Shown: positions 1 through 64,000 of the stretch, piece by piece
Layout: each line of letters opens with the position of its first letter
How positions within the stretch are numbered: the stretch's first letter is position 1
Assembly: GCA_024280995.1 (NCBI GenBank)
Contig: JAMXLM010000045.1
Coordinates: 1 to 64,000, forward strand
Length of the DNA stretch: 64,000 nucleotides
Direction: 5' to 3'
Source of the DNA: Candidatus Dormiibacterota bacterium
Lineage (GTDB): Bacteria; Chloroflexota; Dormibacteria; Dormibacterales; Dormibacteraceae
Program-made: the position numbers and the translations under genes
Notes under the pieces: model-generated
Seen by the model: only the letters and a program-made list of their open reading frames with translations
Database searches by the model: none
Told to the model about the DNA's origin: nothing

Positions 1-607
1 CCGACGCGAGAACCACCGACCGATGCCGGCCGCCTGTGCAGCCGAACGCGACCACGACGTGCATCCGGCCCTTCTCCTCATATAGAGGTAGTAGCTCGCC
101 GACGATTCGCTCGATGTCGTCGAGCAGGCGGCGCGCGGCCGGCTGCTGCATGACGAAGTCGGCGACCTGCGGGTCGCGGCCGGACAGCTCGCGCAACTCG
201 GGCACCCAGTACGGGTTGTCGAGGAACCGTGCGTCGATGAGCAGGGCCGCCTCCGCCGGCGCGCCATTCTTGTAGGCGAAGGCCAGGCAGGTGACCAGCG
301 GCCGCTCACGGCTGCGCAGGTGCCTGGCCAACTCCTCTCGCTGGGCGGACTCGATGCGGTGATGAGCGCGTTCGTACGTGCCGCCCAGATGTCCGTCGTC
401 CTCCCCGTCGTGCACCAGGACGTACTTGATGCCACGGCGGTCGGCCTCGCGAAGCAGCTCCGCGCCGCCGTCGTCGGTCCCCAGCACCATGTCGGTGTCG
501 CGCAGGCCGTCGAGGTGATCGAGGCGGTCGAAGCCGGCTGACTCGAATGCTCCCACCGCGCTCTCCATCCGCTCGCGATTGGAAGCGCCGACTATGACGA
601 GAGTCAC
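1..607 (-). CDS. rapZ: RapZ/YvcJ-family protein, 3' end outside window
   Basis: The reading frame runs off the left edge with 202 codons visible. The RapZ C-terminal domain is clear: FAYKNG near residue 110, DARFLDNPYW near 126-134 and GCTGGRHRSV at 189-198. In the family this domain binds amino-sugar or RNA ligands, and the N-terminal half is a P-loop nucleotide-binding domain. Here the N-terminus starts LVIVGASNRERMESAV where relatives have a GxSGxGKS Walker A motif, so the P-loop lysine and glycines are gone, and the domain is about 50 residues shorter than usual. The GTG start at 607 has GGAGG about 8 bases upstream. It follows uvrC on the same strand, matching the uvrC-rapZ-yvcK-whiA order of Actinobacteria and Firmicutes. 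Family call is firm; retained nucleotide binding is doubtful. Confidence 0.82.
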   Translation of the reverse strand, partial: MTLVIVGASNRERMESAVGAFESAGFDRLDHLDGLRDTDMVLGTDDGGAELLREADRRGIKYVLVHDGEDDGHLGGTYERAHHRIESAQREELARHLRSRERPLVTCLAFAYKNGAPAEAALLIDARFLDNPYWVPELRELSGRDPQVADFVMQQPAARRLLDDIERIVGELLPLYEEKGRMHVVVAFGCTGGRHRSVVLAS

Positions 608-777
608 GGACAGCGACCTCCGCGAGAGATTCGGTGGCGAGGTGGCCCGGATGGTAGGCGCGGCCGAGCAGCGGAGCGAGCGCATCCGTTGATGCGTGAG
701 CGAGCAGCGGAGGTCGCAACAACGCAGACGGGCCGCATCGGCGCCGAAGATCCGTCGAGGGCCGCTGGCCGTGACTC
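600..777 (-). repeat. Inverted-repeat leader between uvrC and rapZ
   Basis: Bases 600-618 and 759-777 are complementary at 18 of 19 positions and enclose about 140 bases. Read on the minus strand, the 3' arm contains the rapZ GGAGG and the GTG start codon (CCGTGACTCT), so in RNA the closing stem would hide the ribosome-binding site. A smaller hairpin (CGCATC/GATGCG at 681-696) lies inside. Shape and position resemble the elements before uvrB, aroC and polA, but internal sequence similarity is weak. The rest of this gap holds no convincing gene. Confidence 0.6.
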
Positions 778-782
778 TAACG

Positions 783-2633
783 TCAAAGGGTCTCTTTCAA
801 ACGGGCGGCGAGCCTCTCCGGGATGCCGAGCTTGACGATCTCGTCCACCGGCGCCTCGCGGATCGCCTGCACGGACCCGAAGTGTCGCAGGAGCGCGCGC
901 TTGCGCGCCGGGCCGATGCCCTCGACCGAGTCGAGTGGGGACGTCAGCGCCTTCCGAGAGCGAACCTTGCGGTGGTGCGTGATCGCGAACCGGTGGGCCT
1001 CGTCGCGTATGCGCTGGACAAGGAACATGCCGGGCGAGTTGCGCTCCTGGACGATCGGCTCGGCGCGACCCGGGGCGAATATCTCCTCGCGCTCCTTGGC
1101 CAGGGAGAACGTCGGGATGTCGGCGTAACCCGCCGACTCGATGACCTCCAGCGCCGCGCTCAGCTGTCCCTTACCACCGTCGATCAGGATCAGGTCTGGC
1201 CGGCTCGTAAACGACCGGTCGCCGACGATCTCCGCCTCCTCGCGACGCTGTGACGACTCGAGCCGTTCCAGCCGCCGGCGCAGGACCTCCTGGAGCATCC
1301 CGAAGTCGTTCGGGCCTGGGGTGAACTTGATCCGGAAATGCCTGTAGTGGTCGTTGCGGGGCCGTCCGTCTTCGAACACGACCATCGAGCCGACCGCCGA
1401 GTCGCCCTGGATGTTCGAGATGTCGTAGCACTCGATTCGCTTCGGCGGGCTTTCGAGGTCCAGCGCTTCGGCAAGCGCCGCCAGCATGGGCTCGGTCCGG
1501 CTGCGGTCGTAATCGCTCTGGATGCGGAGCTGCTCGAGCTCCTGCTTCGCCGTCTCGGCGAGCTGCGTCACCAGCGCCCTCTTGCGGCCGCGGACCGGCA
1601 CCTCGAAGGTCACCGGACGTCCACGTTTTTCGCTGAGCCAGCCGGTCAGCAGCTCGGGCTCTTCGACCGGTCCTGGAAGGATGACCGTGCGCGGGACGTG
1701 GGTGGCGCTCGAGTAGTACTGGAGCATGAATCCGCGGAGCAGCTCTGGCTCGGTCACGTCACCCGCGCCGTCGAGCGCGTGGCCGTCGTGGCCGACCATC
1801 TTGCCCTGGCGGATGTAAGCGACCTCGACGAACACGTCGCTGCCGCTGCGCGCGTACGCGACGATGTCCTGGTCGTCGCGGCCCTGGACCAGCACCTTCT
1901 GCCGGTCGGCGATGCGCTCGATCGAGTGCAACTGGTCGCGATAGCGCGCGGCGTTCTCGAAATCGAGACGGCCCGCCGCCGACTCCATGCGGTCCTGCAG
2001 CTCCCGCACCAGCAGGTCGGAGCGGCCCTCCATGAACAGGCCCACCTCGTTGATCCGCGCCTTGTAGTCCTCCGAGGTGATCCGTCTCTCGCACGGTCCG
2101 GGGCAGCGCTTGATGTGGAAGTCGAGGCACACCTTGCCCTGCTTGAAGATCTCGTCGCTGCACGTGCGGAACGGCAGCAGCTGCCGGATCGATTTGACCG
2201 TCGAGCGCAGCGACTGTGCCGACGTGTACGGGCCGAAGTAAAGAGCTCCATCGTTCAACACCCGCCGCGAGTAGTGGACGCGGGGGAACTCCTCGGTCAC
2301 CGGCAGCTTCAGGTAGAGATAGTTCTTGTCGTCCTTGAGCCGGATGTTGAAACGCGGGCGGTAGTTCTTGATCAGGTTGTTCTCGAGGACGAGTGCCTCG
2401 ACCTCGTTCGCGGTGGTCACGAACTCGAAGTCGACCGCTCTCTGCATCAGCTCGGCGATGCGACCCGCGTCCGAGTAGCCAGGCGTGAAGTACGAGCGCA
2501 GCCGGTCGCGGAGGCGCAGGGCCTTGCCGACATAGATCACCTGGGTCTTCTTGTCCCTGAACAGGTAGACGCCAGGGCTGTCGGGAACGGCCTGCAGCCG
2601 CCGCCTGATCGTGTCCTCGAGTGTTGCCGCCAT
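783..2633 (-). CDS. uvrC: Excinuclease ABC subunit C
   Basis: UvrC makes the two incisions around bulky DNA lesions in nucleotide-excision repair after UvrA/UvrB loading. The 616-residue protein has the family domains in order: GIY-YIG nuclease (DSPGVYLFRDKKTQVIYVGK, residues 18-37), a UVR motif (LDFENAARYRDQL, about 220-232) that contacts UvrB, the RNase H-like second nuclease (ECYDISNIQGDSAVGSM, about 395-415) and a C-terminal helix-hairpin-helix (VEGIGPARKRALLRHFGS). Length is normal. The ATG at 2633 gives the expected N-terminus. rapZ follows on the same strand after 175 bases; divergent small membrane genes lie upstream. uvrA and uvrB are within 13 kb. Confidence 0.97.
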   Translation of the reverse strand: MAATLEDTIRRRLQAVPDSPGVYLFRDKKTQVIYVGKALRLRDRLRSYFTPGYSDAGRIAELMQRAVDFEFVTTANEVEALVLENNLIKNYRPRFNIRLKDDKNYLYLKLPVTEEFPRVHYSRRVLNDGALYFGPYTSAQSLRSTVKSIRQLLPFRTCSDEIFKQGKVCLDFHIKRCPGPCERRITSEDYKARINEVGLFMEGRSDLLVRELQDRMESAAGRLDFENAARYRDQLHSIERIADRQKVLVQGRDDQDIVAYARSGSDVFVEVAYIRQGKMVGHDGHALDGAGDVTEPELLRGFMLQYYSSATHVPRTVILPGPVEEPELLTGWLSEKRGRPVTFEVPVRGRKRALVTQLAETAKQELEQLRIQSDYDRSRTEPMLAALAEALDLESPPKRIECYDISNIQGDSAVGSMVVFEDGRPRNDHYRHFRIKFTPGPNDFGMLQEVLRRRLERLESSQRREEAEIVGDRSFTSRPDLILIDGGKGQLSAALEVIESAGYADIPTFSLAKEREEIFAPGRAEPIVQERNSPGMFLVQRIRDEAHRFAITHHRKVRSRKALTSPLDSVEGIGPARKRALLRHFGSVQAIREAPVDEIVKLGIPERLAARLKETL

Positions 2634-2655
2634 GCAGAGGTCCCTGTCAGCCGAT

Positions 2656-2673
2656 TCTAGGAATGCCTAGACT
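2656..2673 (+). promoter_or_regulatory. Palindrome with -10 TAGACT, leaderless start
   Basis: TCTAGG-AATG-CCTAGA (2656-2671) is a perfect inverted repeat between divergent uvrC and the gene at 2680. Its right arm contains TAGACT (2668-2673), six bases before ATG 2680, so transcription would begin at the start codon. The same hexamer at the same spacing precedes the next gene. No Shine-Dalgarno sequence is present. Inferred promoter. Confidence 0.5.
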
Positions 2674-2679
2674 CGGCCA

Positions 2680-3054
2680 ATGAGCGGCCCGCCCACCGAC
2701 CTCCCGCCGCCGGTGCAGCCGGTGCAGCCGGTGCATCTGCCTCCAGGCGGCCCGCCGGCGCGCACCTACAACCCGTGGGCCGTTGTCAGCATCTCCTTCG
2801 CCGCGTCAACCGTGCTCGGAACCTGGTTTTTCGGCGGCATCGTCGCCGCGGTGACCGGCCACGTCGCCCGCCACCAGATCCGGCAGACCGGCGAGGCCGG
2901 CAGCTCGCTGGCGCTGGCGGGCCTGATCGTGGGTTACGTGGCGATCGGCCTCTCCCTCGCCTTCATCGGCGCGTACATCGCCTTCATCGGCCTGTTCTTC
3001 GCCTATGTGTCGACGCACCCGTTCCCCACGCCCACGCCGTCGCTCTCGCCGTAG
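2680..3054 (+). CDS. Small DUF4190-type membrane protein
   Basis: This 124-residue protein has a proline-rich cytoplasmic N-terminus (about 30 residues, repeated PVQPV), then a DUF4190-like core: a hydrophobic helix, TGHVARHQIRQTGEAG, and two further hydrophobic helices, ending in a short Pro/Thr/Ser tail. The GHxARxQIRxTGE motif between helices is the family hallmark; function is unknown. It is followed after 13 bases by a second protein of the same family (3068), so this is a tandem pair. The ATG sits six bases after TAGACT with no ribosome-binding site, suggesting a leaderless message. Confidence 0.8.
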   Translation: MSGPPTDLPPPVQPVQPVHLPPGGPPARTYNPWAVVSISFAASTVLGTWFFGGIVAAVTGHVARHQIRQTGEAGSSLALAGLIVGYVAIGLSLAFIGAYIAFIGLFFAYVSTHPFPTPTPSLSP

Positions 3055-3055
3055 C

Positions 3056-3061
3056 TAGACT
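3056..3061 (+). promoter_or_regulatory. -10 element TAGACT of a leaderless gene
   Basis: TAGACT lies exactly six bases before GTG 3068 and directly after the stop codon of the preceding gene. The hexamer and spacing are identical to those upstream of 2680, so the two paralogues appear to have separate leaderless promoters. Inferred from sequence only. Confidence 0.45.
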
Positions 3062-3067
3062 CGCCCT

Positions 3068-3496
3068 GTGAGCTCGAACGACCCGACCCCGACCCAGATG
3101 GGAGGCCAGCAGACCACACCGTCTTCTGTTCCCCACACGCCTGAACTCCAGATGCAGGGCTCGGTGGCGGCGCCCGGGCAGACCAACAACCTCGCGATCG
3201 TGAGCCTGGTCGCAGGCGCGCTTTCGTTCTTCGCCCACGTCATCCCGATCATCGGTGGATTCACGGTCGCGATCATCGCCATCGTCACCGGCTTCATGGC
3301 CCGAGGTCAGATCAAGCGGACCGGCGAGCAGGGCATGTGGATGGCGAACCTCGGCATCGGCCTGGCCATCTTCCATTTCGTCCTCGCGTTCCTGCTCGTG
3401 ATGCTGGTGCTCTTCCTGATCTTCATCGTGGGGATCGCGCTGTTCGGCATCTCGGCCCACAGCGGCTCGGCGCCGACACCGGTGCCCTCCGGCTAG
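3068..3496 (+). CDS. Second DUF4190-type membrane protein
   Basis: A 142-residue paralogue of the preceding gene: polar Gln/Thr-rich N-terminus of about 40 residues, then hydrophobic helices with the diagnostic loop TGFMARGQIKRTGEQG. Function unknown. GTG start at 3068 directly downstream of TAGACT. The stop codon overlaps the 3' end of the convergent reductase gene by 4 bases (3493-3496); no intrinsic terminator is visible between the two. Confidence 0.8.
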   Translation: MSSNDPTPTQMGGQQTTPSSVPHTPELQMQGSVAAPGQTNNLAIVSLVAGALSFFAHVIPIIGGFTVAIIAIVTGFMARGQIKRTGEQGMWMANLGIGLAIFHFVLAFLLVMLVLFLIFIVGIALFGISAHSGSAPTPVPSG

Positions 3497-5472
3497 AAGT
3501 GAATTCCCCGCATCAGGTACGCCATCGTCGCCGCCTCGACTGAGATCTCACCGTCCCCCGACGCCTCAGCACGCTGACCATCCCTGGAGGCCGTCTCCGG
3601 GAACAGGTGATAGGCGCCGGTCATCACGAACTGCAGCAATCCCGGGCTGACCGTGTTGGCCGTCTCGCCGAGCTTGCCCAGCCGCGTCGAGACCTCGGGC
3701 TGGCGGGTCAGGATCGCGGTCGCGACCATCTCCGCGGCTTCCTCCGGCGAGCTGGTGGGGAAGTTCTTGTAGATCCCGGTCGGGGCGATCATCGGCGTGC
3801 GCACCAGCGGCATGTGGATGTTGGTGATCGCGACGCCGTCGTCGACGACCTCCGGCGCGATGCAGCGACTGAGCGCGGCCAGCGCTGACTTGGACGCGAC
3901 GTACGCTCCGAACCGCGGCGGAAACGCCTGCACGCCGATGCTCGAGATGTTGATGACGTGGCCGCGTCTTCGCTCTCGCATGCCGGGCAGCACGGCGAGG
4001 AGCAGCCTCACGGCGCCGAAATAGTTCAGCTGCATCGTCCGCTGAAAGTCGTGAAAGCGCTCGTATGACGCTTCGATCGACCGCCTGATGGACCGACCGG
4101 CGTTGTTGACCAGGATGTCGACCTGGCCATGGTCCTCGAGGACCTTCCGGATCATCGCGTCGCAAGCGTCGAGGTCGGACAGGTCCGCAGGGTAGACAAA
4201 CGCGCGGCCACCGTCCTTCTCGATCTCGTCCCGCAGCGCTTCGAGCTTTTCCCTGGTTCGCGAGACGAGCACCACTTTGGCGCCGTTGCGCCCGACAAGT
4301 TGTGCAGTCGCGCGCCCGATCCCGCTCGAAGCGCCGGTGACCACGACCACGCGGTCCTGCAGCGCCCGCCGCAGATTGCGCTCGGTCGGGACCTCCGGGT
4401 CCATCTGCCGCTCCCAGTAATCCCAGACCTTCCAGGCGTAGGTGTGAAGGGGCGGGCAATGGATGCCGGTGCCTTCCAGGGCTGCCTGTGCCTTGTCACA
4501 CGTGAACCTCGCCCGGCTGGCGGCGAACCGCAGGGCCTCTTCGGGAACACGCACGCCCTCGAGCAGCCGGCGCTTCAAGGTCTGCGCCACCTTCCAGTGC
4601 TCGAGCATCGCGCGCGCCTCCGGCGGCAGCATCGCGGCGGCGCGGGTATCGACGCGGAGCGTGAACTGCGGAGCGTGCGCGGCGCGGCAGAACTCGTTCG
4701 TCACGTCGCCAAGGCTCTGCACGTTGGGGTCGGTGAGGTGGAAGGTCATGCCGTCGAGCCCGTCGCGATGCGAGATGGCGTCCAGCGCGCGTGCGACGAA
4801 GTCGACCGGCACGACGTTCAGCTCGCCACCCTCGAAGCCGACGAGCGGAACCCAGGCGGGGATCGCGTTGCGCAGTCGCTGGATGAGCTTGAACGCGTAG
4901 TACGGCCCATCGATCCGGTCGGCCACGCCGGTCTCGGACGATCCGATCACGAGGCCAGGCCGGTAGATGCGGAACCTCTGGCCCGACTCGCGAACCAGCT
5001 TCTCGGCGTCGAACTTGGTGCGGTAGTAGGGGTGGTCGAGGACCTGACCCTCGTCGAACATGTCCTCGGTGAACTTGCCCTTCCACTTCGCTCCTGCGAC
5101 CGCGATCGAGCTCATGTGGTGGATTCGCGCCCCGACCTGCTGCGCGAGCTCGACGACGCGCCGGGTGCCGTCGACGTTGGCGGCCTGGTTGGCCTCCGCC
5201 GGCGCCTCGAGGTCGTAGACCGCAGCGAGGTGGAATATGTCCGCGCCGCGCAGCCGCTCGTGCACCGAGGGCTGGAGACCGAGGCCGGGCTCCGTGATGT
5301 CGCCGGCGACCGGGGCCAGCTTTGCCTGCCCGCCGATCGAGTGGATGAAGGCCTCCAGGCGCTCCCTCGACGCCGGCCGGACGAGGACCAGCGTCGTGCC
5401 GTCGCGCCGGGCCAGCTCGCGGAGCAGATGGCGGCCGATGAACCCCGTGCCGCCGGTGACGAGACGGACCAT
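3493..5472 (-). CDS. Fused extended-SDR/classical-SDR acyl reductase (AcrA1-like)
   Basis: This 659-residue protein joins two Rossmann enzymes. Residues 1-370 are an extended SDR of the male-sterility/NAD-binding-4 type (VTGGTGFIGRHL at 4-15; catalytic YYRTK near 145). From about residue 375 a classical SDR follows (VVVTGASSGIGRA, NNAG, Ser in NISSIG, YVASK). Mycobacterial AcrA1 (Rv3391), annotated as an acyl-CoA reductase, has this architecture and similar length, so reduction of fatty acyl-CoA to aldehyde or alcohol is the likely role, by inference. I chose ATG 5472 over upstream in-frame ATGs because glycine-rich motif spacing is normal and TAAAGT lies seven bases upstream. Convergent with the DUF4190 pair. 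Confidence 0.8.
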   Translation of the reverse strand: MVRLVTGGTGFIGRHLLRELARRDGTTLVLVRPASRERLEAFIHSIGGQAKLAPVAGDITEPGLGLQPSVHERLRGADIFHLAAVYDLEAPAEANQAANVDGTRRVVELAQQVGARIHHMSSIAVAGAKWKGKFTEDMFDEGQVLDHPYYRTKFDAEKLVRESGQRFRIYRPGLVIGSSETGVADRIDGPYYAFKLIQRLRNAIPAWVPLVGFEGGELNVVPVDFVARALDAISHRDGLDGMTFHLTDPNVQSLGDVTNEFCRAAHAPQFTLRVDTRAAAMLPPEARAMLEHWKVAQTLKRRLLEGVRVPEEALRFAASRARFTCDKAQAALEGTGIHCPPLHTYAWKVWDYWERQMDPEVPTERNLRRALQDRVVVVTGASSGIGRATAQLVGRNGAKVVLVSRTREKLEALRDEIEKDGGRAFVYPADLSDLDACDAMIRKVLEDHGQVDILVNNAGRSIRRSIEASYERFHDFQRTMQLNYFGAVRLLLAVLPGMRERRRGHVINISSIGVQAFPPRFGAYVASKSALAALSRCIAPEVVDDGVAITNIHMPLVRTPMIAPTGIYKNFPTSSPEEAAEMVATAILTRQPEVSTRLGKLGETANTVSPGLLQFVMTGAYHLFPETASRDGQRAEASGDGEISVEAATMAYLMRGIHF

Positions 5473-5516
5473 CCCGGGAACTTTAGAACTGAACATCAAC
5501 CGGAGGCAGCGCGGCT

Positions 5517-5522
5517 TACTAT
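5517..5522 (+). promoter_or_regulatory. -10 element TACTAT before leaderless start
   Basis: TACTAT ends seven bases before ATG 5530. On the other strand TAAAGT (5480-5485) is placed the same way before ATG 5472. The 57-base divergent gap therefore carries back-to-back leaderless promoters. No TTGACA-like -35 box is evident for either. Confidence 0.4.
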
Positions 5523-5529
5523 GCGCGCC

Positions 5530-5961
5530 ATGACAGCAGACATACCTCCCTCATACACACCTCCTCCACCCCCGCCGGGCGTGCCCCCGCCGCCGGCCCA
5601 GCCGGGCTACGCGCTGCCGCCGAACTACCAGGGACCGACTGCGCCGGACTACCCGCAGCCGTACCAGCAGCAGCAGCCGTACGGCCAGCAGGGGTCGGCG
5701 GGCGTGATGGCCGCGGCCGCCGCCGGCGGAATCATGTACCAGCTCGGCGGGCCGGCCGCCTGGTCCATCGGCATCGGAGTCGTGTCCATCGTGGTGCCGT
5801 TCTTTTTCAACTTCTACTTCCCGCTGCTGCCCATCGCCGGCTTCATCAGCGCCATCCGGGCGTTTCAGCGCGGCCGGTTGATCGGCGGAGTGGTCGGGAT
5901 CGTCGTCAACGTCCTCGGCGGCATCGTCAGCCTGATATCAGCGGGGTTGATCCTGCGCTAG
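5530..5961 (+). CDS. Proline/glutamine-rich small membrane protein
   Basis: A 143-residue protein. Residues 1-55 are rich in Pro, Tyr and Gln (PPPPPPG, PYQQQQPYGQQ) and should be cytoplasmic; from about 60 an alanine-rich segment leads into two or three hydrophobic helices separated by IRAFQRGRLIGG, similar in layout to the DUF4190 proteins at 2.7-3.5 kb but without their GHxARxQI motif. Function unknown. An ATG three codons upstream (5521) is possible; 5530 is preferred because of its spacing to the -10 hexamer. Convergent with the MFS gene ending at 5971. Confidence 0.7.
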   Translation: MTADIPPSYTPPPPPPGVPPPPAQPGYALPPNYQGPTAPDYPQPYQQQQPYGQQGSAGVMAAAAAGGIMYQLGGPAAWSIGIGVVSIVVPFFFNFYFPLLPIAGFISAIRAFQRGRLIGGVVGIVVNVLGGIVSLISAGLILR

Positions 5962-5970
5962 TTAGGCACC

Positions 5971-7212
5971 CTACAGGGACTCGACCGGCGGGTCATCGCG
6001 AGCGGGAATTGCGACCATCGGGAAGATCGCGGCAACGAGCGTGACCGCGACTGCCACCCACAGCGCGACGTCGAGCGAATAGCCGATCAGCGGGCCCGCC
6101 AGCGCCGACCCGACCGGCGCACCGACAGAGTTGAGCGACATCGAAACGGCAAAGACTCGACCGAACCACGCCTGCTCGGTCCGTCTCTGGCGCAGCGTGA
6201 AGACCGACACGTCGAACGGCCCTGTGCCGAATCCCATCACGACGACGGCGACGACCAGGACCCAGACCACCGGCGCGAGCGGGAGCAGCGCAAGCGCAAG
6301 AGCGCTGATGAGCAACGCGACCAGGATCAGAGCGCGCTCGCGCCCCTGGATCCTCGTTCTCCCAACCAGCAGCGAGGACACCAGCGCGGCCGCGCCGAAC
6401 AGTCCCCACAGGATGCCGACCGCGGCCGGGCCCTGGTGAAAGCGGGCGAGCACGAGAACCGGTAGGGCGACCACGACGATGCCGTTGCCGACGTTGGCGA
6501 TGCTCAGCGTCAAGGCGAGGCCGCGGAGCGAGGCGTTGCGGACCACGTACCTCAGGCCCAGCCATGCGTTGCGGACCACGCTCCCATCGCCGCCACGCGA
6601 TCGAGTCGGTTCGTTCAAGCCGGCGATCAAGCCCGCCGCGGCGACCAGGAGGAACCCGGTTACGCCGATGGTCCACCCTCCTCCGATCCATCCCACGAGC
6701 GCGCCGGCGACCGGAGCGCCGCCGAGTGTCGCGACGAGGTAGGTCGCGTTGTCGAGCGCGTTGGCGCGCTCCCACAGGTGCCGGGGCGCGACGAGCGGCA
6801 CCAGGGATCTTGCTCCGGCGAAGCTCAGTGGAGCGGACAGCGAAGAGAGGGCGACGATGATCAGCAGGAGCGGCGCGGGGAGCCAGTTGAGCGCCGCGAG
6901 GACCGCGACCGACAGGCTCGTCAACGCACCGATGCCGTAGTCGAGGGCGATCAGCCTCGACTTCCGAGCGCTGTCGAGCAGGGCCCCGGCCAGCGGCGCC
7001 ACGACAAGGCCGGGGATCGTGGCGAGCGCCACCGTGACCCCCGCCAGCTGGGGAGAGTGGTAGCGGCCCAGGACGAAAAGGACCAGGGCGACCACGACCA
7101 TCTGCCCGGATACGCGGGCCAGCAGCAGAGAGGCGAACAGGCGCGCGACGCCTGGCGAACGCAACAGTCCGGAATAGCCGAACGCCGTGGCGGGTGATGC
7201 TTCCACGGTCAC
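5971..7212 (-). CDS. MFS transporter, downstream member of tandem pair
   Basis: A 413-residue major facilitator with about twelve hydrophobic segments, resembling the macrolide-efflux/enterobactin-exporter group. Family-like loops include GALLDSARKSRL between helices 2 and 3 and FTLRQRRTEQAWFGRVFA in the second half. It is a close paralogue of the gene just upstream: both share RxHQGPAxVG, LRQRRT, FGRVFA and a C-terminal AIPARD. The GTG start at 7212 overlaps the upstream stop codon (GTGA), so the two should be translationally coupled. Substrate unknown; the pair could work as a heterodimer or handle related compounds, but nothing in the sequence decides this. Confidence 0.85.
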   Translation of the reverse strand: MTVEASPATAFGYSGLLRSPGVARLFASLLLARVSGQMVVVALVLFVLGRYHSPQLAGVTVALATIPGLVVAPLAGALLDSARKSRLIALDYGIGALTSLSVAVLAALNWLPAPLLLIIVALSSLSAPLSFAGARSLVPLVAPRHLWERANALDNATYLVATLGGAPVAGALVGWIGGGWTIGVTGFLLVAAAGLIAGLNEPTRSRGGDGSVVRNAWLGLRYVVRNASLRGLALTLSIANVGNGIVVVALPVLVLARFHQGPAAVGILWGLFGAAALVSSLLVGRTRIQGRERALILVALLISALALALLPLAPVVWVLVVAVVVMGFGTGPFDVSVFTLRQRRTEQAWFGRVFAVSMSLNSVGAPVGSALAGPLIGYSLDVALWVAVAVTLVAAIFPMVAIPARDDPPVESL

Positions 7213-8426
7213 GCCACGTCTCGGGCCGGAATCGCAAGCAACGGAATCATTGCCGCCACCGCCGCCAGTGCCACCGCAGCCCACAACGCAGCGTCGAGCG
7301 ACCAGCCGATCAGGGGACCAGCGATCGCGGAGCCGATCGGATTGCCGACCATGTTGAGAGAGACCGAGATTGCGAACACCCTCCCGAACTGGGCGGGGTC
7401 GGTGCGGCGCTGCCGGAGCGTCAGGAAGGCGATGTCGAACGGTGTCTCGACCAGCGCCACGAGGATCAGTGCCACGCCGACCAGCAGCACCGACATCGCG
7501 AACGGCAAGATCGCCAGCGCGATCGCAACACCGAGCATCGAGCCCGCCATCAGCTGGCGCTCGCGGCCTTTTGTGCGTATTCGTCCCGCGATCAGCGTCG
7601 CCACGAGGCCGGCCGCACCGACGGCGCCCCAGACGTAGCCGACGACGGCCGGCCCCTGGTGCAGGCGGCCGAGGACGAGCACGGGTAGCGCGATCGCCAG
7701 GCCTCCCCAACCGACGCCGAACGCGAAGAACGTCAGCGCGAGGCCGACGAGCGTGCGGTTGCGAAGAACGTAGACAAGGCCGGACCACGCGTCGGCGAGC
7801 ACTCCCCCGGTGCCTCGGGCGATCACCGGGTCGCGCACTCCGAGGATCGTCAACCCCGCCGCCGCGAAGAGAAGTCCGGTGGCGGCGATTGCCCACTCGG
7901 GACTTGCGAATCCGACGAGCAGTCCCGCCAACGGAGCTCCCATCACCGTGGCGAGAACAAACGTCGTGTTGTCCAGCGCGTTGGCCCTCTCCCAGAGGTG
8001 GTCGGGGACGATGGTCGGCATGATGGCTCGTGCGCCGGCGAAGCTCAGTGGACCCGTCAGCGACGACAGGGCGCAGATCACGAGAAGCAGCAAGGGCGGG
8101 AGTAGATGGCCGGCCGAGAGCACGGCCATCGAGAGCAATCCCGCGGTGGCGACGAGGTAGTCGACCGTGATCAGGCGCGCGCGGCTGTAGCGGTCGAGCA
8201 TCGCCCCGGCGATCGGCGACAACGCCAGGCCAGGGACGAGCAGCAGGAACGTCGCGACGCCGGCGAGCTGCGGGGAGTGGTAGCGCGCGAGGACGAAGAG
8301 CACGAAGCCGACGCCGAGCATCTGGCCGGCGACGCGGCCGAGCAGCAGGCTGACGTAGAGGCGCGGAAACCCCGGCACGCGCAGTAGCGCGCGGTAGTCA
8401 GTCGCCGGCGTCGGTTCCTGGATCAA
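7209..8426 (-). CDS. MFS transporter, upstream member of tandem pair
   Basis: A 405-residue twelve-helix major facilitator, paralogue of the gene it overlaps. Motif A-like loop GAMLDRYSRARLI follows helix 2, and FLTLRQRRTDPAQFGRVFA matches the sister protein. The start appears to be TTG at 8426 (MIQEPTPATDY); no better start lies between it and the uvrA stop at 8512. It follows uvrA on the same strand, separated by a strongly structured 85-base gap. Export of a toxic or secreted small molecule is the usual role of the subfamily; the substrate cannot be told. Confidence 0.83.
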   Translation of the reverse strand: MIQEPTPATDYRALLRVPGFPRLYVSLLLGRVAGQMLGVGFVLFVLARYHSPQLAGVATFLLLVPGLALSPIAGAMLDRYSRARLITVDYLVATAGLLSMAVLSAGHLLPPLLLLVICALSSLTGPLSFAGARAIMPTIVPDHLWERANALDNTTFVLATVMGAPLAGLLVGFASPEWAIAATGLLFAAAGLTILGVRDPVIARGTGGVLADAWSGLVYVLRNRTLVGLALTFFAFGVGWGGLAIALPVLVLGRLHQGPAVVGYVWGAVGAAGLVATLIAGRIRTKGRERQLMAGSMLGVAIALAILPFAMSVLLVGVALILVALVETPFDIAFLTLRQRRTDPAQFGRVFAISVSLNMVGNPIGSAIAGPLIGWSLDAALWAAVALAAVAAMIPLLAIPARDVA

Positions 8427-8434
8427 TTCGGGGC

Positions 8435-8508
8435 CCCCGCGAAGTCACGGCGAGCCGCTCAGCGGTCCGCTCCGCGGCCCGCGTTGCGGGTCCTCTGACT
8501 TCGTGGGG
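8435..8508 (-). repeat. Cloverleaf-like inverted repeat between uvrA and MFS gene
   Basis: CCCCGCGAAGTCA (8435-8447) pairs with TGACTTCGTGGGG (8496-8508): 13 bp including one G-T pair. The 48-base interior contains three consecutive small hairpins: CCGCTCAGCGG, CCGCTCCGCGG and CCCGCGTTGCGGG. As RNA this would be a four-way junction lying 8 bases from the TTG start of the MFS gene. It may be a transcript-end or mRNA-stabilising structure, a REP/MITE-type repeat, or a divergent member of the start-codon-abutting element class. There is no T-run, so it is not a classical terminator. Confidence 0.65.
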
Positions 8509-8511
8509 TAT

Positions 8512-11393
<2,882 letters not shown>

Positions 11394-11394
<1 letters not shown>

Positions 11395-11807
11395 TAGAGT
11401 GTCTCGGTTTTCCCCTTCTCTCTGCTGATCGCAAACGTACCGCTCGCGGTGGCGATGAGCCTCTCGCCGGACCCCTCGACCCTGCACTCGGTCACTGCCG
11501 TCCGGCGCCCGGCATGGACGACCCGGCCGGTGGCGCGGAGAGTCTCGCCAATCCTGGCCGCCGAGATGAAATTGAGCTTCAGGTCGAAGCTCACCTGGCG
11601 GACGACCGCGGGTTTGATGGTACGCAACGACCGGCCCATGGCCGAGTCGGCGAGGGTGCTGATCATGCCTCCGTGGACGACCCCGATGGAGTTGGCCATT
11701 TCCGGAGCGGCCCTCATCTCGATGACGGCAACGCCCTCTTCCTCGGATACCTCCTTCAACCCGAACCAACGCCAGGCCGCCGACCGCGCCGGGCTGGAAT
11801 CACTCAC
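11394..11807 (-). CDS. PaaI-family hotdog thioesterase (second)
   Basis: A 137-residue hotdog-fold protein with the PaaI signature [20 protein letters not shown] (about 45-64): Gly-Gly after His and the Asp/Ser of the helix form the CoA-thioester active site in the family. It should hydrolyse acyl- or aryl-CoA thioesters; the substrate is unknown. GTG 11807 gives a normal N-terminus and overlaps the previous gene by 8 bases; its own stop overlaps the uvrA start by one base. It is about as similar to its neighbour as tandem duplicates usually are ([11 protein letters not shown] versus NTTIELKINFI). Confidence 0.85.
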
Positions 11808-12261
11808 GGCCCTGGCCCTCCGGCACCGGCATGCATGTGGAAGAAGCGCGAGCGACAAGGCGGTCCTGGGCATCGAACACGTCCGCTTCGCCGAACAGGA
11901 GCGTCTGGCGCATCTCTATGACTCGGCCCACGGCGCGCAGGCGACCCTCCACCGCCGGGCGGATGAAATTGATCTTCAGCTCGATCGTGGTGTTCCAGAC
12001 CTTTTCCGGCTGGAAGGTGGCCAGCGACATCCCCATCGCGGCGTCGGCGATCTGGGTGATCACGCCGCCCTGGACCACTCCACCGCCGTGCCTGTGCTGC
12101 GGTCCGGCCATGAGCTCCACGACCACCCGCCCCGGCTCGGCCTCGACGATCCGGGCGCCAAGCGTCTCCATCCACCCCTTGTCCGGGGCCGCGAGGAGAG
12201 CCTTGACACGATCCCAGTTTTGAACACGTTCTAATTGTCTTGACATTGCGGAGTCGGTCAT
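11800..12261 (-). CDS. PaaI-family hotdog thioesterase (first)
   Basis: A 153-residue hotdog-fold protein, first gene of the operon leading into uvrA. Active-site segment HGGGVVQGGVITQIADAAMG (about 56-75) has Gln where PaaI proteins usually have the second His (VHGG to VQGG), which may change activity. ATG 12261 or the in-frame ATG 12246 could start translation; the earlier one is given. Operator-like sequence TTGAACACGTTCTAA lies inside the first codons. The divergent membrane-protein/tetR pair shares the promoter region, so acyl-CoA- or lipid-responsive control is plausible. Confidence 0.82.
   Translation of the reverse strand: MTDSAMSRQLERVQNWDRVKALLAAPDKGWMETLGARIVEAEPGRVVVELMAGPQHRHGGGVVQGGVITQIADAAMGMSLATFQPEKVWNTTIELKINFIRPAVEGRLRAVGRVIEMRQTLLFGEADVFDAQDRLVARASSTCMPVPEGQGRE
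12220..12234. promoter_or_regulatory. Operator-like palindrome 1
   Basis: TTGAACACGTTCTAA has a GAAC-AC-GTTC inverted core. It lies just upstream of the plus-strand -35 box and within the 5' codons of the first thioesterase gene. Its centre is 54 bp from the centre of the related palindrome at 12274-12287, about five helical turns. Likely binding site of the TetR protein encoded at 12737 (inference). Confidence 0.5.
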
Positions 12262-12268
12262 CTAGGCT
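12240..12268 (+). promoter_or_regulatory. Sigma-A-type promoter for membrane protein/tetR genes
   Basis: TTGACA (12240-12245), 17-base spacer, TAGGCT (12263-12268). Predicted transcription start near 12275 lies in the second palindrome, the usual geometry of repression. On the minus strand TATTAAT (12288-12294) would drive the thioesterase-uvrA operon from within the same palindrome. This is the best -35/-10 pair in the window. Confidence 0.6.
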
Positions 12269-12273
12269 TCAAC

Positions 12274-12287
12274 TTGAACATGTTCAA
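12274..12287. promoter_or_regulatory. Operator-like palindrome 2
   Basis: TTGAACATGTTCAA is a perfect 14-bp palindrome at the predicted start sites of both divergent transcripts. It shares the GAAC-N2-GTTC core with palindrome 1. Binding here would shut both operons. Presumed site of the nearby TetR-family regulator; no direct evidence. Confidence 0.6.
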
Positions 12288-12313
12288 ATTAATAGAACTG
12301 GGGTGAAATCAAC

Positions 12314-12718
12314 ATGGACCTTCGGTTTCCGGACTACCTGATCTACCTCGTCGCCAGCGTCGCCCTGACCATATGGGTCGGCAACACCCTCTATAGAAAC
12401 GGAAGGCCGTTCCTCGTCTCGGTTTTCAAGGAGGACGGCCTGGCAGACTCCGTCAACCATCTTCTCGTCGTCGGCTTCTATCTCGTCAACTTCGGCGCCG
12501 CCGCCATCCTGATCAACGCCGGCGATACGCCGCCGACCATCCCCGACATGGTCAAGCAGACCGTCACCCGCATCGGAGCCGTCCTTCTCATCCTCGGCTT
12601 CATGCACTTCAACAACCTGCTGATCCTCCGCGCGATCCGCCGACGGCCGAAGCCCGCGCCGCCGGTCAACTACAACCCCTACCTCGGCGCAAGCGCCGGT
12701 CCCGCGCCGAGCGCCTAG
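12314..12718 (+). CDS. Small membrane protein, unknown function
   Basis: A 134-residue protein with three predicted membrane segments (about 8-28, 50-70 and 88-108) followed by a Pro/Ala-rich cytoplasmic tail (KPAPPVNYNPY). I do not recognise a named family. The ATG has GGGGTGA ten bases upstream. It lies 18 bases before a tetR gene and divergent from two thioesterase genes, with two operator-like palindromes between, so it is probably part of the TetR-controlled unit. A role in membrane lipid or acyl-chain handling would be guesswork. Confidence 0.75.
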   Translation: MDLRFPDYLIYLVASVALTIWVGNTLYRNGRPFLVSVFKEDGLADSVNHLLVVGFYLVNFGAAAILINAGDTPPTIPDMVKQTVTRIGAVLLILGFMHFNNLLILRAIRRRPKPAPPVNYNPYLGASAGPAPSA

Positions 12719-12736
12719 GCGGGCAAGGTCCCAACC

Positions 12737-13426
12737 TTGGCCATCGCCTCCCCCCAAGAGATCAAACGGACGCGGCGTGGAGAGACCTCGAGGGCGGCCA
12801 TCCTGAGCGCCGCCCTCGACCTCTTCCAGGAGCGCGGCTACGAAGCCACGACGATGCGAGCCATCGCCGAACGCGCCGGTGCGTCGCTCGGCAGCTCGTA
12901 TCACTACTTCCCTTCCAAGGAGCACCTGGTGCTCGAGTTCTACCGTCACACCCACGAGCTGCACCTTGCCGCGATCGCGCCCATGCTCGCCCGCGAGAAG
13001 GACCTTACCTCGCGCCTTCGCGGCACGGTACGCGCCGTCGTCGTCACGTGCGAGCCGTTCCACGCCGTGGCCGGCTCCATCTTCAGCACCGTGGCCAACC
13101 CGTCCAGCCCGCTGAACCCTTTCGGTGGCGCCGCGAAACCGCTGCGTGAAGAGGTGGTCGCCCTCTACGCCGAGGTGATCAAGGGCTCTGACGCCCGCAT
13201 CCCCGGCGACATCGCCGAGATGTTGCCGCTGACGCTGTGGCTGTATCAGATGGCGATCCTGTATTTCTGGATCTTCGACAAGTCCCCCGGCCGTCTGCGC
13301 ACGCTCGAGGTGATCGACGAGACGGCGGAGCTCATCGTCCGGCTTCTGACGCTCGCGAACCTGCCGGTGTTGAGAGGATCGCGAAAGCGCATCCTCGGTC
13401 TGATCAGGAGCGTCGTCGAACACTAA
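12737..13426 (+). CDS. TetR-family transcriptional regulator
   Basis: A 229-residue regulator. The N-terminal helix-turn-helix is textbook TetR: AILSAALDLFQERGYEATTM then RAIAERAGASLGSSYHYF with FPSKEHLV (about 21-65). The C-terminal ligand domain is divergent. The apparent start is TTG 12737; no ATG or GTG fits better. It probably represses its own operon and the divergent thioesterase-uvrA operon through the GAAC-N2-GTTC palindromes. The ligand may be an acyl-CoA, by analogy with FadR-type TetR proteins that sit beside CoA-thioester genes (inference). Its stop codon overlaps that of convergent uvrB. Confidence 0.88.
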   Translation: MAIASPQEIKRTRRGETSRAAILSAALDLFQERGYEATTMRAIAERAGASLGSSYHYFPSKEHLVLEFYRHTHELHLAAIAPMLAREKDLTSRLRGTVRAVVVTCEPFHAVAGSIFSTVANPSSPLNPFGGAAKPLREEVVALYAEVIKGSDARIPGDIAEMLPLTLWLYQMAILYFWIFDKSPGRLRTLEVIDETAELIVRLLTLANLPVLRGSRKRILGLIRSVVEH

Positions 13427-15504
13427 GGGCCGCGGCGCGTCCTTCGCCAGTTCCTGACTTGCGTCTTCTGCTTGGGTGCGGCCGCGATCGCCATCGCGAC
13501 GTCCGCGTCGTCCTCCTTGGTCTCCAGCTCGCCTGACAGCCGCCGCCGCAGCAGGATGATCCGGTCGCGCACGCGTGCAGCGTCCTCGAACTGCAGCTCC
13601 TTCGACAGCCGTCGCATCTCCTTCTCCAGGTCGCGCACGATCGCCAGCAGATCCTCGCGTGGCACGCCCGCCCCGGCCATGATCTCGATCGCATCCGCCT
13701 GGATGTCGTTCTCGTTGATCTCGAGCGCGTAGATCGCCTTCTTCACCGTCTCCGGCGTGATGCCGTGCTCGGCGTTGTACGCGATCTGCCTCGTGCGCCG
13801 CCGCTCGGTCTCGTCGAGCGCCTGGCGCATCGAGTCGGTGATCGAGTCCGCGTACATCACCACGTGGCCTTCGACGTTGCGCGCGGCCCGGCCGATGATC
13901 TGGATGAACGACCGATAGGCGCGGAGGTATCCCTCCTTGTCGGCGTCGAGGATGCCGATGAAGGCAACCTCCGGAAGGTCCAGTCCCTCGCGCAGCAGGT
14001 TGATGCCGACGACAACGTCGACCTCTCCCGTCCTCAGCGCGGTCAGCACCTCGATGCGCTGCATCGCATCGAGCTCCGAATGCAGATAGCGGACCTTCAC
14101 GCCGTACTCGCGCAGGTAGTCCGCGAGGTCCTCGGCAAAACGCTTCGTGAGCGTCGTCACGAGCGACCTCTGTCCGAGCTCGGTGCGCTTCTTGACCTCG
14201 GCGAGGAGATCGTCGATCTGGCCCTCCGTCGGCCGAACCTCGACCGTCGGATCGACAAGTCCGGTCGGCCGCACGACCATCTCCGCGGTGCGCTGCGAGC
14301 GCCGCATCTCATACGGCCCGGGCGTGGCCGAGACGTAGACCACGTTGCTCGCGCGCTCCTCCCATTCCTCGAAGCTGAGCGGCCGGTTGTCGAATGCGCT
14401 CGGCAGGCGGAATCCGTACTCGACCAGCGCGGCCTTGCGGGAGCGGTCGCCGCCGAGCATGCCGCCGATCTGCGGCACCGCGACGTGCGACTCGTCGACG
14501 AAGATCAACGTGTCGTCCGGCAGAAAGTCCATCAGGGTGTAGGGGGCCTCGCCGGGCTGGCGGCGGGTCAGGTGGCGCGAGTAGTTTTCGATCCCCGCGC
14601 AGGTGCCTGTCTCGCGCAGCATCTCGAGGTCGAAGTTGGTCCGCTGCCGCAGGCGCTGCGCCTCGAGAAGACGCCCGTGGTCCTCGAACCACTTCGTGCG
14701 CTCGTCCAGCTCGGCCTCGATGTCCGCCATCGCCAGGCGCAGCTTGTCCGCGGGCGTCACGTAGTGCGACGCGGGAAAGATCGTGAACTCCTCGCGCGAG
14801 CCGAGGATCTCGCCGGTGACCGAATCGAGCTCCTGGATCCGCTCCACCTCGTCGCCGAAGAACTCGATGCGATACACCTTCTCTTCGGCCGCGGGCACGA
14901 GGTCGACCACATCTCCGCGCACCCGGAAACGGAGACGCCCGAGGTCGTAGTCGTTGCGCTCGTACAGCATCTCGGTCAGCTTGCGAAGGAAGACCTCGCG
15001 GCGAACCGACATGCCTTTCTCCACGTGCAGCGACTCGCCCATGTAGTCCGTGACCGCGCCGATGCCGTAGATGCAGCTGACGCTCGCCACCACCAGCACG
15101 TCGCGGCGCGTGAGCAGCGACTGGGTCGTCGAGTGACGCATGCGGTCGATGTCCTCGTTGCGGCTCGAGTCCTTTTCGATGTACGTGTCGGTGCGGGCTA
15201 TGTACGCCTCGGGCTGGTAGTAGTCGTAGTAGCTGACGAAGTACTCGACCGCGTTGTCGGGCAGGAGGCGCCGGAACTCCGCGCACAGCTGCGCAGCCAG
15301 GGTCTTGTTCGGGCTCAGGACGAGGACTGGCCGCTGCATCTGCTCGACGACCCAGGCCATGACGTTGGTCTTGCCGCTTCCGGTGACGCCGGCGAGAACC
15401 TGCTGGGTCAGTCCCGACCGGACTCCCTCGACCAGCTCGGCGATCGCCTGCGGCTGGTCGCCGGCGGGCTTGAAGGATGCGTCGACACGAAATCGGTTGG
15501 GCAT
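13423..15504 (-). CDS. uvrB: Excinuclease ABC subunit B
   Basis: UvrB is the damage-verifying helicase-like subunit that receives DNA from UvrA and recruits UvrC. The 693-residue protein carries Walker A GVTGSGKT (about 39-46), the beta-hairpin region YYDYYQPEAY, DESH box (about 337), motif VI QIIGRAARN and the C-terminal UVR motif (LQFEDAARVRDRI) that pairs with UvrC. Length and order are normal. ATG 15504 is immediately preceded, on the minus strand, by the roughly 200-bp self-complementary element also found before aroC. No usual Shine-Dalgarno spacing is seen: the only G-run is within that element's closing stem. Confidence 0.97.
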   Translation of the reverse strand: MPNRFRVDASFKPAGDQPQAIAELVEGVRSGLTQQVLAGVTGSGKTNVMAWVVEQMQRPVLVLSPNKTLAAQLCAEFRRLLPDNAVEYFVSYYDYYQPEAYIARTDTYIEKDSSRNEDIDRMRHSTTQSLLTRRDVLVVASVSCIYGIGAVTDYMGESLHVEKGMSVRREVFLRKLTEMLYERNDYDLGRLRFRVRGDVVDLVPAAEEKVYRIEFFGDEVERIQELDSVTGEILGSREEFTIFPASHYVTPADKLRLAMADIEAELDERTKWFEDHGRLLEAQRLRQRTNFDLEMLRETGTCAGIENYSRHLTRRQPGEAPYTLMDFLPDDTLIFVDESHVAVPQIGGMLGGDRSRKAALVEYGFRLPSAFDNRPLSFEEWEERASNVVYVSATPGPYEMRRSQRTAEMVVRPTGLVDPTVEVRPTEGQIDDLLAEVKKRTELGQRSLVTTLTKRFAEDLADYLREYGVKVRYLHSELDAMQRIEVLTALRTGEVDVVVGINLLREGLDLPEVAFIGILDADKEGYLRAYRSFIQIIGRAARNVEGHVVMYADSITDSMRQALDETERRRTRQIAYNAEHGITPETVKKAIYALEINENDIQADAIEIMAGAGVPREDLLAIVRDLEKEMRRLSKELQFEDAARVRDRIILLRRRLSGELETKEDDADVAMAIAAAPKQKTQVRNWRRTRRGP

Positions 15505-15702
15505 CAGAGTGTCGCGCCCCCGAGGCTCCGCGCATCTTCGCGCCCTAGGCGGCCGGGCGCCGCCGGCGCTGAAGCCTGCGTCAAGGGGCCCGGCGCTGCG
15601 TCGTCGCGCACTGGCAGTGCGCTCCTAGCCGCGCCACCCTTTCCTTGGCTCCGGCCGCCGATGGCGCGAATCAACATCGGATCTCGGGGGCGTGACACTC
15701 TG
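15505..15702 (-). repeat. Start-codon-abutting structured repeat, uvrB copy
   Basis: About 198 bp bounded by inverted ends: AGAGTGTCGCGCCCCCGAG at the uvrB side and CTCGGGGGCGTGACACTCT at the far side (18 of 19 complementary). It is about 85% identical by eye to 36813-37011. Minus-strand folding also gives GGCGGCCGG/CCGGCCGCC, CAAGG/CCTTG, GGCGC/GCGCC and a GCGCAC-TGCCA-GTGCGC hairpin. TACAAT (15712-15717, minus strand) would start transcription at about 15705, the outer edge of the closing stem. Either a structured 5' leader of uvrB or a MITE-like insertion. The 40 bases beyond it to moeA hold only this promoter. Confidence 0.82.
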
Positions 15703-15742
15703 GGGTCACTAATTGTAGGGCGCACAAACGTTCGTGAGCGGT

Positions 15743-16957
15743 CTACGGAAGCGAGAGGATCATCGCCTCCACGACGGTGCCTTTGGCGATCCCGACCTCA
15801 CCCGCCGGCACGCGAACCAGGGCGTGGGCTCCCGCCAGAGACATCAGCCGCGACGAGGATTGGGAGCCCGTCGTCTCGGCCACGAGCTCGCCGTCCTCGC
15901 GGTGCAGCGTCACCCTCTGGTACTCGGTGCGCTCCGCCGTCGGCTTTGCCTCGTAGCCGAGGCGGACCGGCAACGTCGGGCGCTGGAGCTGCGCGAAACC
16001 CTGCATCTTGCGGAGCGCAGGCCGGACGAAGACCTCGAAAGTCACGAGCGACGACACCGGAAACCCCGGCAGGCCGAACGCGACCTTGCCCGCTTCGAGC
16101 GTGGCGAACGTGAAAGGCTTCCCGGGCTTGAGCTTCACCCGCCCGACGTGGACCGTGCCGAGGGACTCGAGGAGCGGCTTGACCAGGTCGTGCGTGCCGA
16201 CCGAAACACCGCCCGACGTGACCATCGCGTCGGCGGTCGCCAGCGCGCCGGTGACGAACCGGCGAAGCGGTTCCGCCTCGTCGGGCGCGATCCCGAGCAG
16301 GTCCACATCGGCGCCGGCCTCGCGCAGCGCCGCCAGCAGCGCCCAGCGGTTCGAATCGGGGATCTGCCCCGGGCCGGCGCTCGTCCCCACCTCGACGAGC
16401 TCGTCACCGGTCGACATCAGCGCGATGCGCGGTCGCCGGTGCACGGGCAGCCGCGCGCGACCGGTCGCCGCAGCGATTCCGATCTCCGCGGGACCAAGCT
16501 GTGTACCCGCGCTGAGGATCAGGTCTCCAGGCCGCAGGTCGGACCCGACCTTGTGGAGGTTTGATCCCTCGCGCAGCTGCGCCGGCACCGTGACCTGGTC
16601 GCCGGTGACGGTCACGTCCTCGACCATCACGACGACGTCGGCGCCCTCGGGCACGACGCCTCCCGTGAGGATTCGCACGGCTGTGCCGGCCACAACCCTG
16701 CCCTCGAACGGCCGGCCGGCCGCCGACTCGCCCAGGATCCGCAGCGCTCGCCCCGCATCCTCGGTGCGGACCGCGAAGCCGTCGACCGCGCTGGAGGGAA
16801 ACGGCGGGAGCGGCGCCTCACCGACCAGGTCCTGCGCCAGGACCCGACCGGACGCGTCGGCCAGGGCCACGCGCTCGACGCCCAGGACCGGCGTGAGCTC
16901 GAGGACCAGGGCCGCCGCCTCACCGGCGTCGATCAGCGGGTAGGTGGACGCTCGCAA
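15743..16957 (-). CDS. moeA: Molybdopterin molybdotransferase
   Basis: MoeA inserts molybdenum into adenylylated molybdopterin, the last common step of molybdenum cofactor synthesis. The roughly 404-residue protein shows family motifs: LPPFPSSAVDGFAVR (start of the catalytic domain), ILTGGVVPEGADVVV, STGDELVE, SNRWALLAAL, VTSGGVSVG and KPGKPFTFA, then FGLPGFPVSS and the C-terminal beta-barrel. Start is taken as TTG 16957, 7 bases after the upstream ABC gene's stop; an in-frame start inside that gene is possible. Its product would serve the molybdenum hydroxylase at 38-41.5 kb; moaA is at 49.3 kb. Confidence 0.93.
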   Translation of the reverse strand: MRASTYPLIDAGEAAALVLELTPVLGVERVALADASGRVLAQDLVGEAPLPPFPSSAVDGFAVRTEDAGRALRILGESAAGRPFEGRVVAGTAVRILTGGVVPEGADVVVMVEDVTVTGDQVTVPAQLREGSNLHKVGSDLRPGDLILSAGTQLGPAEIGIAAATGRARLPVHRRPRIALMSTGDELVEVGTSAGPGQIPDSNRWALLAALREAGADVDLLGIAPDEAEPLRRFVTGALATADAMVTSGGVSVGTHDLVKPLLESLGTVHVGRVKLKPGKPFTFATLEAGKVAFGLPGFPVSSLVTFEVFVRPALRKMQGFAQLQRPTLPVRLGYEAKPTAERTEYQRVTLHREDGELVAETTGSQSSSRLMSLAGAHALVRVPAGEVGIAKGTVVEAMILSLP

Positions 16958-16964
16958 CAGGTGC

Positions 16965-19199
16965 TTATTCGTACCGCAGAGCGCGAGCGGGGTCCTGCCT
17001 CGCCCCACGCAGAGCCGGGAGCAGGCCGCTCACCATGCTGAGCACGGCGGCCAGCACCACCGCTATCAGTACGACCGGCACGGAGATCCGGAACACGTCG
17101 AACCCCGTCGACGTGACCGACTGCGTCAGCCGGTCGACGGCCGCATTGCCCAGCCGGCTCAGTCCAACGGCCACGAGGGCGCCGACCAGGCCACCCGCCA
17201 GGCCGATGCCCAAAGCCTCGGCGAGGAACAGCAGCATCACGTCGCGCGACCGGGAGCCCAGCGCCTTGAGGACGCCGATCTCCTTGGTTCGCTCCAGCAC
17301 GGCCGTGTACATGGTGTTGGCGATGCCGAGACATGCCAGGAGCAGGGCCACGATGGCAAGGCCGAGCAAGGCCACCCGCAGCTTGCCGAGGAGGTCCTCG
17401 AAGTTGCGGAACTGGTCGCCGAACGTCTGCGTCTGGAAGCCGAGGTCCTGCACGCGCTGGCGCAATGGCTGAACGTTCAGCCCGGAGTCGGCGAGAAGAG
17501 TGATGCTCGAGTACTCGCCGCCCTTCCATCCGTTGGCGATGGCCAGGTTGTTCCAGTAGGCGCGCATCAGGCCGTACGGCGCGAGCGCGCCGGGTGCACC
17601 GGCGGGCACGTAGTTGTTGGAGACGATGCCCACCACCGTCAGATTGAGGACGATCGGTCGCGCGACCGAGTTGTGGATGAGGGCGGGCACGAGGCTGCCC
17701 GACGTCGGGCTGAACAGCAACCCCTTGCCGAGCGCGCCGGCGGGCGAGGCATAGCCCAGCGCGACAGCCTCGCTGTCGGTGAGCAGGATCTCGGATGACG
17801 AGTCCGAGCTCGGGAGGCGGCCTGCGCTCACCGTGGGGAGAGCGCTCGAGCCTGAAAGCAGCGGGAGGGAGACCAGCGCCCCGGTGGGTGGCGTCGCCGG
17901 CGCGGTCGCACCCGCCGGCGGAGTGGCCGCGGCGTAGGTGCCGTTCATCCCGAGCTGACCCCACGCAGCCTTGACGTGTGGCAGCTGCGCGAGGGTCGAC
18001 AACGTCCCGTCGCTGAAGGCGGGGGTGGCGCTGTCGGACACGGGGTAGACGGCGACCTGATGCACCTGGCTCGTCACCAGCGCGGGCGAGCTCAGCGCGT
18101 CCTGAAGTCCGCCCGCCAGAGCCACGATGAGGCTGAGGGCCGCGATGCCGATGGCGACCCCCGTGGTCGTGAGGATCGTGCGAAGCGGCCGCCGGCCGGC
18201 GCTGCCGAGGCCGAGCTTGAGAGTGTCCTTCCAGTGCATTCTCGGCGCCGGATCGACCGGGTCCTGGCTGCGCACGGTCGGCTTCCCGGAGTCGATCTCG
18301 ATCGCTCGACCGTCGATCATGCGCACCACACGCCGCGCGTGGCGGGCGACCTCGGGGTCGTGAGTGACGAGGACGACCGTGGCGCCGCGTCGGTTCAGGT
18401 CGTCGAGCAGCTTGAGCACCCCTCCTCCCGCGACCGAGTCGAGGCTTCCGGTCGGCTCGTCGGCGAGGATCAGGCCAGGCCGGTTGGCGAGCGCGCGGGC
18501 GACCGCCACCTTCTGCTGCTCCCCGCCGGAAAGACGTCCGGCACGAGTACGTGCGCGATGCGTCAGGCCGACGAGGTCGAGCAGGTGGCGCGCGCGCTTG
18601 CGCCGCTCCTCGATGTCGATGCCCGCGATCGTCAAGGGCAGACCGACGTTGTCCTCGACTGACATCGAGGGAATCAGGTTGAAGGTCTGGAACACGGTGC
18701 TCACGCGCTGCAGGCGGTAGTCGGAGAGGTCACGGTCCGGCAGCTCGCCCAGCGGCAGGCCCGCGCCGTACACGTGGCCGGTCGTCGGACGATCGAGGCC
18801 GCCCATCAGTGAAAGCAGGGTGCTCTTGCCGCAGCCGGATGGGCCGACGATGGCGACGAACTCGCCAGGCCCGATGTCGAGGGTCACGTTCTCGAGGGCC
18901 GTCACGTGATTCTCGTTGCGGCCGCCGAACTCGCGCGAGACGGCGTCCAGTCGAAGGCCGACCGCCTGGCCGACCGCGTCGCGGAACTCGTCCGGCCCTG
19001 GCTCCTGGCTCGGTGGCGTGGAAACGATGGCCACCACCGAAGGTCCGCCGTTGTGGTGGGCATCGCCGTTGTGCACGACCTCGCTCGCGGACGCCTGAAG
19101 GGACGTGGCGACAGCCGCCGCCTCAGCCTCGCGGCGCGCGCGCCGGCGGCGACGTCTGGAGCCCCCCGGCTCGATCGGGTCCGTCACGGCGGTGGCCAC
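16965..19199 (-). CDS. ABC exporter: ATPase fused to FtsX-like permease
   Basis: A 744-residue MacB-type half-transporter. After an Arg-rich cytoplasmic N-terminus (about 90 residues; [10 protein letters not shown]) comes a LolD/MacB-like ATPase (Walker [10 protein letters not shown] about 115-123, signature [15 protein letters not shown], Walker [10 protein letters not shown]). From about residue 330 an FtsX/MacB permease follows: helix 1, a roughly 280-residue extracytoplasmic domain, then three helices with [15 protein letters not shown], the family coupling motif. In MacB the ATPase is also N-terminal, but the basic extension is unusual. Strong ribosome site AAGGAGGG before GTG 19199 and TAGACT (19219-19224, minus). 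Substrate unknown; moeA follows directly. Confidence 0.88.
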
Positions 19200-19251
19200 C
19201 CAGCCCTCCTTTTCTCGCAGTCTAAGCGTTGGCGACCGACTTACTTAACGC

Positions 19252-19584
19252 TCAGCGACCCGGTTTCGCTACCTGTTTCTCCAACCAATCCAGGTAACGG
19301 GACGAGCCCCCGTCGATCGTCAGCTGGAGGACCTCGGGAAGCTCGTACTCGTGGTGGCTCAGGACGTATTCCTGGACCGCCTCGGCCCGTGATTCCAGCG
19401 TCTTGACCACGAGCAGCGCCTCGTGCTCGCGCTGGAGCTGACCTTCCCAGTAGTAGATCGAGTGCACGGTCGGCACGACGGAGCAGCAAGCCGCGAGGTG
19501 CTCGACCACCAGGGCTTCGCCAAGGCGCTCAGCATCGTCGCGGCCCCCTGTCGTGACCAGGATCAGGACCGCCCTCTCCCCCAT
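19252..19584 (-). CDS. cutA: CutA-like divalent-ion tolerance protein
   Basis: A 110-residue small trimeric-barrel protein of the CutA1 family. Recognisable segments: AERLGEALVVEHLAACC, the central YYWEGQLQREHEALLVVKT and YELPEVLQLTIDGGSSRYLDWL near the end. Length is normal. In E. coli the locus affects copper tolerance; the biochemical role in other bacteria is unsettled. It is the last gene of an apparent polA-fpg-PAP2-cutA run on the minus strand; GAGG lies four bases before ATG 19584. Confidence 0.9.
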   Translation of the reverse strand: MGERAVLILVTTGGRDDAERLGEALVVEHLAACCSVVPTVHSIYYWEGQLQREHEALLVVKTLESRAEAVQEYVLSHHEYELPEVLQLTIDGGSSRYLDWLEKQVAKPGR

Positions 19585-19591
19585 CCGTCCT

Positions 19592-20275
19592 CTATTTTCG
19601 GGCAGGTCGCCTCGGACGGTCCAGCCAAACGGTTCCGGCCAGCAGGGCGATCGCCCCGAGGAGCAGGCCGCCGACGACGTCGGACTCCCAGTGGACGTCG
19701 AGATACAACCGGTCGAAGGCCACCAGGACGATCACGGCGATCGCGCCGACGACGGCGGCCAGCCGCACCCACGGCGACGGCGACAGGCGCCTGATCACGA
19801 ACGCGATCAACCCGTAGACGATCACGGCGCGCAGCACGTGGCCGCTGGGAAAGCTGTTGCCGACTCCAGCCTGCGAGGTGAAGGCTTCGGTGAGGCTGGG
19901 ACCGTCCACCTCCGCGACCGTGTGCGGCGGTTGCGGGTGGTAGAGGTTGAACTTGTAGAACAGCTCGAAGCCCTGCGCGGCAATGAAGACGACGAATACG
20001 AACGCGTCACTGCCAAAGCCGCTCCGCCATAGATAGAAGGTCAGGCCGGCCATCAGCACCGACGTCAACTCGATACCCCCGAGCTCGGCTATGACCTGGA
20101 ACAAGCCGTGAAGCTGGGGCCTCCACGCGTCGTGCATCGCGCGCGCGACCTGCAGGTCGAGGTCCTTGAACACGCCCGCCGTGATCGCGATGGTCAGCCC
20201 GACGAACGCGACGCCCAGGACGACGATCGCGACGAGGCGGGTGGTCAGCGCCGGGGATGGCGCTAATGCTGGCAA
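19592..20275 (-). CDS. PAP2-family membrane phosphatase
   Basis: About 227 residues with five or six membrane helices and the lipid-phosphatase motifs: PSGH within NSFPSGHVLRA, and DRLYLDVHWESDV, which supplies the catalytic His and Asp. The first motif, usually KxxxxxxRP, reads KFNLYHPQP with Gln for Arg, so phosphate binding may be altered. Likely substrates are phosphatidate or undecaprenyl diphosphate. The start is uncertain: TTG 20275, overlapping the fpg 3' end by 13 bases, gives a sensible N-terminus, whereas a longer frame would run deep inside fpg. Confidence 0.82.
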   Translation of the reverse strand: MPALAPSPALTTRLVAIVVLGVAFVGLTIAITAGVFKDLDLQVARAMHDAWRPQLHGLFQVIAELGGIELTSVLMAGLTFYLWRSGFGSDAFVFVVFIAAQGFELFYKFNLYHPQPPHTVAEVDGPSLTEAFTSQAGVGNSFPSGHVLRAVIVYGLIAFVIRRLSPSPWVRLAAVVGAIAVIVLVAFDRLYLDVHWESDVVGGLLLGAIALLAGTVWLDRPRRPARK

Positions 20276-21123
20276 TTGCGGCAGAACACTGTGGTGCGCC
20301 CGGCGATGCGCACGGAGCTGAGAGGCCGGCCGCAGTTGTAGCAAGGCTCGCCCGCGCGGCCGTAGACCAGCAGCTGCTCTTGCTGTCCGCCGATCTCGCC
20401 CCACGCGTCGCGATAAGTGTCGACGGAGCTGCCGCGGTTGGCGATCGCGAGCACCAGAGATTCGCGGAGCGCGTCGTGGAGCCGGCGCGCGGATTGTTTG
20501 CTCACGGTGTTTGCCAGTCGGGCCGGTCGCAGGCGCGCGCGGTAGAGCGACTCATCCGCGTAGATGTTGCCCACACCCGCGATCGCCTTCTGATCCAGCA
20601 GCACGGCCTTCAACGGCGCGCGGCGCCGGCGAAGCTCGCGATAGAGTTGCTCCGCCTCGTACTCGGGGTCGATCGGCTCGGGGCCGAGTCGCGGCATCTT
20701 CTTCGCGTGCAGCAGAGCATCTTGCGTGCCGAGGAGCAGGCGCCCGAACCGCCGCGGATCGCGATAGCGCAGCTGTTTGCCGTCGTCCAGGAAAAAGATC
20801 GCGTGCGTGTGCTTCTGCAGCGGCGCAGCAGGATCGACCAGTCTCAGCTGGCCGCTCATACCGAGATGGACCACCAGCAAAGGTCCTCCCCCTTCATGGA
20901 GAGGTGTCGGCGCAGCCGACGGAGGGGCAAAGGCGATCAGGATGTACTTGCCGCGACGGCCAAGCGATTCGATGCGCATGCCGGTGACGGCGTCGACGAA
21001 TTCTTCGGGCTCGGGGTGCCGGACGATCGTCGGAAAGCTGAGCTCGCAGCGCTCGATCGTCCGCCCGACGAGGTGCGGTCGTAAGTCGGCGACGATCGTC
21101 TCGACTTCCGGCAGCTCAGGCAA
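20263..21123 (-). CDS. mutM: Formamidopyrimidine-DNA glycosylase
   Basis: Fpg/MutM excises 8-oxoguanine and ring-opened purines. The 286-residue protein begins MPELPEVETI, giving the catalytic Pro2 and Glu3 after Met removal; the beta-clamp lysine lies in GRRGKYILI (about 56-64), the helix-two-turn-helix in AGVGNIYADESLY and the zinc finger at the C-terminus (CYNCGRPL...CRNC). Everything needed is present and length is normal. It is four bases downstream of polA and overlaps the PAP2 gene, so it is probably transcribed with polA. Confidence 0.95.
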   Translation of the reverse strand: MPELPEVETIVADLRPHLVGRTIERCELSFPTIVRHPEPEEFVDAVTGMRIESLGRRGKYILIAFAPPSAAPTPLHEGGGPLLVVHLGMSGQLRLVDPAAPLQKHTHAIFFLDDGKQLRYRDPRRFGRLLLGTQDALLHAKKMPRLGPEPIDPEYEAEQLYRELRRRRAPLKAVLLDQKAIAGVGNIYADESLYRARLRPARLANTVSKQSARRLHDALRESLVLAIANRGSSVDTYRDAWGEIGGQQEQLLVYGRAGEPCYNCGRPLSSVRIAGRTTVFCRNCQH

Positions 21124-21127
21124 CCGG

Positions 21128-23815
21128 TTACGCGCGCACGACGGCGAGCTTCTTCATGTCCGCCCAGTTCGGACCGACCTTCGTCTCGACCTCGATCCCG
21201 GTCTCGAGCTCATACGCGCCGGTCATGATGCGCGGAACCTTCTCGGCGAACTGATCAAGCTCCCCGCGCGGCACCTCGAACAGCAGCTCGTCGTGCACCT
21301 GAAGCAGCATTCGGCCCTCGATCTGGTCCGCCTCAATCTCGCGCGACAGGCGGACCATCGCGATCTTGATGATGTCCGCGGCGAGCGACTGCATCGGGAA
21401 GTTGATCGCCATGCGCTCGGCCGCGCTGCGCAGCTGGAAGTTCGGCGACCTGAGATCAGGGATCGCGCGGCGCCGGCCGGTGGCGCTCACCACAAACCCT
21501 TCCTCTCGCGCCTTCCGCCTCACTCCGTCGAGGTATTCACGCAGGTGCGCGTACGTGGACCAGTACTGGCCGAGGAATTCGCGAGCGACGTCGCCGGTGA
21601 TGCCGAGCTGCTGCGACAGGCCGTACTCGCCCTGCCCGTAGATCGAGCCGAAGTTCGCGACCTTCGCGAGGCGTCGCTGGTCAGGTGTCACGGTGTCAAA
21701 CGGCACTTTGAAGACGGCCGCCGCCGTCGCGGTGTGGATGTCCTGGCCGGCGGCGAACGCTTCGAGCAGCTTCGGGTCGCCGCTCAGATGCGCGGCGATG
21801 CGCAGCTCGATCTGCGAGTAGTCGGCGGACACCATCACGTGGTCGGGCCGGCCCGCCTTGAACGCTCGCCGGATCCGCTGTCCAAGCTCGGTGCGGATCG
21901 GGATGTTCATGAGGTTCGGGTTCGACGACGACAGGCGGCCCGTGGCGGTGCTCGCCTGGCCGAACGACGTGTGCACGCGCCCACTCAGGGGATCCACCAG
22001 CTGCGGCAGCGCGTCGACGTATGTCGACTTCAACTTGGAAAGCTGCCGGTGCTCGAGGATCAGACCGATGATCGGGTGCTTCTCGCGCAGCGATTCGAGC
22101 GTGTCCGCATCCGTCGAGTAACCGGTCTTCGTCCGCTTGCCCACGGGGAGGCGAAGGTCTTCGAACAGCACTTTGGCCAGCTGCTGCGGCGCGTTGAGGT
22201 TGAACTTCTGACCCGCGACCTCCTCGACCTCGGACTCGATCGCCGTCAGTTGCGCGCCCAGCTCATCCTGCATCTGCTTGAGGTAAGGCACGTCGATGGC
22301 AACGCCCTCTGTCTCCATGTCCGCAAGCACGCCCGCCAGCGGAAGCTCGATCTCGTGGAACAGGTAGTCCACGCCAAGGTTCCGCATCTCCGCCTCCAGT
22401 CGAGGCCGCAGGTTGACGATTGCTTCAGCGCGGCGAGCCGCAAACTCGGCGGCCTCGTGCTCGGCCACCACTGACGGCTTGCGCGCCGCGCGGCCGGTGC
22501 CGAGCAGCTGCTCGGTGCTGACCAGGTCCATGGACAGAAACTCGTGCGAGAGGTCCTCAAGTCGTGGGTCGCGTGAGCCGGCGCCCAGCAGATACGCGGC
22601 GAGGAATGTGCTGAACTCCCACTCACGCTTACCACCGCCGAGAGAGCGGAGCGCCAGCTCGGTTTCCTTGGCGTCGTGTCCGGAGATGGGCCGGCCCGAC
22701 AGCGTGCTCGCCACCGTGTCCATCGCCTCGGGCCGCGCGACGTAAAAAGTGCTGCCGTCCGTCGAGACGCCAAGCCCCAGGATTCGGCAGCCGCGACCGG
22801 TTCCCTCGGTGAAAGCGAAAACTCCGACGTCGCCCGTGGTCTCGAGCAAGCTCGCGGCCTCCGTCGGGTCCTCGACGATGCGCAGACCCGCCGGCTGCGG
22901 CGCGGGCTCGAAAGCGAGGCTCGGCTGCACCGGCACCTGGTCGGGTGGCGGAAAGCGGGTGAGGAGCTGCCGGAACTCGAGGTCGTCGAAGACCCTTCGT
23001 GCCGCGTCGTAGTCGTAGCGCGTCCATCGCGCCTTCTCCAGCTCGAGCTCGACCGGCACGTCGCGGACGATCGTCACCATCCGCTTTCCCAATCGCACCT
23101 TGTCGACGTTCGCCTTCAGTGAGGTCTTGAGTCGCCCTTCAGGCAGCTCGTCGAGATGGTCCAGCAGCCCTTCGACGGAGACGTAGTCCTGGACCAGCCT
23201 GGCGGCCGTCTTGTCCCCCACTCCGGGTACGCCGGGAATGTTGTCGGACGTGTCGCCGCGCAGCGCCTTGAAGTCGATCAGCTGCGGCGGCTCGAAGCCG
23301 TAACGCTGCCGGACCTGGTCCGGCCCGTAGACGAACGTGTCGGTGATGCCACGCCGCGGCACCAGCGCGTCGACCGACTCGCTGACGAGCTGGAGGCAGT
23401 CGAGATCGCCCGAGACGATCGTCACCGAATGGCCGCGCTCCTCCGCGATCCTGGCGAGCGTGCCGATGACGTCGTCGGCCTCGAAGCCCTCGACGCCGTG
23501 GATCGGGATCGAGAACGCTCCCAGCACCCGTCGCACCATCTCGATCTGGGGTCGGAGGTCGTCTGGCATCGCCCGCCGGCCGGCCTTGTACTCCTCGTAC
23601 TCCTGGGAGCGGAACGTTGGTTTGCCGAGGTCGAAGGCGGCGATGGCGAACTCCGGCCGCGAAGCCAGCACGATCGCCAGCATCGAGGTGAAGCCGTAGA
23701 CCGCGTTCGTCACCCTGCCGTCCGACGTGCTCATCGGCGGGAGGGCGAAAAAAGCCCGGTAGATGAGGCTGTGGGCGTCGATCAGAATCACACGCCCGCG
23801 CCGACCCTTCGCCAC
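21128..23815 (-). CDS. polA: DNA polymerase I
   Basis: PolA fills excision gaps and removes primers. Starting from GTG 23815 the protein is 895 residues: 5' nuclease (VILIDAHSLIYRAFF at the N-terminus; TDTFVYGPDQV; GVPGVGDKTA), a central exonuclease-like domain, and a family A polymerase with motif A DYSQIELRIAAHLSGD, O-helix KVANFGSIYGQGEYGL and motif C LLQVHDELLFEVP. In the middle domain the catalytic DxE is replaced by FAFTEG, so 3'-5' proofreading is probably lost, as in Taq. An in-frame extension upstream of 23815 exists but lies in the structured leader and is not conserved family sequence. Confidence 0.95.
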   Translation of the reverse strand: MAKGRRGRVILIDAHSLIYRAFFALPPMSTSDGRVTNAVYGFTSMLAIVLASRPEFAIAAFDLGKPTFRSQEYEEYKAGRRAMPDDLRPQIEMVRRVLGAFSIPIHGVEGFEADDVIGTLARIAEERGHSVTIVSGDLDCLQLVSESVDALVPRRGITDTFVYGPDQVRQRYGFEPPQLIDFKALRGDTSDNIPGVPGVGDKTAARLVQDYVSVEGLLDHLDELPEGRLKTSLKANVDKVRLGKRMVTIVRDVPVELELEKARWTRYDYDAARRVFDDLEFRQLLTRFPPPDQVPVQPSLAFEPAPQPAGLRIVEDPTEAASLLETTGDVGVFAFTEGTGRGCRILGLGVSTDGSTFYVARPEAMDTVASTLSGRPISGHDAKETELALRSLGGGKREWEFSTFLAAYLLGAGSRDPRLEDLSHEFLSMDLVSTEQLLGTGRAARKPSVVAEHEAAEFAARRAEAIVNLRPRLEAEMRNLGVDYLFHEIELPLAGVLADMETEGVAIDVPYLKQMQDELGAQLTAIESEVEEVAGQKFNLNAPQQLAKVLFEDLRLPVGKRTKTGYSTDADTLESLREKHPIIGLILEHRQLSKLKSTYVDALPQLVDPLSGRVHTSFGQASTATGRLSSSNPNLMNIPIRTELGQRIRRAFKAGRPDHVMVSADYSQIELRIAAHLSGDPKLLEAFAAGQDIHTATAAAVFKVPFDTVTPDQRRLAKVANFGSIYGQGEYGLSQQLGITGDVAREFLGQYWSTYAHLREYLDGVRRKAREEGFVVSATGRRRAIPDLRSPNFQLRSAAERMAINFPMQSLAADIIKIAMVRLSREIEADQIEGRMLLQVHDELLFEVPRGELDQFAEKVPRIMTGAYELETGIEVETKVGPNWADMKKLAVVRA

Positions 23816-23817
23816 TA

Positions 23818-23903
23818 GAGTGCCTCGCCCGCGAAGTGCCTTGCACCTTGGCGGCCGGGGGCCTCCGGCGCCAATCTGCGCCGGCTTCGGCGTCGAGTCA
23901 CTC
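23818..23903 (-). repeat. Start-codon-abutting structured repeat, short polA copy
   Basis: Arms 23818-23836 and 23885-23903 pair at 15 of 19 positions. The part nearest polA resembles the uvrB/aroC elements (plus strand CCTTGCA, then GGCGGCCGGG and CTCCGGCGC in the same order), while the distal half is missing. Inner hairpins CCGGCGC/GCGCCGG and GTGC-AAG-GCAC are visible. Minus-strand TAACAT (23908-23913) would place the transcript start at the outer edge of the stem. It ends two bases before GTG 23815. Confidence 0.62.
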
Positions 23904-23987
23904 CCAAATGTTACGTAGCGTCCAAACGACACCCGAGCGTAGGCTCGCGCGTTCAAATAGCAGGGACTTGGAGGACCGAAGGCTAGA

Positions 23988-24584
23988 ATGGATCCGAGGA
24001 TGAAAAACCTCATTGAGGTGTCCGTGGACAGCATTCGCATCCACATGCCGACGGCGCAGCACCTCGTGATCCTCAAGGAGAAAGAGGCCGACCGATACCT
24101 GCCCATCTGGATCGGTTCCTTCGAGGCGCAGGCCATCGCCACCAAGATCTCAGGCAACGCTCTCGGCCGCCCGCTGACACACGACCTCATGGCCACCCTT
24201 TGCGGTGACCTCGGCATCAGCATCAAGCAGATCGTCGTCACGCGGCTCGCCGACCAGGTGTTCTACGCGCGGCTCTACGTGAAGCAGAACGGGCGCGACC
24301 TCGACTTCGACGCGCGGCCGTCCGACGCGATCGCCCTTGCGGTGCGCGCCGAGTGCCCGATCTTCGTGGCCACCGAGGTGATGGACAGCGCGGGCATCAT
24401 CCCCGAGGCAGACGAGCTCGAAGGCGACAAGGACAAGACGGAGACAGTGGTCGACGAAGAGCGGCTCGCCGTCTTCCGCGATTTCGTGAACAGCCTGGAC
24501 CTCCCCGAGCTTCCCGACGAACCGGGTGCCAAGGACGAGCCCGGAGCGCAGGACAGGCCCGGAGGACGTCCCGGCCGAGGCTGA
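23988..24584 (+). CDS. Bifunctional nuclease (BFN/DUF151) family protein
   Basis: A 198-residue protein whose first 135 residues match the DUF151 family: SIRIHMPTAQHLVILKEKE, YLPIWIGSFEAQAIA, RPLTHDLM, FYARLYV and RPSDAIALAVR. Plant and bacterial members are described as DNA/RNA nucleases, but the bacterial role is unclear. The C-terminus is an acidic, then Pro/Gly-rich tail. ATG 23988 has GGAGG 13 bases upstream; ATG 24000 is an alternative that would place TAGAAT (23984-23989) ten bases upstream. Divergent from polA and first in a bfn-mgtC-degV run with overlapping stops and starts. Confidence 0.88.
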   Translation: MDPRMKNLIEVSVDSIRIHMPTAQHLVILKEKEADRYLPIWIGSFEAQAIATKISGNALGRPLTHDLMATLCGDLGISIKQIVVTRLADQVFYARLYVKQNGRDLDFDARPSDAIALAVRAECPIFVATEVMDSAGIIPEADELEGDKDKTETVVDEERLAVFRDFVNSLDLPELPDEPGAKDEPGAQDRPGGRPGRG

Positions 24585-25054
24585 CCGTTACGGCGGGCGA
24601 GCTCGACCTCGTCCTTCGCGTTTTCGTCGCACTCGTCATCGGCGTCGCGCTTGGCTTCGAACGCGAGCTGAAAGGTCAGCCCGCCGGCTTGAGGACGATG
24701 GGACTCGTAACCGCCGGGTCATGCCTGTTCGCGGGGCTTGGCGCGATCCCGTTTGACGGGCGAACAGACCCGACTCGGGTCGCGGCACAGATCGTGACCG
24801 GGATCGGATTTCTCGGGGCGGGCGCGATCCTGCGCCAGGGCGTCGACATCAAGGGCCTGACGACGGCGGCGTCGATCTGGACGGCCGCGGCCATCGGCAT
24901 GGCAGTCGGCTTCGGCTACTACGTGACCGCGATCGCGTCGACCGCGCTCGTGCTGCTGACCGTGTTCGGGCTCGGCTGGGTCGAGGCTCGCTTCTTTCCG
25001 GCGAAGCGCGATCGCCGCCAAAACGACCCGCACACCGAGGCACCCGCGACGTGA
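24581..25054 (+). CDS. MgtC/SapB-family membrane protein
   Basis: About 157 residues, four to five membrane helices. Family motifs: FERELKGQPAGLRTMGLVTAG, RVAAQIVTGIGFLGAGAI and GLTTAASIWTAAAIGMAVG. MgtC relatives modulate magnesium homeostasis or F-type ATPase in some bacteria; here only membership can be claimed. No ATG, GTG or TTG sits near the domain start; a CTG at 24581 overlapping the upstream TGA (CTGA) is the best candidate, so the start is uncertain. Its stop overlaps the degV start (GTGA). Confidence 0.83.
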   Translation: MTVTAGELDLVLRVFVALVIGVALGFERELKGQPAGLRTMGLVTAGSCLFAGLGAIPFDGRTDPTRVAAQIVTGIGFLGAGAILRQGVDIKGLTTAASIWTAAAIGMAVGFGYYVTAIASTALVLLTVFGLGWVEARFFPAKRDRRQNDPHTEAPAT

Positions 25055-25944
25055 CAGGGTCACGGGTGGCGATCGTCACCGATTCGACCGCCGATCTTCC
25101 ATCGCAGCTGGTCAAGGCGCGCGGTATCACCGTCGTGCCGCTGACTCTCAACTTCGAGGGTCGGTCGTTGCTGGACGGCGTCGAGATCAGGCCGTCGGAG
25201 TTCTATCGCAAGCTGCCCAACGCGACGACACACCCGACCACGTCGCAACCTTCGCCCGGCCGCTTCGCGGAGGCGTACACCGAGCTGCTCAACGATCACG
25301 ACGCGATCGTGTCCATTCACATCTCGGAAAGGCTGAGCGGCACGTACGCGTCAGCGGTGCAGGGCGCGGAGATGGTGGACGCAAGCCGCGTGCACGTCAT
25401 CGACTCGCAGCTGGTCTCGATGTCGCTCGGACTTCTGACGCTCGCCGCGACCGAGATGGCGGCGCAGGGTTCGGACGCTGCGGCCATCGCCGAGCGCATC
25501 ACCCGGATGCGAGAGCAGGTGCAGACTTACTTCTCCGTCGCGACGCTCGAGTTCCTGCGCCGCGGCGGACGGATCGGGCGGGCGAGCGCGATGCTCGGCT
25601 CGGTGCTGCAGGTCAAACCGGTGCTCTGCATCCGCGACGGTCTCGTGACACCGCTCGAACGCGTGCGGACGTTCGACCGCGCGCTGAATCGCGTCGTCGA
25701 GCTGACGCGCGACGTCAATCACGGCGAGGGCCTATGCGTGATCGTCGGCCATGCGGACGCGGAGTCGGATGCGGAGCGCGTCGCGCGCGAGCTCGAGCCG
25801 GTGACCGAGACGTTGATGATCCAGCCGCTCGGCCCCGTCGTCGGCGCGCACGCAGGACCGGGAGTGGTCGGAGTCGGGTGCTACCCCGCGGACCTGCTGC
25901 CGCTGCGAATCAAGACAGCCGCCACCGCACAGACCCGGGCGTGA
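25051..25944 (+). CDS. DegV-family fatty-acid-binding protein
   Basis: A 297-residue DegV protein, a family whose members bind a fatty acid and partner with fatty acid kinase (Fak). Motifs: VAIVTDSTADLP at the N-terminus, TTSQPSPGRF, SIHISERLSGTYASA, IDSQLVSMSLGLL, LEFLRRGGRIGRA and the C-terminal GPVVGAHAGPGVVGVG. Length is normal. GTG 25051 overlaps the mgtC stop. No FakA-like kinase is in this window. The 3' end overlaps the convergent MBL hydrolase by 35 bases. Confidence 0.92.
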   Translation: MTGSRVAIVTDSTADLPSQLVKARGITVVPLTLNFEGRSLLDGVEIRPSEFYRKLPNATTHPTTSQPSPGRFAEAYTELLNDHDAIVSIHISERLSGTYASAVQGAEMVDASRVHVIDSQLVSMSLGLLTLAATEMAAQGSDAAAIAERITRMREQVQTYFSVATLEFLRRGGRIGRASAMLGSVLQVKPVLCIRDGLVTPLERVRTFDRALNRVVELTRDVNHGEGLCVIVGHADAESDAERVARELEPVTETLMIQPLGPVVGAHAGPGVVGVGCYPADLLPLRIKTAATAQTRA

Positions 25945-26890
25945 CCGTCTTCGTCACGCGGCCGTCGACTGCCAGTGCCTGCAGATGCGCAAGTCCTTCC
26001 TGGAGCGCAAGCCTCTTTTCGTAGAGGTTGTCGCGCCGGCCCCACAGCTCCAGCGCGACCTGCCAGCCGCTCTTCTCTTGCTTGCCGACGATCTCGAGCA
26101 CCTGGTCGAACCTGCGCTCGTGGTGCGCCGTCAGCGCTTCGACCCGCTTCTTGATGTAGTCGAAAGGCCGGCCATGGGCGGGCAGCACGAGCTGCGGCTC
26201 GAGCGCGACCATGCGCTGCAACCCCTCGAGGTAGTCGTGCAGCGGATCCGGCGTGCTCTGCGGATGCAGGCCGATGTTCGGCGACAGCTCGGGCAGGATG
26301 TGGTCGCCCGCGAACAGAAGCCTCTCGGTCGTGTCGTACAGGCAGATGTGACCTGGTGAGTGCCCGGGCGTCCACTCCACCTTGAGCTCGCGATCGCCCA
26401 GCGTCAGAAGCTCCGCGCCGTCGAGCTGCACCGCCGGGTCGGCCGGCTTGACGACCTGGCTCAACGCGCGCTGCGAGTTGCTGAGAACCTCGGCCTCGTC
26501 TTCGGGGACGCCGTTGACCAGCAGGTAGCTCTTCACCTCGGCGACAAGCACCTCGAGCTCCACGTAGCGCGGGTGCACGAGCGGGACCTCGAGGCGGTGC
26601 ATGTACAGGTCCGCGCGCCCTTCGCCCGCCAGCGCACCCGCGGCGCCGTAATGGTCGGGGTGGATGTGCGTGATCACAAGCCGGCGGAGCCGGCGCGCGC
26701 CGAGCTGTTCCAGCGCGCGACGGATCGCCTCGAGCGATTCCTCGGAGTTCATGCCGCAGTCGAGAAGGTCGATCTCCTTGCCCGCCCGAAAGAGGAACAC
26801 GTTGACCAGGCCGTCCTCGAACGGAATGGGCAGACGGAGCTCGAACACGCTCGCCGCCACCTCGCTCAGCGCCGCCGGCGTGACGGTCAC
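25910..26890 (-). CDS. Metallo-beta-lactamase-fold hydrolase
   Basis: A 326-residue MBL-fold enzyme with metal-binding THIHPDHYGAA (about 75-85), a second histidine in WTPGHSPGH (about 180), Asp in FAGDHILP and the late His of PAHGRPF. A C-terminal helical domain (about 235-326) with KKRVEALTAHHERRFDQVLE resembles the LACTB2/hydroxyacylglutathione-hydrolase-like group that carries a winged-helix tail. Substrate unknown; thioester or phosphodiester hydrolysis is common in the group. GTG start at 26890. Divergent from the SCP2 gene. Confidence 0.85.
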   Translation of the reverse strand: MTVTPAALSEVAASVFELRLPIPFEDGLVNVFLFRAGKEIDLLDCGMNSEESLEAIRRALEQLGARRLRRLVITHIHPDHYGAAGALAGEGRADLYMHRLEVPLVHPRYVELEVLVAEVKSYLLVNGVPEDEAEVLSNSQRALSQVVKPADPAVQLDGAELLTLGDRELKVEWTPGHSPGHICLYDTTERLLFAGDHILPELSPNIGLHPQSTPDPLHDYLEGLQRMVALEPQLVLPAHGRPFDYIKKRVEALTAHHERRFDQVLEIVGKQEKSGWQVALELWGRRDNLYEKRLALQEGLAHLQALAVDGRVTKTVTPGSVRWRLS

Positions 26891-27034
26891 TGTTTCACGC
26901 CTCGATACGCTGATCCACGCCGGGTCTCAACCGCCACTCCGGCATTCTCGCTGACCGAACCCGGGTGCCACTAAGATGGGTAGCGCGCCGTACGTCAACG
27001 TACTGATGACGAACACTCTTCTATGGAGGACCCG

Positions 27035-27376
27035 ATGTCCGAAGTCCAGATGACCCCTGACCAGATCGTCGACGCCATGCCCGGCTTTCTGATCCCGGAG
27101 AAGGCGGGCAGCACCAACGCCACCATCGTGTTCGACCTGAGCGGCGACGGCGGAGGCAAGTGGTGGGTTCGCGTCAAGGACGGCAAGGCCGACTCGGGCA
27201 AGGGCGACCCGCCCGAGGAGCCGAAGCTCACCCTGATGGCGAGCGTGCCCGACTGGGTGAACATCATGACCGGCAAGCTCGACGGCACCGCCGCCTTCAT
27301 GCAGGGCAAGCTCAAGACGAAAGGCGACCTTGGGCTGGCGATGAAGATGCCGGCGATGTTCAGGCGCCCGAGCTAA
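27035..27376 (+). CDS. SCP2 sterol-binding-domain protein
   Basis: A 113-residue stand-alone SCP2 domain: N-terminal acidic helix (MTPDQIVDAMPGFLI), strands with TIVFDLSGDGGGKWWVRV, then LTLMASVPDWVNIMTGKLDGT and AFMQGKLKTKGDLGLAMKM, the typical C-terminal pattern. Such proteins bind lipids, sterols or acyl-CoA. ATG 27035 follows GGAGGA by four bases; ATG 27023 overlaps that ribosome site and is less likely. Just upstream GTACG-TCAA-CGTAC (about 26990-27003) is a small palindrome of unknown role. Confidence 0.88.
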   Translation: MSEVQMTPDQIVDAMPGFLIPEKAGSTNATIVFDLSGDGGGKWWVRVKDGKADSGKGDPPEEPKLTLMASVPDWVNIMTGKLDGTAAFMQGKLKTKGDLGLAMKMPAMFRRPS

Positions 27377-27385
27377 CTTCGACCT

Positions 27386-27976
27386 CTAGAACGAGAATTT
27401 CCACGTGGCGAGGCGAGATCCCATCTCGTCCTCGAGGTCGAGGAGCCCGGAGTGCAGCTCCATGATCACCACGTGGTGTGGGGTCAGGGCGATCCGCCGT
27501 CCGTCCTGAAAGCGCCCCGCCTCCTGGGCGTTGCCCCACTGGATGGGCTGGAGCGGCGCGGTCGTCTTCAGGTTGGTGGACAGCCAGCCGGCCAGGTCGG
27601 ATGACGTCCCCCGCTCGTAGGTCGAGACGATCATGAAGGCGAAGTCGCCGGGGCACGGGCTGGATCCCGGCGGTCGCGAGCTCGCGCAGGGTTCGGGCGT
27701 GGGCGGCGCGTAGGTGATGTCAAAGGTCAGGTCCAGGCCGGTCGGGTCCACGCTCGACTGCGCCCGCTCGGTGTACCGCCAGGTGGCCGGGTAGCAGAAG
27801 CCCCAGCCCGCCTGGGCGTCCTCGTAACCGTGGTCGCCGGAGCCGCAGTTGAGATCGGCCCCGATCTGCGGTACGCTCGGCACCGGTCGCGGGCCCGAGC
27901 CCGGCTGGCAGCCGGCAAGCGCGGACAGCGCCAAAGCGGCCATGAGGATTGCGGGGATTGGTACCGGGGGTCGCAT
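27386..27976 (-). CDS. Predicted lipoprotein, unknown function
   Basis: A 196-residue exported protein. The N-terminus is a lipoprotein signal peptide: short basic start, hydrophobic stretch, then LSALAGC with Cys at about residue 22 as the lipidated residue. The mature part begins with a Pro/Ser linker, contains several cysteines (for example NCGSG, FCYPATW, EPCASS, SPCPGD) that could form disulfides, and has PsbP/DUF1795-like features around GWGFCYPATWRYTE. Start ATG 27976 is the one that gives a proper signal peptide. Convergent with the SCP2 gene, divergent from the DksA/TraR gene. Confidence 0.72.
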   Translation of the reverse strand: MRPPVPIPAILMAALALSALAGCQPGSGPRPVPSVPQIGADLNCGSGDHGYEDAQAGWGFCYPATWRYTERAQSSVDPTGLDLTFDITYAPPTPEPCASSRPPGSSPCPGDFAFMIVSTYERGTSSDLAGWLSTNLKTTAPLQPIQWGNAQEAGRFQDGRRIALTPHHVVIMELHSGLLDLEDEMGSRLATWKFSF

Positions 27977-28086
27977 TCGGCGCCTAATTGTGCGGGAGCG
28001 AGTACGCATCCCGATGCAGGCGTTCACTCGTCGGAATCCAAACGTCGCCGAATTCGGTACGGACTTTGGAGGGGGGTTTTTTAAGA

Positions 28087-28479
28087 ATGGCAATCAGGAA
28101 GAACGCAAAAGCGCCGGAGGAACGGCTCGAAGCGGACAAGGCACGGCTGGAGCAGCTTGCCGCGCAGTGCGGCGAGGAGGCCGGGCTGCACCGACCGCTC
28201 AACGACGTGACCGGCGGGGTCATCACCGGCATCCCGGAGGAGACGGACCTGGCGCAGGCGCTCTCAGACCGCGAGACAAGCGACCTTCTGGTCCACCTCC
28301 TGGACGAGAACCGGGAGCAGGTCGAGCGGGCGCTCGAGAAGCTCCGCGACGGCACGTACGGGATCTGCGAGGGCTGTGGCCGGCGCATCCCGGAAGCCCG
28401 GCTGCGATACCAGCCGGCGGCCACGCGGTGCGTCGAATGCCAGGGCCACTGGGACAGGATCAACGGAAGGACGGCGTAA
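28087..28479 (+). CDS. DksA/TraR-type zinc-finger protein
   Basis: A 130-residue protein with a coiled-coil N-terminal half (EERLEADKARLEQLAAQ) and a C-terminal C4 zinc finger, CEGCGRRIPEARLRYQP then CVECQ, as in DksA/TraR and Bacillus YteA. Family members bind RNA polymerase through the secondary channel and alter initiation at stress-regulated promoters. The DksA coiled-coil-tip DxxDxA is not evident, so a DksA-equivalent function is uncertain. The ATG has GGAGGGGGG about eleven bases upstream, followed by TTTTTT. Confidence 0.85.
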   Translation: MAIRKNAKAPEERLEADKARLEQLAAQCGEEAGLHRPLNDVTGGVITGIPEETDLAQALSDRETSDLLVHLLDENREQVERALEKLRDGTYGICEGCGRRIPEARLRYQPAATRCVECQGHWDRINGRTA

Positions 28480-28552
28480 GCCTGGTCAGGCACCCTCTCC
28501 CTCCGGGGCCGGTGGCGTAAGGGGTCTGAGCAGCCCCTAACCTTGCGCCTTG

Positions 28553-29977
28553 ATGGCGCGCGTCCCCTGGCGATGGATCGGCCTGTTCGCCGCGGTGAAG
28601 CTCGCGGTCACCATGGCCGTCGCCAATCGCTACGCGTGGCACGGCGATGAGCTCTATTTCGTCGCCGCCTCCAGGCACCTCGACTTCGGCTTCGTCGACT
28701 TCCCGCCGATCGTCCCGCTGATCGCCGCCGCCGACCAGGCGCTGGCTCCGGGGTCCCTGGTCGCTCTCCGTTTGCCGGCCGCGCTTGCCGGAGCCGGCGT
28801 CCTCGTCCTCACGCCGCTCATCGCCCGCGAGCTCGGAGCGTCGACCCGCGCCCAGGCGTGGTCCGCCCTCGCGATCCTCCTCACTCCCGTGCTGCTGGGG
28901 TCCAACGCCCTCTTCCACACCGCGAGCTTCGACCAGCTGGCCTGGGCGGTGGCGCTCTGGCTCTTCGCGCGACTTCTGCGGACCGGAGAGTCGCGTCTGT
29001 GGATCGCCATCGGGCTCGCGGTCGGGGTCGGGCTGGAGACGAAGCTGACGATGGCGGCGCTGCCTGTGGCGATGTTCCTGGGACTGCTCGCATCCAGCCG
29101 GCGGTCGATGCTCTTGTCGCCATGGCCGTGGCTCGGCGTCGCCATAGCGTTCGTCATCTTCCTGCCGTACCTCGCCTGGTCGGCGACGCACGACTGGATA
29201 AGCGTCCAGTACGTGATCTCTCACCGCGGTCACACCGACGGTCCGTTCGCCTACTGGTGGCAGCAGCTGCTCGTTTTCTTCAACGTCGTCTTCGTCGTGC
29301 CGGCGATCGCGGGGACGATCGCCCTGCATCGCGACCTTCGCTTCCGACCGCTGGTCTACACGTCGATCGCGGTCCTGCTGCTCTTCTTCGCCCTGGGCGG
29401 CAAGTCCTACTACGCCGCGCCGATCTATCCGGTCGTGTACGCGGCGGCAGCGATGTGGCTGGACCGGCTCCTGACGACCAGGGTCCGAGTCGCCGCCTTC
29501 ATGGCGCCGTCGGTCGCGGTCGGGCTGTTCCTCGCGCTGGCGGTGCTGCCGATCGCGCCGGTGCCCAGCGGGCTGTTCCTCGACGAGGTCGGCTGGCCGG
29601 ACCTTGCGCACCAGACCGCAACCGTGTACGGCGCGATTCCGGCGGGCGACCGCGCGAACACGACGATCGTCGTGCACTACTACCAGGAGGCGGCCGCGAT
29701 CGATTTCTACGGGCCGGCGCTGGGCCTGCCCCACGTCGTCAGCCCGCACCTGAGCTACTGGTACTGGGCGCCGCCGCGCATGGATCCCAGCACAGTGGTG
29801 ATGATCGACTTCAGCCTCGACGACGGTGACAAGCTGTTCACCACGTGCCGCCAGGTGGGCACGGTGACGAACTCATCCGGCCCTCACAGCAACTTCTACG
29901 GAGCGCCGATCCTCATTTGCTCCGGACCGAGGAAACCGCTCTGGCAGGCCTGGCGGTCGCTTCAGACCCTGGACTGA
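28553..29977 (+). CDS. GT39-like membrane glycosyltransferase
   Basis: A 474-residue polytopic protein of the ArnT/dolichyl-phosphate-mannose mannosyltransferase superfamily. WHGDELYFVAASRHLDFGFVD at the first extracytoplasmic loop carries the catalytic DE pair; DFPPIVPL, about eleven membrane helices and a soluble C-terminal domain (about 355-474) follow. It should transfer a sugar from a polyprenyl-phosphate donor to an acceptor outside the membrane. ATG 28553 has TAACCT (28538-28543) nine bases upstream and no ribosome site. The last 16 bases overlap a convergent small gene. Confidence 0.85.
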   Translation: MARVPWRWIGLFAAVKLAVTMAVANRYAWHGDELYFVAASRHLDFGFVDFPPIVPLIAAADQALAPGSLVALRLPAALAGAGVLVLTPLIARELGASTRAQAWSALAILLTPVLLGSNALFHTASFDQLAWAVALWLFARLLRTGESRLWIAIGLAVGVGLETKLTMAALPVAMFLGLLASSRRSMLLSPWPWLGVAIAFVIFLPYLAWSATHDWISVQYVISHRGHTDGPFAYWWQQLLVFFNVVFVVPAIAGTIALHRDLRFRPLVYTSIAVLLLFFALGGKSYYAAPIYPVVYAAAAMWLDRLLTTRVRVAAFMAPSVAVGLFLALAVLPIAPVPSGLFLDEVGWPDLAHQTATVYGAIPAGDRANTTIVVHYYQEAAAIDFYGPALGLPHVVSPHLSYWYWAPPRMDPSTVVMIDFSLDDGDKLFTTCRQVGTVTNSSGPHSNFYGAPILICSGPRKPLWQAWRSLQTLD

Positions 29978-30168
29978 CTCGGCCCGCCCCGCCCGCGAAG
30001 CCCGCCGGCACCGAGCACGACCCCGACCACGATCATGCCGATCCCGATCCAGAACCATTTCATGTCACCGGTCATGAAGCTGCCTTTGATGTAGCCCAGG
30101 CCCTGGCCGACCCAAACCAGGCCGACCAGGAGAAGCAGCACGCCGATGACGACGAGCCCGTTCTTCAC
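29962..30168 (-). CDS. Small two-helix membrane protein
   Basis: A 68-residue protein: Lys-Asn start, first hydrophobic helix (about 5-28), a short loop KGSFMTGDMKWFW, second helix (about 40-58) and a Gly/Arg-rich tail. The GSFMTGD loop recurs in many small actinobacterial and chloroflexal membrane proteins of unknown function (recalled, not checked). GTG start. It is 27 bases downstream of the aldehyde dehydrogenase gene on the same strand. Confidence 0.65.
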   Translation of the reverse strand: MKNGLVVIGVLLLLVGLVWVGQGLGYIKGSFMTGDMKWFWIGIGMIVVGVVLGAGGLRGRGGPSQSRV

Positions 30169-30195
30169 GACTACCCAATACCGGAAGGGGCTACG

Positions 30196-31626
30196 TCAGA
30201 TTCCGCCGTAGACGACCGACTTCTCCTCCGTGTACTGCAGGTAGGCCTCGACGCCATGCTCCTTGCCGAAGCCCGACTGCTTGGTGCCGCCGAATGGCAG
30301 CTCGTCGTGCGCGATCTGCAGCGCGTTGACCCAGGTGTAGCCCGCCTCCAGCTCCTCGACCCCGCGATGCGCGGCCGCCATGCTGGTCGTCCAGATCGAC
30401 GAGCCAAGTCCGAACGGCGAGTCGTTGGCCAGGCGAAGCCCCTCGTCGAGGTCCTTGATCTTGCGCACGGGAAGCGCCGGGCCGAAAACCTCTTCGGTCC
30501 ACATGCGCGCGCCGTCGGGCACGTCCTCGAGGATCGTCGGCTCGATGAACCAACCGCGCTCGTAATCGCCGCCCTGGGGCCTGCCGCCGCCGAAGACGAC
30601 CCTCGCGCCGCGGTCGATCGCGTCCTTGACCTGCGCCTCCACCTCCGCGCGCTGCGTCTCGGTGTGCATCGGGCCCATGCGGCTGTCCTTGTCCATGCCG
30701 TTGCCGGGCTTGAGCTTGGAGGCACGCGCGACCAGCTTCTCGAGAAGCGCGTCGTAGGCGCCCTCCTGTACGTAGAGGCGCTTGACCGCCAGGCACGCCT
30801 GGCCGCAGTTGAAGAATCGGCCGACCGAGATCGCCCGGGCCGCACCCTCGAGGTCGGCGTCGTCGAGAACGATGCACGGGTCGCTGCCGCCCAGCTCGAG
30901 CGTGACCTTCTTGAGCCCCTCGGCCGCGCGGGCCATCACGTTCTTGCCGGTCGGCGTCGAGCCGGTCAGGGCGATCTTGCGGATCAATGGATGCGACACG
31001 ATCGCCTCTCCAGTCGCCTGCCCGAGCACGACGTTGACGACGCCCTCCGGAAGGCCGCCCTCGATCAGCGCCTCGATGCAGGCGAGGGTCGACAGAGGCG
31101 TCGTGCTGGCCGGCTTGAGGACGACGGTGTTGCCCGCCGCGATCGCCGGCGCGACCTTGTTCGCCGCCAGGGTCAGCGGGAAGTTCCACGGCACGATCGC
31201 GCCGCAGACCCCGATCGGCCTGCGGAGGACCAGCCCGTAGGTCGTGAGGTCCGGCAGCCGAACGTGCTCGCCGTGGATCTTGTCCGCCAGGTCGGCGAAC
31301 CAGGCGATGTTCTCCCCGAAGCGCTGAGCCTCGATGCGCGACTCGAGCAGGGTCTTGCCCTGCTCCTTGGTGAGGATCGGCGCGATGTGCTCGACCTTGG
31401 TGAGCATGTGCTGAGCGGCCTTGTGCAGGATGTCCGCGCGCTTGTTGGCCGGCAGCCGCGACCACGTGGTGAACGCCTTCGCCGCGGCGTGCGCGGCCCT
31501 GTCGACGTCGGCGGCGTCGCCCGCCGGCACCTCGTCGACGACCTCGCCTGTCGCCGGGTTACGGACCTCGTAAGTCTTGCCGGACTCGGCCTTGGTCCGT
31601 TCGCCCTCGATGATCATCGTCGCCAT
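30196..31626 (-). CDS. NAD(P)-dependent aldehyde dehydrogenase
   Basis: A 476-residue ALDH-superfamily enzyme, closest in style to succinate-semialdehyde/lactaldehyde dehydrogenases. Catalytic residues are present: Asn in VPWNFPL (about 147), Lys in VLKPAS, Glu in LELGGSDP (about 246) and Cys in FNCGQACLA (about 280), followed by EEVFGPALPV. It oxidises an aldehyde to an acid; the substrate cannot be inferred. Divergent from an enoyl-CoA hydratase gene with a 53-base gap. Start ATG 31626; an ATG three codons later is equally possible. Confidence 0.92.
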   Translation of the reverse strand: MATMIIEGERTKAESGKTYEVRNPATGEVVDEVPAGDAADVDRAAHAAAKAFTTWSRLPANKRADILHKAAQHMLTKVEHIAPILTKEQGKTLLESRIEAQRFGENIAWFADLADKIHGEHVRLPDLTTYGLVLRRPIGVCGAIVPWNFPLTLAANKVAPAIAAGNTVVLKPASTTPLSTLACIEALIEGGLPEGVVNVVLGQATGEAIVSHPLIRKIALTGSTPTGKNVMARAAEGLKKVTLELGGSDPCIVLDDADLEGAARAISVGRFFNCGQACLAVKRLYVQEGAYDALLEKLVARASKLKPGNGMDKDSRMGPMHTETQRAEVEAQVKDAIDRGARVVFGGGRPQGGDYERGWFIEPTILEDVPDGARMWTEEVFGPALPVRKIKDLDEGLRLANDSPFGLGSSIWTTSMAAAHRGVEELEAGYTWVNALQIAHDELPFGGTKQSGFGKEHGVEAYLQYTEEKSVVYGGI

Positions 31627-31679
31627 GCCATACCCCCGTCGGTTGTTGAATTCGTTGCTTCGAATAAGGTTAGTTGGAA

Positions 31680-32456
31680 ATGTCGGTGAGGCTCGAAAAG
31701 GACGGCGCCGTCGGCGTCATCGTGCTCGACCGTCCGCCTGCCAACGCATACGACTTCGAGTTCCTTCGCTCGCTCGCCGGCGCCATCGACGACGCACGCG
31801 TCGACGACGACGTACGCGCGGTCGTCGTGACCAGCGCGTCGGAGAAGTTCTTCTCCGCCGGAGCGGACTTGAAAGCGTTTGCCGCGGGCTCTGCTCGGCG
31901 GCGCTCGATGACAGCGCTCCTCGGCAACGAGGTCTTTCGCAAGATGGAGGTCACTCCGCTGATCTTCGTCGCGGCGGTCACCGGGCACGCCCTGGGCGGC
32001 GGTCTCGAGCTTGCGCTCGCCTGCGACCTGCGCTTCGCGTCCAAGGGCTCCTACCGCATCGGGCTGACCGAGACCAGCCTCGGTCTCTTCCCCGGCACCG
32101 GCGGCACGCAGCGACTGCCCAGAATCGCGGGGCTTTCGACCGGCATCGATCTGATCGCGCGTGGGGCGACGTTCGGCCCGGAGGAGGCTCATTCCTACCG
32201 GATCGTCGACCGCCTTTACGACGACGCCGAGACGTGCGTTCGCGAGGCGAAAGCCTATGCACGCACGGTTGCGGAAGGCGCGAGCGAGGCGATCGGCCGC
32301 GCCAAGGTCGCCGCACAGATGGGATTCGGCTCACCACTCGACCTGGGGCTCGCGATCGAGCGCGAAGCGATCACGCGCGTGTTCGTGTCCGAAGACGCCG
32401 ACGAAGGCATCAAGGCGTTCGGCGAGAAGAGGAAGCCAGACTACAAAGGCAGGTAG
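31680..32456 (+). CDS. Enoyl-CoA hydratase/isomerase
   Basis: A 258-residue crotonase-fold enzyme. Oxyanion-hole segments SAGADLKAF and GHALGGGLELAL and the catalytic-region Glu in GLTETSLGLFPGTGGTQRLPR (Glu in the second half of the crotonase pair) are in place; the C-terminus ends KRKPDYKGR as is typical. Beta-oxidation-type hydration of an enoyl-CoA is likely. ATG 31680 chosen over an in-frame TTG six bases upstream because the domain starts at once. Similar enzymes are encoded at 47.7 and 48.5 kb. Confidence 0.9.
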   Translation: MSVRLEKDGAVGVIVLDRPPANAYDFEFLRSLAGAIDDARVDDDVRAVVVTSASEKFFSAGADLKAFAAGSARRRSMTALLGNEVFRKMEVTPLIFVAAVTGHALGGGLELALACDLRFASKGSYRIGLTETSLGLFPGTGGTQRLPRIAGLSTGIDLIARGATFGPEEAHSYRIVDRLYDDAETCVREAKAYARTVAEGASEAIGRAKVAAQMGFGSPLDLGLAIEREAITRVFVSEDADEGIKAFGEKRKPDYKGR

Positions 32457-32500
32457 TGGTAATCTCGCGGCTGCGAATTCTCGATAGGAGGTGGCGACCA

Positions 32501-32563
32501 ATGGCCGAAGTTGTGACCGTGAGCTCCCGGCCGTCGGCCGTCTCTTCCGGAGCTTCCTTCTAG
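32501..32563 (+). CDS. Possible 20-residue leader peptide of rsgA
   Basis: A short frame, MAEVVTVSSRPSAVSSGASF, preceded by a near-perfect ribosome site AGGAGGTGG (32486-32494) and ending TAG at 32561-32563. The stop lies four bases before the ACCTCCGG that can pair with the rsgA ribosome site. A ribosome at the end of this frame would cover that segment. Alternatively rsgA is read from GTG 32491 in another frame with 44 extra residues, and the short frame is accidental. Confidence 0.4.
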   Translation: MAEVVTVSSRPSAVSSGASF

Positions 32564-32567
32564 AAGC

Positions 32568-32616
32568 ACCTCCGGCGCGGGCGGACCGATACGCCCACCC
32601 GTTTCTAACCGGAGGT
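32568..32616 (+). promoter_or_regulatory. Ribosome-site/anti-ribosome-site pair upstream of rsgA
   Basis: ACCTCCGG (32568-32575) is perfectly complementary to CCGGAGGT (32609-32616), which contains the GGAGG of rsgA seven bases before its TTG. Pairing would hide the rsgA ribosome site behind a 33-base loop. With the leader frame just upstream, this has the layout of an Erm-type translational attenuator. Inferred. Confidence 0.45.
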
Positions 32617-32622
32617 TTCGCG

Positions 32623-33534
32623 TTGCCATCTCGTGTCATCGCCGATTTCGGCGCCGAGTACCTCGTCGACGTCGACGGGGACATGCGGCGCGCCATGACG
32701 CGCGGTTGTGACCCAACCGTCGGCGACTGGGTCGTCATCGAGGACGACCGGATCGTCGAGGTCCTGCCGCGCCGCACGGTCATCTCACGTCGCGCCGCCG
32801 GCGACGCGAACCGTGAGCAGGTGCTCGCGGCCAATGTCGACGTGGTGTTCGTCGTCGCGGCGGCGACTGATGTCAACCAGCGCCGCCTCGAGCGCTATCT
32901 CACCCTCGCGTGGCAGAGCGGCGCCGCGCCCGTGGTCGTGCTGACCAAGGCTGACCTCGTCGACTCTGTGGACCTCTCGTTCGCGGCCGCCCCGGTCATC
33001 GTGACGAGCAGCGTCACCGCTCAAGGCATAGATGCGCTCGAACAGGAGCTGCTGCCCTCCAGGACCGGTGTCTTCATCGGTCCCTCTGGTGTTGGCAAGT
33101 CGAGCTTGATCAACCGCCTATCCGGTCAGGAGGTGATGCGCACGCGACTCGTCCACGAAGCGTCGGGCGAGGGCCGGCACATGACGAGCCACCGGCAGCT
33201 CATCACCCTGCCCAGCGGCGGCATGATCATCGACACGCCCGGCCTGCGCGAGGCGCAGCTGTGGTTTGGCGAAGATGCCCTCGGCAACGTATTCGAGGAC
33301 ATCGAGGCCCTCGCGCTGCGGTGCAAGTTCAGCGATTGCGCACACTCATCGGAGCCGGGCTGCGCCGTCCGGGCCGGCGTCGAGCCCGACCGCCTGCGCA
33401 GCTATCACAAGTTGAGGCGCGAGCTCAGGGCGATCGCGGCAAAGAGCGACGCTCGCCTCCGCCAGGACGAGCGCCGCAAGTGGAAGAACATCGCGGTCGC
33501 AAACCGCGTCAGGGAGCGCTACTTGCGCCGGTGA
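32623..33534 (+). CDS. rsgA: Ribosome small-subunit GTPase RsgA
   Basis: RsgA (YjeQ) is a circularly permuted GTPase that checks 30S maturation. The roughly 303-residue protein has an OB domain at the N-terminus (RVIADFGAEYLVDVDG), then permuted G motifs: G4 LTKADL (about 108), G1 GPSGVGKSS (about 150), G3 DTPGLRE (about 204), and the C-terminal zinc-binding region CKFSDCAHSSEPGCAV with the expected Cys/His spacing. TTG 32623 is preferred because it gives a normal OB start and has GGAGG seven bases upstream; a 44-residue longer form from GTG 32491 is open. Overlaps a convergent gene by 16 bases. Confidence 0.93.
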   Translation: MPSRVIADFGAEYLVDVDGDMRRAMTRGCDPTVGDWVVIEDDRIVEVLPRRTVISRRAAGDANREQVLAANVDVVFVVAAATDVNQRRLERYLTLAWQSGAAPVVVLTKADLVDSVDLSFAAAPVIVTSSVTAQGIDALEQELLPSRTGVFIGPSGVGKSSLINRLSGQEVMRTRLVHEASGEGRHMTSHRQLITLPSGGMIIDTPGLREAQLWFGEDALGNVFEDIEALALRCKFSDCAHSSEPGCAVRAGVEPDRLRSYHKLRRELRAIAAKSDARLRQDERRKWKNIAVANRVRERYLRR

Positions 33535-33965
33535 ATTCCGTCCCAGAAAGGCACGTGACCGTGCGCGATACGGTCGAGGACCTTGTCGGCCTGAGCCTGC
33601 GTGATCTGCTTGTGGTCGACGAGCGTCTCGAGACGAGGCTTCAGGTTGGCGACGAGCCGGTCCGCGAACTGCTCCTTCGTCATTCCCTTGTCCTTCGCGA
33701 GGTCGGACAGCTTCTGCCCGGCCTTGAGATCCTTGACCAGCGTCTCGGGCTTGATGCCGAGGACGTCCGCCTCCGCCTCGATGACTGCGCGGCGGACGAG
33801 CCGGCGATCGGCGTGGTTGTCGGCCGCGGGCTTGTTCGTGCTCGCGGCGGCCGTCGGCGTCGGGGCCGGCGACGGGCTTGCCGCGCTCACGACTCCGGCG
33901 CCCAGGAGCGCGGCCACGCCGGCGGCGCCGGCGGTCTTGACGACGATTGCTGCTAACGGATGCAT
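33519..33965 (-). CDS. Secreted helical protein, unknown function
   Basis: A 148-residue exported protein. A signal peptide (KTAGAAGVAALLGAGVVSAAS) is followed by a Pro/Ala/Thr-rich linker and two similar helical units: EADVLGIKPETLVKDLKAGQKLSDLAKDKG and KEQFADRLVANLKPRLETLVDHKQITQAQADKVLDRI are abbreviations of their key segments IKPETLVKDL and ITQAQADKVL. This repeat style is common in extracytoplasmic actinobacterial proteins of unknown role. ATG 33965 has GAGGTGAG upstream. Same strand as, and downstream of, the CoA-transferase genes. Confidence 0.7.
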   Translation of the reverse strand: MHPLAAIVVKTAGAAGVAALLGAGVVSAASPSPAPTPTAAASTNKPAADNHADRRLVRRAVIEAEADVLGIKPETLVKDLKAGQKLSDLAKDKGMTKEQFADRLVANLKPRLETLVDHKQITQAQADKVLDRIAHGHVPFWDGIHRRK

Positions 33966-34036
33966 CGTTCTCACCTCAACAATTGGATTTGAGGTAGAGC
34001 TTCGGTCTCGGCTGTCAGCGCCTCGTTGCCGAACGA

Positions 34037-34810
34037 TCAGCTTTGTGTACGCGTCCAGAAACCGTCCGGGTCGAAGCGCTTGATCGCGGCAAGCTCGGCG
34101 TTGCTCGGCGCTGATGTCTCGCTTACATGTTCGGCGAGCCTCAGGTCCCAGCCTGTGTTTGCGCGCACTTCGTCGACCGTGTGCCCCGGGTGCACCGAAT
34201 CGAGATACGCCTCGCCGCCACCGTCGGGGAAGCGAAGCACGGCGAGAGTCGTGATGATCGCGACAGGGCCGCCCCCCGGCAGGCCGTTGCGCTTTCGCCA
34301 AGACGGCGTTCCGTCGCCGTAACCGGGCGATGTGATGAACGAGACCTTCTCGACCAGGCGCCGTCGTTCGTGCGTCATCAGCGTGACCCAGCGCCGGCTC
34401 AGGATCGCGATGTCGGCCCCTCCCCCGCTTCCGGGCAGCTTCACTTCCGGCTTCTTGGGATCGCCGACATATGAGGTGTTGAGGTTGCCGAAACGATCGA
34501 CCTCCGCGCCGCCGATGAATCCGAGATCGACCTCACCCTGCGCCATCAGCGCCATGGCGTTTGACATCCGGGTGGCCCAAAGCGCGCCGGCGACGTTCGG
34601 CGGGTCGCCCATCGTGCCGAGGAAGCCGGACGCCGGCTGATCGCGCATGAGGCCCACCTCGAACAGGCCACGAGCGGTCGGAGCGTGGGAGTTCCGCGCG
34701 ACCGCGTAGGCGAGGATGGGCAGCCGCATGCCGACGAAGACGAGGTCGCCATCGCGGATCTCACGCGACGCGACAGCGACCATCAGCTCCTGTGGCGTGA
34801 AGTCGCTCAT
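34037..34810 (-). CDS. CoA-transferase family, beta subunit (GctB/IpdB-like)
   Basis: A 257-residue subunit of the glutaconate-type CoA-transferase superfamily. SDFTPQELMVAVASREIRDGD, VGMRLPILA, FIGGAEVDRFGNLN and GGGADIA are typical of GctB and the actinobacterial IpdB. IpdAB hydrolyse a ring-opened steroid CoA ester and lack the catalytic Glu of true transferases; which group this belongs to cannot be settled without alignment. ATG 34810 overlaps the alpha-subunit stop (ATGA). Third gene after aroC. Confidence 0.82.
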   Translation of the reverse strand: MSDFTPQELMVAVASREIRDGDLVFVGMRLPILAYAVARNSHAPTARGLFEVGLMRDQPASGFLGTMGDPPNVAGALWATRMSNAMALMAQGEVDLGFIGGAEVDRFGNLNTSYVGDPKKPEVKLPGSGGGADIAILSRRWVTLMTHERRRLVEKVSFITSPGYGDGTPSWRKRNGLPGGGPVAIITTLAVLRFPDGGGEAYLDSVHPGHTVDEVRANTGWDLRLAEHVSETSAPSNAELAAIKRFDPDGFWTRTQS

Positions 34811-35649
34811 TCGCGAATCCGCAGCGCCTCGGTGTCGATCCGAGCGAGGTACGCCGATCGGTCGGGAACATCGAGGACCCACCGCTTCAGCCAGGCCTCG
34901 AACCCTTCGCGGGTTCGCGAAGCCGCGGCGTAGTCACGAAAGAACGCATGGTCGCGGTTGAAGTAGCCCTGGACCGGAGAGGGATGCGCGCCACCAGGCG
35001 CGTGCACCACCGCCACCACCTTGGTCTCAGGGAACAGGATCCGGTTCGGATGCTTGAGGAGCGGAGCGCTTTCCGCCAGCTCTTCGCAGGATATGATCAC
35101 GCGCCCGGCAGCCAGCCCCGCCTCCTCGGTTATGCCGAGCGGCCCCCATGCATGCGCGTGGCCGTGCTCATCGCACCGTTGCACGTGAACGATCGCGACA
35201 TCGGGCCGAACCGCATGCACTCGAACGACGTCCCCATCTCGCTCGAGATGCGGATTCGTGTTCAGGATGTCGCTCCCCAGCAGCGTCCGCGTTGGGATGT
35301 ACGGCGCGTTCCATGCGGCGGCCCACAGCGCGAGCGCGATGGAGAAGTTCGTGTGGTCGTGGATCGCGATCGAGCGCGGGACGCCTTCCTCGGCGGCGCG
35401 GCGGTAGCAGTGGCCGAGACCCTCGGAGACGTTTCCCACCCATGCCGCGGTGACCTGTCGTACGCAGCCGGCGCCGATCAGCTGATCGAACAGCGCGTCG
35501 GAGATCGGCCCCACCAGCTCGAGGTCGCGACGGGACTGGCGGATGAGCTCATGTCCGGCGGCGAACGGTATGAGCGGCTCGAGCGCCGTGCCGAGCGCAA
35601 CGGTCGCGCCGTCGGGCACGAACCGCTCGATGGCGTTCGCCATCGACAT
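34807..35649 (-). CDS. CoA-transferase family, alpha subunit (GctA/IpdA-like)
   Basis: A 280-residue partner of the preceding gene. It starts with DGATVALGTALEPLIPFAAG, followed by ELVGPISDALFDQLIGAGCV, IAIHDHTNFSIALALWAAAW and HVQRCDEHGHAHAWGP, a pattern shared by GctA and IpdA. The two subunits should form a heteromer acting on an acyl-CoA or dicarboxyl-CoA. ATG 35649 lies eight bases after the aroC stop, so all three genes are probably one transcript starting at the structured leader near 37010. Confidence 0.8.
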   Translation of the reverse strand: MSMANAIERFVPDGATVALGTALEPLIPFAAGHELIRQSRRDLELVGPISDALFDQLIGAGCVRQVTAAWVGNVSEGLGHCYRRAAEEGVPRSIAIHDHTNFSIALALWAAAWNAPYIPTRTLLGSDILNTNPHLERDGDVVRVHAVRPDVAIVHVQRCDEHGHAHAWGPLGITEEAGLAAGRVIISCEELAESAPLLKHPNRILFPETKVVAVVHAPGGAHPSPVQGYFNRDHAFFRDYAAASRTREGFEAWLKRWVLDVPDRSAYLARIDTEALRIRE

Positions 35650-35657
35650 CAACTTGT

Positions 35658-36812
35658 CTATTGGGCGATCGACTCCATGTACGAGCGGTAGTTGCGCTCG
35701 AGCTCGGCCATCGAGTCGCCACCGAACTTCTCGAGCATCGCGTCCGCGACGACCAGCGCCACGACCGCCTCGCCGATCACGCCCGCGGCCGGCACCACGC
35801 ACACGTCGCTGCGCTCGTAGTGCGCCTCGGTCTTCTCCTTCGTGTTCAGGTCGATCGAGGGCATCGGCTTCTTCATGGTCGAGATCGGCTTGAGCGCGAC
35901 GCGCAGGTCGATCGGCTCGCCGTTCGTCACTCCCCCGGTCAGGCCTCCCGCGCGATTGGTGAGGTGCTTGAAGCGTCCGCCCTGGTAGTCGATCTCGTCG
36001 TGGTACTCGGACCCAGGGCGCGCGGCGCCCTGGAATCCCGCGCCGAACTCCACGCCTTTGACCGCGTTGATGGAGAGGATCGCCTGGGCGAGCCTGCCGT
36101 CGAGCTTGCGGTCCCAGTGCACGTAGCTGCCGAGCCCGACCGGCACCCCTCGAGCCACCACCCGGAACGTTCCTCCCAGGGTGTCGCCCCGCTCAGCCGC
36201 CTCGTCGATGGCCGCGATCATCCGCGCCGAGGCGTCGGGGTCGGGGCAGCGGACAGGCGAGGCCTCGACGTCCTCGAGCCTCACCGTCTCCGGATCGCAG
36301 CCGTCGAAGCCGATGTCGATCGTGCCGATGGACTGCGTGAACGACATGACCTCGATGCCGAACTGGCCGATGAGCCTGCGTGCCACCCCGCCGGCGGCCA
36401 CTCGAGTCGCCGTCTCACGAGCCGACGACCGCTCCAGAACGTTGCGGATGTCGGTGTGGCCGTACTTGAGCGTCCCCGCGAGGTCGGCGTGCCCGGGCCG
36501 CAGGCGCGTCACGACCTTGGGCTCGAAGCCCTCCTTGGAGGCCGTCATCTGCGCCGTCCAGTTGACGTGGTCCTTGTTCTCGAGCACGAGCGTCACGGGG
36601 CTGCCGATCGTGTACCCGCCGCGGACACCGCTGACGATGCGGGCCACGTCGGTCTCGATCTTCTGCCGGCCGCCCCGGCCATGGCCACCCTGCCGGCGGG
36701 CGAGGTCGCGCCGGAGGTCTTCTTCCGATATCTCCAGACCCGCGGGCAAGCCCTCAATCACGACGGTCAGCTGCGGCCCGTGCGACTCCCCCGAAGTCAA
36801 AAACCTCAACAT
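35658..36812 (-). CDS. aroC: Chorismate synthase
   Basis: AroC converts 5-enolpyruvylshikimate-3-phosphate to chorismate with reduced FMN, the last step of the shikimate pathway. The 384-residue protein begins LRFLTSGESHGPQLTVVIEG with the GESHG signature, then RRQGGHGRGGRQKIE, SGVRGGYTIGSP, RPGHADLAGTLKYG, RSSARETA and the late TNGEPIDLRVALKPISTM. Length is normal. ATG 36812 directly abuts the structured repeat at 36813-37011. Pairing with downstream CoA-transferase subunits is unusual for aroC. Confidence 0.97.
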   Translation of the reverse strand: MLRFLTSGESHGPQLTVVIEGLPAGLEISEEDLRRDLARRQGGHGRGGRQKIETDVARIVSGVRGGYTIGSPVTLVLENKDHVNWTAQMTASKEGFEPKVVTRLRPGHADLAGTLKYGHTDIRNVLERSSARETATRVAAGGVARRLIGQFGIEVMSFTQSIGTIDIGFDGCDPETVRLEDVEASPVRCPDPDASARMIAAIDEAAERGDTLGGTFRVVARGVPVGLGSYVHWDRKLDGRLAQAILSINAVKGVEFGAGFQGAARPGSEYHDEIDYQGGRFKHLTNRAGGLTGGVTNGEPIDLRVALKPISTMKKPMPSIDLNTKEKTEAHYERSDVCVVPAAGVIGEAVVALVVADAMLEKFGGDSMAELERNYRSYMESIAQ

Positions 36813-37011
36813 CAGAGTGTCCCGGCCCCGATGCTCCTTGCATCTTCGCGATCTAGGCGGCCGGGCGCCTCCGGCGCTGAAGCCGGCGTCAAGGGGCCCG
36901 GCGTTGCTTCGTCGCGCACCCCCGGGTGCGCTCCTAGCCACGCCATCCTTTCCTTGGCTCCGGCCGCCGATCTCGCGAATCTGCGTCGGAGCCCGGGGAG
37001 CCGTGACACTC
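36813..37011 (-). repeat. Start-codon-abutting structured repeat, aroC copy
   Basis: About 199 bp, around 85% identical by eye to 15505-15702 and in the same orientation relative to its gene. Inverted ends: CAGAGTGTCCCGG next to the aroC ATG and CCGTGACACTC at the far side. The apical hairpin is GCGCACC-CGGG-GGTGCGC, against GCGCAC-TGCCA-GTGCGC in the uvrB copy: the loop differs but pairing is kept. GGCGGCCGG/CCGGCCGCC is unchanged. Minus-strand TATCAT (37017-37022) predicts a transcript start at about 37010, exactly the element edge. In both copies a frame reading in the gene direction ends ACACTCTGATG, its TGA overlapping the ATG. Confidence 0.82.
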
Positions 37012-37015
37012 AGGC

Positions 37016-37024
37016 GATGATAGT
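37016..37024. promoter_or_regulatory. Bidirectional -10 region between aroC and HAD gene
   Basis: GATGATAGT reads as TATCAT on the minus strand (transcript start at the aroC leader edge) and as GATAGT on the plus strand, six bases before TTG 37031. The two divergent operons would therefore have overlapping -10 elements and compete for polymerase. Inferred. Confidence 0.4.
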
Positions 37025-37030
37025 GGGCCG

Positions 37031-37773
37031 TTGAAAAGGCTCGAGGTTGCCCTGATCGACGTCGGCGGCACCCTGTGGCCGAACTCCTGGCCGATCCGGC
37101 AGGGAGACGCCGGCGGCCGCAGCAACCGCCTGATCGCGGCCATGGACGGGCATGACCGAGCGGTCGTCGAAGCGCTGGTCGCCGATCTGCTCGCCAGCAG
37201 CAAGCCGGGTGACGAGGCCAGGTCGATCACGACTGAGCAGCGCATGGTCGTCGGGGCGGATGAGCTGATCGCCGGCTGCCTGCACCGGCAGGGCCTGGTG
37301 CCCGACCCGAGCACGATCTCCCGGATCCGGCGCGCGATGGCCATCCCGGTCGACGAACGATTCCAGCCCTTGCCCGGCGCGGGCGAGCTGTTGAAGGCAA
37401 TACGTGCGCTCGGCCTCCGCACCGTGATCGCCAGCAACACGTACTGGCGCGACGCCGACAGCTACTGGGACGATTTCAGGCTCCTGGGCATGGCCGGCGA
37501 CATCGACGGCATCATCACCTCGGTCGACGCGGGCCAGCTCAAGCCACATCCGGCGGTGTTCCAGATGGCCATGCGGACGGCCGGCGTGCCCGCGGACCGC
37601 TGCGTGGTGATCGGCAACCGCGAGGACAACGACATCGAGCCGGCCCTGGCTCTCGGCATGTGGACCATCCTCGTCTACCCCGACGACCCAAAGCCCGAGC
37701 ACAGCCGCGCGCACGCGGTGGCGCCCGACCTGTGGGCATGCGCGAAAGCGCTCGAGGATATGCTCGAAACCGA

Positions 37774-37777
<4 letters not shown>
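37031..37777 (+). CDS. HAD-superfamily hydrolase
   Basis: A 248-residue HAD-fold protein. Motif I is ALIDVGGTLWP: the nucleophile Asp is present, but the second Asp of DxD is Gly, seen in some HAD members with altered or no phosphatase activity. Motif II is IASNTYW, motif III LKPHP and motif IV IGNREDNDI. Substrate unknown. The start is TTG 37031 in MKRLEVALIDVGGT; its stop overlaps the GTG of the next gene (GTGA), so it is the first gene of the Hcr-type hydroxylase operon and might process a related metabolite. Confidence 0.82.
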
Positions 37778-38264
<487 letters not shown>

Positions 38265-38268
<4 letters not shown>

Positions 38269-40571
38269 AGGTCGTCGGCAAGCCGCTCCCCAAGGTCGAC
38301 GCCGCGCCCAAGGTCACCGGCCGCGCCGTTTACGCCGACGACATGCTCCCGGCCCGGACCCTGCACTGCAAGATCCTGCGCAGCCCGCACCCACACGCGC
38401 GCATCGTGTCGATCGACACGTCGGCCGCGCGGCGCATTCCCGGCGTTCTCGCGGTGATCACCGGCTCGGACCTGCCCGTCAAGTTCGGCATCCTTCCGGT
38501 CACGCAGGACGAACGCGCTCTCGAGCATGAGAAGGCTCGCTACGTGGGCGATCCGATCGTCGCGATCGCCGCCACCGATGAGGAGATCGCCGCCGCGGCA
38601 TGCGACGCGGTCGCCGTCGAGTACGAGGTGCTCGAGCCCGTGATGTCGATCGACGCCGCGCTCGCGACGCCGAAAGACGAGCGGATACAGGACTACGGCG
38701 GGCCGAACAACGTCCACAAGTTCGTGGCCCTCGAGTTTGGCGACGTCGAGGGTGGTTTCGCGCGCGCGGACCACGTGCGCGAGGACGTGTTCTTCTACCA
38801 GGGCAACACGCACCTGCCGATGGAGCAGCACAGCGCGATCGCCACCTATGTCGACGGGAGGGTGACGCTGTGGTCGTCGACGCAGGTCGTCCACTACGTC
38901 CACCGCGCCCTCTCCAGGGTGCTCGAGCTCCCGATGCACCGGATCCGCGTCATCGGCGCCGCGCATGGCGGCGGGTTTGGCGGCAAGACCGATCCGTTTG
39001 CGCACGAGATCATCGTCGCCAAGCTCGCCATGATCACGGGCCGGCCTGTGAAGTGCACCCTGACCCGCGAAGAAGTCTTCTACGCGCACCGCGGTCGCCA
39101 CCCCGTCCTCATGTGGGTCCGCACTGGCGTGACGCACGACGGCCGGATCACCGCAATGCACTTCCGCACCGCTCTTGACGGCGGAGCGTATGGCTCCTAC
39201 GGCGTCGCCTCTACCTTTTATACGGGAGCGCTCCAACCGGTCACCTACGACATCCCCGCGTACCGCTTCGAGGGCTGTCGCGTGTTCACGAACAAGCCGC
39301 CCTGCGGTCCGAAGCGCGGCCACGGCACGCCCCAGCCCCGCTTCGGGCTGGAGCTTCACCTCGAGAAGATCGCGCGCGACCTGGGCCTCGACCCGGTCGA
39401 CATGAAGAGGCGCAACTACGTCAAGCCGAACACTCGGACTGTCAACTGGCTGCGCGTCACCTCGTGCGGGCTCGAAGAATGCACGCAGCGCGTGCTGGAG
39501 GCGTCGGGATTCAAGACCCGCGAGCGCCGCCCCGGGCGCGGCATGGGCTTTGCGATCTCTTCATATCTCTCCGGCGCAGGCACGGCGATCTACTGGAACG
39601 ACATGCCGCACTCCGAGGTCCAGATCAAGGTCGACCGCGGCGGAGTGACCGCGTACTGCGGCGCGATGGACATCGGCCAGGGCTCCGACTCCGTGCTTGC
39701 GACGGTCGTGGCCGAGGAGCTCGGCCTGCAGCCCTCCGACGTGCGACTCGTGACGGCGGACACGGACACGACGCCCATCGACCTCGGCTCGTATTCCTCG
39801 CGCGTCACGTTCATGGCCGGCAACGCGGCGCTGGAGGCGGCGCGGAAGATGCGCGAGCTGTTGGTGCAGGCGGTCGCGGGCGCCGGCAAGAGATACGAGG
39901 AAGTCAGCTTCGAGGAGGCGAGCGTGCTCGCCGAAGCGCGCTTCGGCACGCTCACGACGGCGGGCAGCTACACGCCGCCGAAGATCGCTGGGCCGTACAA
40001 GGGATCCGGCGTCGGCCCAAGTCCCGCATACAGCTACTCCGCTTGCGTCGTCGACCTCGACGCCGACGCGCGCACCGGGTTGATAAAAGTCAACAAGGTC
40101 TGGATAGCGCACGACGTTGGGCGCGCGATCAATCCGCTGCTGGTCGAAGGCCAGGTCGAAGGCAGCGTGTACATGGGCCTCGGCGAAGCGCTGATGGAGG
40201 AGCAGGTCTTCCGCAAGGGCCTGCACAAGTGGCCCTCGATGCTGGAGTACAAATCGCCGACGTTTCTCGACATGCCCGAGGTCGAGACGTTCATCGTCGA
40301 GACCGACGACCCCGAAGGTCCATACGGAGCGAAGGAGGCGGGCCAGGGCCCGCTGCTCCCAGTCCCGCCCGCGGTAAGCGCCGCCGTCTACGACGCCCTC
40401 GGTGTCTGGATCGACGAGGTCCCTGTCACGCCCGAGAAGGTGGTCGAGGCGCTCCGCCGCAAAGACAAGGGCGAGACTCCGCGATACGGCCCGCAGCGCT
40501 TTCCGGCCATCCCCTATCCAGAGACGATCAAGGTCGATGGGCCCGTTGGGCACCAGGATGGGACTTGCTGA
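38265..40571 (+). CDS. hcrA: Molybdenum hydroxylase large subunit (HcrA-like)
   Basis: A 768-residue molybdopterin subunit, nearly the length I recall for Thauera HcrA. Cofactor-binding segments: AHGGGFGGKTDPFAHE (about 230-245), DIGQGSDSV (about 466) and near the C-terminus GPYGAKEAGQGP with the active-site Glu. At the position where CO dehydrogenases carry AYxCSFR or AYRGAGR it has CGPKRGHGTPQPR, so it is not a CoxL. In the family the reaction is reductive removal of the ring hydroxyl of 4-hydroxybenzoyl-CoA to benzoyl-CoA. No benzoyl-CoA reductase or CoA ligase is nearby, so the physiological substrate is open. Confidence 0.83.
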
Positions 40572-41564
40572 ATGCTCCGCCTTCCGCGCTTTAAGTACCT
40601 CAGGCCGCGCTCCGCGCGCGAGGCGGCGGGCATGGCCGCCGAAAAGGGCGCCCGGGCGATGTTCGTCGCCGGCGGCACCGACCTCTATCCCAAGCTCAAG
40701 CGTCGCCAGTTCGAGGTCGACACGTTGATCGGCCTCGACTTCCTCGGTCACGACATTCGCAATGGATCGACTGAATGCGTCATCGACGCGGGCGTGACGC
40801 TGAGCGCCGCATCACGCGACTCCCATCTGAAGGGCGGCTTCGGCGGCTACGCCGAGGCCGCGGGCCTCGTCTCCTCGCCGCCGCTGCGCAATGCGGGCAC
40901 CATCGGCGGCAACCTCTGTGTCGACACGCGATGCAACTACTACGACATGACGTACGAGTGGCGAAAGGCCGCGGGCTTCTGCATGAAGAAGGACGGGGAC
41001 ATCTGCCTCGTCGCGCCATCGAGCCCGCGGTGCTGGGCGGTGTCGTCATCGGACACCGCGCCGATGGCGATCGCTCTCGGCGGAGTAGTGACGCTGGTGG
41101 GACTCGATGGCGAGCGCGAGCTTCCCGTCTCCGCGCTCTACCGCGACGACGGCATCGAGTACATGGCCAAGCGACCCGACGAAGTCGTGACGAGCCTTCG
41201 GCTTCGCGCCGAGCCCGGCCTGAGGTCCGCGTACGTCAAGCTGCGCAGGCGCGGCTCGATCGACTTCCCCATCGCGGGCGCCGCGGTGGCGGCGCGGATG
41301 GAAGGCGACACGATCGCCGCGTGCCGGATCGTCCTCTCGGCGGTCGCCTCCTATCCCCTGGATGCGGAGGCGGCATGCACATTCCTGAAGGGCAGGCGGC
41401 TCGATCGCGAGACGGTCCAGGAGGCCGCCGAGCTGGCCGCCAAGCCGGCCAAACCCCTCGACAATGCAGACCTCAGCCACTTCTGGCGCAAGCGAATGGT
41501 CAGGGTGGTGGTGGAGCAGGCTCTTGAACGTCTCAGCGACCAACCTGGGGGGTTCGATAGTTAA
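40572..41564 (+). CDS. hcrB: FAD/4Fe-4S subunit of 4-hydroxybenzoyl-CoA reductase type (HcrB-like)
   Basis: A 330-residue flavin subunit (VAGGTDLYP at about 32-40, AGTIGGNLC at about 108-116). Between the FAD motifs it carries the insert TRCNYYDMTYEWRKAAGFC...DGDIC...SPRCW with cysteines at 121, 137, 145 and 154. From memory, the 4Fe-4S ligands of Thauera aromatica HcrB are Cys122, 138, 146 and 155: same spacing, offset by one. That insert is found in 4-hydroxybenzoyl-CoA reductases and distinguishes them from xanthine and CO dehydrogenases; it lets a low-potential donor drive reductive dehydroxylation. Starts directly after the large-subunit stop. Likely requires ferredoxin; none is encoded nearby. 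Confidence 0.88.
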   Translation: MLRLPRFKYLRPRSAREAAGMAAEKGARAMFVAGGTDLYPKLKRRQFEVDTLIGLDFLGHDIRNGSTECVIDAGVTLSAASRDSHLKGGFGGYAEAAGLVSSPPLRNAGTIGGNLCVDTRCNYYDMTYEWRKAAGFCMKKDGDICLVAPSSPRCWAVSSSDTAPMAIALGGVVTLVGLDGERELPVSALYRDDGIEYMAKRPDEVVTSLRLRAEPGLRSAYVKLRRRGSIDFPIAGAAVAARMEGDTIAACRIVLSAVASYPLDAEAACTFLKGRRLDRETVQEAAELAAKPAKPLDNADLSHFWRKRMVRVVVEQALERLSDQPGGFDS

Positions 41565-41586
41565 GCTTTCAGGTCGGTATATCGCG

Positions 41587-41757
41587 TTGATTCATCATCC
41601 ATACATCCAGAAGGGCCAGGGAATGGTCGAGTACGCGCTCATCCTTGCCCTGATCGCGCTGATAGTGATCATCGCGTTGATCGCGACCGGCGGCCAGCTC
41701 ATAAACACGTACTCGAACATCACCGCGACAATGTGCAACTACCACGTAGGTTGCTGA
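41587..41757 (+). CDS. Flp/Tad-type prepilin, first of twins
   Basis: A roughly 56-residue class IVb prepilin. Leader MIHHPYIQKG, cleavage after Gly, then QGMVEYALILALIALIVIIA: Glu at +5 and Tyr at +6 as in Flp pilins, followed by the long hydrophobic helix. The C-terminus SNITATMCNYHVGC has two cysteines that could form a disulfide. TTG 41587 is taken as start because it yields a short basic leader; there is no good ribosome site. Only 22 bases after hcrB. No TadA, TadB, TadC or prepilin peptidase gene is in the window. Confidence 0.78.
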   Translation: MIHHPYIQKGQGMVEYALILALIALIVIIALIATGGQLINTYSNITATMCNYHVGC

Positions 41758-41915
41758 CACCCGCCCAGCGCGGGCAGGGGATGGTCGAGTTCGCGTTGAT
41801 CCTCGCCCTCATCGTGTTGGTGGTCATCGTCGCCCTGCTTTTGACCGGCGCCCAGGTGACCAACCTCTACTCGAACATCACCGCGACGATGTGCAACTAC
41901 CACGTCGGCTGCTGA
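41751..41915 (+). CDS. Flp/Tad-type prepilin, second of twins
   Basis: A roughly 54-residue paralogue: leader ending AQRG, then QGMVEFALILALIVLVVIVA and the same tail, SNITATMCNYHVGC, identical over the last fourteen residues. The body differs (TGAQVTNLY against TGGQLINTY). TTG 41751 overlaps the first pilin's stop by seven bases; GTG 41733 is an alternative. The invariant Cys-containing tail suggests that this end is under strong selection or recent gene conversion. Confidence 0.75.
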   Translation: MLTPAQRGQGMVEFALILALIVLVVIVALLLTGAQVTNLYSNITATMCNYHVGC

Positions 41916-41918
41916 GAT

Positions 41919-42560
41919 CTAGATAGCGGGAACTCCCGCAGCGGCCTGCACCGCGCGCATCGCGTTCTGCCTCACGGTCTCCATGTCGTTGCGGGCCAGC
42001 GCGTCGGCCGGGAACAGCGCGTCGGTCAGCCCGATGGCCTTCACGCCGAGCTCCAGGTATGCCGCGACGTCTTCGATCTTGACACCTCCTGAGACCCAGA
42101 TCGGCACGCCGCCCATCGGTCCGGCCAGCGCCTTGACGTAGCTCGGTCCGCCGACCGGCGAGATCGGGAACACCTTGACCAGCGTGGCGCCCTCCAGCCG
42201 CGCCTGGTAGATCTCGGTCGGCGTCAAAGCCCCGAGGACGCACAGGATGTCGTGCTCGCGGCAGGCCTGGCCGACCTCGGGCAGGAGAACCGGGGTGACG
42301 ACGAACGATGCGCCGGCGGCCTTGGCCTCCTTCACCGCGCCGGGGTCCCAGACCGTGCCGACACCGACCGGGTAGCGGTTGCCAGTCGTCGCGATCAGGC
42401 CCTTGATGAGCTCGAAGCAGGATGGCACCGTCTTGGTGATCTCGATCGAGCCGATGCCGGCCTCGAGCGCGGTCAGGCAGGCCTGGAACCCGGCGGCTTC
42501 GTTCTCGGTACGCAGCACGCCGCAGAGTCGGTTGGGAAAGGCCTCGGCGATGCTCCGCAC
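41919..42560 (-). CDS. KDPG/KHG-family aldolase
   Basis: A 213-residue (beta/alpha)8 aldolase of the Eda family. Catalytic residues: Glu in GSIEITKTVP (about 38), Schiff-base Lys in LVKVFPISPVGGPSYVKAL (about 128) and phosphate-site SGGVKIED. It should split 2-keto-3-deoxy-6-phosphogluconate or a related keto acid to pyruvate and an aldehyde. GTG 42560 is favoured because GATAAT (42570-42575, minus) lies nine bases upstream; a GTG at 42587 would give nine more residues. No Entner-Doudoroff dehydratase is present here. Confidence 0.88.
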   Translation of the reverse strand: MRSIAEAFPNRLCGVLRTENEAAGFQACLTALEAGIGSIEITKTVPSCFELIKGLIATTGNRYPVGVGTVWDPGAVKEAKAAGASFVVTPVLLPEVGQACREHDILCVLGALTPTEIYQARLEGATLVKVFPISPVGGPSYVKALAGPMGGVPIWVSGGVKIEDVAAYLELGVKAIGLTDALFPADALARNDMETVRQNAMRAVQAAAGVPAI

Positions 42561-42594
42561 GGAGGATTCATTATCCCCGCCCCTCACCCTCGAT

Positions 42595-42616
42595 CCCTCT
42601 CCCCCGAGGGGGAGGG
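42595..42616. repeat. CCCTCTCCCC...GGGGAGGG hairpin
   Basis: CCCTCTCCCCCGAGGGGGAG and the following GG form a near-perfect stem with one bulge between the divergent aldolase and TetR genes. This motif occurs as an intergenic hairpin in many unrelated GC-rich bacteria. It has no T-run. Role unknown. Confidence 0.5.
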
Positions 42617-42639
42617 TCCTACCTGTTCGAAGGACTCTT

Positions 42640-42659
42640 TATGCTGGTACATACGTATG
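42640..42659 (+). promoter_or_regulatory. -10 TATGCT and palindrome over the TetR start
   Basis: TATGCT (42640-42645) is followed by CATACGTATG (42650-42659), a perfect 10-bp palindrome that contains the start codon at 42657. A repressor bound here would block its own gene, so it may be the autoregulatory site of this TetR protein. Inferred. Confidence 0.4.
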
Positions 42660-43259
42660 ACCGGGGCCACCGCGACCGAGAGCACCCGCGATCAGATCAT
42701 CCACGCGGCGGCCGACTCCCTCCTCGAAAACGGCTACTCCGGGACCAGCGTCCGAGCCATCGCCTCCAAGGCCGGCGTGGCCATCGGCAACCTCCAGTAC
42801 TGGTTCCCCACCAAGTCGGAGCTCCTGGTCGAGGCATGGCGCTACCTGACCGCCAAGTCGGTCGAGGAGCTGCGCCAGACCTTGAACCAGCTGACCGACC
42901 CGCTGGTCGTCCTGGAGATCGGCGTCGAGTCACTGTGGGATTCGCTCCGCCGGCTTGGCGACGTTCAGCTCGCCGCGTTCGACCTGCTGGTCCAGGCGCC
43001 GCGCACAGAACGCCTCCGCGCCTATCTCCCAGAGCTCTTCACCCGCTACCGCGAGGTCATCCAGGAGCAGCTCGACCGCCTCGAGGACGATGGGCGGATC
43101 CGGCTCACCGTGCCTCGGGACGTCCTCGTGCCGCTGGTCCTGAACACGGTGCTCGGCTTCGGTCTCTACTACGTGGTCACGCGGGACGACGAGTCCTGCG
43201 TCCGCGCGCTGTCGGCGTTCCGCCAGCTGGCCGGCAGCATGATCGAGCTCGCCCCATGA
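42657..43259 (+). CDS. TetR-family regulator of the polyprenyl-synthase operon
   Basis: A 200-residue regulator. N-terminal helix-turn-helix: DQIIHAAADSLLENGYSGTS then VRAIASKAGVAIGNLQYWFPTKSELLVEA. The C-terminal ligand domain is not family-specific to my eye. The ATG at 42657 lies inside a palindrome. Its stop overlaps the next start (ATGA), and that gene overlaps the polyprenyl-synthase fusion, so the regulator is the first gene of a three-gene unit, presumably autoregulated. Confidence 0.87.
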   Translation: MTGATATESTRDQIIHAAADSLLENGYSGTSVRAIASKAGVAIGNLQYWFPTKSELLVEAWRYLTAKSVEELRQTLNQLTDPLVVLEIGVESLWDSLRRLGDVQLAAFDLLVQAPRTERLRAYLPELFTRYREVIQEQLDRLEDDGRIRLTVPRDVLVPLVLNTVLGFGLYYVVTRDDESCVRALSAFRQLAGSMIELAP

Positions 43260-43627
43260 GCGCGCAGCTCCAGGTCCTTGAGCCCGAGCTCGACCGCCTC
43301 GAGGGCCTCTGGGCCGACGGTCTTGCCGACACCTATCACGACTACCTCGACACGACCGCCAAGGCCAAGCTGGCGCTCGCGGCGGCGCTGATCGAGGTCG
43401 GGCTGAGGCTGCAAGGCCTTGGCGGGCGCGCCGCCCCGCCGGCGACGCTCCTGATGGGCGACCTCTGCCTCGCCCGCGGTTCGCGGCTGCTTGCCGACAA
43501 CGCGTCCCTGGACGTGCAGGTGGCCTTTGCGCGGGCGATCGAGCTTCTCTCGTCGAAGGCGGCTTCTTCCGAGCCCGCACCGGCTGCTCGCCAGCTGCTC
43601 AGCGCCGCGCTCAGCGCAACCCGGTGA
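43256..43627 (+). CDS. Small helical partner of polyprenyl synthase, unknown
   Basis: A 123-residue, mostly helical, soluble protein. ATLLMGDLCLARGSRLLAD resembles the AVLLGDYLFARAFELLA segment of polyprenyl diphosphate synthases, but the two aspartate-rich catalytic motifs are absent. It sits between the tetR and the synthase fusion with 4-base overlaps on both sides (ATGA, GTGA). It may be a regulatory small subunit like those of heterodimeric long-chain prenyl synthases. That is inference; I do not recognise a named family. Confidence 0.7.
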   Translation: MSAQLQVLEPELDRLEGLWADGLADTYHDYLDTTAKAKLALAAALIEVGLRLQGLGGRAAPPATLLMGDLCLARGSRLLADNASLDVQVAFARAIELLSSKAASSEPAPAARQLLSAALSATR

Positions 43628-45003
43628 GCGGCAACCGCCTCGAGTTCGCGACCACCTCGTCGACCGAGTTCGTCGACATCACCTCGGCGATCCAGGAAGA
43701 GATCAGGCGCAGCGGGCTTCGCAACGGACGCGTCCACCTGCAGTCGCTGCACACCACGCTCGGCCTGGCGGTCAACGAGAACGAACCGCTGCTGCTGCAG
43801 GACTTCAAGGGGCTGCTCGAACGCATAGCGCCGGCCGGTGGGACCTACCAGCACGACGACTTCACGCGGCGCCTCGACATCCCGCTGGATGAGCCGGTCA
43901 ACGGCCACGCCCACTGCCGCCAGCTGCTGCTCAGCGCTTTCGCGACCCTGATGGTGGAGGACGGGCAGCTGGTCCTCGGGCGGTGGCAGTCGGTCTTCGC
44001 CGTCGAGCTCGACGGACCCCGCCATCGCCGCCTGGCGATGCAGCTCGAGGGCGAGTTCGCGACCAGCCGCCGCGAGGGAACCGAGCCCCTTGTCGAGCTC
44101 GAGCTGGCGCGCCAGCTGGCGGTCGATCCGGAACCCATTGCCTCGCCCATGCGCCGCCTGGTCGAGGCGGGCGGCAAACGCCTGCGGCCAAGGCTCGTCC
44201 AGCTCACCTCTGCGATCGGGCCTCGAAACGATCCACTGCGTGCAGCGGAGCTGGCCGCCGCCGTGGAGCTGCTGCACAACGCGACGTTGATCCACGACGA
44301 CTACGTCGACGAGAGCACTCATCGGCGCGGCAGGCCGACAGTCGCCGCAGCCGAAGGTCCGGAGCGCGCGATCGCCGTCGGTGACTACTACTTCGCCAAG
44401 GCCACGCGCCTCATCGCCCAGATCGGAAACGCGGGCGTGACCTCCGCCGTGGCCGAAGCCCTCGAGGCGATCTGTGCCTCGCAGATCGACGACGTCGCGT
44501 TGCGCGGGACGTATCCCGGCGACCGCGAGTCATACATGCGGGTCATCCGCGGCAAGACGGCATCGCTGTTCTCAGCGGCATGTGCGTCGGGCGCTCTGCT
44601 GTCGGAGGCTAGCGGTGAGGTCGTCGGGGCGCTCCGACGCTATGGAGACCTCGTCGGCACCGCATTCCAGATGGCCGACGACGTGATCGACTTCAGCCCG
44701 ACGTCCGGCAAGACCGTCGGCCTCGACATCAAGCAGCGCGTGCTTTCGCTGCCGCTGATCTACGCCGCCGAGGACCGAGTCGTCGGACCAGAGGTTCGCG
44801 CTCTGCTGGCGGGCTCGCTGGGTGACGCGGAAGTTGGGCGCGTCGCCGACCTGGTCATCTCGACCGACGCGCTGCCGCGAGTGCGCGAGGAGGCGATGAT
44901 GCTCGTCGAGGCCGCTGTGCGCGAGCTCGACGCCGTCGAGCTGGACGGCCTGCGACCGGCGCTGGTCGGCGTCGCCCGCTCGGCGGTCGACCGAAACTCG
45001 TAG
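43624..45003 (+). CDS. YjbQ/UPF0047 domain fused to polyprenyl diphosphate synthase
   Basis: A 459-residue fusion. Residues 1-145 are a complete YjbQ domain (HTTLGLAVNENEPLLL, DIPLDEPVNGHAHCRQLLLS, VEDGQLVLGRWQSVFAVELD). From about 150 an all-alpha trans-prenyltransferase follows: GGKRLRPRL, first aspartate-rich motif LIHDDYVDES, VGDYYFAKA, GKTASLFSA and second motif QMADDVIDF. It should elongate farnesyl or geranylgeranyl diphosphate to a polyprenyl chain, plausibly the menaquinone side chain since menG is encoded 800 bases on. YjbQ proteins have weak thiamine-phosphate-synthase activity and an unclear role. I know no described protein joining these two domains. Confidence 0.9.
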   Translation: MSGNRLEFATTSSTEFVDITSAIQEEIRRSGLRNGRVHLQSLHTTLGLAVNENEPLLLQDFKGLLERIAPAGGTYQHDDFTRRLDIPLDEPVNGHAHCRQLLLSAFATLMVEDGQLVLGRWQSVFAVELDGPRHRRLAMQLEGEFATSRREGTEPLVELELARQLAVDPEPIASPMRRLVEAGGKRLRPRLVQLTSAIGPRNDPLRAAELAAAVELLHNATLIHDDYVDESTHRRGRPTVAAAEGPERAIAVGDYYFAKATRLIAQIGNAGVTSAVAEALEAICASQIDDVALRGTYPGDRESYMRVIRGKTASLFSAACASGALLSEASGEVVGALRRYGDLVGTAFQMADDVIDFSPTSGKTVGLDIKQRVLSLPLIYAAEDRVVGPEVRALLAGSLGDAEVGRVADLVISTDALPRVREEAMMLVEAAVRELDAVELDGLRPALVGVARSAVDRNS

Positions 45004-45009
45004 TCGCCC

Positions 45010-45798
45010 CTAGGTCGCCAGCTCGTACGTCACCGCGACCGTTACCGTCACCGTCTGGGTGCCCGGCGAGACCTGGAAGCCGCCACCGCCGCTGCCTTTG
45101 CCTCCGCACTGGTCGCACGCGAAGCCGCCCGTGGTCGAGATCACCTCGGACACGCCAATCAGGCCTCCCATGTGATGGCCGGACAGGCGGGCGTAGTCCT
45201 GTGCCTTCGTGTTGGCGTCGGCCATGGCCGCGGACCGCGCCGCCTTCAGCACGGAGCTCTGGTCCGCGATGTAGAGGTTCACACCGTTGATCTGAAGGTC
45301 GTTGCCGACCGCGTCAACCGCAGCCTCGGTGAGGCTCGTGATGTTGCCGACATGGTTGACCGTGACCTGGACCGATTCCGAGGCGCTGTACCCGTTGACG
45401 ACCTGCGGGCAGCAGTTCGTCTGCGTCTGCAGATAGATGGAGGTGGTTGCGATGTCCTTGTCCTGGACGCCCTGTCCATGTAGCGCGCTCATCAGGTGCG
45501 TCATGTCGGTGCTCGTCGCCGAGACCGCGTCGCGCACGTTCGATCGGGTGGTCGTGACCCCGAACATCAGCGCGGCTCTGTCTGGGATCGCGCTCCCGTT
45601 GCCGACGCCGACAACGGTGATGGTGTTGCCGTTCGTCGACGCGGCAAGCGTCAGCGTCTGCACGGGGGGAGCGCTGAGCTCGGCCGCATGCGGACGAGAG
45701 ACGACGAGTGCGGTCACGGACGCGGCGAGCGCCGCGATAAGGACCCCGCAGACGATCAGCAACCGAGTCTGGGCCGACATTTGCGACATTTGCGACAT
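45010..45798 (-). CDS. SIMPL-domain (DUF541) exported protein
   Basis: A 262-residue protein with an N-terminal membrane anchor or signal (LLIVCGVLIAALAASVTAL) and a SIMPL domain: ITVVGVGNGSAIPDRAALMFGV, the conserved helix-strand repeat and LKAARSAAMADANTKAQDYARL. A second part has CDQC-GGKGSGGGG, an unusual Cys-Gly loop, plus NCCP. SIMPL proteins are envelope proteins of poorly known function. The start codon is repeated: ATGTCGCAA occurs twice in tandem followed by a third ATGTCG, giving three in-frame starts (MSQMSQMS). Convergent with the synthase fusion. Confidence 0.82.
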   Translation of the reverse strand: MSQMSQMSAQTRLLIVCGVLIAALAASVTALVVSRPHAAELSAPPVQTLTLAASTNGNTITVVGVGNGSAIPDRAALMFGVTTTRSNVRDAVSATSTDMTHLMSALHGQGVQDKDIATTSIYLQTQTNCCPQVVNGYSASESVQVTVNHVGNITSLTEAAVDAVGNDLQINGVNLYIADQSSVLKAARSAAMADANTKAQDYARLSGHHMGGLIGVSEVISTTGGFACDQCGGKGSGGGGFQVSPGTQTVTVTVAVTYELAT

Positions 45799-45821
45799 AG
45801 AACGTCAGCCGCCGCGGACGG

Positions 45822-46472
45822 TTACTGCGCGCCTGAGAGCAGTCCCACCGTACCCATCGCAAGCGGCTGGAAGCGGACGTCCTTCCAGCCCGCCCGGGCA
45901 GCCATCTCCTGCAGCTCAGCGGGTGTCCGGTATGAGTCGACGGTGTCGCTCAGGTAGCGATAGGCGTTGCGGTCGCCGGAGATCGCGCCGCCCACGAGCG
46001 GCAGGAGACTTCTGAGATAAAGCCGGTAGGCGCCGCCGACCAGTCCTTTTGGCGGGCGCACGAACTCGAGCACCACCCCGCGCCGCGCCACGCGCGTCAT
46101 CTCGCTCAGACCCGTGATCGGGTCGGCCAGGTTGCGCAGCCCGAAGGCGATCGTCGCGGCGTCGAAGCTCGCATCGTCGAACGGCAGCTTGAGGGCGTCT
46201 CCCTCGATGAACTCGATCCCGGCGTGATCGCGCCGCGCCACGTCGAGCATCTGCGGGCTGAAGTCGAGGCCGACCACACGACCACCGCGCGCGATGCGTG
46301 CCAGCTCCGCCGTGAGCTTGCCCGAGCCGCAGGCCACATCCAGCGCCGAGCCTCCGGCTTGTAGGCCCGTCTCGCGAGCGGCCCGGCGCCGCCAGCCTCC
46401 GTCGGTGCCCGCCGACAGGATGGTGTTGACCAGGTCGTAGCGCCGGGCGATGCGGTCGAACATCGACCGCAC
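45822..46472 (-). CDS. menG: Demethylmenaquinone/ubiquinone C-methyltransferase
   Basis: A roughly 216-residue SAM-dependent methyltransferase of the UbiE/MenG family: MFDRIARRYDLVNTILSAGTD at the N-terminus, motif I LDVACGSGKLT, GLDFSPQML, DALKLPFDDASFDAATIAFGLRN and a C-terminal YRTPAELQEMAARAGW. It methylates demethylmenaquinone in the last step of menaquinone synthesis. GTG 46472 gives a minimal N-terminus; relatives usually have about ten more residues, and the frame stays open upstream but lacks a standard start. GCACCGCTGCGG is repeated 36 bases apart at the 5' end. Confidence 0.9.
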   Translation of the reverse strand: MRSMFDRIARRYDLVNTILSAGTDGGWRRRAARETGLQAGGSALDVACGSGKLTAELARIARGGRVVGLDFSPQMLDVARRDHAGIEFIEGDALKLPFDDASFDAATIAFGLRNLADPITGLSEMTRVARRGVVLEFVRPPKGLVGGAYRLYLRSLLPLVGGAISGDRNAYRYLSDTVDSYRTPAELQEMAARAGWKDVRFQPLAMGTVGLLSGAQ

Positions 46473-46563
46473 CGCTGCGGGATCTCGTTCGGACGCGGTC
46501 AGAGTGCGGCACCGCTGCGGTCCGGACCCGGTTGTACGGCCCGGACAGTCGGTGGCGCCGGAC

Positions 46564-47736
<1,173 letters not shown>

Positions 47737-48528
47737 CTACTTCTTGGCGCGGGCCGCGAGGAACTTCTCCACGCCCGCAGCGAACTCACCGTTCGCGGCC
47801 TGAGCCTCCTGCAGGTACGACTCGAACTCGACCGCCTCTTCGTAGCTCGACTCGAGCCCGCGGTTGACGGCCTTCTTGATCCCGGCCAGCGCGTGGCGAG
47901 GCTGGGAGGCGATGCGGCCCGCGAGTTCGCGCACCTCGTCCTCGAGTCGCTCCGCCGGGACGATTCGGTTGATGAGGCCGAGGCGGTGCGCGTCTGCGGC
48001 CAAAAGTGGTTGACCCGTGAAGAGCATCTCGAAAGCCACGCCGAGGCCGGCCAGACGCGGAAGCAGATAGCTCGCGCCGCCTTCCATCACCAGGCCGATG
48101 TTGATGAACGCCTCGGTGAGGTAAGCCTCGGGCGTGCCGATTCGGATGTCGCAAGCCAACGCGAAGCTCGCACCGATTCCTAGCGCGGGGCCGTTGAGCG
48201 CCGCGATCACCGGCTTTGGCATGTTGCGGATGCGCAGGAACATCGCACCGTACTCATCCCGCAGGACGCGGCCGAGGTCTTCGGGCGTGCGCGTGCCCAT
48301 GCCGCTGTCCATCTCGCTGATGTCGCCGCCCGCCGAGAACGCCCGTCCGGTGCCGGTGATGACGACCACCCTGACGGCGTCGTCGCGCTCGGCCTGCTTC
48401 AGCGCATCGCTCAGCTGCTGCCGCATCACGGAGCCGATCGCGTTCAGCTTGTCCGGCCGGTTGAGCTGGATCAGTGCGATGCCCCCGTGGGAGTGGACGC
48501 TGACGTGCTGCTCGACAGTGGTCGCCAT
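47737..48528 (-). CDS. Enoyl-CoA hydratase/isomerase
   Basis: A 263-residue crotonase-fold enzyme, middle gene of the ech-ech-thiolase run. Oxyanion-hole segments GTGRAFSAGGDISEM and ALNGPALGIGASFALACD are clear. At the catalytic region it reads AFINIGLVMEGGASYLLPRL: the first Glu position is not the usual EVNLG pattern, resembling PaaG-like isomerases. Hydration or double-bond isomerisation of an enoyl-CoA is likely. ATG 48528 is four bases after the previous gene's stop. Confidence 0.88.
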   Translation of the reverse strand: MATTVEQHVSVHSHGGIALIQLNRPDKLNAIGSVMRQQLSDALKQAERDDAVRVVVITGTGRAFSAGGDISEMDSGMGTRTPEDLGRVLRDEYGAMFLRIRNMPKPVIAALNGPALGIGASFALACDIRIGTPEAYLTEAFINIGLVMEGGASYLLPRLAGLGVAFEMLFTGQPLLAADAHRLGLINRIVPAERLEDEVRELAGRIASQPRHALAGIKKAVNRGLESSYEEAVEFESYLQEAQAANGEFAAGVEKFLAARAKK

Positions 48529-48532
48529 CTCT

Positions 48533-49306
48533 CTACCTACCTTTGAAATTGCCCTTCCGCTTCTCGAGGAACGCGTGCATTCCTTCCTTCTGGTCCTCGG
48601 TCGCAAATAGAAAGTAGAAGCTCTTGCGCTCGGCCGCGAGGCCCTCTGTCAGCGGCGTCTCGAACGACTTCAGCACCGCTTCCTTCGCCATTCGCACGGC
48701 GAGTGGCGGCTTGGCGGCGACCTGGCGCGCGAGTCGCCTGGCGACCTCGACCGTCATCTCCGACGGCACCACTTTGTTGACCAGGCCGACCTCGTATGCG
48801 CGCTGCGCGGTGATCGGCGCGCCAGTGAGCATCGCCTCCATGGCCACGTACTTGCCGGCGGTCCGCGGCCATCGCTGCGTGCCGCCGGCGCCGGGGATGA
48901 TCCCCAGGTTGATCTCCGGCTGGCCAAACCGCGCGGAGTCTCCGGCGATGACCATGTCGCACATCAGCACGACCTCGCATCCGCCGCCGAGCGCGTAGCC
49001 GTTGACCGCCGCGATCAGCGGCTTCCTGAAGCCCGCCAGCGGAGCCCAGCGGCCGGTCTGATCGCGCAGCAGCTGGTCGACCGGGCCCTGGTCGGCCATG
49101 TCGCCGATGTCGGCCCCGGCGGCGAAGACCTTCGGGCCGCCGGTGAGCACGACCGCGACGACGCTGTCGTCGGTCTCGATCCGGGACAGCTCACTGGTCA
49201 GCTCGCCGATCAAGGCGGGGCTGAGCGCGTTCAGGACCTTGGGCCGGTTGAGCGTGATCGTGGCGATCGGGGATTCGATCTCGACGAGGATGTGCTCGTA
49301 TGCCAT
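48533..49306 (-). CDS. Enoyl-CoA hydratase
   Basis: A 257-residue crotonase: VFAAGADIGDMAD, NGYALGGGCEVVLMCD (oxyanion hole) and FGQPEINLGIIPGAGGTQRWPR with both catalytic Glu positions, ending in KRKGNFKGR. This is a standard short-chain enoyl-CoA hydratase of beta-oxidation. First gene of a run with the hydratase and thiolase that follow, all on the minus strand. ATG 49306 begins MAYEHILVE; an ATG at 49318 would overlap the divergent moaA promoter. Confidence 0.92.
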   Translation of the reverse strand: MAYEHILVEIESPIATITLNRPKVLNALSPALIGELTSELSRIETDDSVVAVVLTGGPKVFAAGADIGDMADQGPVDQLLRDQTGRWAPLAGFRKPLIAAVNGYALGGGCEVVLMCDMVIAGDSARFGQPEINLGIIPGAGGTQRWPRTAGKYVAMEAMLTGAPITAQRAYEVGLVNKVVPSEMTVEVARRLARQVAAKPPLAVRMAKEAVLKSFETPLTEGLAAERKSFYFLFATEDQKEGMHAFLEKRKGNFKGR

Positions 49307-49312
49307 CCGACC

Positions 49313-49318
49313 TATCAT
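49313..49318 (+). promoter_or_regulatory. -10 TATCAT of leaderless moaA
   Basis: TATCAT ends seven bases before ATG 49326 in a 19-base divergent gap. There is no room for a ribosome site or long leader, so moaA should be read from a leaderless transcript. The space is so short that the hydratase promoter on the other strand must lie within the moaA 5' coding region. Confidence 0.5.
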
Positions 49319-49325
49319 CGGTCAA

Positions 49326-50330
49326 ATGCAGCGTCGAGCCCGAAGCCTCTGGGACTCCTATGGGCGGGTCGCCGACGACCTGCGGATCTCGGTCACGGAC
49401 AGGTGCAACTTCCGCTGCATCTACTGCATGCCGGCCGAGGGCCTCAAGTGGCTGAAGCGCGAGGACATCCTCCGGTACGAGGAGATCGTCCGCCTCGCGC
49501 GGATCTTCGTCGAGCGGTACGGCGTGCGGACGATCCGGATCACGGGCGGCGAGCCGCTGGTGCGGGTGAAGCTCGAGGAGCTGATCGGGATGATCAACGC
49601 GATCGACCCGACCCTCGACATCACGATGACGACCAACGGGGTGCTCCTGCGGCAGAAGGCGCAGGCGCTGAAGGACGCGGGTCTCAATCGCATCAACATC
49701 TCGCTGGACACGCTTCACGACGACCGCTTCAAGGAGATGGCGCGCAGCGATCAGTTCACCCGCGTGATGGACGGCATCACCGCCGCGCGTGAGGCCGGGC
49801 TGTGGCCGATCAAGCTGAACATGGTGGTGGTGCAGGGCCACAACGACGACGAGGTCGTCGACTTCGCCCGGCTCGCCCACTCCGAGGGCTACGAGGTGCG
49901 GTTCATCGAGTTCATGCCGCTGGACGGGGACAACATCTGGACCAACGAGCAGGTGGTTCCGAGCCGGCGGATCATGGAGCAGATCGAGGACCAGTTTCCG
50001 CTGGTGCCGTTCAACGACACCCGGCCCGGACCGGCGACCCGCTACACGTTCGCCGACGGCGCTGCGGGCGGGATCGGGTTCATCTCCTCGGTGAGCCAGG
50101 CGTTCTGCACGTCGTGCAACCGAGTGCGGCTGACGGCGGAGGGCGGTCTGCGGACGTGCCTGTTCTCGCTGCAGGAGACGCCGCTGCGCGAGCTGATGCG
50201 CTCGGGCGTGTCCGACGACCACCTCGGGTCGGTGATCGAGGGGGCGATCTGGCGGAAGGAAGAGGGGCACCTGATCAACAAGCCGGGATTCATCAAGCCG
50301 GCCAAGTCGATGTCCCAGATCGGGGGCTGA
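49326..50330 (+). CDS. moaA: GTP 3',8-cyclase
   Basis: MoaA is the radical-SAM enzyme that begins molybdenum cofactor synthesis from GTP. The 334-residue protein has the SAM cluster motif CNFRCIYC (about 28-35), GGEPLVR, NGVLL, INISLDTL and the C-terminal second-cluster cysteines CTSCNRVRL with GGLRTC. It ends in the GG dipeptide (QIGG) needed for activity in the family. All essentials are present. moaC, moaE and moaD are not in this window; moeA is at 16 kb. Confidence 0.96.
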   Translation: MQRRARSLWDSYGRVADDLRISVTDRCNFRCIYCMPAEGLKWLKREDILRYEEIVRLARIFVERYGVRTIRITGGEPLVRVKLEELIGMINAIDPTLDITMTTNGVLLRQKAQALKDAGLNRINISLDTLHDDRFKEMARSDQFTRVMDGITAAREAGLWPIKLNMVVVQGHNDDEVVDFARLAHSEGYEVRFIEFMPLDGDNIWTNEQVVPSRRIMEQIEDQFPLVPFNDTRPGPATRYTFADGAAGGIGFISSVSQAFCTSCNRVRLTAEGGLRTCLFSLQETPLRELMRSGVSDDHLGSVIEGAIWRKEEGHLINKPGFIKPAKSMSQIGG

Positions 50331-50334
50331 TTTT

Positions 50335-50592
50335 CTAGCCGGCGGTCTCTAGCGCAATCTTTCGAGCCATCGAGCTCGCCCAGCCGCCGTCACGCAGCGG
50401 ATGGACCTTGAGCCAGACCCTGTCGGCCGATTCGCTCAGTTCGAGAGTTCCGCTTCGACCCGGACGGTACAGGTGCCAGTGCCTGCCGCCGGATGAGCCG
50501 GCCAGTCGACGCTCACTCCGCGCCACCAGCCCGCGGCGCTTGCACTCGGCTAGAAGCTCGCTCGCGGTCAGGTCGACGTCGAGCTCGAGCAC
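50335..50592 (-). CDS. Small basic protein, unknown
   Basis: An 85-residue soluble protein with an N-terminal helix (TASELLAECKRRGLVARSE) and a C-terminal part rich in Trp, His and Arg (GRHWHLYRPGRSGTLELS, VWLKVHPLRDGGWA). No known family recognised. GTG 50592 starts one base after the upstream membrane gene's stop, so the two are coupled. Codon use looks typical of its neighbours, which supports it being real. Confidence 0.6.
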   Translation of the reverse strand: MLELDVDLTASELLAECKRRGLVARSERRLAGSSGGRHWHLYRPGRSGTLELSESADRVWLKVHPLRDGGWASSMARKIALETAG

Positions 50593-50593
50593 G

Positions 50594-51196
50594 TTACCGC
50601 TGGATCAGCAGGATCGCGAAGGCGATGACCAGGGCCCCAGTTATCCCTATAGCCACCGTCACGTTCTGGTGACGGCCGATCCAGGTGGTTGCTCGAGGGA
50701 AGGCGGCCGCGAACGCGGCTCTCGTCATGGGTTCGGGCTGCTCCAGGGGCCTCCCCGTGACCTGCACGATTCGATCGATGGCGTCTCCGCTCCATGCGTT
50801 GGGATTCAGCATGAGCAAGGTGCGACCGTCGGGCCGGAGGAAGTAGATGACGCGCTGTGCACTGCCGCCCTTCGCAGTCGGCAGGATTCTAACGTCGACC
50901 AGTCGGCCAACCTGGTCCGGCGTCCAAACGTGTTCGCGGCCGAACGCATTCCGGACGCCAAAGCGATCGACGCCGATCAGCAGCCGGCCGTTCCTCGTCC
51001 AAAGCCACAGATAAGCGTCGCCGAGAGCGCCCAGCAGGAGCAAGGTCGCGCCGAACACGAGTGGGCGGGTCGCGGCAGGGCTTGACCCGCGTGCCGCAAA
51101 GCCCGCCCATGTGACGATTGCTCCGAGGACCGCCAGGCCGGCAAAAACCCACCTGATGGGCCGCACCCTCGTGGTATTCGGTTCGATCGCGTCCAA
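50594..51196 (-). CDS. Membrane protein with PH-like middle domain, unknown
   Basis: A 200-residue protein with two hydrophobic helices at the N-terminus (about 15-65), a soluble region with LLIGVDRFGVRNAFGREHVW and VIYFLRPDGRTLLMLNPNAWSGD that resembles bacterial PH/DUF-type domains, and a C-terminal helix (about 180-198). Such three-helix/PH proteins are widespread and uncharacterised. Possible partner of the small gene that follows. The frame starts at 51196, beside the frameshifted DUF559 gene on the same strand. Confidence 0.68.
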   Translation of the reverse strand: MDAIEPNTTRVRPIRWVFAGLAVLGAIVTWAGFAARGSSPAATRPLVFGATLLLLGALGDAYLWLWTRNGRLLIGVDRFGVRNAFGREHVWTPDQVGRLVDVRILPTAKGGSAQRVIYFLRPDGRTLLMLNPNAWSGDAIDRIVQVTGRPLEQPEPMTRAAFAAAFPRATTWIGRHQNVTVAIGITGALVIAFAILLIQR

Positions 51197-51197
51197 A

Positions 51198-52086
51198 TCA
51201 CGACATGGTAGTCACGGGGTCGCCGGCCAGCATCGTTTTCACGTGTTGCACGAGAGTGGCAGGGTCTTGGAGAACGTCCGTCGCCGTGAAACGCAGGAGG
51301 CGTACGCCGGCACCTAGGAGGTTGTTCTGCCGGTGATTGTCCTCAACCATCGAGTTCCGGTGCGTGCCTCCGTCGTACTCGATGCCGAGCCTCGCCCGTT
51401 CGAAGTAGAGATCAGGTCGCCCGACAAATCGGCCGTCGGCGTCATAGATCGGGGCCTGTGCTCGGGGTGCCGGTAGACCCCCGAGCCTGAGGAGCATCCG
51501 GAGACGCGTTTCCATGGGTGACTCAGCCGCGGGTTCGGCGAACTCGATGACGCGTCGGAGGCGGCGTATGCCCCGCCAGCGACTGTGAGTCGCCGCCCAA
51601 GACATCAGTTTCTCGACACTTGTTCGCCTCGAGTGCAGTGCCGCATCTGCAATGACCACCGCCTCGGTGAGGCTGATCCGGGCCGCGATGTCCGCGATCG
51701 TCCGGACGATCGACGTCGCTCGCAAGCGTCGTACGCACTGAACATCGCCGTCGGGCAGAAGGGCTCGGTGGACGCAGATGCCTCTGGGGCGATAAACGCC
51801 GATATGCGGAGGGACGGTGACCTCGATCGGGTCACAGGGACGGACGTCGATTCCATGCAACCAGGCCGCGGTCAAGCCGGAAAACGCCGCGGTCGCCGGA
51901 AATCTGCCGGACAGCCTCCAGCGTCGAGTGCGTCGTTTCGGCCCCGGCCCCGACATAGATGCCCCGTGCGAGACGCGTCCAGCTGGCCCCTTCAAGATGC
52001 CATCGTTGCAGCCCTGCCTCGCGCGCTTCGGCAAGTGTGAAAGGACGTTGCATGAGAGAGGCAGCGGTCCGCGGTTTTCGTGGCAT
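51198..52086 (-). pseudogene. Frameshifted AbiEi-N/DUF559 endonuclease-like gene
   Basis: The family has an AbiEi-type winged-helix N-terminus and a C-terminal DUF559 domain of the Vsr/very-short-patch-repair fold. Here the parts lie in two frames: 51832-52086 encodes MQRPFTLAEAREAGLQRWHL and LEAVRQI, and the rest continues in the next frame from about ATAAFSGLTAAWLHGIDVRP near 51890, through PIEVTVP, to a DUF559 core (GRPDLYFERARLGIEYDGGT, HRQNNLLGAG, RLLRFTATDVL) that is intact with its Asp/Glu residues. One shift near 51890-51900 restores a continuous family protein. Could be a true pseudogene, programmed shifting or an assembly error. Confidence 0.75.
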
Positions 52087-52222
52087 GCCGGCGAGGATGG
52101 CTGGCCAACGCGCGAGAAACAATCCAGCCTGTTAACCGCGACGATTGGTCGAGATTGCGGGACTAAAGGAACAGCTCAAACCCGCCAAGTCAACCATCTG
52201 ATGAGTGTCCTCGAGCGAGCCC

Positions 52223-52228
52223 TAAGCT
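52223..52228 (+). promoter_or_regulatory. -10 TAAGCT of leaderless xseA
   Basis: TAAGCT ends seven bases before GTG 52236. The preceding 135 bases (from 52087) are visibly AT-richer than the neighbourhood and hold no gene; they would contain upstream elements of this promoter and the promoter of the divergent DUF559 gene. Confidence 0.42.
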
Positions 52229-52235
52229 AGACCCC

Positions 52236-53519
52236 GTGCTCAAACCGGACGAAGCCCTGCGGCCCTTCACAGTCACCGAGCTCGCCAACGAGATCAAGCG
52301 CGAGCTGCGCCCGCTGACGGCCGTGCTTGTCAAGGGCGAGGTCAGCGGCACCAGACGCGGCACGACCGGCAACTACAACTTCACGATCGGCGACGGCTAC
52401 AGCAAGCTCGAGGCTCTCCTGTGGGCCGACGCATCGCGGCGCGTCACGACGCTACCCGAGGACGGGCAGGTCTTCGTCTTTCGCGGCAAGGTCGACTTCT
52501 TCCACAAGAACGGTCGCTTGAGCTTCGTCGTCGACCAGGTCGAGTTCGACGACATGGGCAAGCTCCGCGCTCGGCTCGAAGAGCTGAAGCGAAGGCTCGA
52601 GCTGGAGGGCGCCTTCGACTCGCGGCGCAAGCGGCGACTTCCGTTTCTACCGGGCACGGTGGCGCTTCTCACCTCGCCGACCGGCGCGGTCATCAACGAC
52701 CTGCAGGAGACGATCTGGGATCGCTACCCCAACATGGGCATAGTCGTCTATCCGATCCAGGTCCAGGGAGCCGGCGCGCCGATGAGCGTCGCTCGTGCCC
52801 TTCGCCGCTGCAACGCCGAGCTGCTCGCCGAGGTCATCGTCCTCGCCCGCGGCGGCGGAAGCTTCGAGGAGATGTATGCCTTCAACACCGAGCTGGTCGC
52901 CAGAGCGATCCTCGACTCGCGCCTGCCTGTCGTCACCGCGCTCGGGCACACCTCGGACCGCACCGTCGCCGACCTCGTGGGCGACGCCGAGTGCAGGACG
53001 CCGACCGAGGCCGGCGCCCGCGTGGTGCCGAAGAAGTCCGACCTTCTCGTCCAGCTGAGCGAGCGCCGGCGCCGGCTCGACCGCGAGCTCAAGCAGCGGG
53101 TCGCACGCTACGTCGAGCGGGTCGAGAGGGCGCGGAAGGATCTCGCGCGCCTCAGCCCGGTCGCCCAGGTGGCGCGTCGCGAGGAGGCGCTGCGCGATCG
53201 CCGCCGGCGGCTGGACAGCGTGGCCGCGTCGCGGCTGTCGCGAAGCGAGAACGCGTTGACGGCCCGCCGAGCGGAGCAGAGGCTCGAACGCGCCCTGGCC
53301 GAGAAGTTCTCCGGCGCGACGCGCGCGCTGGCCCATCGACGCGAGCGATTGAACGCCCTCAGCCCCGACGGCGTGCTGGCGCGCGGATACAGCATCACGC
53401 AGGACGCAGAGTCCGGCGCGGTCATCCGCGACGCGAAATCCACCACATCAGGCCAGAACCTGCGCATCCGCTTCGCGCGCGGGCGCGTGGGCGCGCGGGT
53501 CGAGGAGGTCGAGCCGTGA
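52236..53519 (+). CDS. xseA: Exodeoxyribonuclease VII large subunit
   Basis: XseA forms, with several XseB chains, a nuclease that degrades single-stranded DNA to oligonucleotides. The 427-residue protein has an OB fold (FTVTELANEIKRELRPLTAVLVKGEVSG abbreviated to its start FTVTELANEIKREL, and YNFTIGDGYSKLEALLW), then the catalytic core with LLTSPTGAVINDL, RGGGSFEEMYAFNTE, ALGHTSDRTVADLVGD and DAECRTPTEA, and a long coiled coil (about 270-375). All conserved residues are visible. GTG start; the stop overlaps the xseB GTG. Confidence 0.96.
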   Translation: MLKPDEALRPFTVTELANEIKRELRPLTAVLVKGEVSGTRRGTTGNYNFTIGDGYSKLEALLWADASRRVTTLPEDGQVFVFRGKVDFFHKNGRLSFVVDQVEFDDMGKLRARLEELKRRLELEGAFDSRRKRRLPFLPGTVALLTSPTGAVINDLQETIWDRYPNMGIVVYPIQVQGAGAPMSVARALRRCNAELLAEVIVLARGGGSFEEMYAFNTELVARAILDSRLPVVTALGHTSDRTVADLVGDAECRTPTEAGARVVPKKSDLLVQLSERRRRLDRELKQRVARYVERVERARKDLARLSPVAQVARREEALRDRRRRLDSVAASRLSRSENALTARRAEQRLERALAEKFSGATRALAHRRERLNALSPDGVLARGYSITQDAESGAVIRDAKSTTSGQNLRIRFARGRVGARVEEVEP

Positions 53520-53716
53520 GCGCAGACCTGACCTACGAGCAGGCGCTGGAGAAGCTGGACAACCAGCTCAAGCTCCTCGAGGACGGCAACCTGTCCCTCG
53601 AGGACGCGCTGAAGGCGGTCGACGAGGCTCGTGTCTACCTGAAGATCTGCACCGAGCGGCTCGAGGCCGCGCGCAAGAAGATCGAGGTCCGCGCGGAGAC
53701 CGAACCTACGGAGTAG
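53516..53716 (+). CDS. xseB: Exodeoxyribonuclease VII small subunit
   Basis: A 66-residue protein with the XseB pattern: LTYEQALEKLDNQLKLLEDG, LSLEDALKAVDEA and RLEAARKKIE, two helices that bind the XseA coiled coil. GTG 53516 overlaps the xseA stop (GTGA), so synthesis is coupled. The 3' end overlaps the convergent transporter-fusion gene by 11 bases. Confidence 0.94.
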   Translation: MSADLTYEQALEKLDNQLKLLEDGNLSLEDALKAVDEARVYLKICTERLEAARKKIEVRAETEPTE

Positions 53717-56510
53717 GCACCGCTTCCGGCGGTGTGGACTCGAGCTTTGCGTCCATCGCCCGCAGCCGCCGGCTCAGGTTCTTGATGAATTCGAGCAGCA
53801 CCTCGGGGTGCTCGTGGACGATCGACTGCAGCCGGTCTCGGCGCAGCACCCGAACCGTCGTGTCCGAGACCGCCTGCGCGCTCGCCGAACGCGGTTCGTC
53901 GTCGAACACCGACATCTCCCCCACCACGTTGCCCGGTCCGTGACGCGCGAGCGTCACCTCGCGGCCGTCGTGATCGAGATGAACCCGGAGCTCGCCGTCG
54001 ACGATCACGTAGAGCTCCGCGCCGACGTCGCCACGGCGAAAGACCGACTCGCCGGCGGCGTAGTGACGGGTGACCATCAGCCGGTCGACGCTCGCAAGCT
54101 GGTCGAGGGTGAGGGTGCTGAACAGAGGCACCTGCTTAAGCGCGATCAGCTCTTTCATCTGTTCGTCGAGTCCTTCGGCCGCCGCCGCCGCCGTTTGGCG
54201 AACCCACCTGTCGGGATGCGAGGCGAGGCCCGCCAGCTCCGCCTGCGACAGCGGTCGCACGAGAACCGGATCGAAAGACTCCGGTTCGAGAAGGCGAGCC
54301 AGCGGGCCGGCGAGCCAGCTCGGGCCGAAGTTTAACAACGTCTCCAGCGCTTCCACCCTCGTCTGCGGTTGCGTCGAGGAAAGCCCTCGCTCGACGGTCG
54401 CGAAGCCGCGCTTGCCGTGGAGGGCACGCATCGCGGCGATGCCAGAGCTCGCGGCCGAGCCCACGTAATCGTCGAGGCCGATGCGCAAAAGCGCGTAGCC
54501 CGCCGCCGCGTCACCATCGAGCCTCGTCATCGCGCTGGAGAGGCGAGCTGACAGCTCGGCTAGATGCACGGCGCTGGCCAGCTGTGTCTGCACGTGCTCG
54601 CGGGCGTGCTGGAACAGCTCTGGACGGCCGCTGCGGACGAGGGCCTCGACCGTGGCGGTGGAGCCCTCGTTTCGCTCGAGCAGCAGCGGCAGGGTCAGGG
54701 CCAACGCGTCCGGCGCCTGGGTGGCCATCGCTTCGGCGGAGTGATGCCGGACGTCACGGTCGCCGGCGGCGAGACCATCCGCCAGCGCTCTTGCGAACCG
54801 GTCGGCAAACGCATCCGGCGGGGTCCAGCGGACCGCCTGCCGTAGGGCCTCACGACGCACCTCGACGTCCCGGTCGACAAGGCAGGCGATGAACGGGCCG
54901 GCAACGTCGGCGACGGCGCCCTTCCGCCGAGCGAAGCTGCGAAGCGCCTCCAGACGCACGCCGGCATCCGCATCGCGCATTGCTTGGACGATGGCCTCGT
55001 CGTCGCCGGTCGATCCCGCCGCCCATGCTGCCGCGGCCCGGTCGCGGGCCACCGCGGAGGCTGCCAGACCGTGCAGTCGCTCCGTCTTTCTGCCGGCCAC
55101 CGCGGCCGCCGCGCGCACCCATCCGTCCTCGTCGTCGCTCGCGCGGGCGAGCTGCGTCGGGGAGATCCGATCAGACGGCGCCATCTGGAGCGCGAGCCGG
55201 CGCAGGACCGCGTCTTCGGACTCGAGCAGCTCGGGCAGCATCGTCGCGAATGCGTCTGGAGCCGACCGGGCCAGCGCGGCGGCGGCAAACTCCCGCGTCC
55301 TGGTCTCGCCCGAACGGATGAAGCCCTGCAGCTCGGCGACCTGGGCCGGGGTCGGGCGGCCGACCGCCTGCTGGAAGTCGGCCAGGCTCAACGCGTGGGT
55401 CCGCAGGCGCGCGTAGATCGCCTCCACGTAGAGGCTGCGCACCCGCCAGGCGGCGACCAGAAAGAACCCGGTGACGGCCATCCCGGTCAGCGCGAGGACT
55501 TCGATGTTCGCGCCCGTCGCCCACTGGACGAACAGCAGACCGACGCCACTGACCAGCGCGGCGCCGGGCAGGGCGACGTTGTCGAGGAGGAAGACGAGCC
55601 TTGGCACGACCTGGGCAGGCAGCGCGCCCCCGAGCACGTTCTGCGCCGGGTCGTCCAGGCCCGTCTGAAGGCCGTTTCGGACGATGAAAAGGAACAGCGC
55701 GGTCGCCAGCACAGGGTTTACCGCGACCGCGGCGAAGCCGGCGAGCGCGAAAAGAGGGAGCGCGAGGATCGCATTCTTCACGCCGAGTCGGTTGAGCACC
55801 CATGGGGCGACGAAGAGGCTGACCAGTAGCTGGACCACGTAGGTGGCCAGCCAGGCGTTGCCGATCAAGATCGTCAACGACTGGAGGTTGTTGTGCGTTG
55901 CGGCGACGAAGACGACGGCGACCAGGTAGTCGCCGACGCGGCTCGCCACCTGGAGGACGAGCGCCAGCAGAAGCAGGGCCAGGACCAGCCGGCTGCCGGT
56001 CGCATGCTGGACGGCCCGCTGCAGGGCTGCCGGCAGGCCGTGCCGCTTGCGCTCCACCTCGTGCTCGACCAGGAGGATGTCCGCGTCGTCGACGAACGCG
56101 GGCCGGAACAACGTCCTCTCGAGCCCGACGGACATCATGGCCGCCGCAAGGGAGCCGAACGCCCAGACGAAGACGAGCGGCTCGGTCGCGAAGACGGCGA
56201 CCAGGGTCGTCGTCACGCCGGAGAGGATGTAGCCCACGCTCGAGCCGGCCGCGATCACCGGGAAGATCCGCTTGCCTTCCAGGATGTTGAAGTGCTGCGT
56301 GGCGAAGGCCCACAAGTTGAGCATCACCAGCTCGAAGGCGACCGAGTAGACGACGTATGCGGTGAACGCGACCGTGGCGTTCTCGTTGACGGCATACGCA
56401 ACGAAGATCGCGATGGCGGCGAGCGCGTTCACGACGAGCACGATGCGAAACGCGCCGCCGGCCCCGAACCGATGCGACAGCGCGCCCTGCACGGTGGCCA
56501 TGGGCCACAC
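53706..56510 (-). CDS. Transporter/HEAT-repeat/cyclic-nucleotide-binding fusion
   Basis: At least 934 residues. Residues 1-370 are membrane helices of the ATP/ADP-translocase-like/MFS type (NENATVAFTAYVVY, FVRPAF-like loops, FIVRNGLQTGLDDPAQNVL); 390-780 are HEAT-like alpha repeats (REFAAAALARSAPDAFATML, RALADGLAAGDRDVRHHSAEA); about 800-910 is a cNMP-binding domain (VFRRGDVGAELYVIVDGELR, GNVVGEMSVFDDEPRSASA). NTT-type transporters with HEAT and cNMP domains exist in several environmental phyla; the substrate is unknown. The frame is open upstream at least to 56727 and encodes a plausible first helix (QVAGFAIVVGWALYTAF), but no ATG/GTG/TTG lies there; the true start may be CTG 56690. Confidence 0.8.
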   Translation of the reverse strand: MWPMATVQGALSHRFGAGGAFRIVLVVNALAAIAIFVAYAVNENATVAFTAYVVYSVAFELVMLNLWAFATQHFNILEGKRIFPVIAAGSSVGYILSGVTTTLVAVFATEPLVFVWAFGSLAAAMMSVGLERTLFRPAFVDDADILLVEHEVERKRHGLPAALQRAVQHATGSRLVLALLLLALVLQVASRVGDYLVAVVFVAATHNNLQSLTILIGNAWLATYVVQLLVSLFVAPWVLNRLGVKNAILALPLFALAGFAAVAVNPVLATALFLFIVRNGLQTGLDDPAQNVLGGALPAQVVPRLVFLLDNVALPGAALVSGVGLLFVQWATGANIEVLALTGMAVTGFFLVAAWRVRSLYVEAIYARLRTHALSLADFQQAVGRPTPAQVAELQGFIRSGETRTREFAAAALARSAPDAFATMLPELLESEDAVLRRLALQMAPSDRISPTQLARASDDEDGWVRAAAAVAGRKTERLHGLAASAVARDRAAAAWAAGSTGDDEAIVQAMRDADAGVRLEALRSFARRKGAVADVAGPFIACLVDRDVEVRREALRQAVRWTPPDAFADRFARALADGLAAGDRDVRHHSAEAMATQAPDALALTLPLLLERNEGSTATVEALVRSGRPELFQHAREHVQTQLASAVHLAELSARLSSAMTRLDGDAAAGYALLRIGLDDYVGSAASSGIAAMRALHGKRGFATVERGLSSTQPQTRVEALETLLNFGPSWLAGPLARLLEPESFDPVLVRPLSQAELAGLASHPDRWVRQTAAAAAEGLDEQMKELIALKQVPLFSTLTLDQLASVDRLMVTRHYAAGESVFRRGDVGAELYVIVDGELRVHLDHDGREVTLARHGPGNVVGEMSVFDDEPRSASAQAVSDTTVRVLRRDRLQSIVHEHPEVLLEFIKNLSRRLRAMDAKLESTPPEAVPTP

Positions 56511-56724
56511 GGTCAGCGCGAGGACGATGAAGAACAGTGGGTAGGCGTGCGGGCCTGCTTTGTTGAGGAAGATCGACTGCGTTGCGCTGAAGGCCGTGTA
56601 GAGGGCCCAGCCGACGACAATCGCAAAGCCCGCGACCTGCAGCGTGCGTTGAAGCTCGGTGCGGCGGACGTGGAGGACCCGTGCGAGCAGAGGCGAGACC
56701 GCCTCTCGACGAGTGGCGGCGCCC

Positions 56725-57636
56725 TTAGGTTTGCTGGACGCCGGCGATCCTCTGCAGGGCGGCGATCCGTTCCGCGATCGGCGGGTGCGTGTCGAACAGG
56801 TGACTGAAGAAGCTACCGTGGTGCTCTTCGGGGTTGTCGATCATCATCGCCGCGACAGCGTGATTGAAACGCTGTGGCGGCTTGTCGTTGACGGCGATCT
56901 TCTGGAGCGCATCGATCAAACCCGTCGGGTTGCGTGTCAGCTCGACGCCGCTCACGTCGGCCAGCGACTCGCGCTGTCGTGAGAGCGCCAGCTGCATCAG
57001 CGGCCCGACGATCACCGCGATCAGCGTGAAGATGATTCCGATCGCGAAGAGGACCAGTTGCGCCTGCCCGCTGTCCCGGCCGCCGCCGAGCCGCATCCTG
57101 CCGACGCCGTTCCAGAACGCGCTCGAGATGAGCGCCGCCATGCCGATCATCGTCGTCACCACCAAGAGAAGGCGGACGTCGAAGTTCTTGATGTGGCTCA
57201 TCTCATGGGCCAGCACGCCCTCGAGCTCCTCGCGGTTCATCATCGCGAGCAGGCCCGTCGTCACGGTTACGGCTGCGTGGTTGGGGTCGCGGCCTGTCGC
57301 AAACGCGTTGGGGCTCGGATCCTGGATCACGTACACCTTCGGCATCGGCAGGCCGTCGCCGATCGCAAGCGCCTGGACGATGTTGTAGAGCTGCTGGAAC
57401 TGGTGCGGGTCCGCCTCCTGGGCGCCCATCGCCGAGAGCACGGTGGCCGAGCCGAAGTAGTACGCATACAGCGCCGCCACGACGCCGAGAAATCCGAGGA
57501 TGATCGCGCCGCCGATGGCGCCGCTCTCGCCCGAGGCGATGGCGCCTATGAGCAGCCCCGCCGCAAGCCACACCGCGAGAAATCCGACGATGACGAAGAT
57601 GCTGTTGCGCTTGTTGCGCGCTATCTGGTGATACAT
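56725..57636 (-). CDS. htpX: HtpX-type membrane zinc protease
   Basis: A 303-residue M48B metalloprotease: two N-terminal helices, the zinc motif LAHEMSHIKNFDVR (about 140-153), two further helices and the third ligand in SRQRESLADVSGVEL (about 225-239), where relatives have the REYxAD pattern. It degrades damaged membrane proteins in concert with FtsH in other bacteria. Length is normal. Its stop lies inside the open frame of the downstream fusion transporter, so the two genes overlap or abut. Confidence 0.93.
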   Translation of the reverse strand: MYHQIARNKRNSIFVIVGFLAVWLAAGLLIGAIASGESGAIGGAIILGFLGVVAALYAYYFGSATVLSAMGAQEADPHQFQQLYNIVQALAIGDGLPMPKVYVIQDPSPNAFATGRDPNHAAVTVTTGLLAMMNREELEGVLAHEMSHIKNFDVRLLLVVTTMIGMAALISSAFWNGVGRMRLGGGRDSGQAQLVLFAIGIIFTLIAVIVGPLMQLALSRQRESLADVSGVELTRNPTGLIDALQKIAVNDKPPQRFNHAVAAMMIDNPEEHHGSFFSHLFDTHPPIAERIAALQRIAGVQQT

Positions 57637-57642
57637 GTCCCT

Positions 57643-58530
57643 CTACGTAGCTTGACGGCCTCGGAGCAAGCTCCCCACACGGCCCGCCGCGTAGCCTCCC
57701 CAGATCTGCGCCCACACGAGCCCGTTGCCGAACGCCGAGGTGTCCTCCGAATGGTGCTTGAAGTGATAGGTCCACATCGCGCGGTGACGCTCGTAGGAAA
57801 GCTGTCGTTCGCGGTCAGGAGAAACCGGCTTGACGCTGTGCGTGGCCCGCGCGGTGGGCGCGAAGAAGACCTTCCAGCCGCCCTGCTTGAGGCGGTAGCA
57901 CAGGTCGAGGTCCTCGCCGAACATGTAGTAGCGCGGGTCGAAGAATCCGACGCGGTCGAGCGCCGAGCGGCGCAGCATCATGCAGGCCGCGGTGCCGGCG
58001 TCGATCTCGTGGACCTCGTTGTCCGGGAGGTAACCCATGTTGTATCTCCCGAACCGCGCGCTCTTCGGGAAGAGCCTGCTCAGGCCGACCGTCTGATAGA
58101 AGAGCGTGCCCGGGCTCGGAAAGGCCCGACGGGCGTCGGGGTCGAGCTTGCCGTCTGGCAGCGTGAGGCGCGGTCCGACCGCGCCGGCGTCGGGCCGGGT
58201 CAGCAAAAGGTCGGCAAGCCGGCCGACGCACTGTGGGTCGAGCGTCACGTTCGGGGCGACAAGCAGAACGAACCGTCCCTGGCAGCGTTCCAGGCCGGCG
58301 TTTGCCGCACGACCGTAGCCCAGGTTCTTCGACTGCACGAGCACCGTGGCCTGTGGGAAATCGTCGGTGACCGCGGCGGGGGAGCCGTCTGAGGAGTCGT
58401 TGTCGACGACGATCGCCTCGACCGGCACATCGGCGCTGGCATAGAACGATTTCAGGCACCGCAGAAGATCGTCTTTCGAGTTGCGGCTGACGATCAGCGC
58501 TGAGACGACCGGCTTACCAGAGTCAGGCAT
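57643..58530 (-). CDS. GT2-family glycosyltransferase
   Basis: A 295-residue GT-A enzyme: SALIVSRNSKDDLLRCLKSF, the donor-site VDNDSSDGS (about 45), PNVTLDP at the usual DxD position with Asn for the first Asp, and the acceptor-side FDPRYYMFGEDLDLCYRLKQGGW (ED motif), typical of rhamnosyl- and WbbL-like transferases. The DxD variant APNV is also common in this subgroup. ATG 58530 follows GATAAT on the minus strand by ten bases. Divergent from a flippase, so a surface-polysaccharide pair. htpX follows six bases downstream. Confidence 0.88.
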   Translation of the reverse strand: MPDSGKPVVSALIVSRNSKDDLLRCLKSFYASADVPVEAIVVDNDSSDGSPAAVTDDFPQATVLVQSKNLGYGRAANAGLERCQGRFVLLVAPNVTLDPQCVGRLADLLLTRPDAGAVGPRLTLPDGKLDPDARRAFPSPGTLFYQTVGLSRLFPKSARFGRYNMGYLPDNEVHEIDAGTAACMMLRRSALDRVGFFDPRYYMFGEDLDLCYRLKQGGWKVFFAPTARATHSVKPVSPDRERQLSYERHRAMWTYHFKHHSEDTSAFGNGLVWAQIWGGYAAGRVGSLLRGRQAT

Positions 58531-58574
58531 CGTCCAGGAAATTATCCCGTTAGGGGCCCTAGAATCGCCCAGAA

Positions 58575-59876
58575 GTGCAGCGAGTGGGACCAGGGCGCCG
58601 GCTGGCCCAACTGCTGCAGAACCGCCTGATCCGGCAGAACCTGGTCCTGTTCTTCGGCGGCCTGGTGGCGGGCGTTGGAGGCTTCGTCTACCACGCGATC
58701 GCCGGACGCATCCTCGGCCCCGACGTGTACGGCCAGGTTGCATTCCTCATCGCGGTCTACGCCGTCGGCACCGGCCCCGCGCTGATTCTCATCGTGGTCC
58801 TCGCCCGATACACCGCGATGCTGCTGGCTCGCGGCGACCCAGGCGTCCGCTCGCTGTTCACCCGCACGGTGCGCCTGATCGCGATCCCGTGCCTGTTCTT
58901 CATCCTGCTCACCACGCTCTTCGCGCGGCCCGTCGCCCTTTACGCCCACGTCGGGTCGACGATCCCGATCCTCGTCCTCGGCTTCTCGATCGCGCTGATC
59001 TGGCAGGTCGCCATCCCGCGCGGAATCCTCCAGGGCCTGCAGCGGTTCACCGCGCTCTCACTCAACCTGTCCCTCGAGCTCGTCGTCCGCACGGTGGTCG
59101 TCTACCTGCTTCTGCGCGCGGGCTACGCGGTCTCCGGCGCGATGGCCGCGGTGTTCGTCGGCCTTGGCTTCGTCTTCCTGCTCGGGCTCTTCTCGCTGCG
59201 CGATCACTTCAGCGGTCACGTCGGACGGCGGGTGCGACTGCGCGCGATGGCGGGCTTTTCGCTGACCGCCACGGCCGGGATCATCGGGGTTCTGATCCTC
59301 TACAACCAGGACGTCATCCTCTCGAAGCACTTTCTGAGCGACCACGACGCCGGCATCTATGGCGGCCTGAACAAGATCGGCACGATCCTCTACTTCCTGA
59401 CTTTGAGCGTCAGCCAGGTTCTGTTCCCGCGGGTGGTCGAGGCTGTCGCCAAAGAGCAGCACCCGGGCCGAATCCTCCTCTCGTCGGCCGGGATCCTCGC
59501 CGCCCTGGGCGCCGGCGCGTTGATCGTGTTCGCGGCCGTCCCGCAGCTCATCGTCGGCGTGCTGTTCGGCCCGGCCTTCGACGATGCGATCCCCCTGGTG
59601 TTTCCGGTCGGGCTCATCGGCCTCGCCCTTTCGCTCGACAACCTTCTGGTCCAGTTCTTCATGGCCGTGCACGACCGGGTGTTCGTGCCGATCCTCGCCC
59701 TCGGCGTGGTCGCGGAAGCGCTGCTGATCGTCCTGTTCCACGCGTCCGTCAGAGACGTGGTGTTCGATGTCCTGGCCGCGCTCGTTGGACTGCTCGTGCT
59801 GCTGAGCGCACGATGCTACGTGCTTCTGCCGCGCCTGCGCGCGTCCAGCGTCGCCGAGCCCGAGCCGGCGCTCTGA
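58575..59876 (+). CDS. Polysaccharide-biosynthesis flippase (Wzx/MurJ-like fold)
   Basis: A 433-residue protein with about twelve to fourteen helices of the MOP superfamily: FFGGLVAGVGGFVYHAIAGR at helix 1, GRILGPDVYGQVAFLIA, the mid-protein DVILSKHFLSDHDAGIYGGL and LFPRVVEA, patterns of O-antigen or exopolysaccharide translocases. It probably flips undecaprenyl-linked oligosaccharide. GTG 58575 has TAGAAT (58560-58565) nine bases upstream. Divergent from the GT2 gene across 44 bases. Confidence 0.9.
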   Translation: MQRVGPGRRLAQLLQNRLIRQNLVLFFGGLVAGVGGFVYHAIAGRILGPDVYGQVAFLIAVYAVGTGPALILIVVLARYTAMLLARGDPGVRSLFTRTVRLIAIPCLFFILLTTLFARPVALYAHVGSTIPILVLGFSIALIWQVAIPRGILQGLQRFTALSLNLSLELVVRTVVVYLLLRAGYAVSGAMAAVFVGLGFVFLLGLFSLRDHFSGHVGRRVRLRAMAGFSLTATAGIIGVLILYNQDVILSKHFLSDHDAGIYGGLNKIGTILYFLTLSVSQVLFPRVVEAVAKEQHPGRILLSSAGILAALGAGALIVFAAVPQLIVGVLFGPAFDDAIPLVFPVGLIGLALSLDNLLVQFFMAVHDRVFVPILALGVVAEALLIVLFHASVRDVVFDVLAALVGLLVLLSARCYVLLPRLRASSVAEPEPAL

Positions 59877-59897
59877 CACCGGTTACGCTCAGGCGCG

Positions 59898-60464
59898 ATG
59901 GCTGAAGTGCTCCTCTTCCACCACGCGCAGGGACTTACAGAGGGCGTCCACCAGTTTGCGGACGACCTTTGCGCCGCGGGCCATACCGTGCACACGCCCG
60001 ACCTCTACGACGGCAAGACGTTCCGGACGCTCGACGAGGGCATCGCCTACGCGAAACAGGTCGGCTTCGACAACATCGTCGACAGTGGCGTGGCCGCGGC
60101 CGGCCGACTGCCGGACGGCCTGGTCTACGCCGGCTTCTCGATGGGCGTGATGCCGGCCCAGAAGCTCGCCCAGACGCGGCCCGGCGCACGAGGAGCGCTG
60201 CTCATGTACAGCGCCTTTCCCGCCTCGGAGTTCGGATCGTGGCAGGAGGGCGTCGCGCTGCAGGTCCATGCAATGAAGGACGACGAGTGGTTCAAGGAAG
60301 ACGAGCCTGGAGCGCGGGAGCTCGTGGCCGGAGTCGAGGGCGCGGAGCTGTTTCTCTATCCGGGCGACAAGCACCTCTTCGCCGACAGCAGCCTGCCGGA
60401 TTACGACGAGCCGGCCGCCAAGCTGCTCATGGAACGGGTGCTGGAGTTCCTCGAAAAAAGCTAA
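59898..60464 (+). CDS. Dienelactone-hydrolase-family alpha/beta hydrolase
   Basis: A 188-residue alpha/beta hydrolase of the DLH family. The nucleophile elbow is GFSMGVMPAQ (about 78-87), with Ser where the chlorocatechol enzyme has Cys. Asp in VHAMKDDEWF and His in YPGDKHLFADSS complete the triad. Substrate unknown. TACGCT (59884-59889) lies eight bases before ATG 59898. The last codons and stop are shared with the terminator hairpin of the oppositely transcribed 5S gene. Confidence 0.88.
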   Translation: MAEVLLFHHAQGLTEGVHQFADDLCAAGHTVHTPDLYDGKTFRTLDEGIAYAKQVGFDNIVDSGVAAAGRLPDGLVYAGFSMGVMPAQKLAQTRPGARGALLMYSAFPASEFGSWQEGVALQVHAMKDDEWFKEDEPGARELVAGVEGAELFLYPGDKHLFADSSLPDYDEPAAKLLMERVLEFLEKS

Positions 60465-60490
60465 GTCCTCGCCCAGACGAGCGAGGACTT
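60454..60490 (-). terminator. Intrinsic terminator of the 5S rRNA gene
   Basis: AAGTCCTCGC (60463-60472) and GCGAGGACTT (60481-60490) form a perfect 10-bp stem with an 8-base loop. On the minus strand it is followed by AGCTTTTTT (the plus-strand A-run 60454-60459). It starts four bases past the 5S 3' end. The DLH stop codon (60462-60464) lies in it. This is the clearest intrinsic terminator in the window. Confidence 0.88.
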
Positions 60491-60494
60491 AAGG

Positions 60495-60614
60495 TGCTCG
60501 GCAACGACCTACTCTCCCGCCGCGTTACCGCGGCAGTACCATCGGCGCTGGAGGGCTTAACTTCCGTGTTCGGAAAGGGAACGGGTGTCTCCCCTCCGCC
60601 ATGATCACCGAACG
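60495..60614 (-). rRNA. rrf: 5S ribosomal RNA
   Basis: The minus strand reads GGCGGAGGGGAGACACCCGT, then CCGAACACGGAAGTTAAGCC, CGCCGATGGTACTG and GGGAGAGTAGGTCGTTGCCG, all diagnostic 5S segments in order. Terminal helix GTTCGG (60608-60613) pairs with CCGAGC (60496-60501). Length is about 120. No 16S or 23S gene is adjacent: upstream is rpsU 18 bases away, downstream the terminator and a protein gene. It has its own TATAAT. Ends are set by the terminal helix, accurate to about two bases. Confidence 0.95.
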
Positions 60615-60620
60615 CCGGCG

Positions 60621-60626
60621 ATTATA
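60621..60626 (-). promoter_or_regulatory. Consensus -10 TATAAT of the solitary 5S gene
   Basis: TATAAT on the minus strand ends six to seven bases before the predicted 5S 5' end at 60614, exactly where a -10 box should be. It lies in the 18-base gap after rpsU and is flanked by CGCCGG/CCGGCG, which can pair. No good -35 is visible (GACGCC at the expected place, inside rpsU). Confidence 0.7.
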
Positions 60627-60632
60627 CCGGCG

Positions 60633-60806
60633 CTAGCGGGTCCGGCGTCGCCGGGCGCGAAGGCTCTTGATCTTCCGAGCCTCAGCCGGCGGAACGTAGT
60701 GCGAACGGCGTCGCATCTCGCGCACGAGGCCCTGCTCCTGGACCTTGCGGCGGAACTCGCGCAGTGCCTGCTCGAACTCCTCCGGATCCTTGACGACTAT
60801 TCGCAC
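60633..60806 (-). CDS. rpsU: 30S ribosomal protein bS21
   Basis: A 57-residue protein, too small for simple gene finders: MRIVVKDPEEFEQALREF then RRKVQEQGLVREMRRRSHYV and an Arg-rich tail ending RARRRRTR. This is the bS21 pattern (charged N-terminal strand, FERALRxFKR-like helix, REMRRRxxYxxP). GTG 60806 start and TAG at 60633-60635. bS21 contacts the anti-Shine-Dalgarno region of 16S rRNA and helps initiation in other bacteria. It directly precedes the 5S gene on the same strand, so read-through could also produce 5S. Confidence 0.9.
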   Translation of the reverse strand: MRIVVKDPEEFEQALREFRRKVQEQGLVREMRRRSHYVPPAEARKIKSLRARRRRTR

Positions 60807-60854
60807 AACCCGACAAGGATACAGGCCGGACGAACTCGCTCGCCGGCTTAACGG

Positions 60855-61736
60855 CTACTCGAGGACGTCTGGCCGCACGGTGCGGACGACCGCGATGGTG
60901 GCGAAGATCAGCGCGTACACCCCGATCACGAGCAGCGCGTGGGTCGCGTCCACCGCCGCCAGCGGCTGAGCGAAGGCCGGTCTCGCTCGGTGGCTGGGCT
61001 CGAGCAGCTCGAGGACGACGTTGAGGTTCGCGCCCAGCTGATACTGGCTGATCGCCGTCCAGGGCTGGGTATGCCCCGTGGCGCGGATGCCGAGGATCAG
61101 GAGGATGTTCAAGAAGTTGTCGACCGGGAAGAAGGCAAGGGCCGCCGCGATCGCAAACGCCAGCGACCGTCCGATCCCGGCCGCGGCCGCGACCAGCAAG
61201 ATCGCGACCCCGATGCTGATCGCCTGTACCAGTGCCCAGCGGCCGACATCGGCCCAGAACGCGCTCGAGATGTGCCCGATCGGATCGAAGCCGCCGCTGA
61301 GGGCCAGGATCATCAGGGCGAGGATCGTCCCGACGAGCAGGGTGAAGCCGATGAGGAGCACCGCCCCGACCGCAGCGAGCGTGAGCATCTTGGCGAGCAG
61401 CAGCTGCATGCGCCCGGTCCCGCGCGCGTAGATGATCCGGATCGTGCCCGAGGAGTACTCCATGCCCAGGAGGCGCGCCCCGAAGATCAGGATGAAGATG
61501 CCCGAGCCGATCTGGAACACGGTGCCGAACGTCTCCAGCTTGTCGTAAGCCCAAACGGTCGGATCCGAGAGCAGCAAAGGCTTGAGGTTGTCGGCGCCGG
61601 AGATCGCGAGCACGATCACGCCGAGCAGCAGCGTCGCCCCCGCCAGAGACAACCAGAAGCTCAGCTGCCGCGAGAGCTTGAGCGCCTCGCCGCGCACGGC
61701 GCCGGTGAAGCGGGGTCGAAGCACCGCAATGCTCAA
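60855..61736 (-). CDS. ABC-2-type transporter permease
   Basis: A 293-residue membrane protein with six predicted helices. FGARLLGMEYSSGTIRIIYARGTGR is the ABC-2 permease coupling segment after helix 2 (GxEYxxGTxR). A large loop with HTQPWTAISQYQLGANL lies before the last helix. It pairs with the ATPase gene that it overlaps (TTGA, start TTG 61736). Substrate unknown. The gap between its end and rpsU is 48 bases. Confidence 0.88.
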   Translation of the reverse strand: MSIAVLRPRFTGAVRGEALKLSRQLSFWLSLAGATLLLGVIVLAISGADNLKPLLLSDPTVWAYDKLETFGTVFQIGSGIFILIFGARLLGMEYSSGTIRIIYARGTGRMQLLLAKMLTLAAVGAVLLIGFTLLVGTILALMILALSGGFDPIGHISSAFWADVGRWALVQAISIGVAILLVAAAAGIGRSLAFAIAAALAFFPVDNFLNILLILGIRATGHTQPWTAISQYQLGANLNVVLELLEPSHRARPAFAQPLAAVDATHALLVIGVYALIFATIAVVRTVRPDVLE

Positions 61737-62650
61737 TTCGCCTTCTCCTCGGTGAGGCTCAAGAACACCTCCTCCAGGTCGTGCTCGCGGGGGCTGACGA
61801 AGTCGGGCTGGTGGCCGTTCTCGACGAGGAACTTGATCAGCTCGCGGCCGCGCCCGTCCGGCGCCGGCGTCACCACGAGCCCGTCTTCGGCCCGCGCACC
61901 GGCGGCCCAGGACTGCGCGCGGAGCGCCTGGAGCAGGTCAAGAGGCGAGTCCACCTTGACCTCGTACTCGCCGGGAGCCTGCACGAGGTCGGCGACTTTC
62001 GCAACCCGCACCAGCCGGCCGTGGTTGATGATCGCCACCCGGGTGCATATCTGCTGCACCTCGCTGAGGACATGGCTCGAGATGAAGACCGTCTTGCCCG
62101 CGGCCGCGAGCTGGCGCAGCAGATCGCGCATCTCCACGATGCCGGCCGGGTCCAACCCGTTCGCCGGCTCGTCGAGGATCAGCAGGTCGGGATCGTTCAA
62201 CAGCGCGATCGCGAGGCCCAGGCGTTGCTTCATGCCCATCGAGTAGGTCCGGACCCTGTCACGCTCCCTGCCCTTCAAGGAGACGATCTCCAGGACTTCG
62301 TCGATGCGCCTGGGCGCAACCCCGCCGAGCAGGTCGCCGACGGCGCGAAGGTTGTCGCGACCGGAGAGGTAGCCGTACAGCGCGGGTGATTCCACCAGGG
62401 CGCCAACCCGAGGCAACACCTCGGCGCGATGCGCCCTGACCTCGCGACCAAGGATCTCGACCGAGCCGCTGCTCGGCGCGATGAGGCCGAGGGCCATCCG
62501 GATCGTGGTGGTCTTGCCTGCGCCGTTCGGTCCGAGAAAGCCGAAGAGCTCGGCGCGGTCGACCTCGAGATCGAGGTTCTCCACGGCGAGCCGCTCGCCA
62601 TACGACTTGTGTAAGGCGCGGGTGCGAAGTACCGGCGGGGCGGTGCTCAC
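61733..62650 (-). CDS. ABC transporter ATP-binding protein
   Basis: A 305-residue ATPase of the drug/bacitracin (BcrA/CcmA-like) group: Walker A GPNGAGKTTTI (about 39-49), Q-loop region LVESPALYGYLSGRDNL, signature YSMGMKQRLGLAIAL, Walker B LLILDEPANGLDP and switch His in ISSHVLSE. A C-terminal domain (about 220-305) ends in DLEEVFLSLTEEKAN, typical of this subfamily. It powers the overlapping permease. GTG/ATG start at 62650, 38 bases after the protease gene on the same strand. Confidence 0.93.
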   Translation of the reverse strand: MSTAPPVLRTRALHKSYGERLAVENLDLEVDRAELFGFLGPNGAGKTTTIRMALGLIAPSSGSVEILGREVRAHRAEVLPRVGALVESPALYGYLSGRDNLRAVGDLLGGVAPRRIDEVLEIVSLKGRERDRVRTYSMGMKQRLGLAIALLNDPDLLILDEPANGLDPAGIVEMRDLLRQLAAAGKTVFISSHVLSEVQQICTRVAIINHGRLVRVAKVADLVQAPGEYEVKVDSPLDLLQALRAQSWAAGARAEDGLVVTPAPDGRGRELIKFLVENGHQPDFVSPREHDLEEVFLSLTEEKAN

Positions 62651-62688
62651 GCACTATCGAGCACCGCGCCCGCCGACTTTGTGACTTT

Positions 62689-63912
62689 TTAGGGGTTGAC
62701 CGCTCCGAGCGTGACGTCTGCCGTCCGCCGGCTCCCATCCTGCGTGGTCCAGCTCACCGACACCCTCTCGCCGGCCTGGTGGGACTTGATCGCCGTGCCG
62801 AGCTCGTCGGCCGACGCGACCGATGTGCCGGCGATACCGGTTATCACCGACCCGGCGCCGATGCCGGCCTTTGCCGCCGGCGATCCGCTCTGGACGCCGA
62901 CGACGAGCGCGCCGGAGACGCCCGCCTGGGCCGAGACCGAGACTCCGAGATACCCGACCTGGCCGTACGTCAGGTCGGATCCCGTCTCGTGGCCGCGGAT
63001 TCGATTGGCCTGTGCGACGGCATTGTCAGAGGAGACGGCGTAGCCAACATCGGAGGCCGAGGAGCGGAAGCCCTGTGCCTGGCCGGCGGTGATCATGCCG
63101 ATGACCTGGCCTGAGCTGTTGACGAAAGCGCCGCCCGAGTCACCCTCGTAGATGACGGCGTCGCTCTGCACCATCCCGCTGAGCGTCTCAGAGTCGTTCT
63201 GGCCGGTTCCAGCGGTGATGGTCTGGTCCAGAGCCGTGACGTGGCCCTGGGTCACTCGTGGCGTGCCGCCCTGTCCGAGCGCGTTGCCGATCGCGAGGAT
63301 CGCGTCGCCGACATGGACCGACGACGAGTCGGCGAAGGTCACGGTCGGCAGGTCGGAGACCGACTGGTCGATCTGGATCACCGCAACGTCCTTGCTGACG
63401 TTCACCCCGACCACGTGGGCCGAGTACGTCTGTGACTGGCCTTGGACGGTCACCGAGATACTGGTCGAACCGGTGACGACGTGGTTGTTGGTGAGGATCT
63501 CGCCGGTCGAGCTGATGATCATCCCCGTGCCCGCGGCCTCGCCATTGCCGAGCCGCGTGTTGATGTCGACCAGCGCCGGGATGACTTTGGCCGCCGCAGC
63601 GTCGGCCGACCCGTTGCTGGACGAGTTCGGTGACGGCGAGACCTGCGTAATCGGGGCTTCGGGCTGCAGCGGCGCCAGCGCGGAGGGGTGCGAGTTGCTG
63701 ACCGCGCGCGCAAGGCCCCACCCGATGCCCGCGCCCGCGCCCGCCGCGACGACGGCGATCAAGACGACGTAGGCCGCGATCCGATTCCACATCGAGCTGT
63801 CGGTGGGCGGAGGAGGGGGCGGTGGCGCCCACATCGGCGCCTGAGGAAGCGTGGACTCCTCGGGCGGGGTCAGCGAGTTCTGCTCCGGCTGGACAGGGTT
63901 CTCTTCAGACAT
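62689..63912 (-). CDS. HtrA/DegP-like membrane-anchored serine protease
   Basis: A 407-residue protein: acidic and Pro-rich cytoplasmic N-terminus (about 40 residues), one membrane helix (about 45-70), Ser/Asn-rich linker, trypsin-like domain with His in LTNNHVVTG, Asp in VSKDVAVIQID and Ser in YEGDSGGAFVN, then a PDZ domain (VGYLGVSVSAQAG, GSPAAKAGIGAGSVI). This is the topology of actinobacterial HtrA proteases, acting on envelope proteins outside the membrane. ATG 63912 has GGAGG about 14 bases upstream, longer than ideal. Confidence 0.92.
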   Translation of the reverse strand: MSEENPVQPEQNSLTPPEESTLPQAPMWAPPPPPPPTDSSMWNRIAAYVVLIAVVAAGAGAGIGWGLARAVSNSHPSALAPLQPEAPITQVSPSPNSSSNGSADAAAAKVIPALVDINTRLGNGEAAGTGMIISSTGEILTNNHVVTGSTSISVTVQGQSQTYSAHVVGVNVSKDVAVIQIDQSVSDLPTVTFADSSSVHVGDAILAIGNALGQGGTPRVTQGHVTALDQTITAGTGQNDSETLSGMVQSDAVIYEGDSGGAFVNSSGQVIGMITAGQAQGFRSSASDVGYAVSSDNAVAQANRIRGHETGSDLTYGQVGYLGVSVSAQAGVSGALVVGVQSGSPAAKAGIGAGSVITGIAGTSVASADELGTAIKSHQAGERVSVSWTTQDGSRRTADVTLGAVNP

Positions 63913-64000
63913 TCTCGTGTTGATAACCTCCGCGTCCCAGATTCGACGCGGCCCCTGGGAAGTGCATCGACGAATGCTTAGCGTTTGCTGAGAGGTCTAC
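63913..64000. other. Upstream region of the protease gene
   Basis: No gene is visible in these 88 bases. CGCGTC-N8-GACGCG (63931-63950) can form a 6-bp hairpin just upstream of the protease ribosome site, and GCATCGACGAATGC (about 63963-63976) is a second small inverted repeat. The promoter of the protease gene is probably here but no convincing -35/-10 pair stands out. Confidence 0.4.

Follow-up and report, generated by a model that had tools for sequence, protein, structure and literature searches.

The RUP element of Streptococcus pneumoniae, a MITE of the IS630/Tc1-mariner type, is presented in the relevant sections of two studies as a short, non-autonomous intergenic sequence with terminal inverted repeats, and RUP-type IS630 MITEs as having TA-rich flanks and IS630-like ends (PMC2229807, PMC2170065); these features recur in the element described here, the likeness to IS630 ends being seen in relatives. 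It also resembles the Correia or NEMIS elements (CREE) of Neisseria, which, according to the parts of three papers that treat them, are mobile and folded, often lie 5' of genes, pair end to end and give transcripts acted on by RNase III (PMC2649163, PMC10969869, PMC2229807). In the portion of PMC2649163 considered here, contact with a start codon or stop codon is not mentioned. Further likenesses are found in ERIC/IRU of enterobacteria and YPAL of Yersinia, imperfect palindromes of 127–168 bp between genes with both empty and filled sites (in the sections of PMC2229807 devoted to them), and in the palindromic intergenic repeats of REP/RAYT elements (in excerpts of PMC3733652).

The family that we report differs from each of these. 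Compared with RUP-type MITEs it is GC-rich and has a much larger conserved multibranched core, its ends vary in sequence yet stay paired, and its copies are placed at stop/start junctions, with no partner gene found in the genome under study (G000). No sequence relation to the Correia elements was seen, the comparison being one of descriptions, and RNase III action is for our family a proposal. ERIC, IRU and YPAL belong to other lineages and are set apart by description, not by sequence; REPs measure 20–40 bp, and no Y1 transposase exceeded the cut-off in 37 genomes here. A literature search found no description of the element. On the strength of sequence comparisons, we judge it rather likely that the family is made up of MITEs, non-autonomous mobile elements about 185–260 nt long, probably moved in trans by a transposase of the IS630/Tc1-mariner type. 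The basis for this reading is the dispersal of the copies, the presence of recent as well as older insertions at gene junctions, a covarying conserved core and, in one relative, an IS630-family element whose ends are akin to those of the family.

Two leaders and a dispersed family

The window (the whole 64-kb stretch of DNA analysed) contains two full-length copies, A and B, as the leaders of uvrB and aroC (Table 1). The initial annotation had estimated by eye that these leaders are about 85% identical and have the same orientation relative to the downstream gene; BLAST (query bases 2–200 of 200) bears out the orientation and gives 86% identity. The coordinates proposed for both leaders were correct to within a few nucleotides, and the two gene identities agree with Pfam matches to the UvrB and chorismate synthase families. 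The leader had also been said to touch the ATG. It does adjoin the start codon, but in both copies the stem stops 2 nt before it (CACTC-TG-ATG, read from the sequence). Similarly, a −10-like hexamer had been thought to place the start of transcription at the outer edge of the element in both cases, which holds for copy B, where TATCAT lies 5 nt from the stem, but not for copy A, where TACAAT lies 11 nt from the stem and the predicted start therefore falls a few nucleotides before the element. Relatives without the element have TAGAAT before uvrB at the place matching TACAAT, and in congeners with an empty site TATCAT precedes the start codon of aroC by about 7 nt.

Table 1. Members of the family in the window, with the genes and putative promoter hexamers that adjoin copies A and B.
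Feature	Position	Strand	Basis
Full-length copy A, uvrB leader	15504..15703	−	Covariance model R1, 191 bits; 86% identity with copy B
Full-length copy B, aroC leader	36812..37014	−	Covariance model R1, 199.7 bits
uvrB, start codon in contact with copy A	13423..15504	−	Pfam UvrB, UvrB_inter
aroC (chorismate synthase), start codon in contact with copy B	35658..36812	−	Pfam Chorismate_synt, 399.6 bits
TACAAT, −10-like hexamer upstream of copy A	15712..15717	−	By eye; putative promoter
TATCAT, −10-like hexamer upstream of copy B	37017..37022	−	By eye; putative promoter
Diverged member of the 185-nt subfamily, lying between and antisense to two genes of the minus strand	597..781	+	Covariance model R1, 49.7 bits, E 3e-9 in window; subfamily alignment
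Short member (~90 nt), end adjoins GTG start codon	23815..23906	−	Covariance model R1, 33.9 bits, E 8e-6 in window; weaker than other members

Building a covariance model and searching this genome and its relatives, a check that the initial annotation had suggested, revealed a dispersed family. G000 (3.0 Mb) gave 42 matches with BLAST and 73 with the model at E≤0.1; the latter comprise 55 sense matches, 37 of them scoring above 85 bits, and 18 antisense shadows that were removed. The model also detected the family in 37 of 61 relatives, with 0 to at least 40 matches per genome. An exact-pattern scan of genome contigs located the core in 19 MAGs, whose titles all name Chloroflexi or Dormibacterota, and neither the pattern scan of viral contigs nor a BLAST search of plasmids with the element returned a match.

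Insertion sites and gene edges

Empty counterparts exist in congeners at all 12 G000 sites tested (33 sequences retrieved, picked as contiguous matches), and one filled and one empty locus (L229 and L247) with identical flanks represent a clean insertion polymorphism. The numerous copies and these sites lend support to the mobile, MITE-like reading entertained in the initial annotation. Against a background of 6.4%, TA flanks the left end in 39 and the right end in 56 of 91 copies outside G000, and in 11 and 20, respectively, of 37 copies within it; TA lies near both ends in 26 of the 91 and 6 of the 37. A 2-bp duplication can be read at two of eight filled/empty sites, as AG and AA and in neither case as TA, the AG case also being readable as no duplication. 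ISY100 insertions, in the part of PMC2170065 that bears on them, include AA/TT in 2/39 and one-sided TA in 3/39. The comparison of flanks covered 11 of 13 pairs prepared (1599 of 1898 bases), and chimeras may be present among the shared or drafty MAG contigs. Copies at three of six groups of shared sites are not each other's closest relatives, which suggests independent insertions.

Placement was counted for the 127 distinct copies flanked on each side by a called gene; the calls were made with a custom codon-score script, whose check was limited to uvrB, aroC and the genes next to them. In 100 copies an end is 3 nt or less from a gene edge, and in 46 both ends are 6 nt or less away; the corresponding nulls, from TA sites outside genes in one 64-kb window, are 24% and 3%. 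TA targeting combined with loss from genes falls short of the observed edge placement, and this counts against the MITE reading. Three copies are situated between convergent genes and 62 are antisense to both neighbours; among the 33 sense copies having a start codon within 8 nt, 21 have it 2–3 nt after the stem. Copies are also present within essential operons (rpmI-rplT and atpD-atpC). The element occupies gaps between adjacent genes or positions immediately ahead of start codons, and apparently leaves the genes unbroken.

Fold and strand of the element

The RNA of copy A is predicted to fold with −136.7 kcal/mol (z −9.4) and that of copy B with −125.9 kcal/mol (z −8.2), and for each none of 200 shuffles was as stable. 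The opposite (+) strand of copy A folds nearly as strongly (z −8.5), which a near-palindrome would be expected to do. Of 39 copies extracted from 41 loci, 34 were aligned, and the fold alignment retains 22 of them; nine that carry long inserts were left out, as were three variants. Within it, 31 of 62 pairs are changed on both sides, compared with a shuffle mean of 12.5 and 11–15 in slid controls; covariation, which the initial annotation had named as the test of an RNA, is present. The apical hairpin that it had described, in which the loop differs and pairing is retained, is visible in the alignment of A with B and holds across the 22 copies. An absence of covariation, or copies lying mostly away from gene starts, had been named as outcomes that would speak against its proposal; since both covariation and gene-edge placement are strong, neither outcome is what we observe. 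The terminal arms vary in sequence among copies, with pairing kept in nearly every one.

Across 106 distinct copies, paired cells of the element strand contain G.T 271 times and A.C 94 times. The excess persists in the element strand of copies antisense to both neighbours (114:36), so the strand that is kept is not that of the host mRNA, and the element seems to retain its folded core on account of a property of its own strand. Duplex-DNA cut-and-paste transposition offers no reason for the covariation or for the G.T excess, which counts against the MITE reading. A more speculative interpretation, which we put forward tentatively and regard as rather unlikely, is that of a mobile noncoding RNA whose own strand must fold for propagation, whose terminal stems are recognised by pairing and not by sequence, and which inserts at stop/start junctions to become a complete, exchangeable mRNA leader; if true, Dormibacterota would harbour an RNA-structured mobile element of a new kind. 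The question posed by the family is that its terminal repeats change in sequence but stay paired, and that its fold is kept in one strand regardless of the direction of the host gene.

Transposase search and competing explanations

Ends of the form CTAGTGTCC..GGACACTAG occur in five genomes from several other genera (G020, G032, G040, G046 and G127). A locus of G046 (L320) encodes an IS630 transposase of 362 aa (272 bits with NCBIfam, against a cut-off of 100) between CTAGTGTCCTGAGTT and CTAGTGTCCTGAATT, and four elements of the same genome (L245, L246, L297 and L298) have their first 9–11 bases in common with it. The commonest ends in G000 are GAGTGTC, not TAGTGTC, and matching ends on both sides were found at only 1 of 10 DDE_3 loci checked. 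No DDE_3 transposase was matched in G000 (94% complete), G009 or G002, so no partner is visible where polymorphic insertions occur. We also looked in G000 for a partner of the Y1 transposase, IS110 or reverse-transcriptase kind; none was found there, and these candidates were set aside.

If the family consists of MITEs mobilised in trans, probably by an IS630/Tc1-mariner-type transposase as the related ends suggest, copies landing inside genes would be lost, and those at stop/start junctions, or between a −10 box and a start codon, would persist, since one side of the element provides an in-frame stop and the other does not disturb the start codon. A sense-oriented copy would become the whole 5' leader and a copy in an operon the whole intercistronic spacer, the paired ends bringing the start codon close to the 5' end of the mRNA or to the stop codon upstream. 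By analogy with Correia elements, the long duplex formed by these ends might be cut by RNase III, which would restore a short leader. A little-studied soil phylum would then have a MITE-like family that time and again makes up the complete 5' leader of core genes, or the complete spacer between their cistrons, with ribosomal-protein and ATP-synthase operons among the unbroken carriers. The many natural insertions, with their empty controls, could show how bacteria tolerate a 200-nt structured leader replacing a nearly leaderless start.

The initial annotation had also raised a regulatory RNA common to a repair gene and a shikimate gene. Of 30 loci for each gene, only one at uvrB and two at aroC carry the element, so it is not their dedicated regulator; the touched genes have no common pathway, half of all copies are antisense, and we rejected this proposal. 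More broadly, a riboswitch-like cis-regulatory RNA of uvrB, aroC and other genes would account for the covarying multibranched fold and for the start codons just past the stem, but the same counts weigh against it, as does the absence of any Rfam family for copy A (region 15400–15800, no match up to E 10; at gathering scores the entire window gave 5S rRNA only), and we give it almost no credence. We see more in the possibility, doubtful as it is, that the inserted RNA has become a domesticated structured leader, gaining a host function such as RNase III processing or the insulation or coupling of cistrons, and so keeping its fold and sequence. Gene-edge placement above the TA null and the avoidance of convergent gaps would fit, as would three copies shared by the close species pair G009/G002 that differ at 0/200, 1/241 and 3/202 aligned sites, with 400-nt flanks differing by 2–10%; such slow divergence is unexpected for a neutral MITE and counts against that reading. 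However, in only 4 of 15 shared-site pairs do the two elements resemble each other more closely than both flanks do; the remaining pairs have diverged as much as their flanks or more, several perhaps being independent insertions, and one of the slowly diverging pairs also has a 39-nt indel. Most sites, moreover, are not common to congeners, and the strand bias of the antisense copies is difficult to reconcile with a host function.

That bias, together with ends that pair although their sequence varies, would be expected of an element moved as folded single-stranded DNA, in the manner of REP/RAYT or IS200/IS605, or of a retroelement moved through RNA. We consider either highly unlikely, given that the Y1 (HUH) search, positive in 5 of 14 control genomes, yielded nothing over the cut-off in our 37, and that reverse transcriptase, found in 8 of the 37 (including G003 and G011), is missing from G000, G002, G009, G013 and G014. 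IS110 transposase occurs in 6 of 23 genomes and is absent from G000; its presence in G009 and G014 means that it could have a role there. Covariation might alternatively be mutational, with template switching in quasi-palindromes matching the arms and no selection on the fold. This seems improbable to us: a near-palindromic element with arms paired in nearly every copy is what it would produce, but it does not predict the excess of G.T over A.C, and internal mismatches are kept, a tandem GA/GA being present in 48 of 106 copies and several other combinations in the rest.

A folded repeat before uvrB and aroC

The repeated leader that the initial annotation described before uvrB and aroC is real. 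Its two copies, each about 200 nt long (copies A and B), are 86% identical and fold far better than shuffled sequences (z −9.4 and −8.2, respectively), and in both only 2 nt separate the stem from the ATG. The opposite strand of this near-palindrome likewise folds well. Immediately upstream of uvrB on the minus strand (window 15721-15734) lies a CGAACGTTTGTGCG-like box that resembles a LexA/SOS-type operator; copy A sits downstream of this box, which most congeners conserve at the same position before the -10-like hexamer of uvrB.

Positions of family members in the window and of an insertion sequence in a relative
Feature	Sequence	Position	Strand	Context
Copy A	window	15504-15703	minus	upstream of uvrB
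Copy B	window	36812-37014	minus	upstream of aroC
Weaker family member, 185-nt form	window	597-781	+	covariance model search
Weaker family member, 90-nt form	window	23815-23906	-	covariance model search
IS630-family insertion sequence	L320 (genome G046)	908-2070		362-aa transposase between CTAGTGTCCTGAGTT and CTAGTGTCCTGAATT

BLAST returned 42 matches to the element in G000, the genome carrying the window (3,021,951 bases, 46 contigs). A covariance model made from 22 copies (R1) gave 73 matches there at E≤0.1; removing 18 antisense shadows of a sense match left 55 sense matches, of which 37 score more than 85 bits and have both neighbours called. Two weak matches (C13:26503-26687 and C15:57219-57403; 49.9 and 48.8 bits) are preceded by similar C-terminal coding sequences, whose end the 5' arm overlaps, and may be a duplicated gene end instead of family members.

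Exact matches to a 25-base core pattern in genome_contigs comprise at least 51 stretches in at least 19 metagenome-assembled genomes (MAGs), all titled Chloroflexi bacterium or Dormibacterota/Dormibacteraeota. At E≤0.001, R1 detected the family in 37 of 61 relatives (32/37 of the same family, 5/24 of other families in the class), with 0 to at least 40 matches per genome, and a phylum-wide search at E≤1e-8, scoring up to 9 matches per genome, was positive in 13 of 251 genomes. One of these, G127, belongs to another family of the phylum; its three closely similar 185-nt members (L286, L287 and L288), two with perfect CTAGTGTCGCG ends, are perhaps the youngest set.

Covariation and strand bias

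The initial annotation had proposed looking for many copies with covariation, and both were found: across the 22 copies, 31 of 62 pairs changed on both sides, against a shuffle mean of 12.5 and 11-15 in slid controls. None of 500 shuffles reached 31, although these frequencies are not probabilities because the copies are related. Across 106 copies, 82 different 5' arms occur in the outer stem, and 84.9% of its cells are paired, compared with 67.6% (maximum 69.7%) after shuffling whole 3' arms among the copies. The outer arms are therefore the least sequence-conserved part (column conservation averages 0.73, compared with 0.93 for the core) and yet remain complementary. A tandem GA/GA mismatch separates two stems in 48 of the 106 copies. 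Size variants of 239-263 nt also occur, L037 1573-1805 among them: in some, about 40 extra nt lengthen the small hairpin, and in others about 25 lengthen the apical one. An insert of this kind distinguishes L227 from L233, copies at a site shared by close relatives.

Paired cells of the element sense strand hold 271 G.T against 94 A.C (106 copies), and this excess is equally strong in copies antisense (114:36, n=43) and sense (57:24, n=21) to the host. Conservation of the host mRNA would predict the opposite bias in antisense copies. Since the excess is not reversed there, either the fold is maintained on the strand of the element itself or it had already been fixed in source elements before insertion.

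Insertion at gene edges

Joining the flanks of G000 copies without the element gave a single contiguous congener match at 12 of 12 sites, and the element was absent from all 33 of these contiguous congener sequences that were aligned. Several original gaps measured only 0-12 nt, from stop to start or from a -10-like box to the start codon. An adjacent copy was present in 1 of 30 fetched uvrB loci and 2 of 30 aroC loci (G000 and G009), three of these uvrB/aroC loci having less than 200 nt of upstream sequence; MAG CF_78 (L065) holds an additional aroC copy.

For the close pair G009/G002, nine filled/empty comparisons cover eight sites. Filled locus L229 and empty locus L247, which lies in the same MAG but on a different contig, have identical flanks, GCAGCATCAGACTCGG becoming GCAGCATCAG, element, AGACTCGG. 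This insertion interrupts a TGATG stop/start overlap, retaining the start codon and creating at the junction a TAA that is the new stop of the upstream gene. At a second site an AA duplication can be read, one base differing, and no duplication was readable at the remaining six of the eight. Together with the dispersed copies, the empty sites and the identical flanks of the L229/L247 pair support the mobile, MITE-like alternative of the initial annotation. Within G009, C250:2871-3021 and C309:1620-1821 are two forms, one filled and one empty, of a single site with identical flanks; this MAG therefore represents mixed strains or a duplication.

Placement was counted on the 127 distinct copies for which a purpose-made gene caller predicted a gene on each side. 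At least one element end is no farther than 3 nt from a gene edge in 100 copies, and both ends lie within 6 nt in 46; the corresponding values in the window are 7% and 1% for random intergenic points, 24% and 3% for TA sites outside genes, and 29% and 6% for CTAG sites (n=17 only). A start codon lies no more than 8 nt away in 83/127 copies and a stop codon in 77/127; among the 33 sense copies that have a start codon this close, 21 leave 2-3 nt between stem and start. Copies are antisense to both neighbours in 62 cases and sense to both in 27; 35 lie between divergent genes and 3 between convergent ones, the latter a clear deficit given that convergent gaps account for 20% of TA sites outside genes and 17% of junctions. 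Operons touched include rpmI-rplT and atpD-atpC.

A candidate transposase and the fate of copies

Element ends in G020, G032, G040, G046 and G127 read CTAGTGTCC or CTAGTGTCG, with the inverted counterpart opposite, and the first 9-11 end bases are common to the G046 elements and the L320 insertion sequence. Matching ends on both sides were not seen in nine other loci with DDE_3, the domain searched for IS630-type transposases. The L320 transposase stop codon, TAG, sits inside its own terminal CTAG repeat. TA adjoins element ends far above background frequency. IS630 prefers CTAG targets. For its relative ISY100, PMC2170065 describes 39 insertions: 34 at TA with TA duplication, 2 at AA/TT and 3 with one-sided TA. 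We found no DDE_3 in G000, G002 or G009, which leaves three possibilities: loss of the mover, its absence from the draft assemblies, or a different enzyme; no Y1 transposase scored over the cut-off in 37 genomes.

The element moves or moved, sits at gene edges, folds and covaries, and it most likely represents a new family of IS630-related MITEs in Dormibacterota, whose core is unusually elaborate and covarying, and whose placement is unusually exact. An IS630-type transposase would place copies and selection would purge those that break genes, while copies at stop/start junctions or directly after a -10 box would persist because the element ends supply a stop codon and do not obstruct the start codon. 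PMC3160421 describes leaderless genes with TANNNT about 12 bp before the start in bacteria including Chloroflexi, and the uvrB and aroC sites without the element resemble these. A 200-nt leader at such a start should be disruptive, and an RNase III cut in the outer stem could take it off; such cleavage is reported for Correia elements (PMC10969869, PMC2649163), whereas here we propose it by analogy. On a stronger reading, the element may be a mobile RNA whose ends are recognised through pairing.

Three copies shared by G009 and G002 differ at 0/200, 1/241 and 3/202 aligned sites (one with an additional 39-nt length difference), while their 400-nt flanks differ by 2-10%. This looks like constraint, but the element is closer than both flanks in only 4 of 15 shared-site pairs, its divergence equalling or exceeding that of the flanks in the rest, and the near-identity may instead reflect recent local exchange. 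In three of six shared-site groups the copies are not each nearest to the other, the pattern that independent insertions would give.
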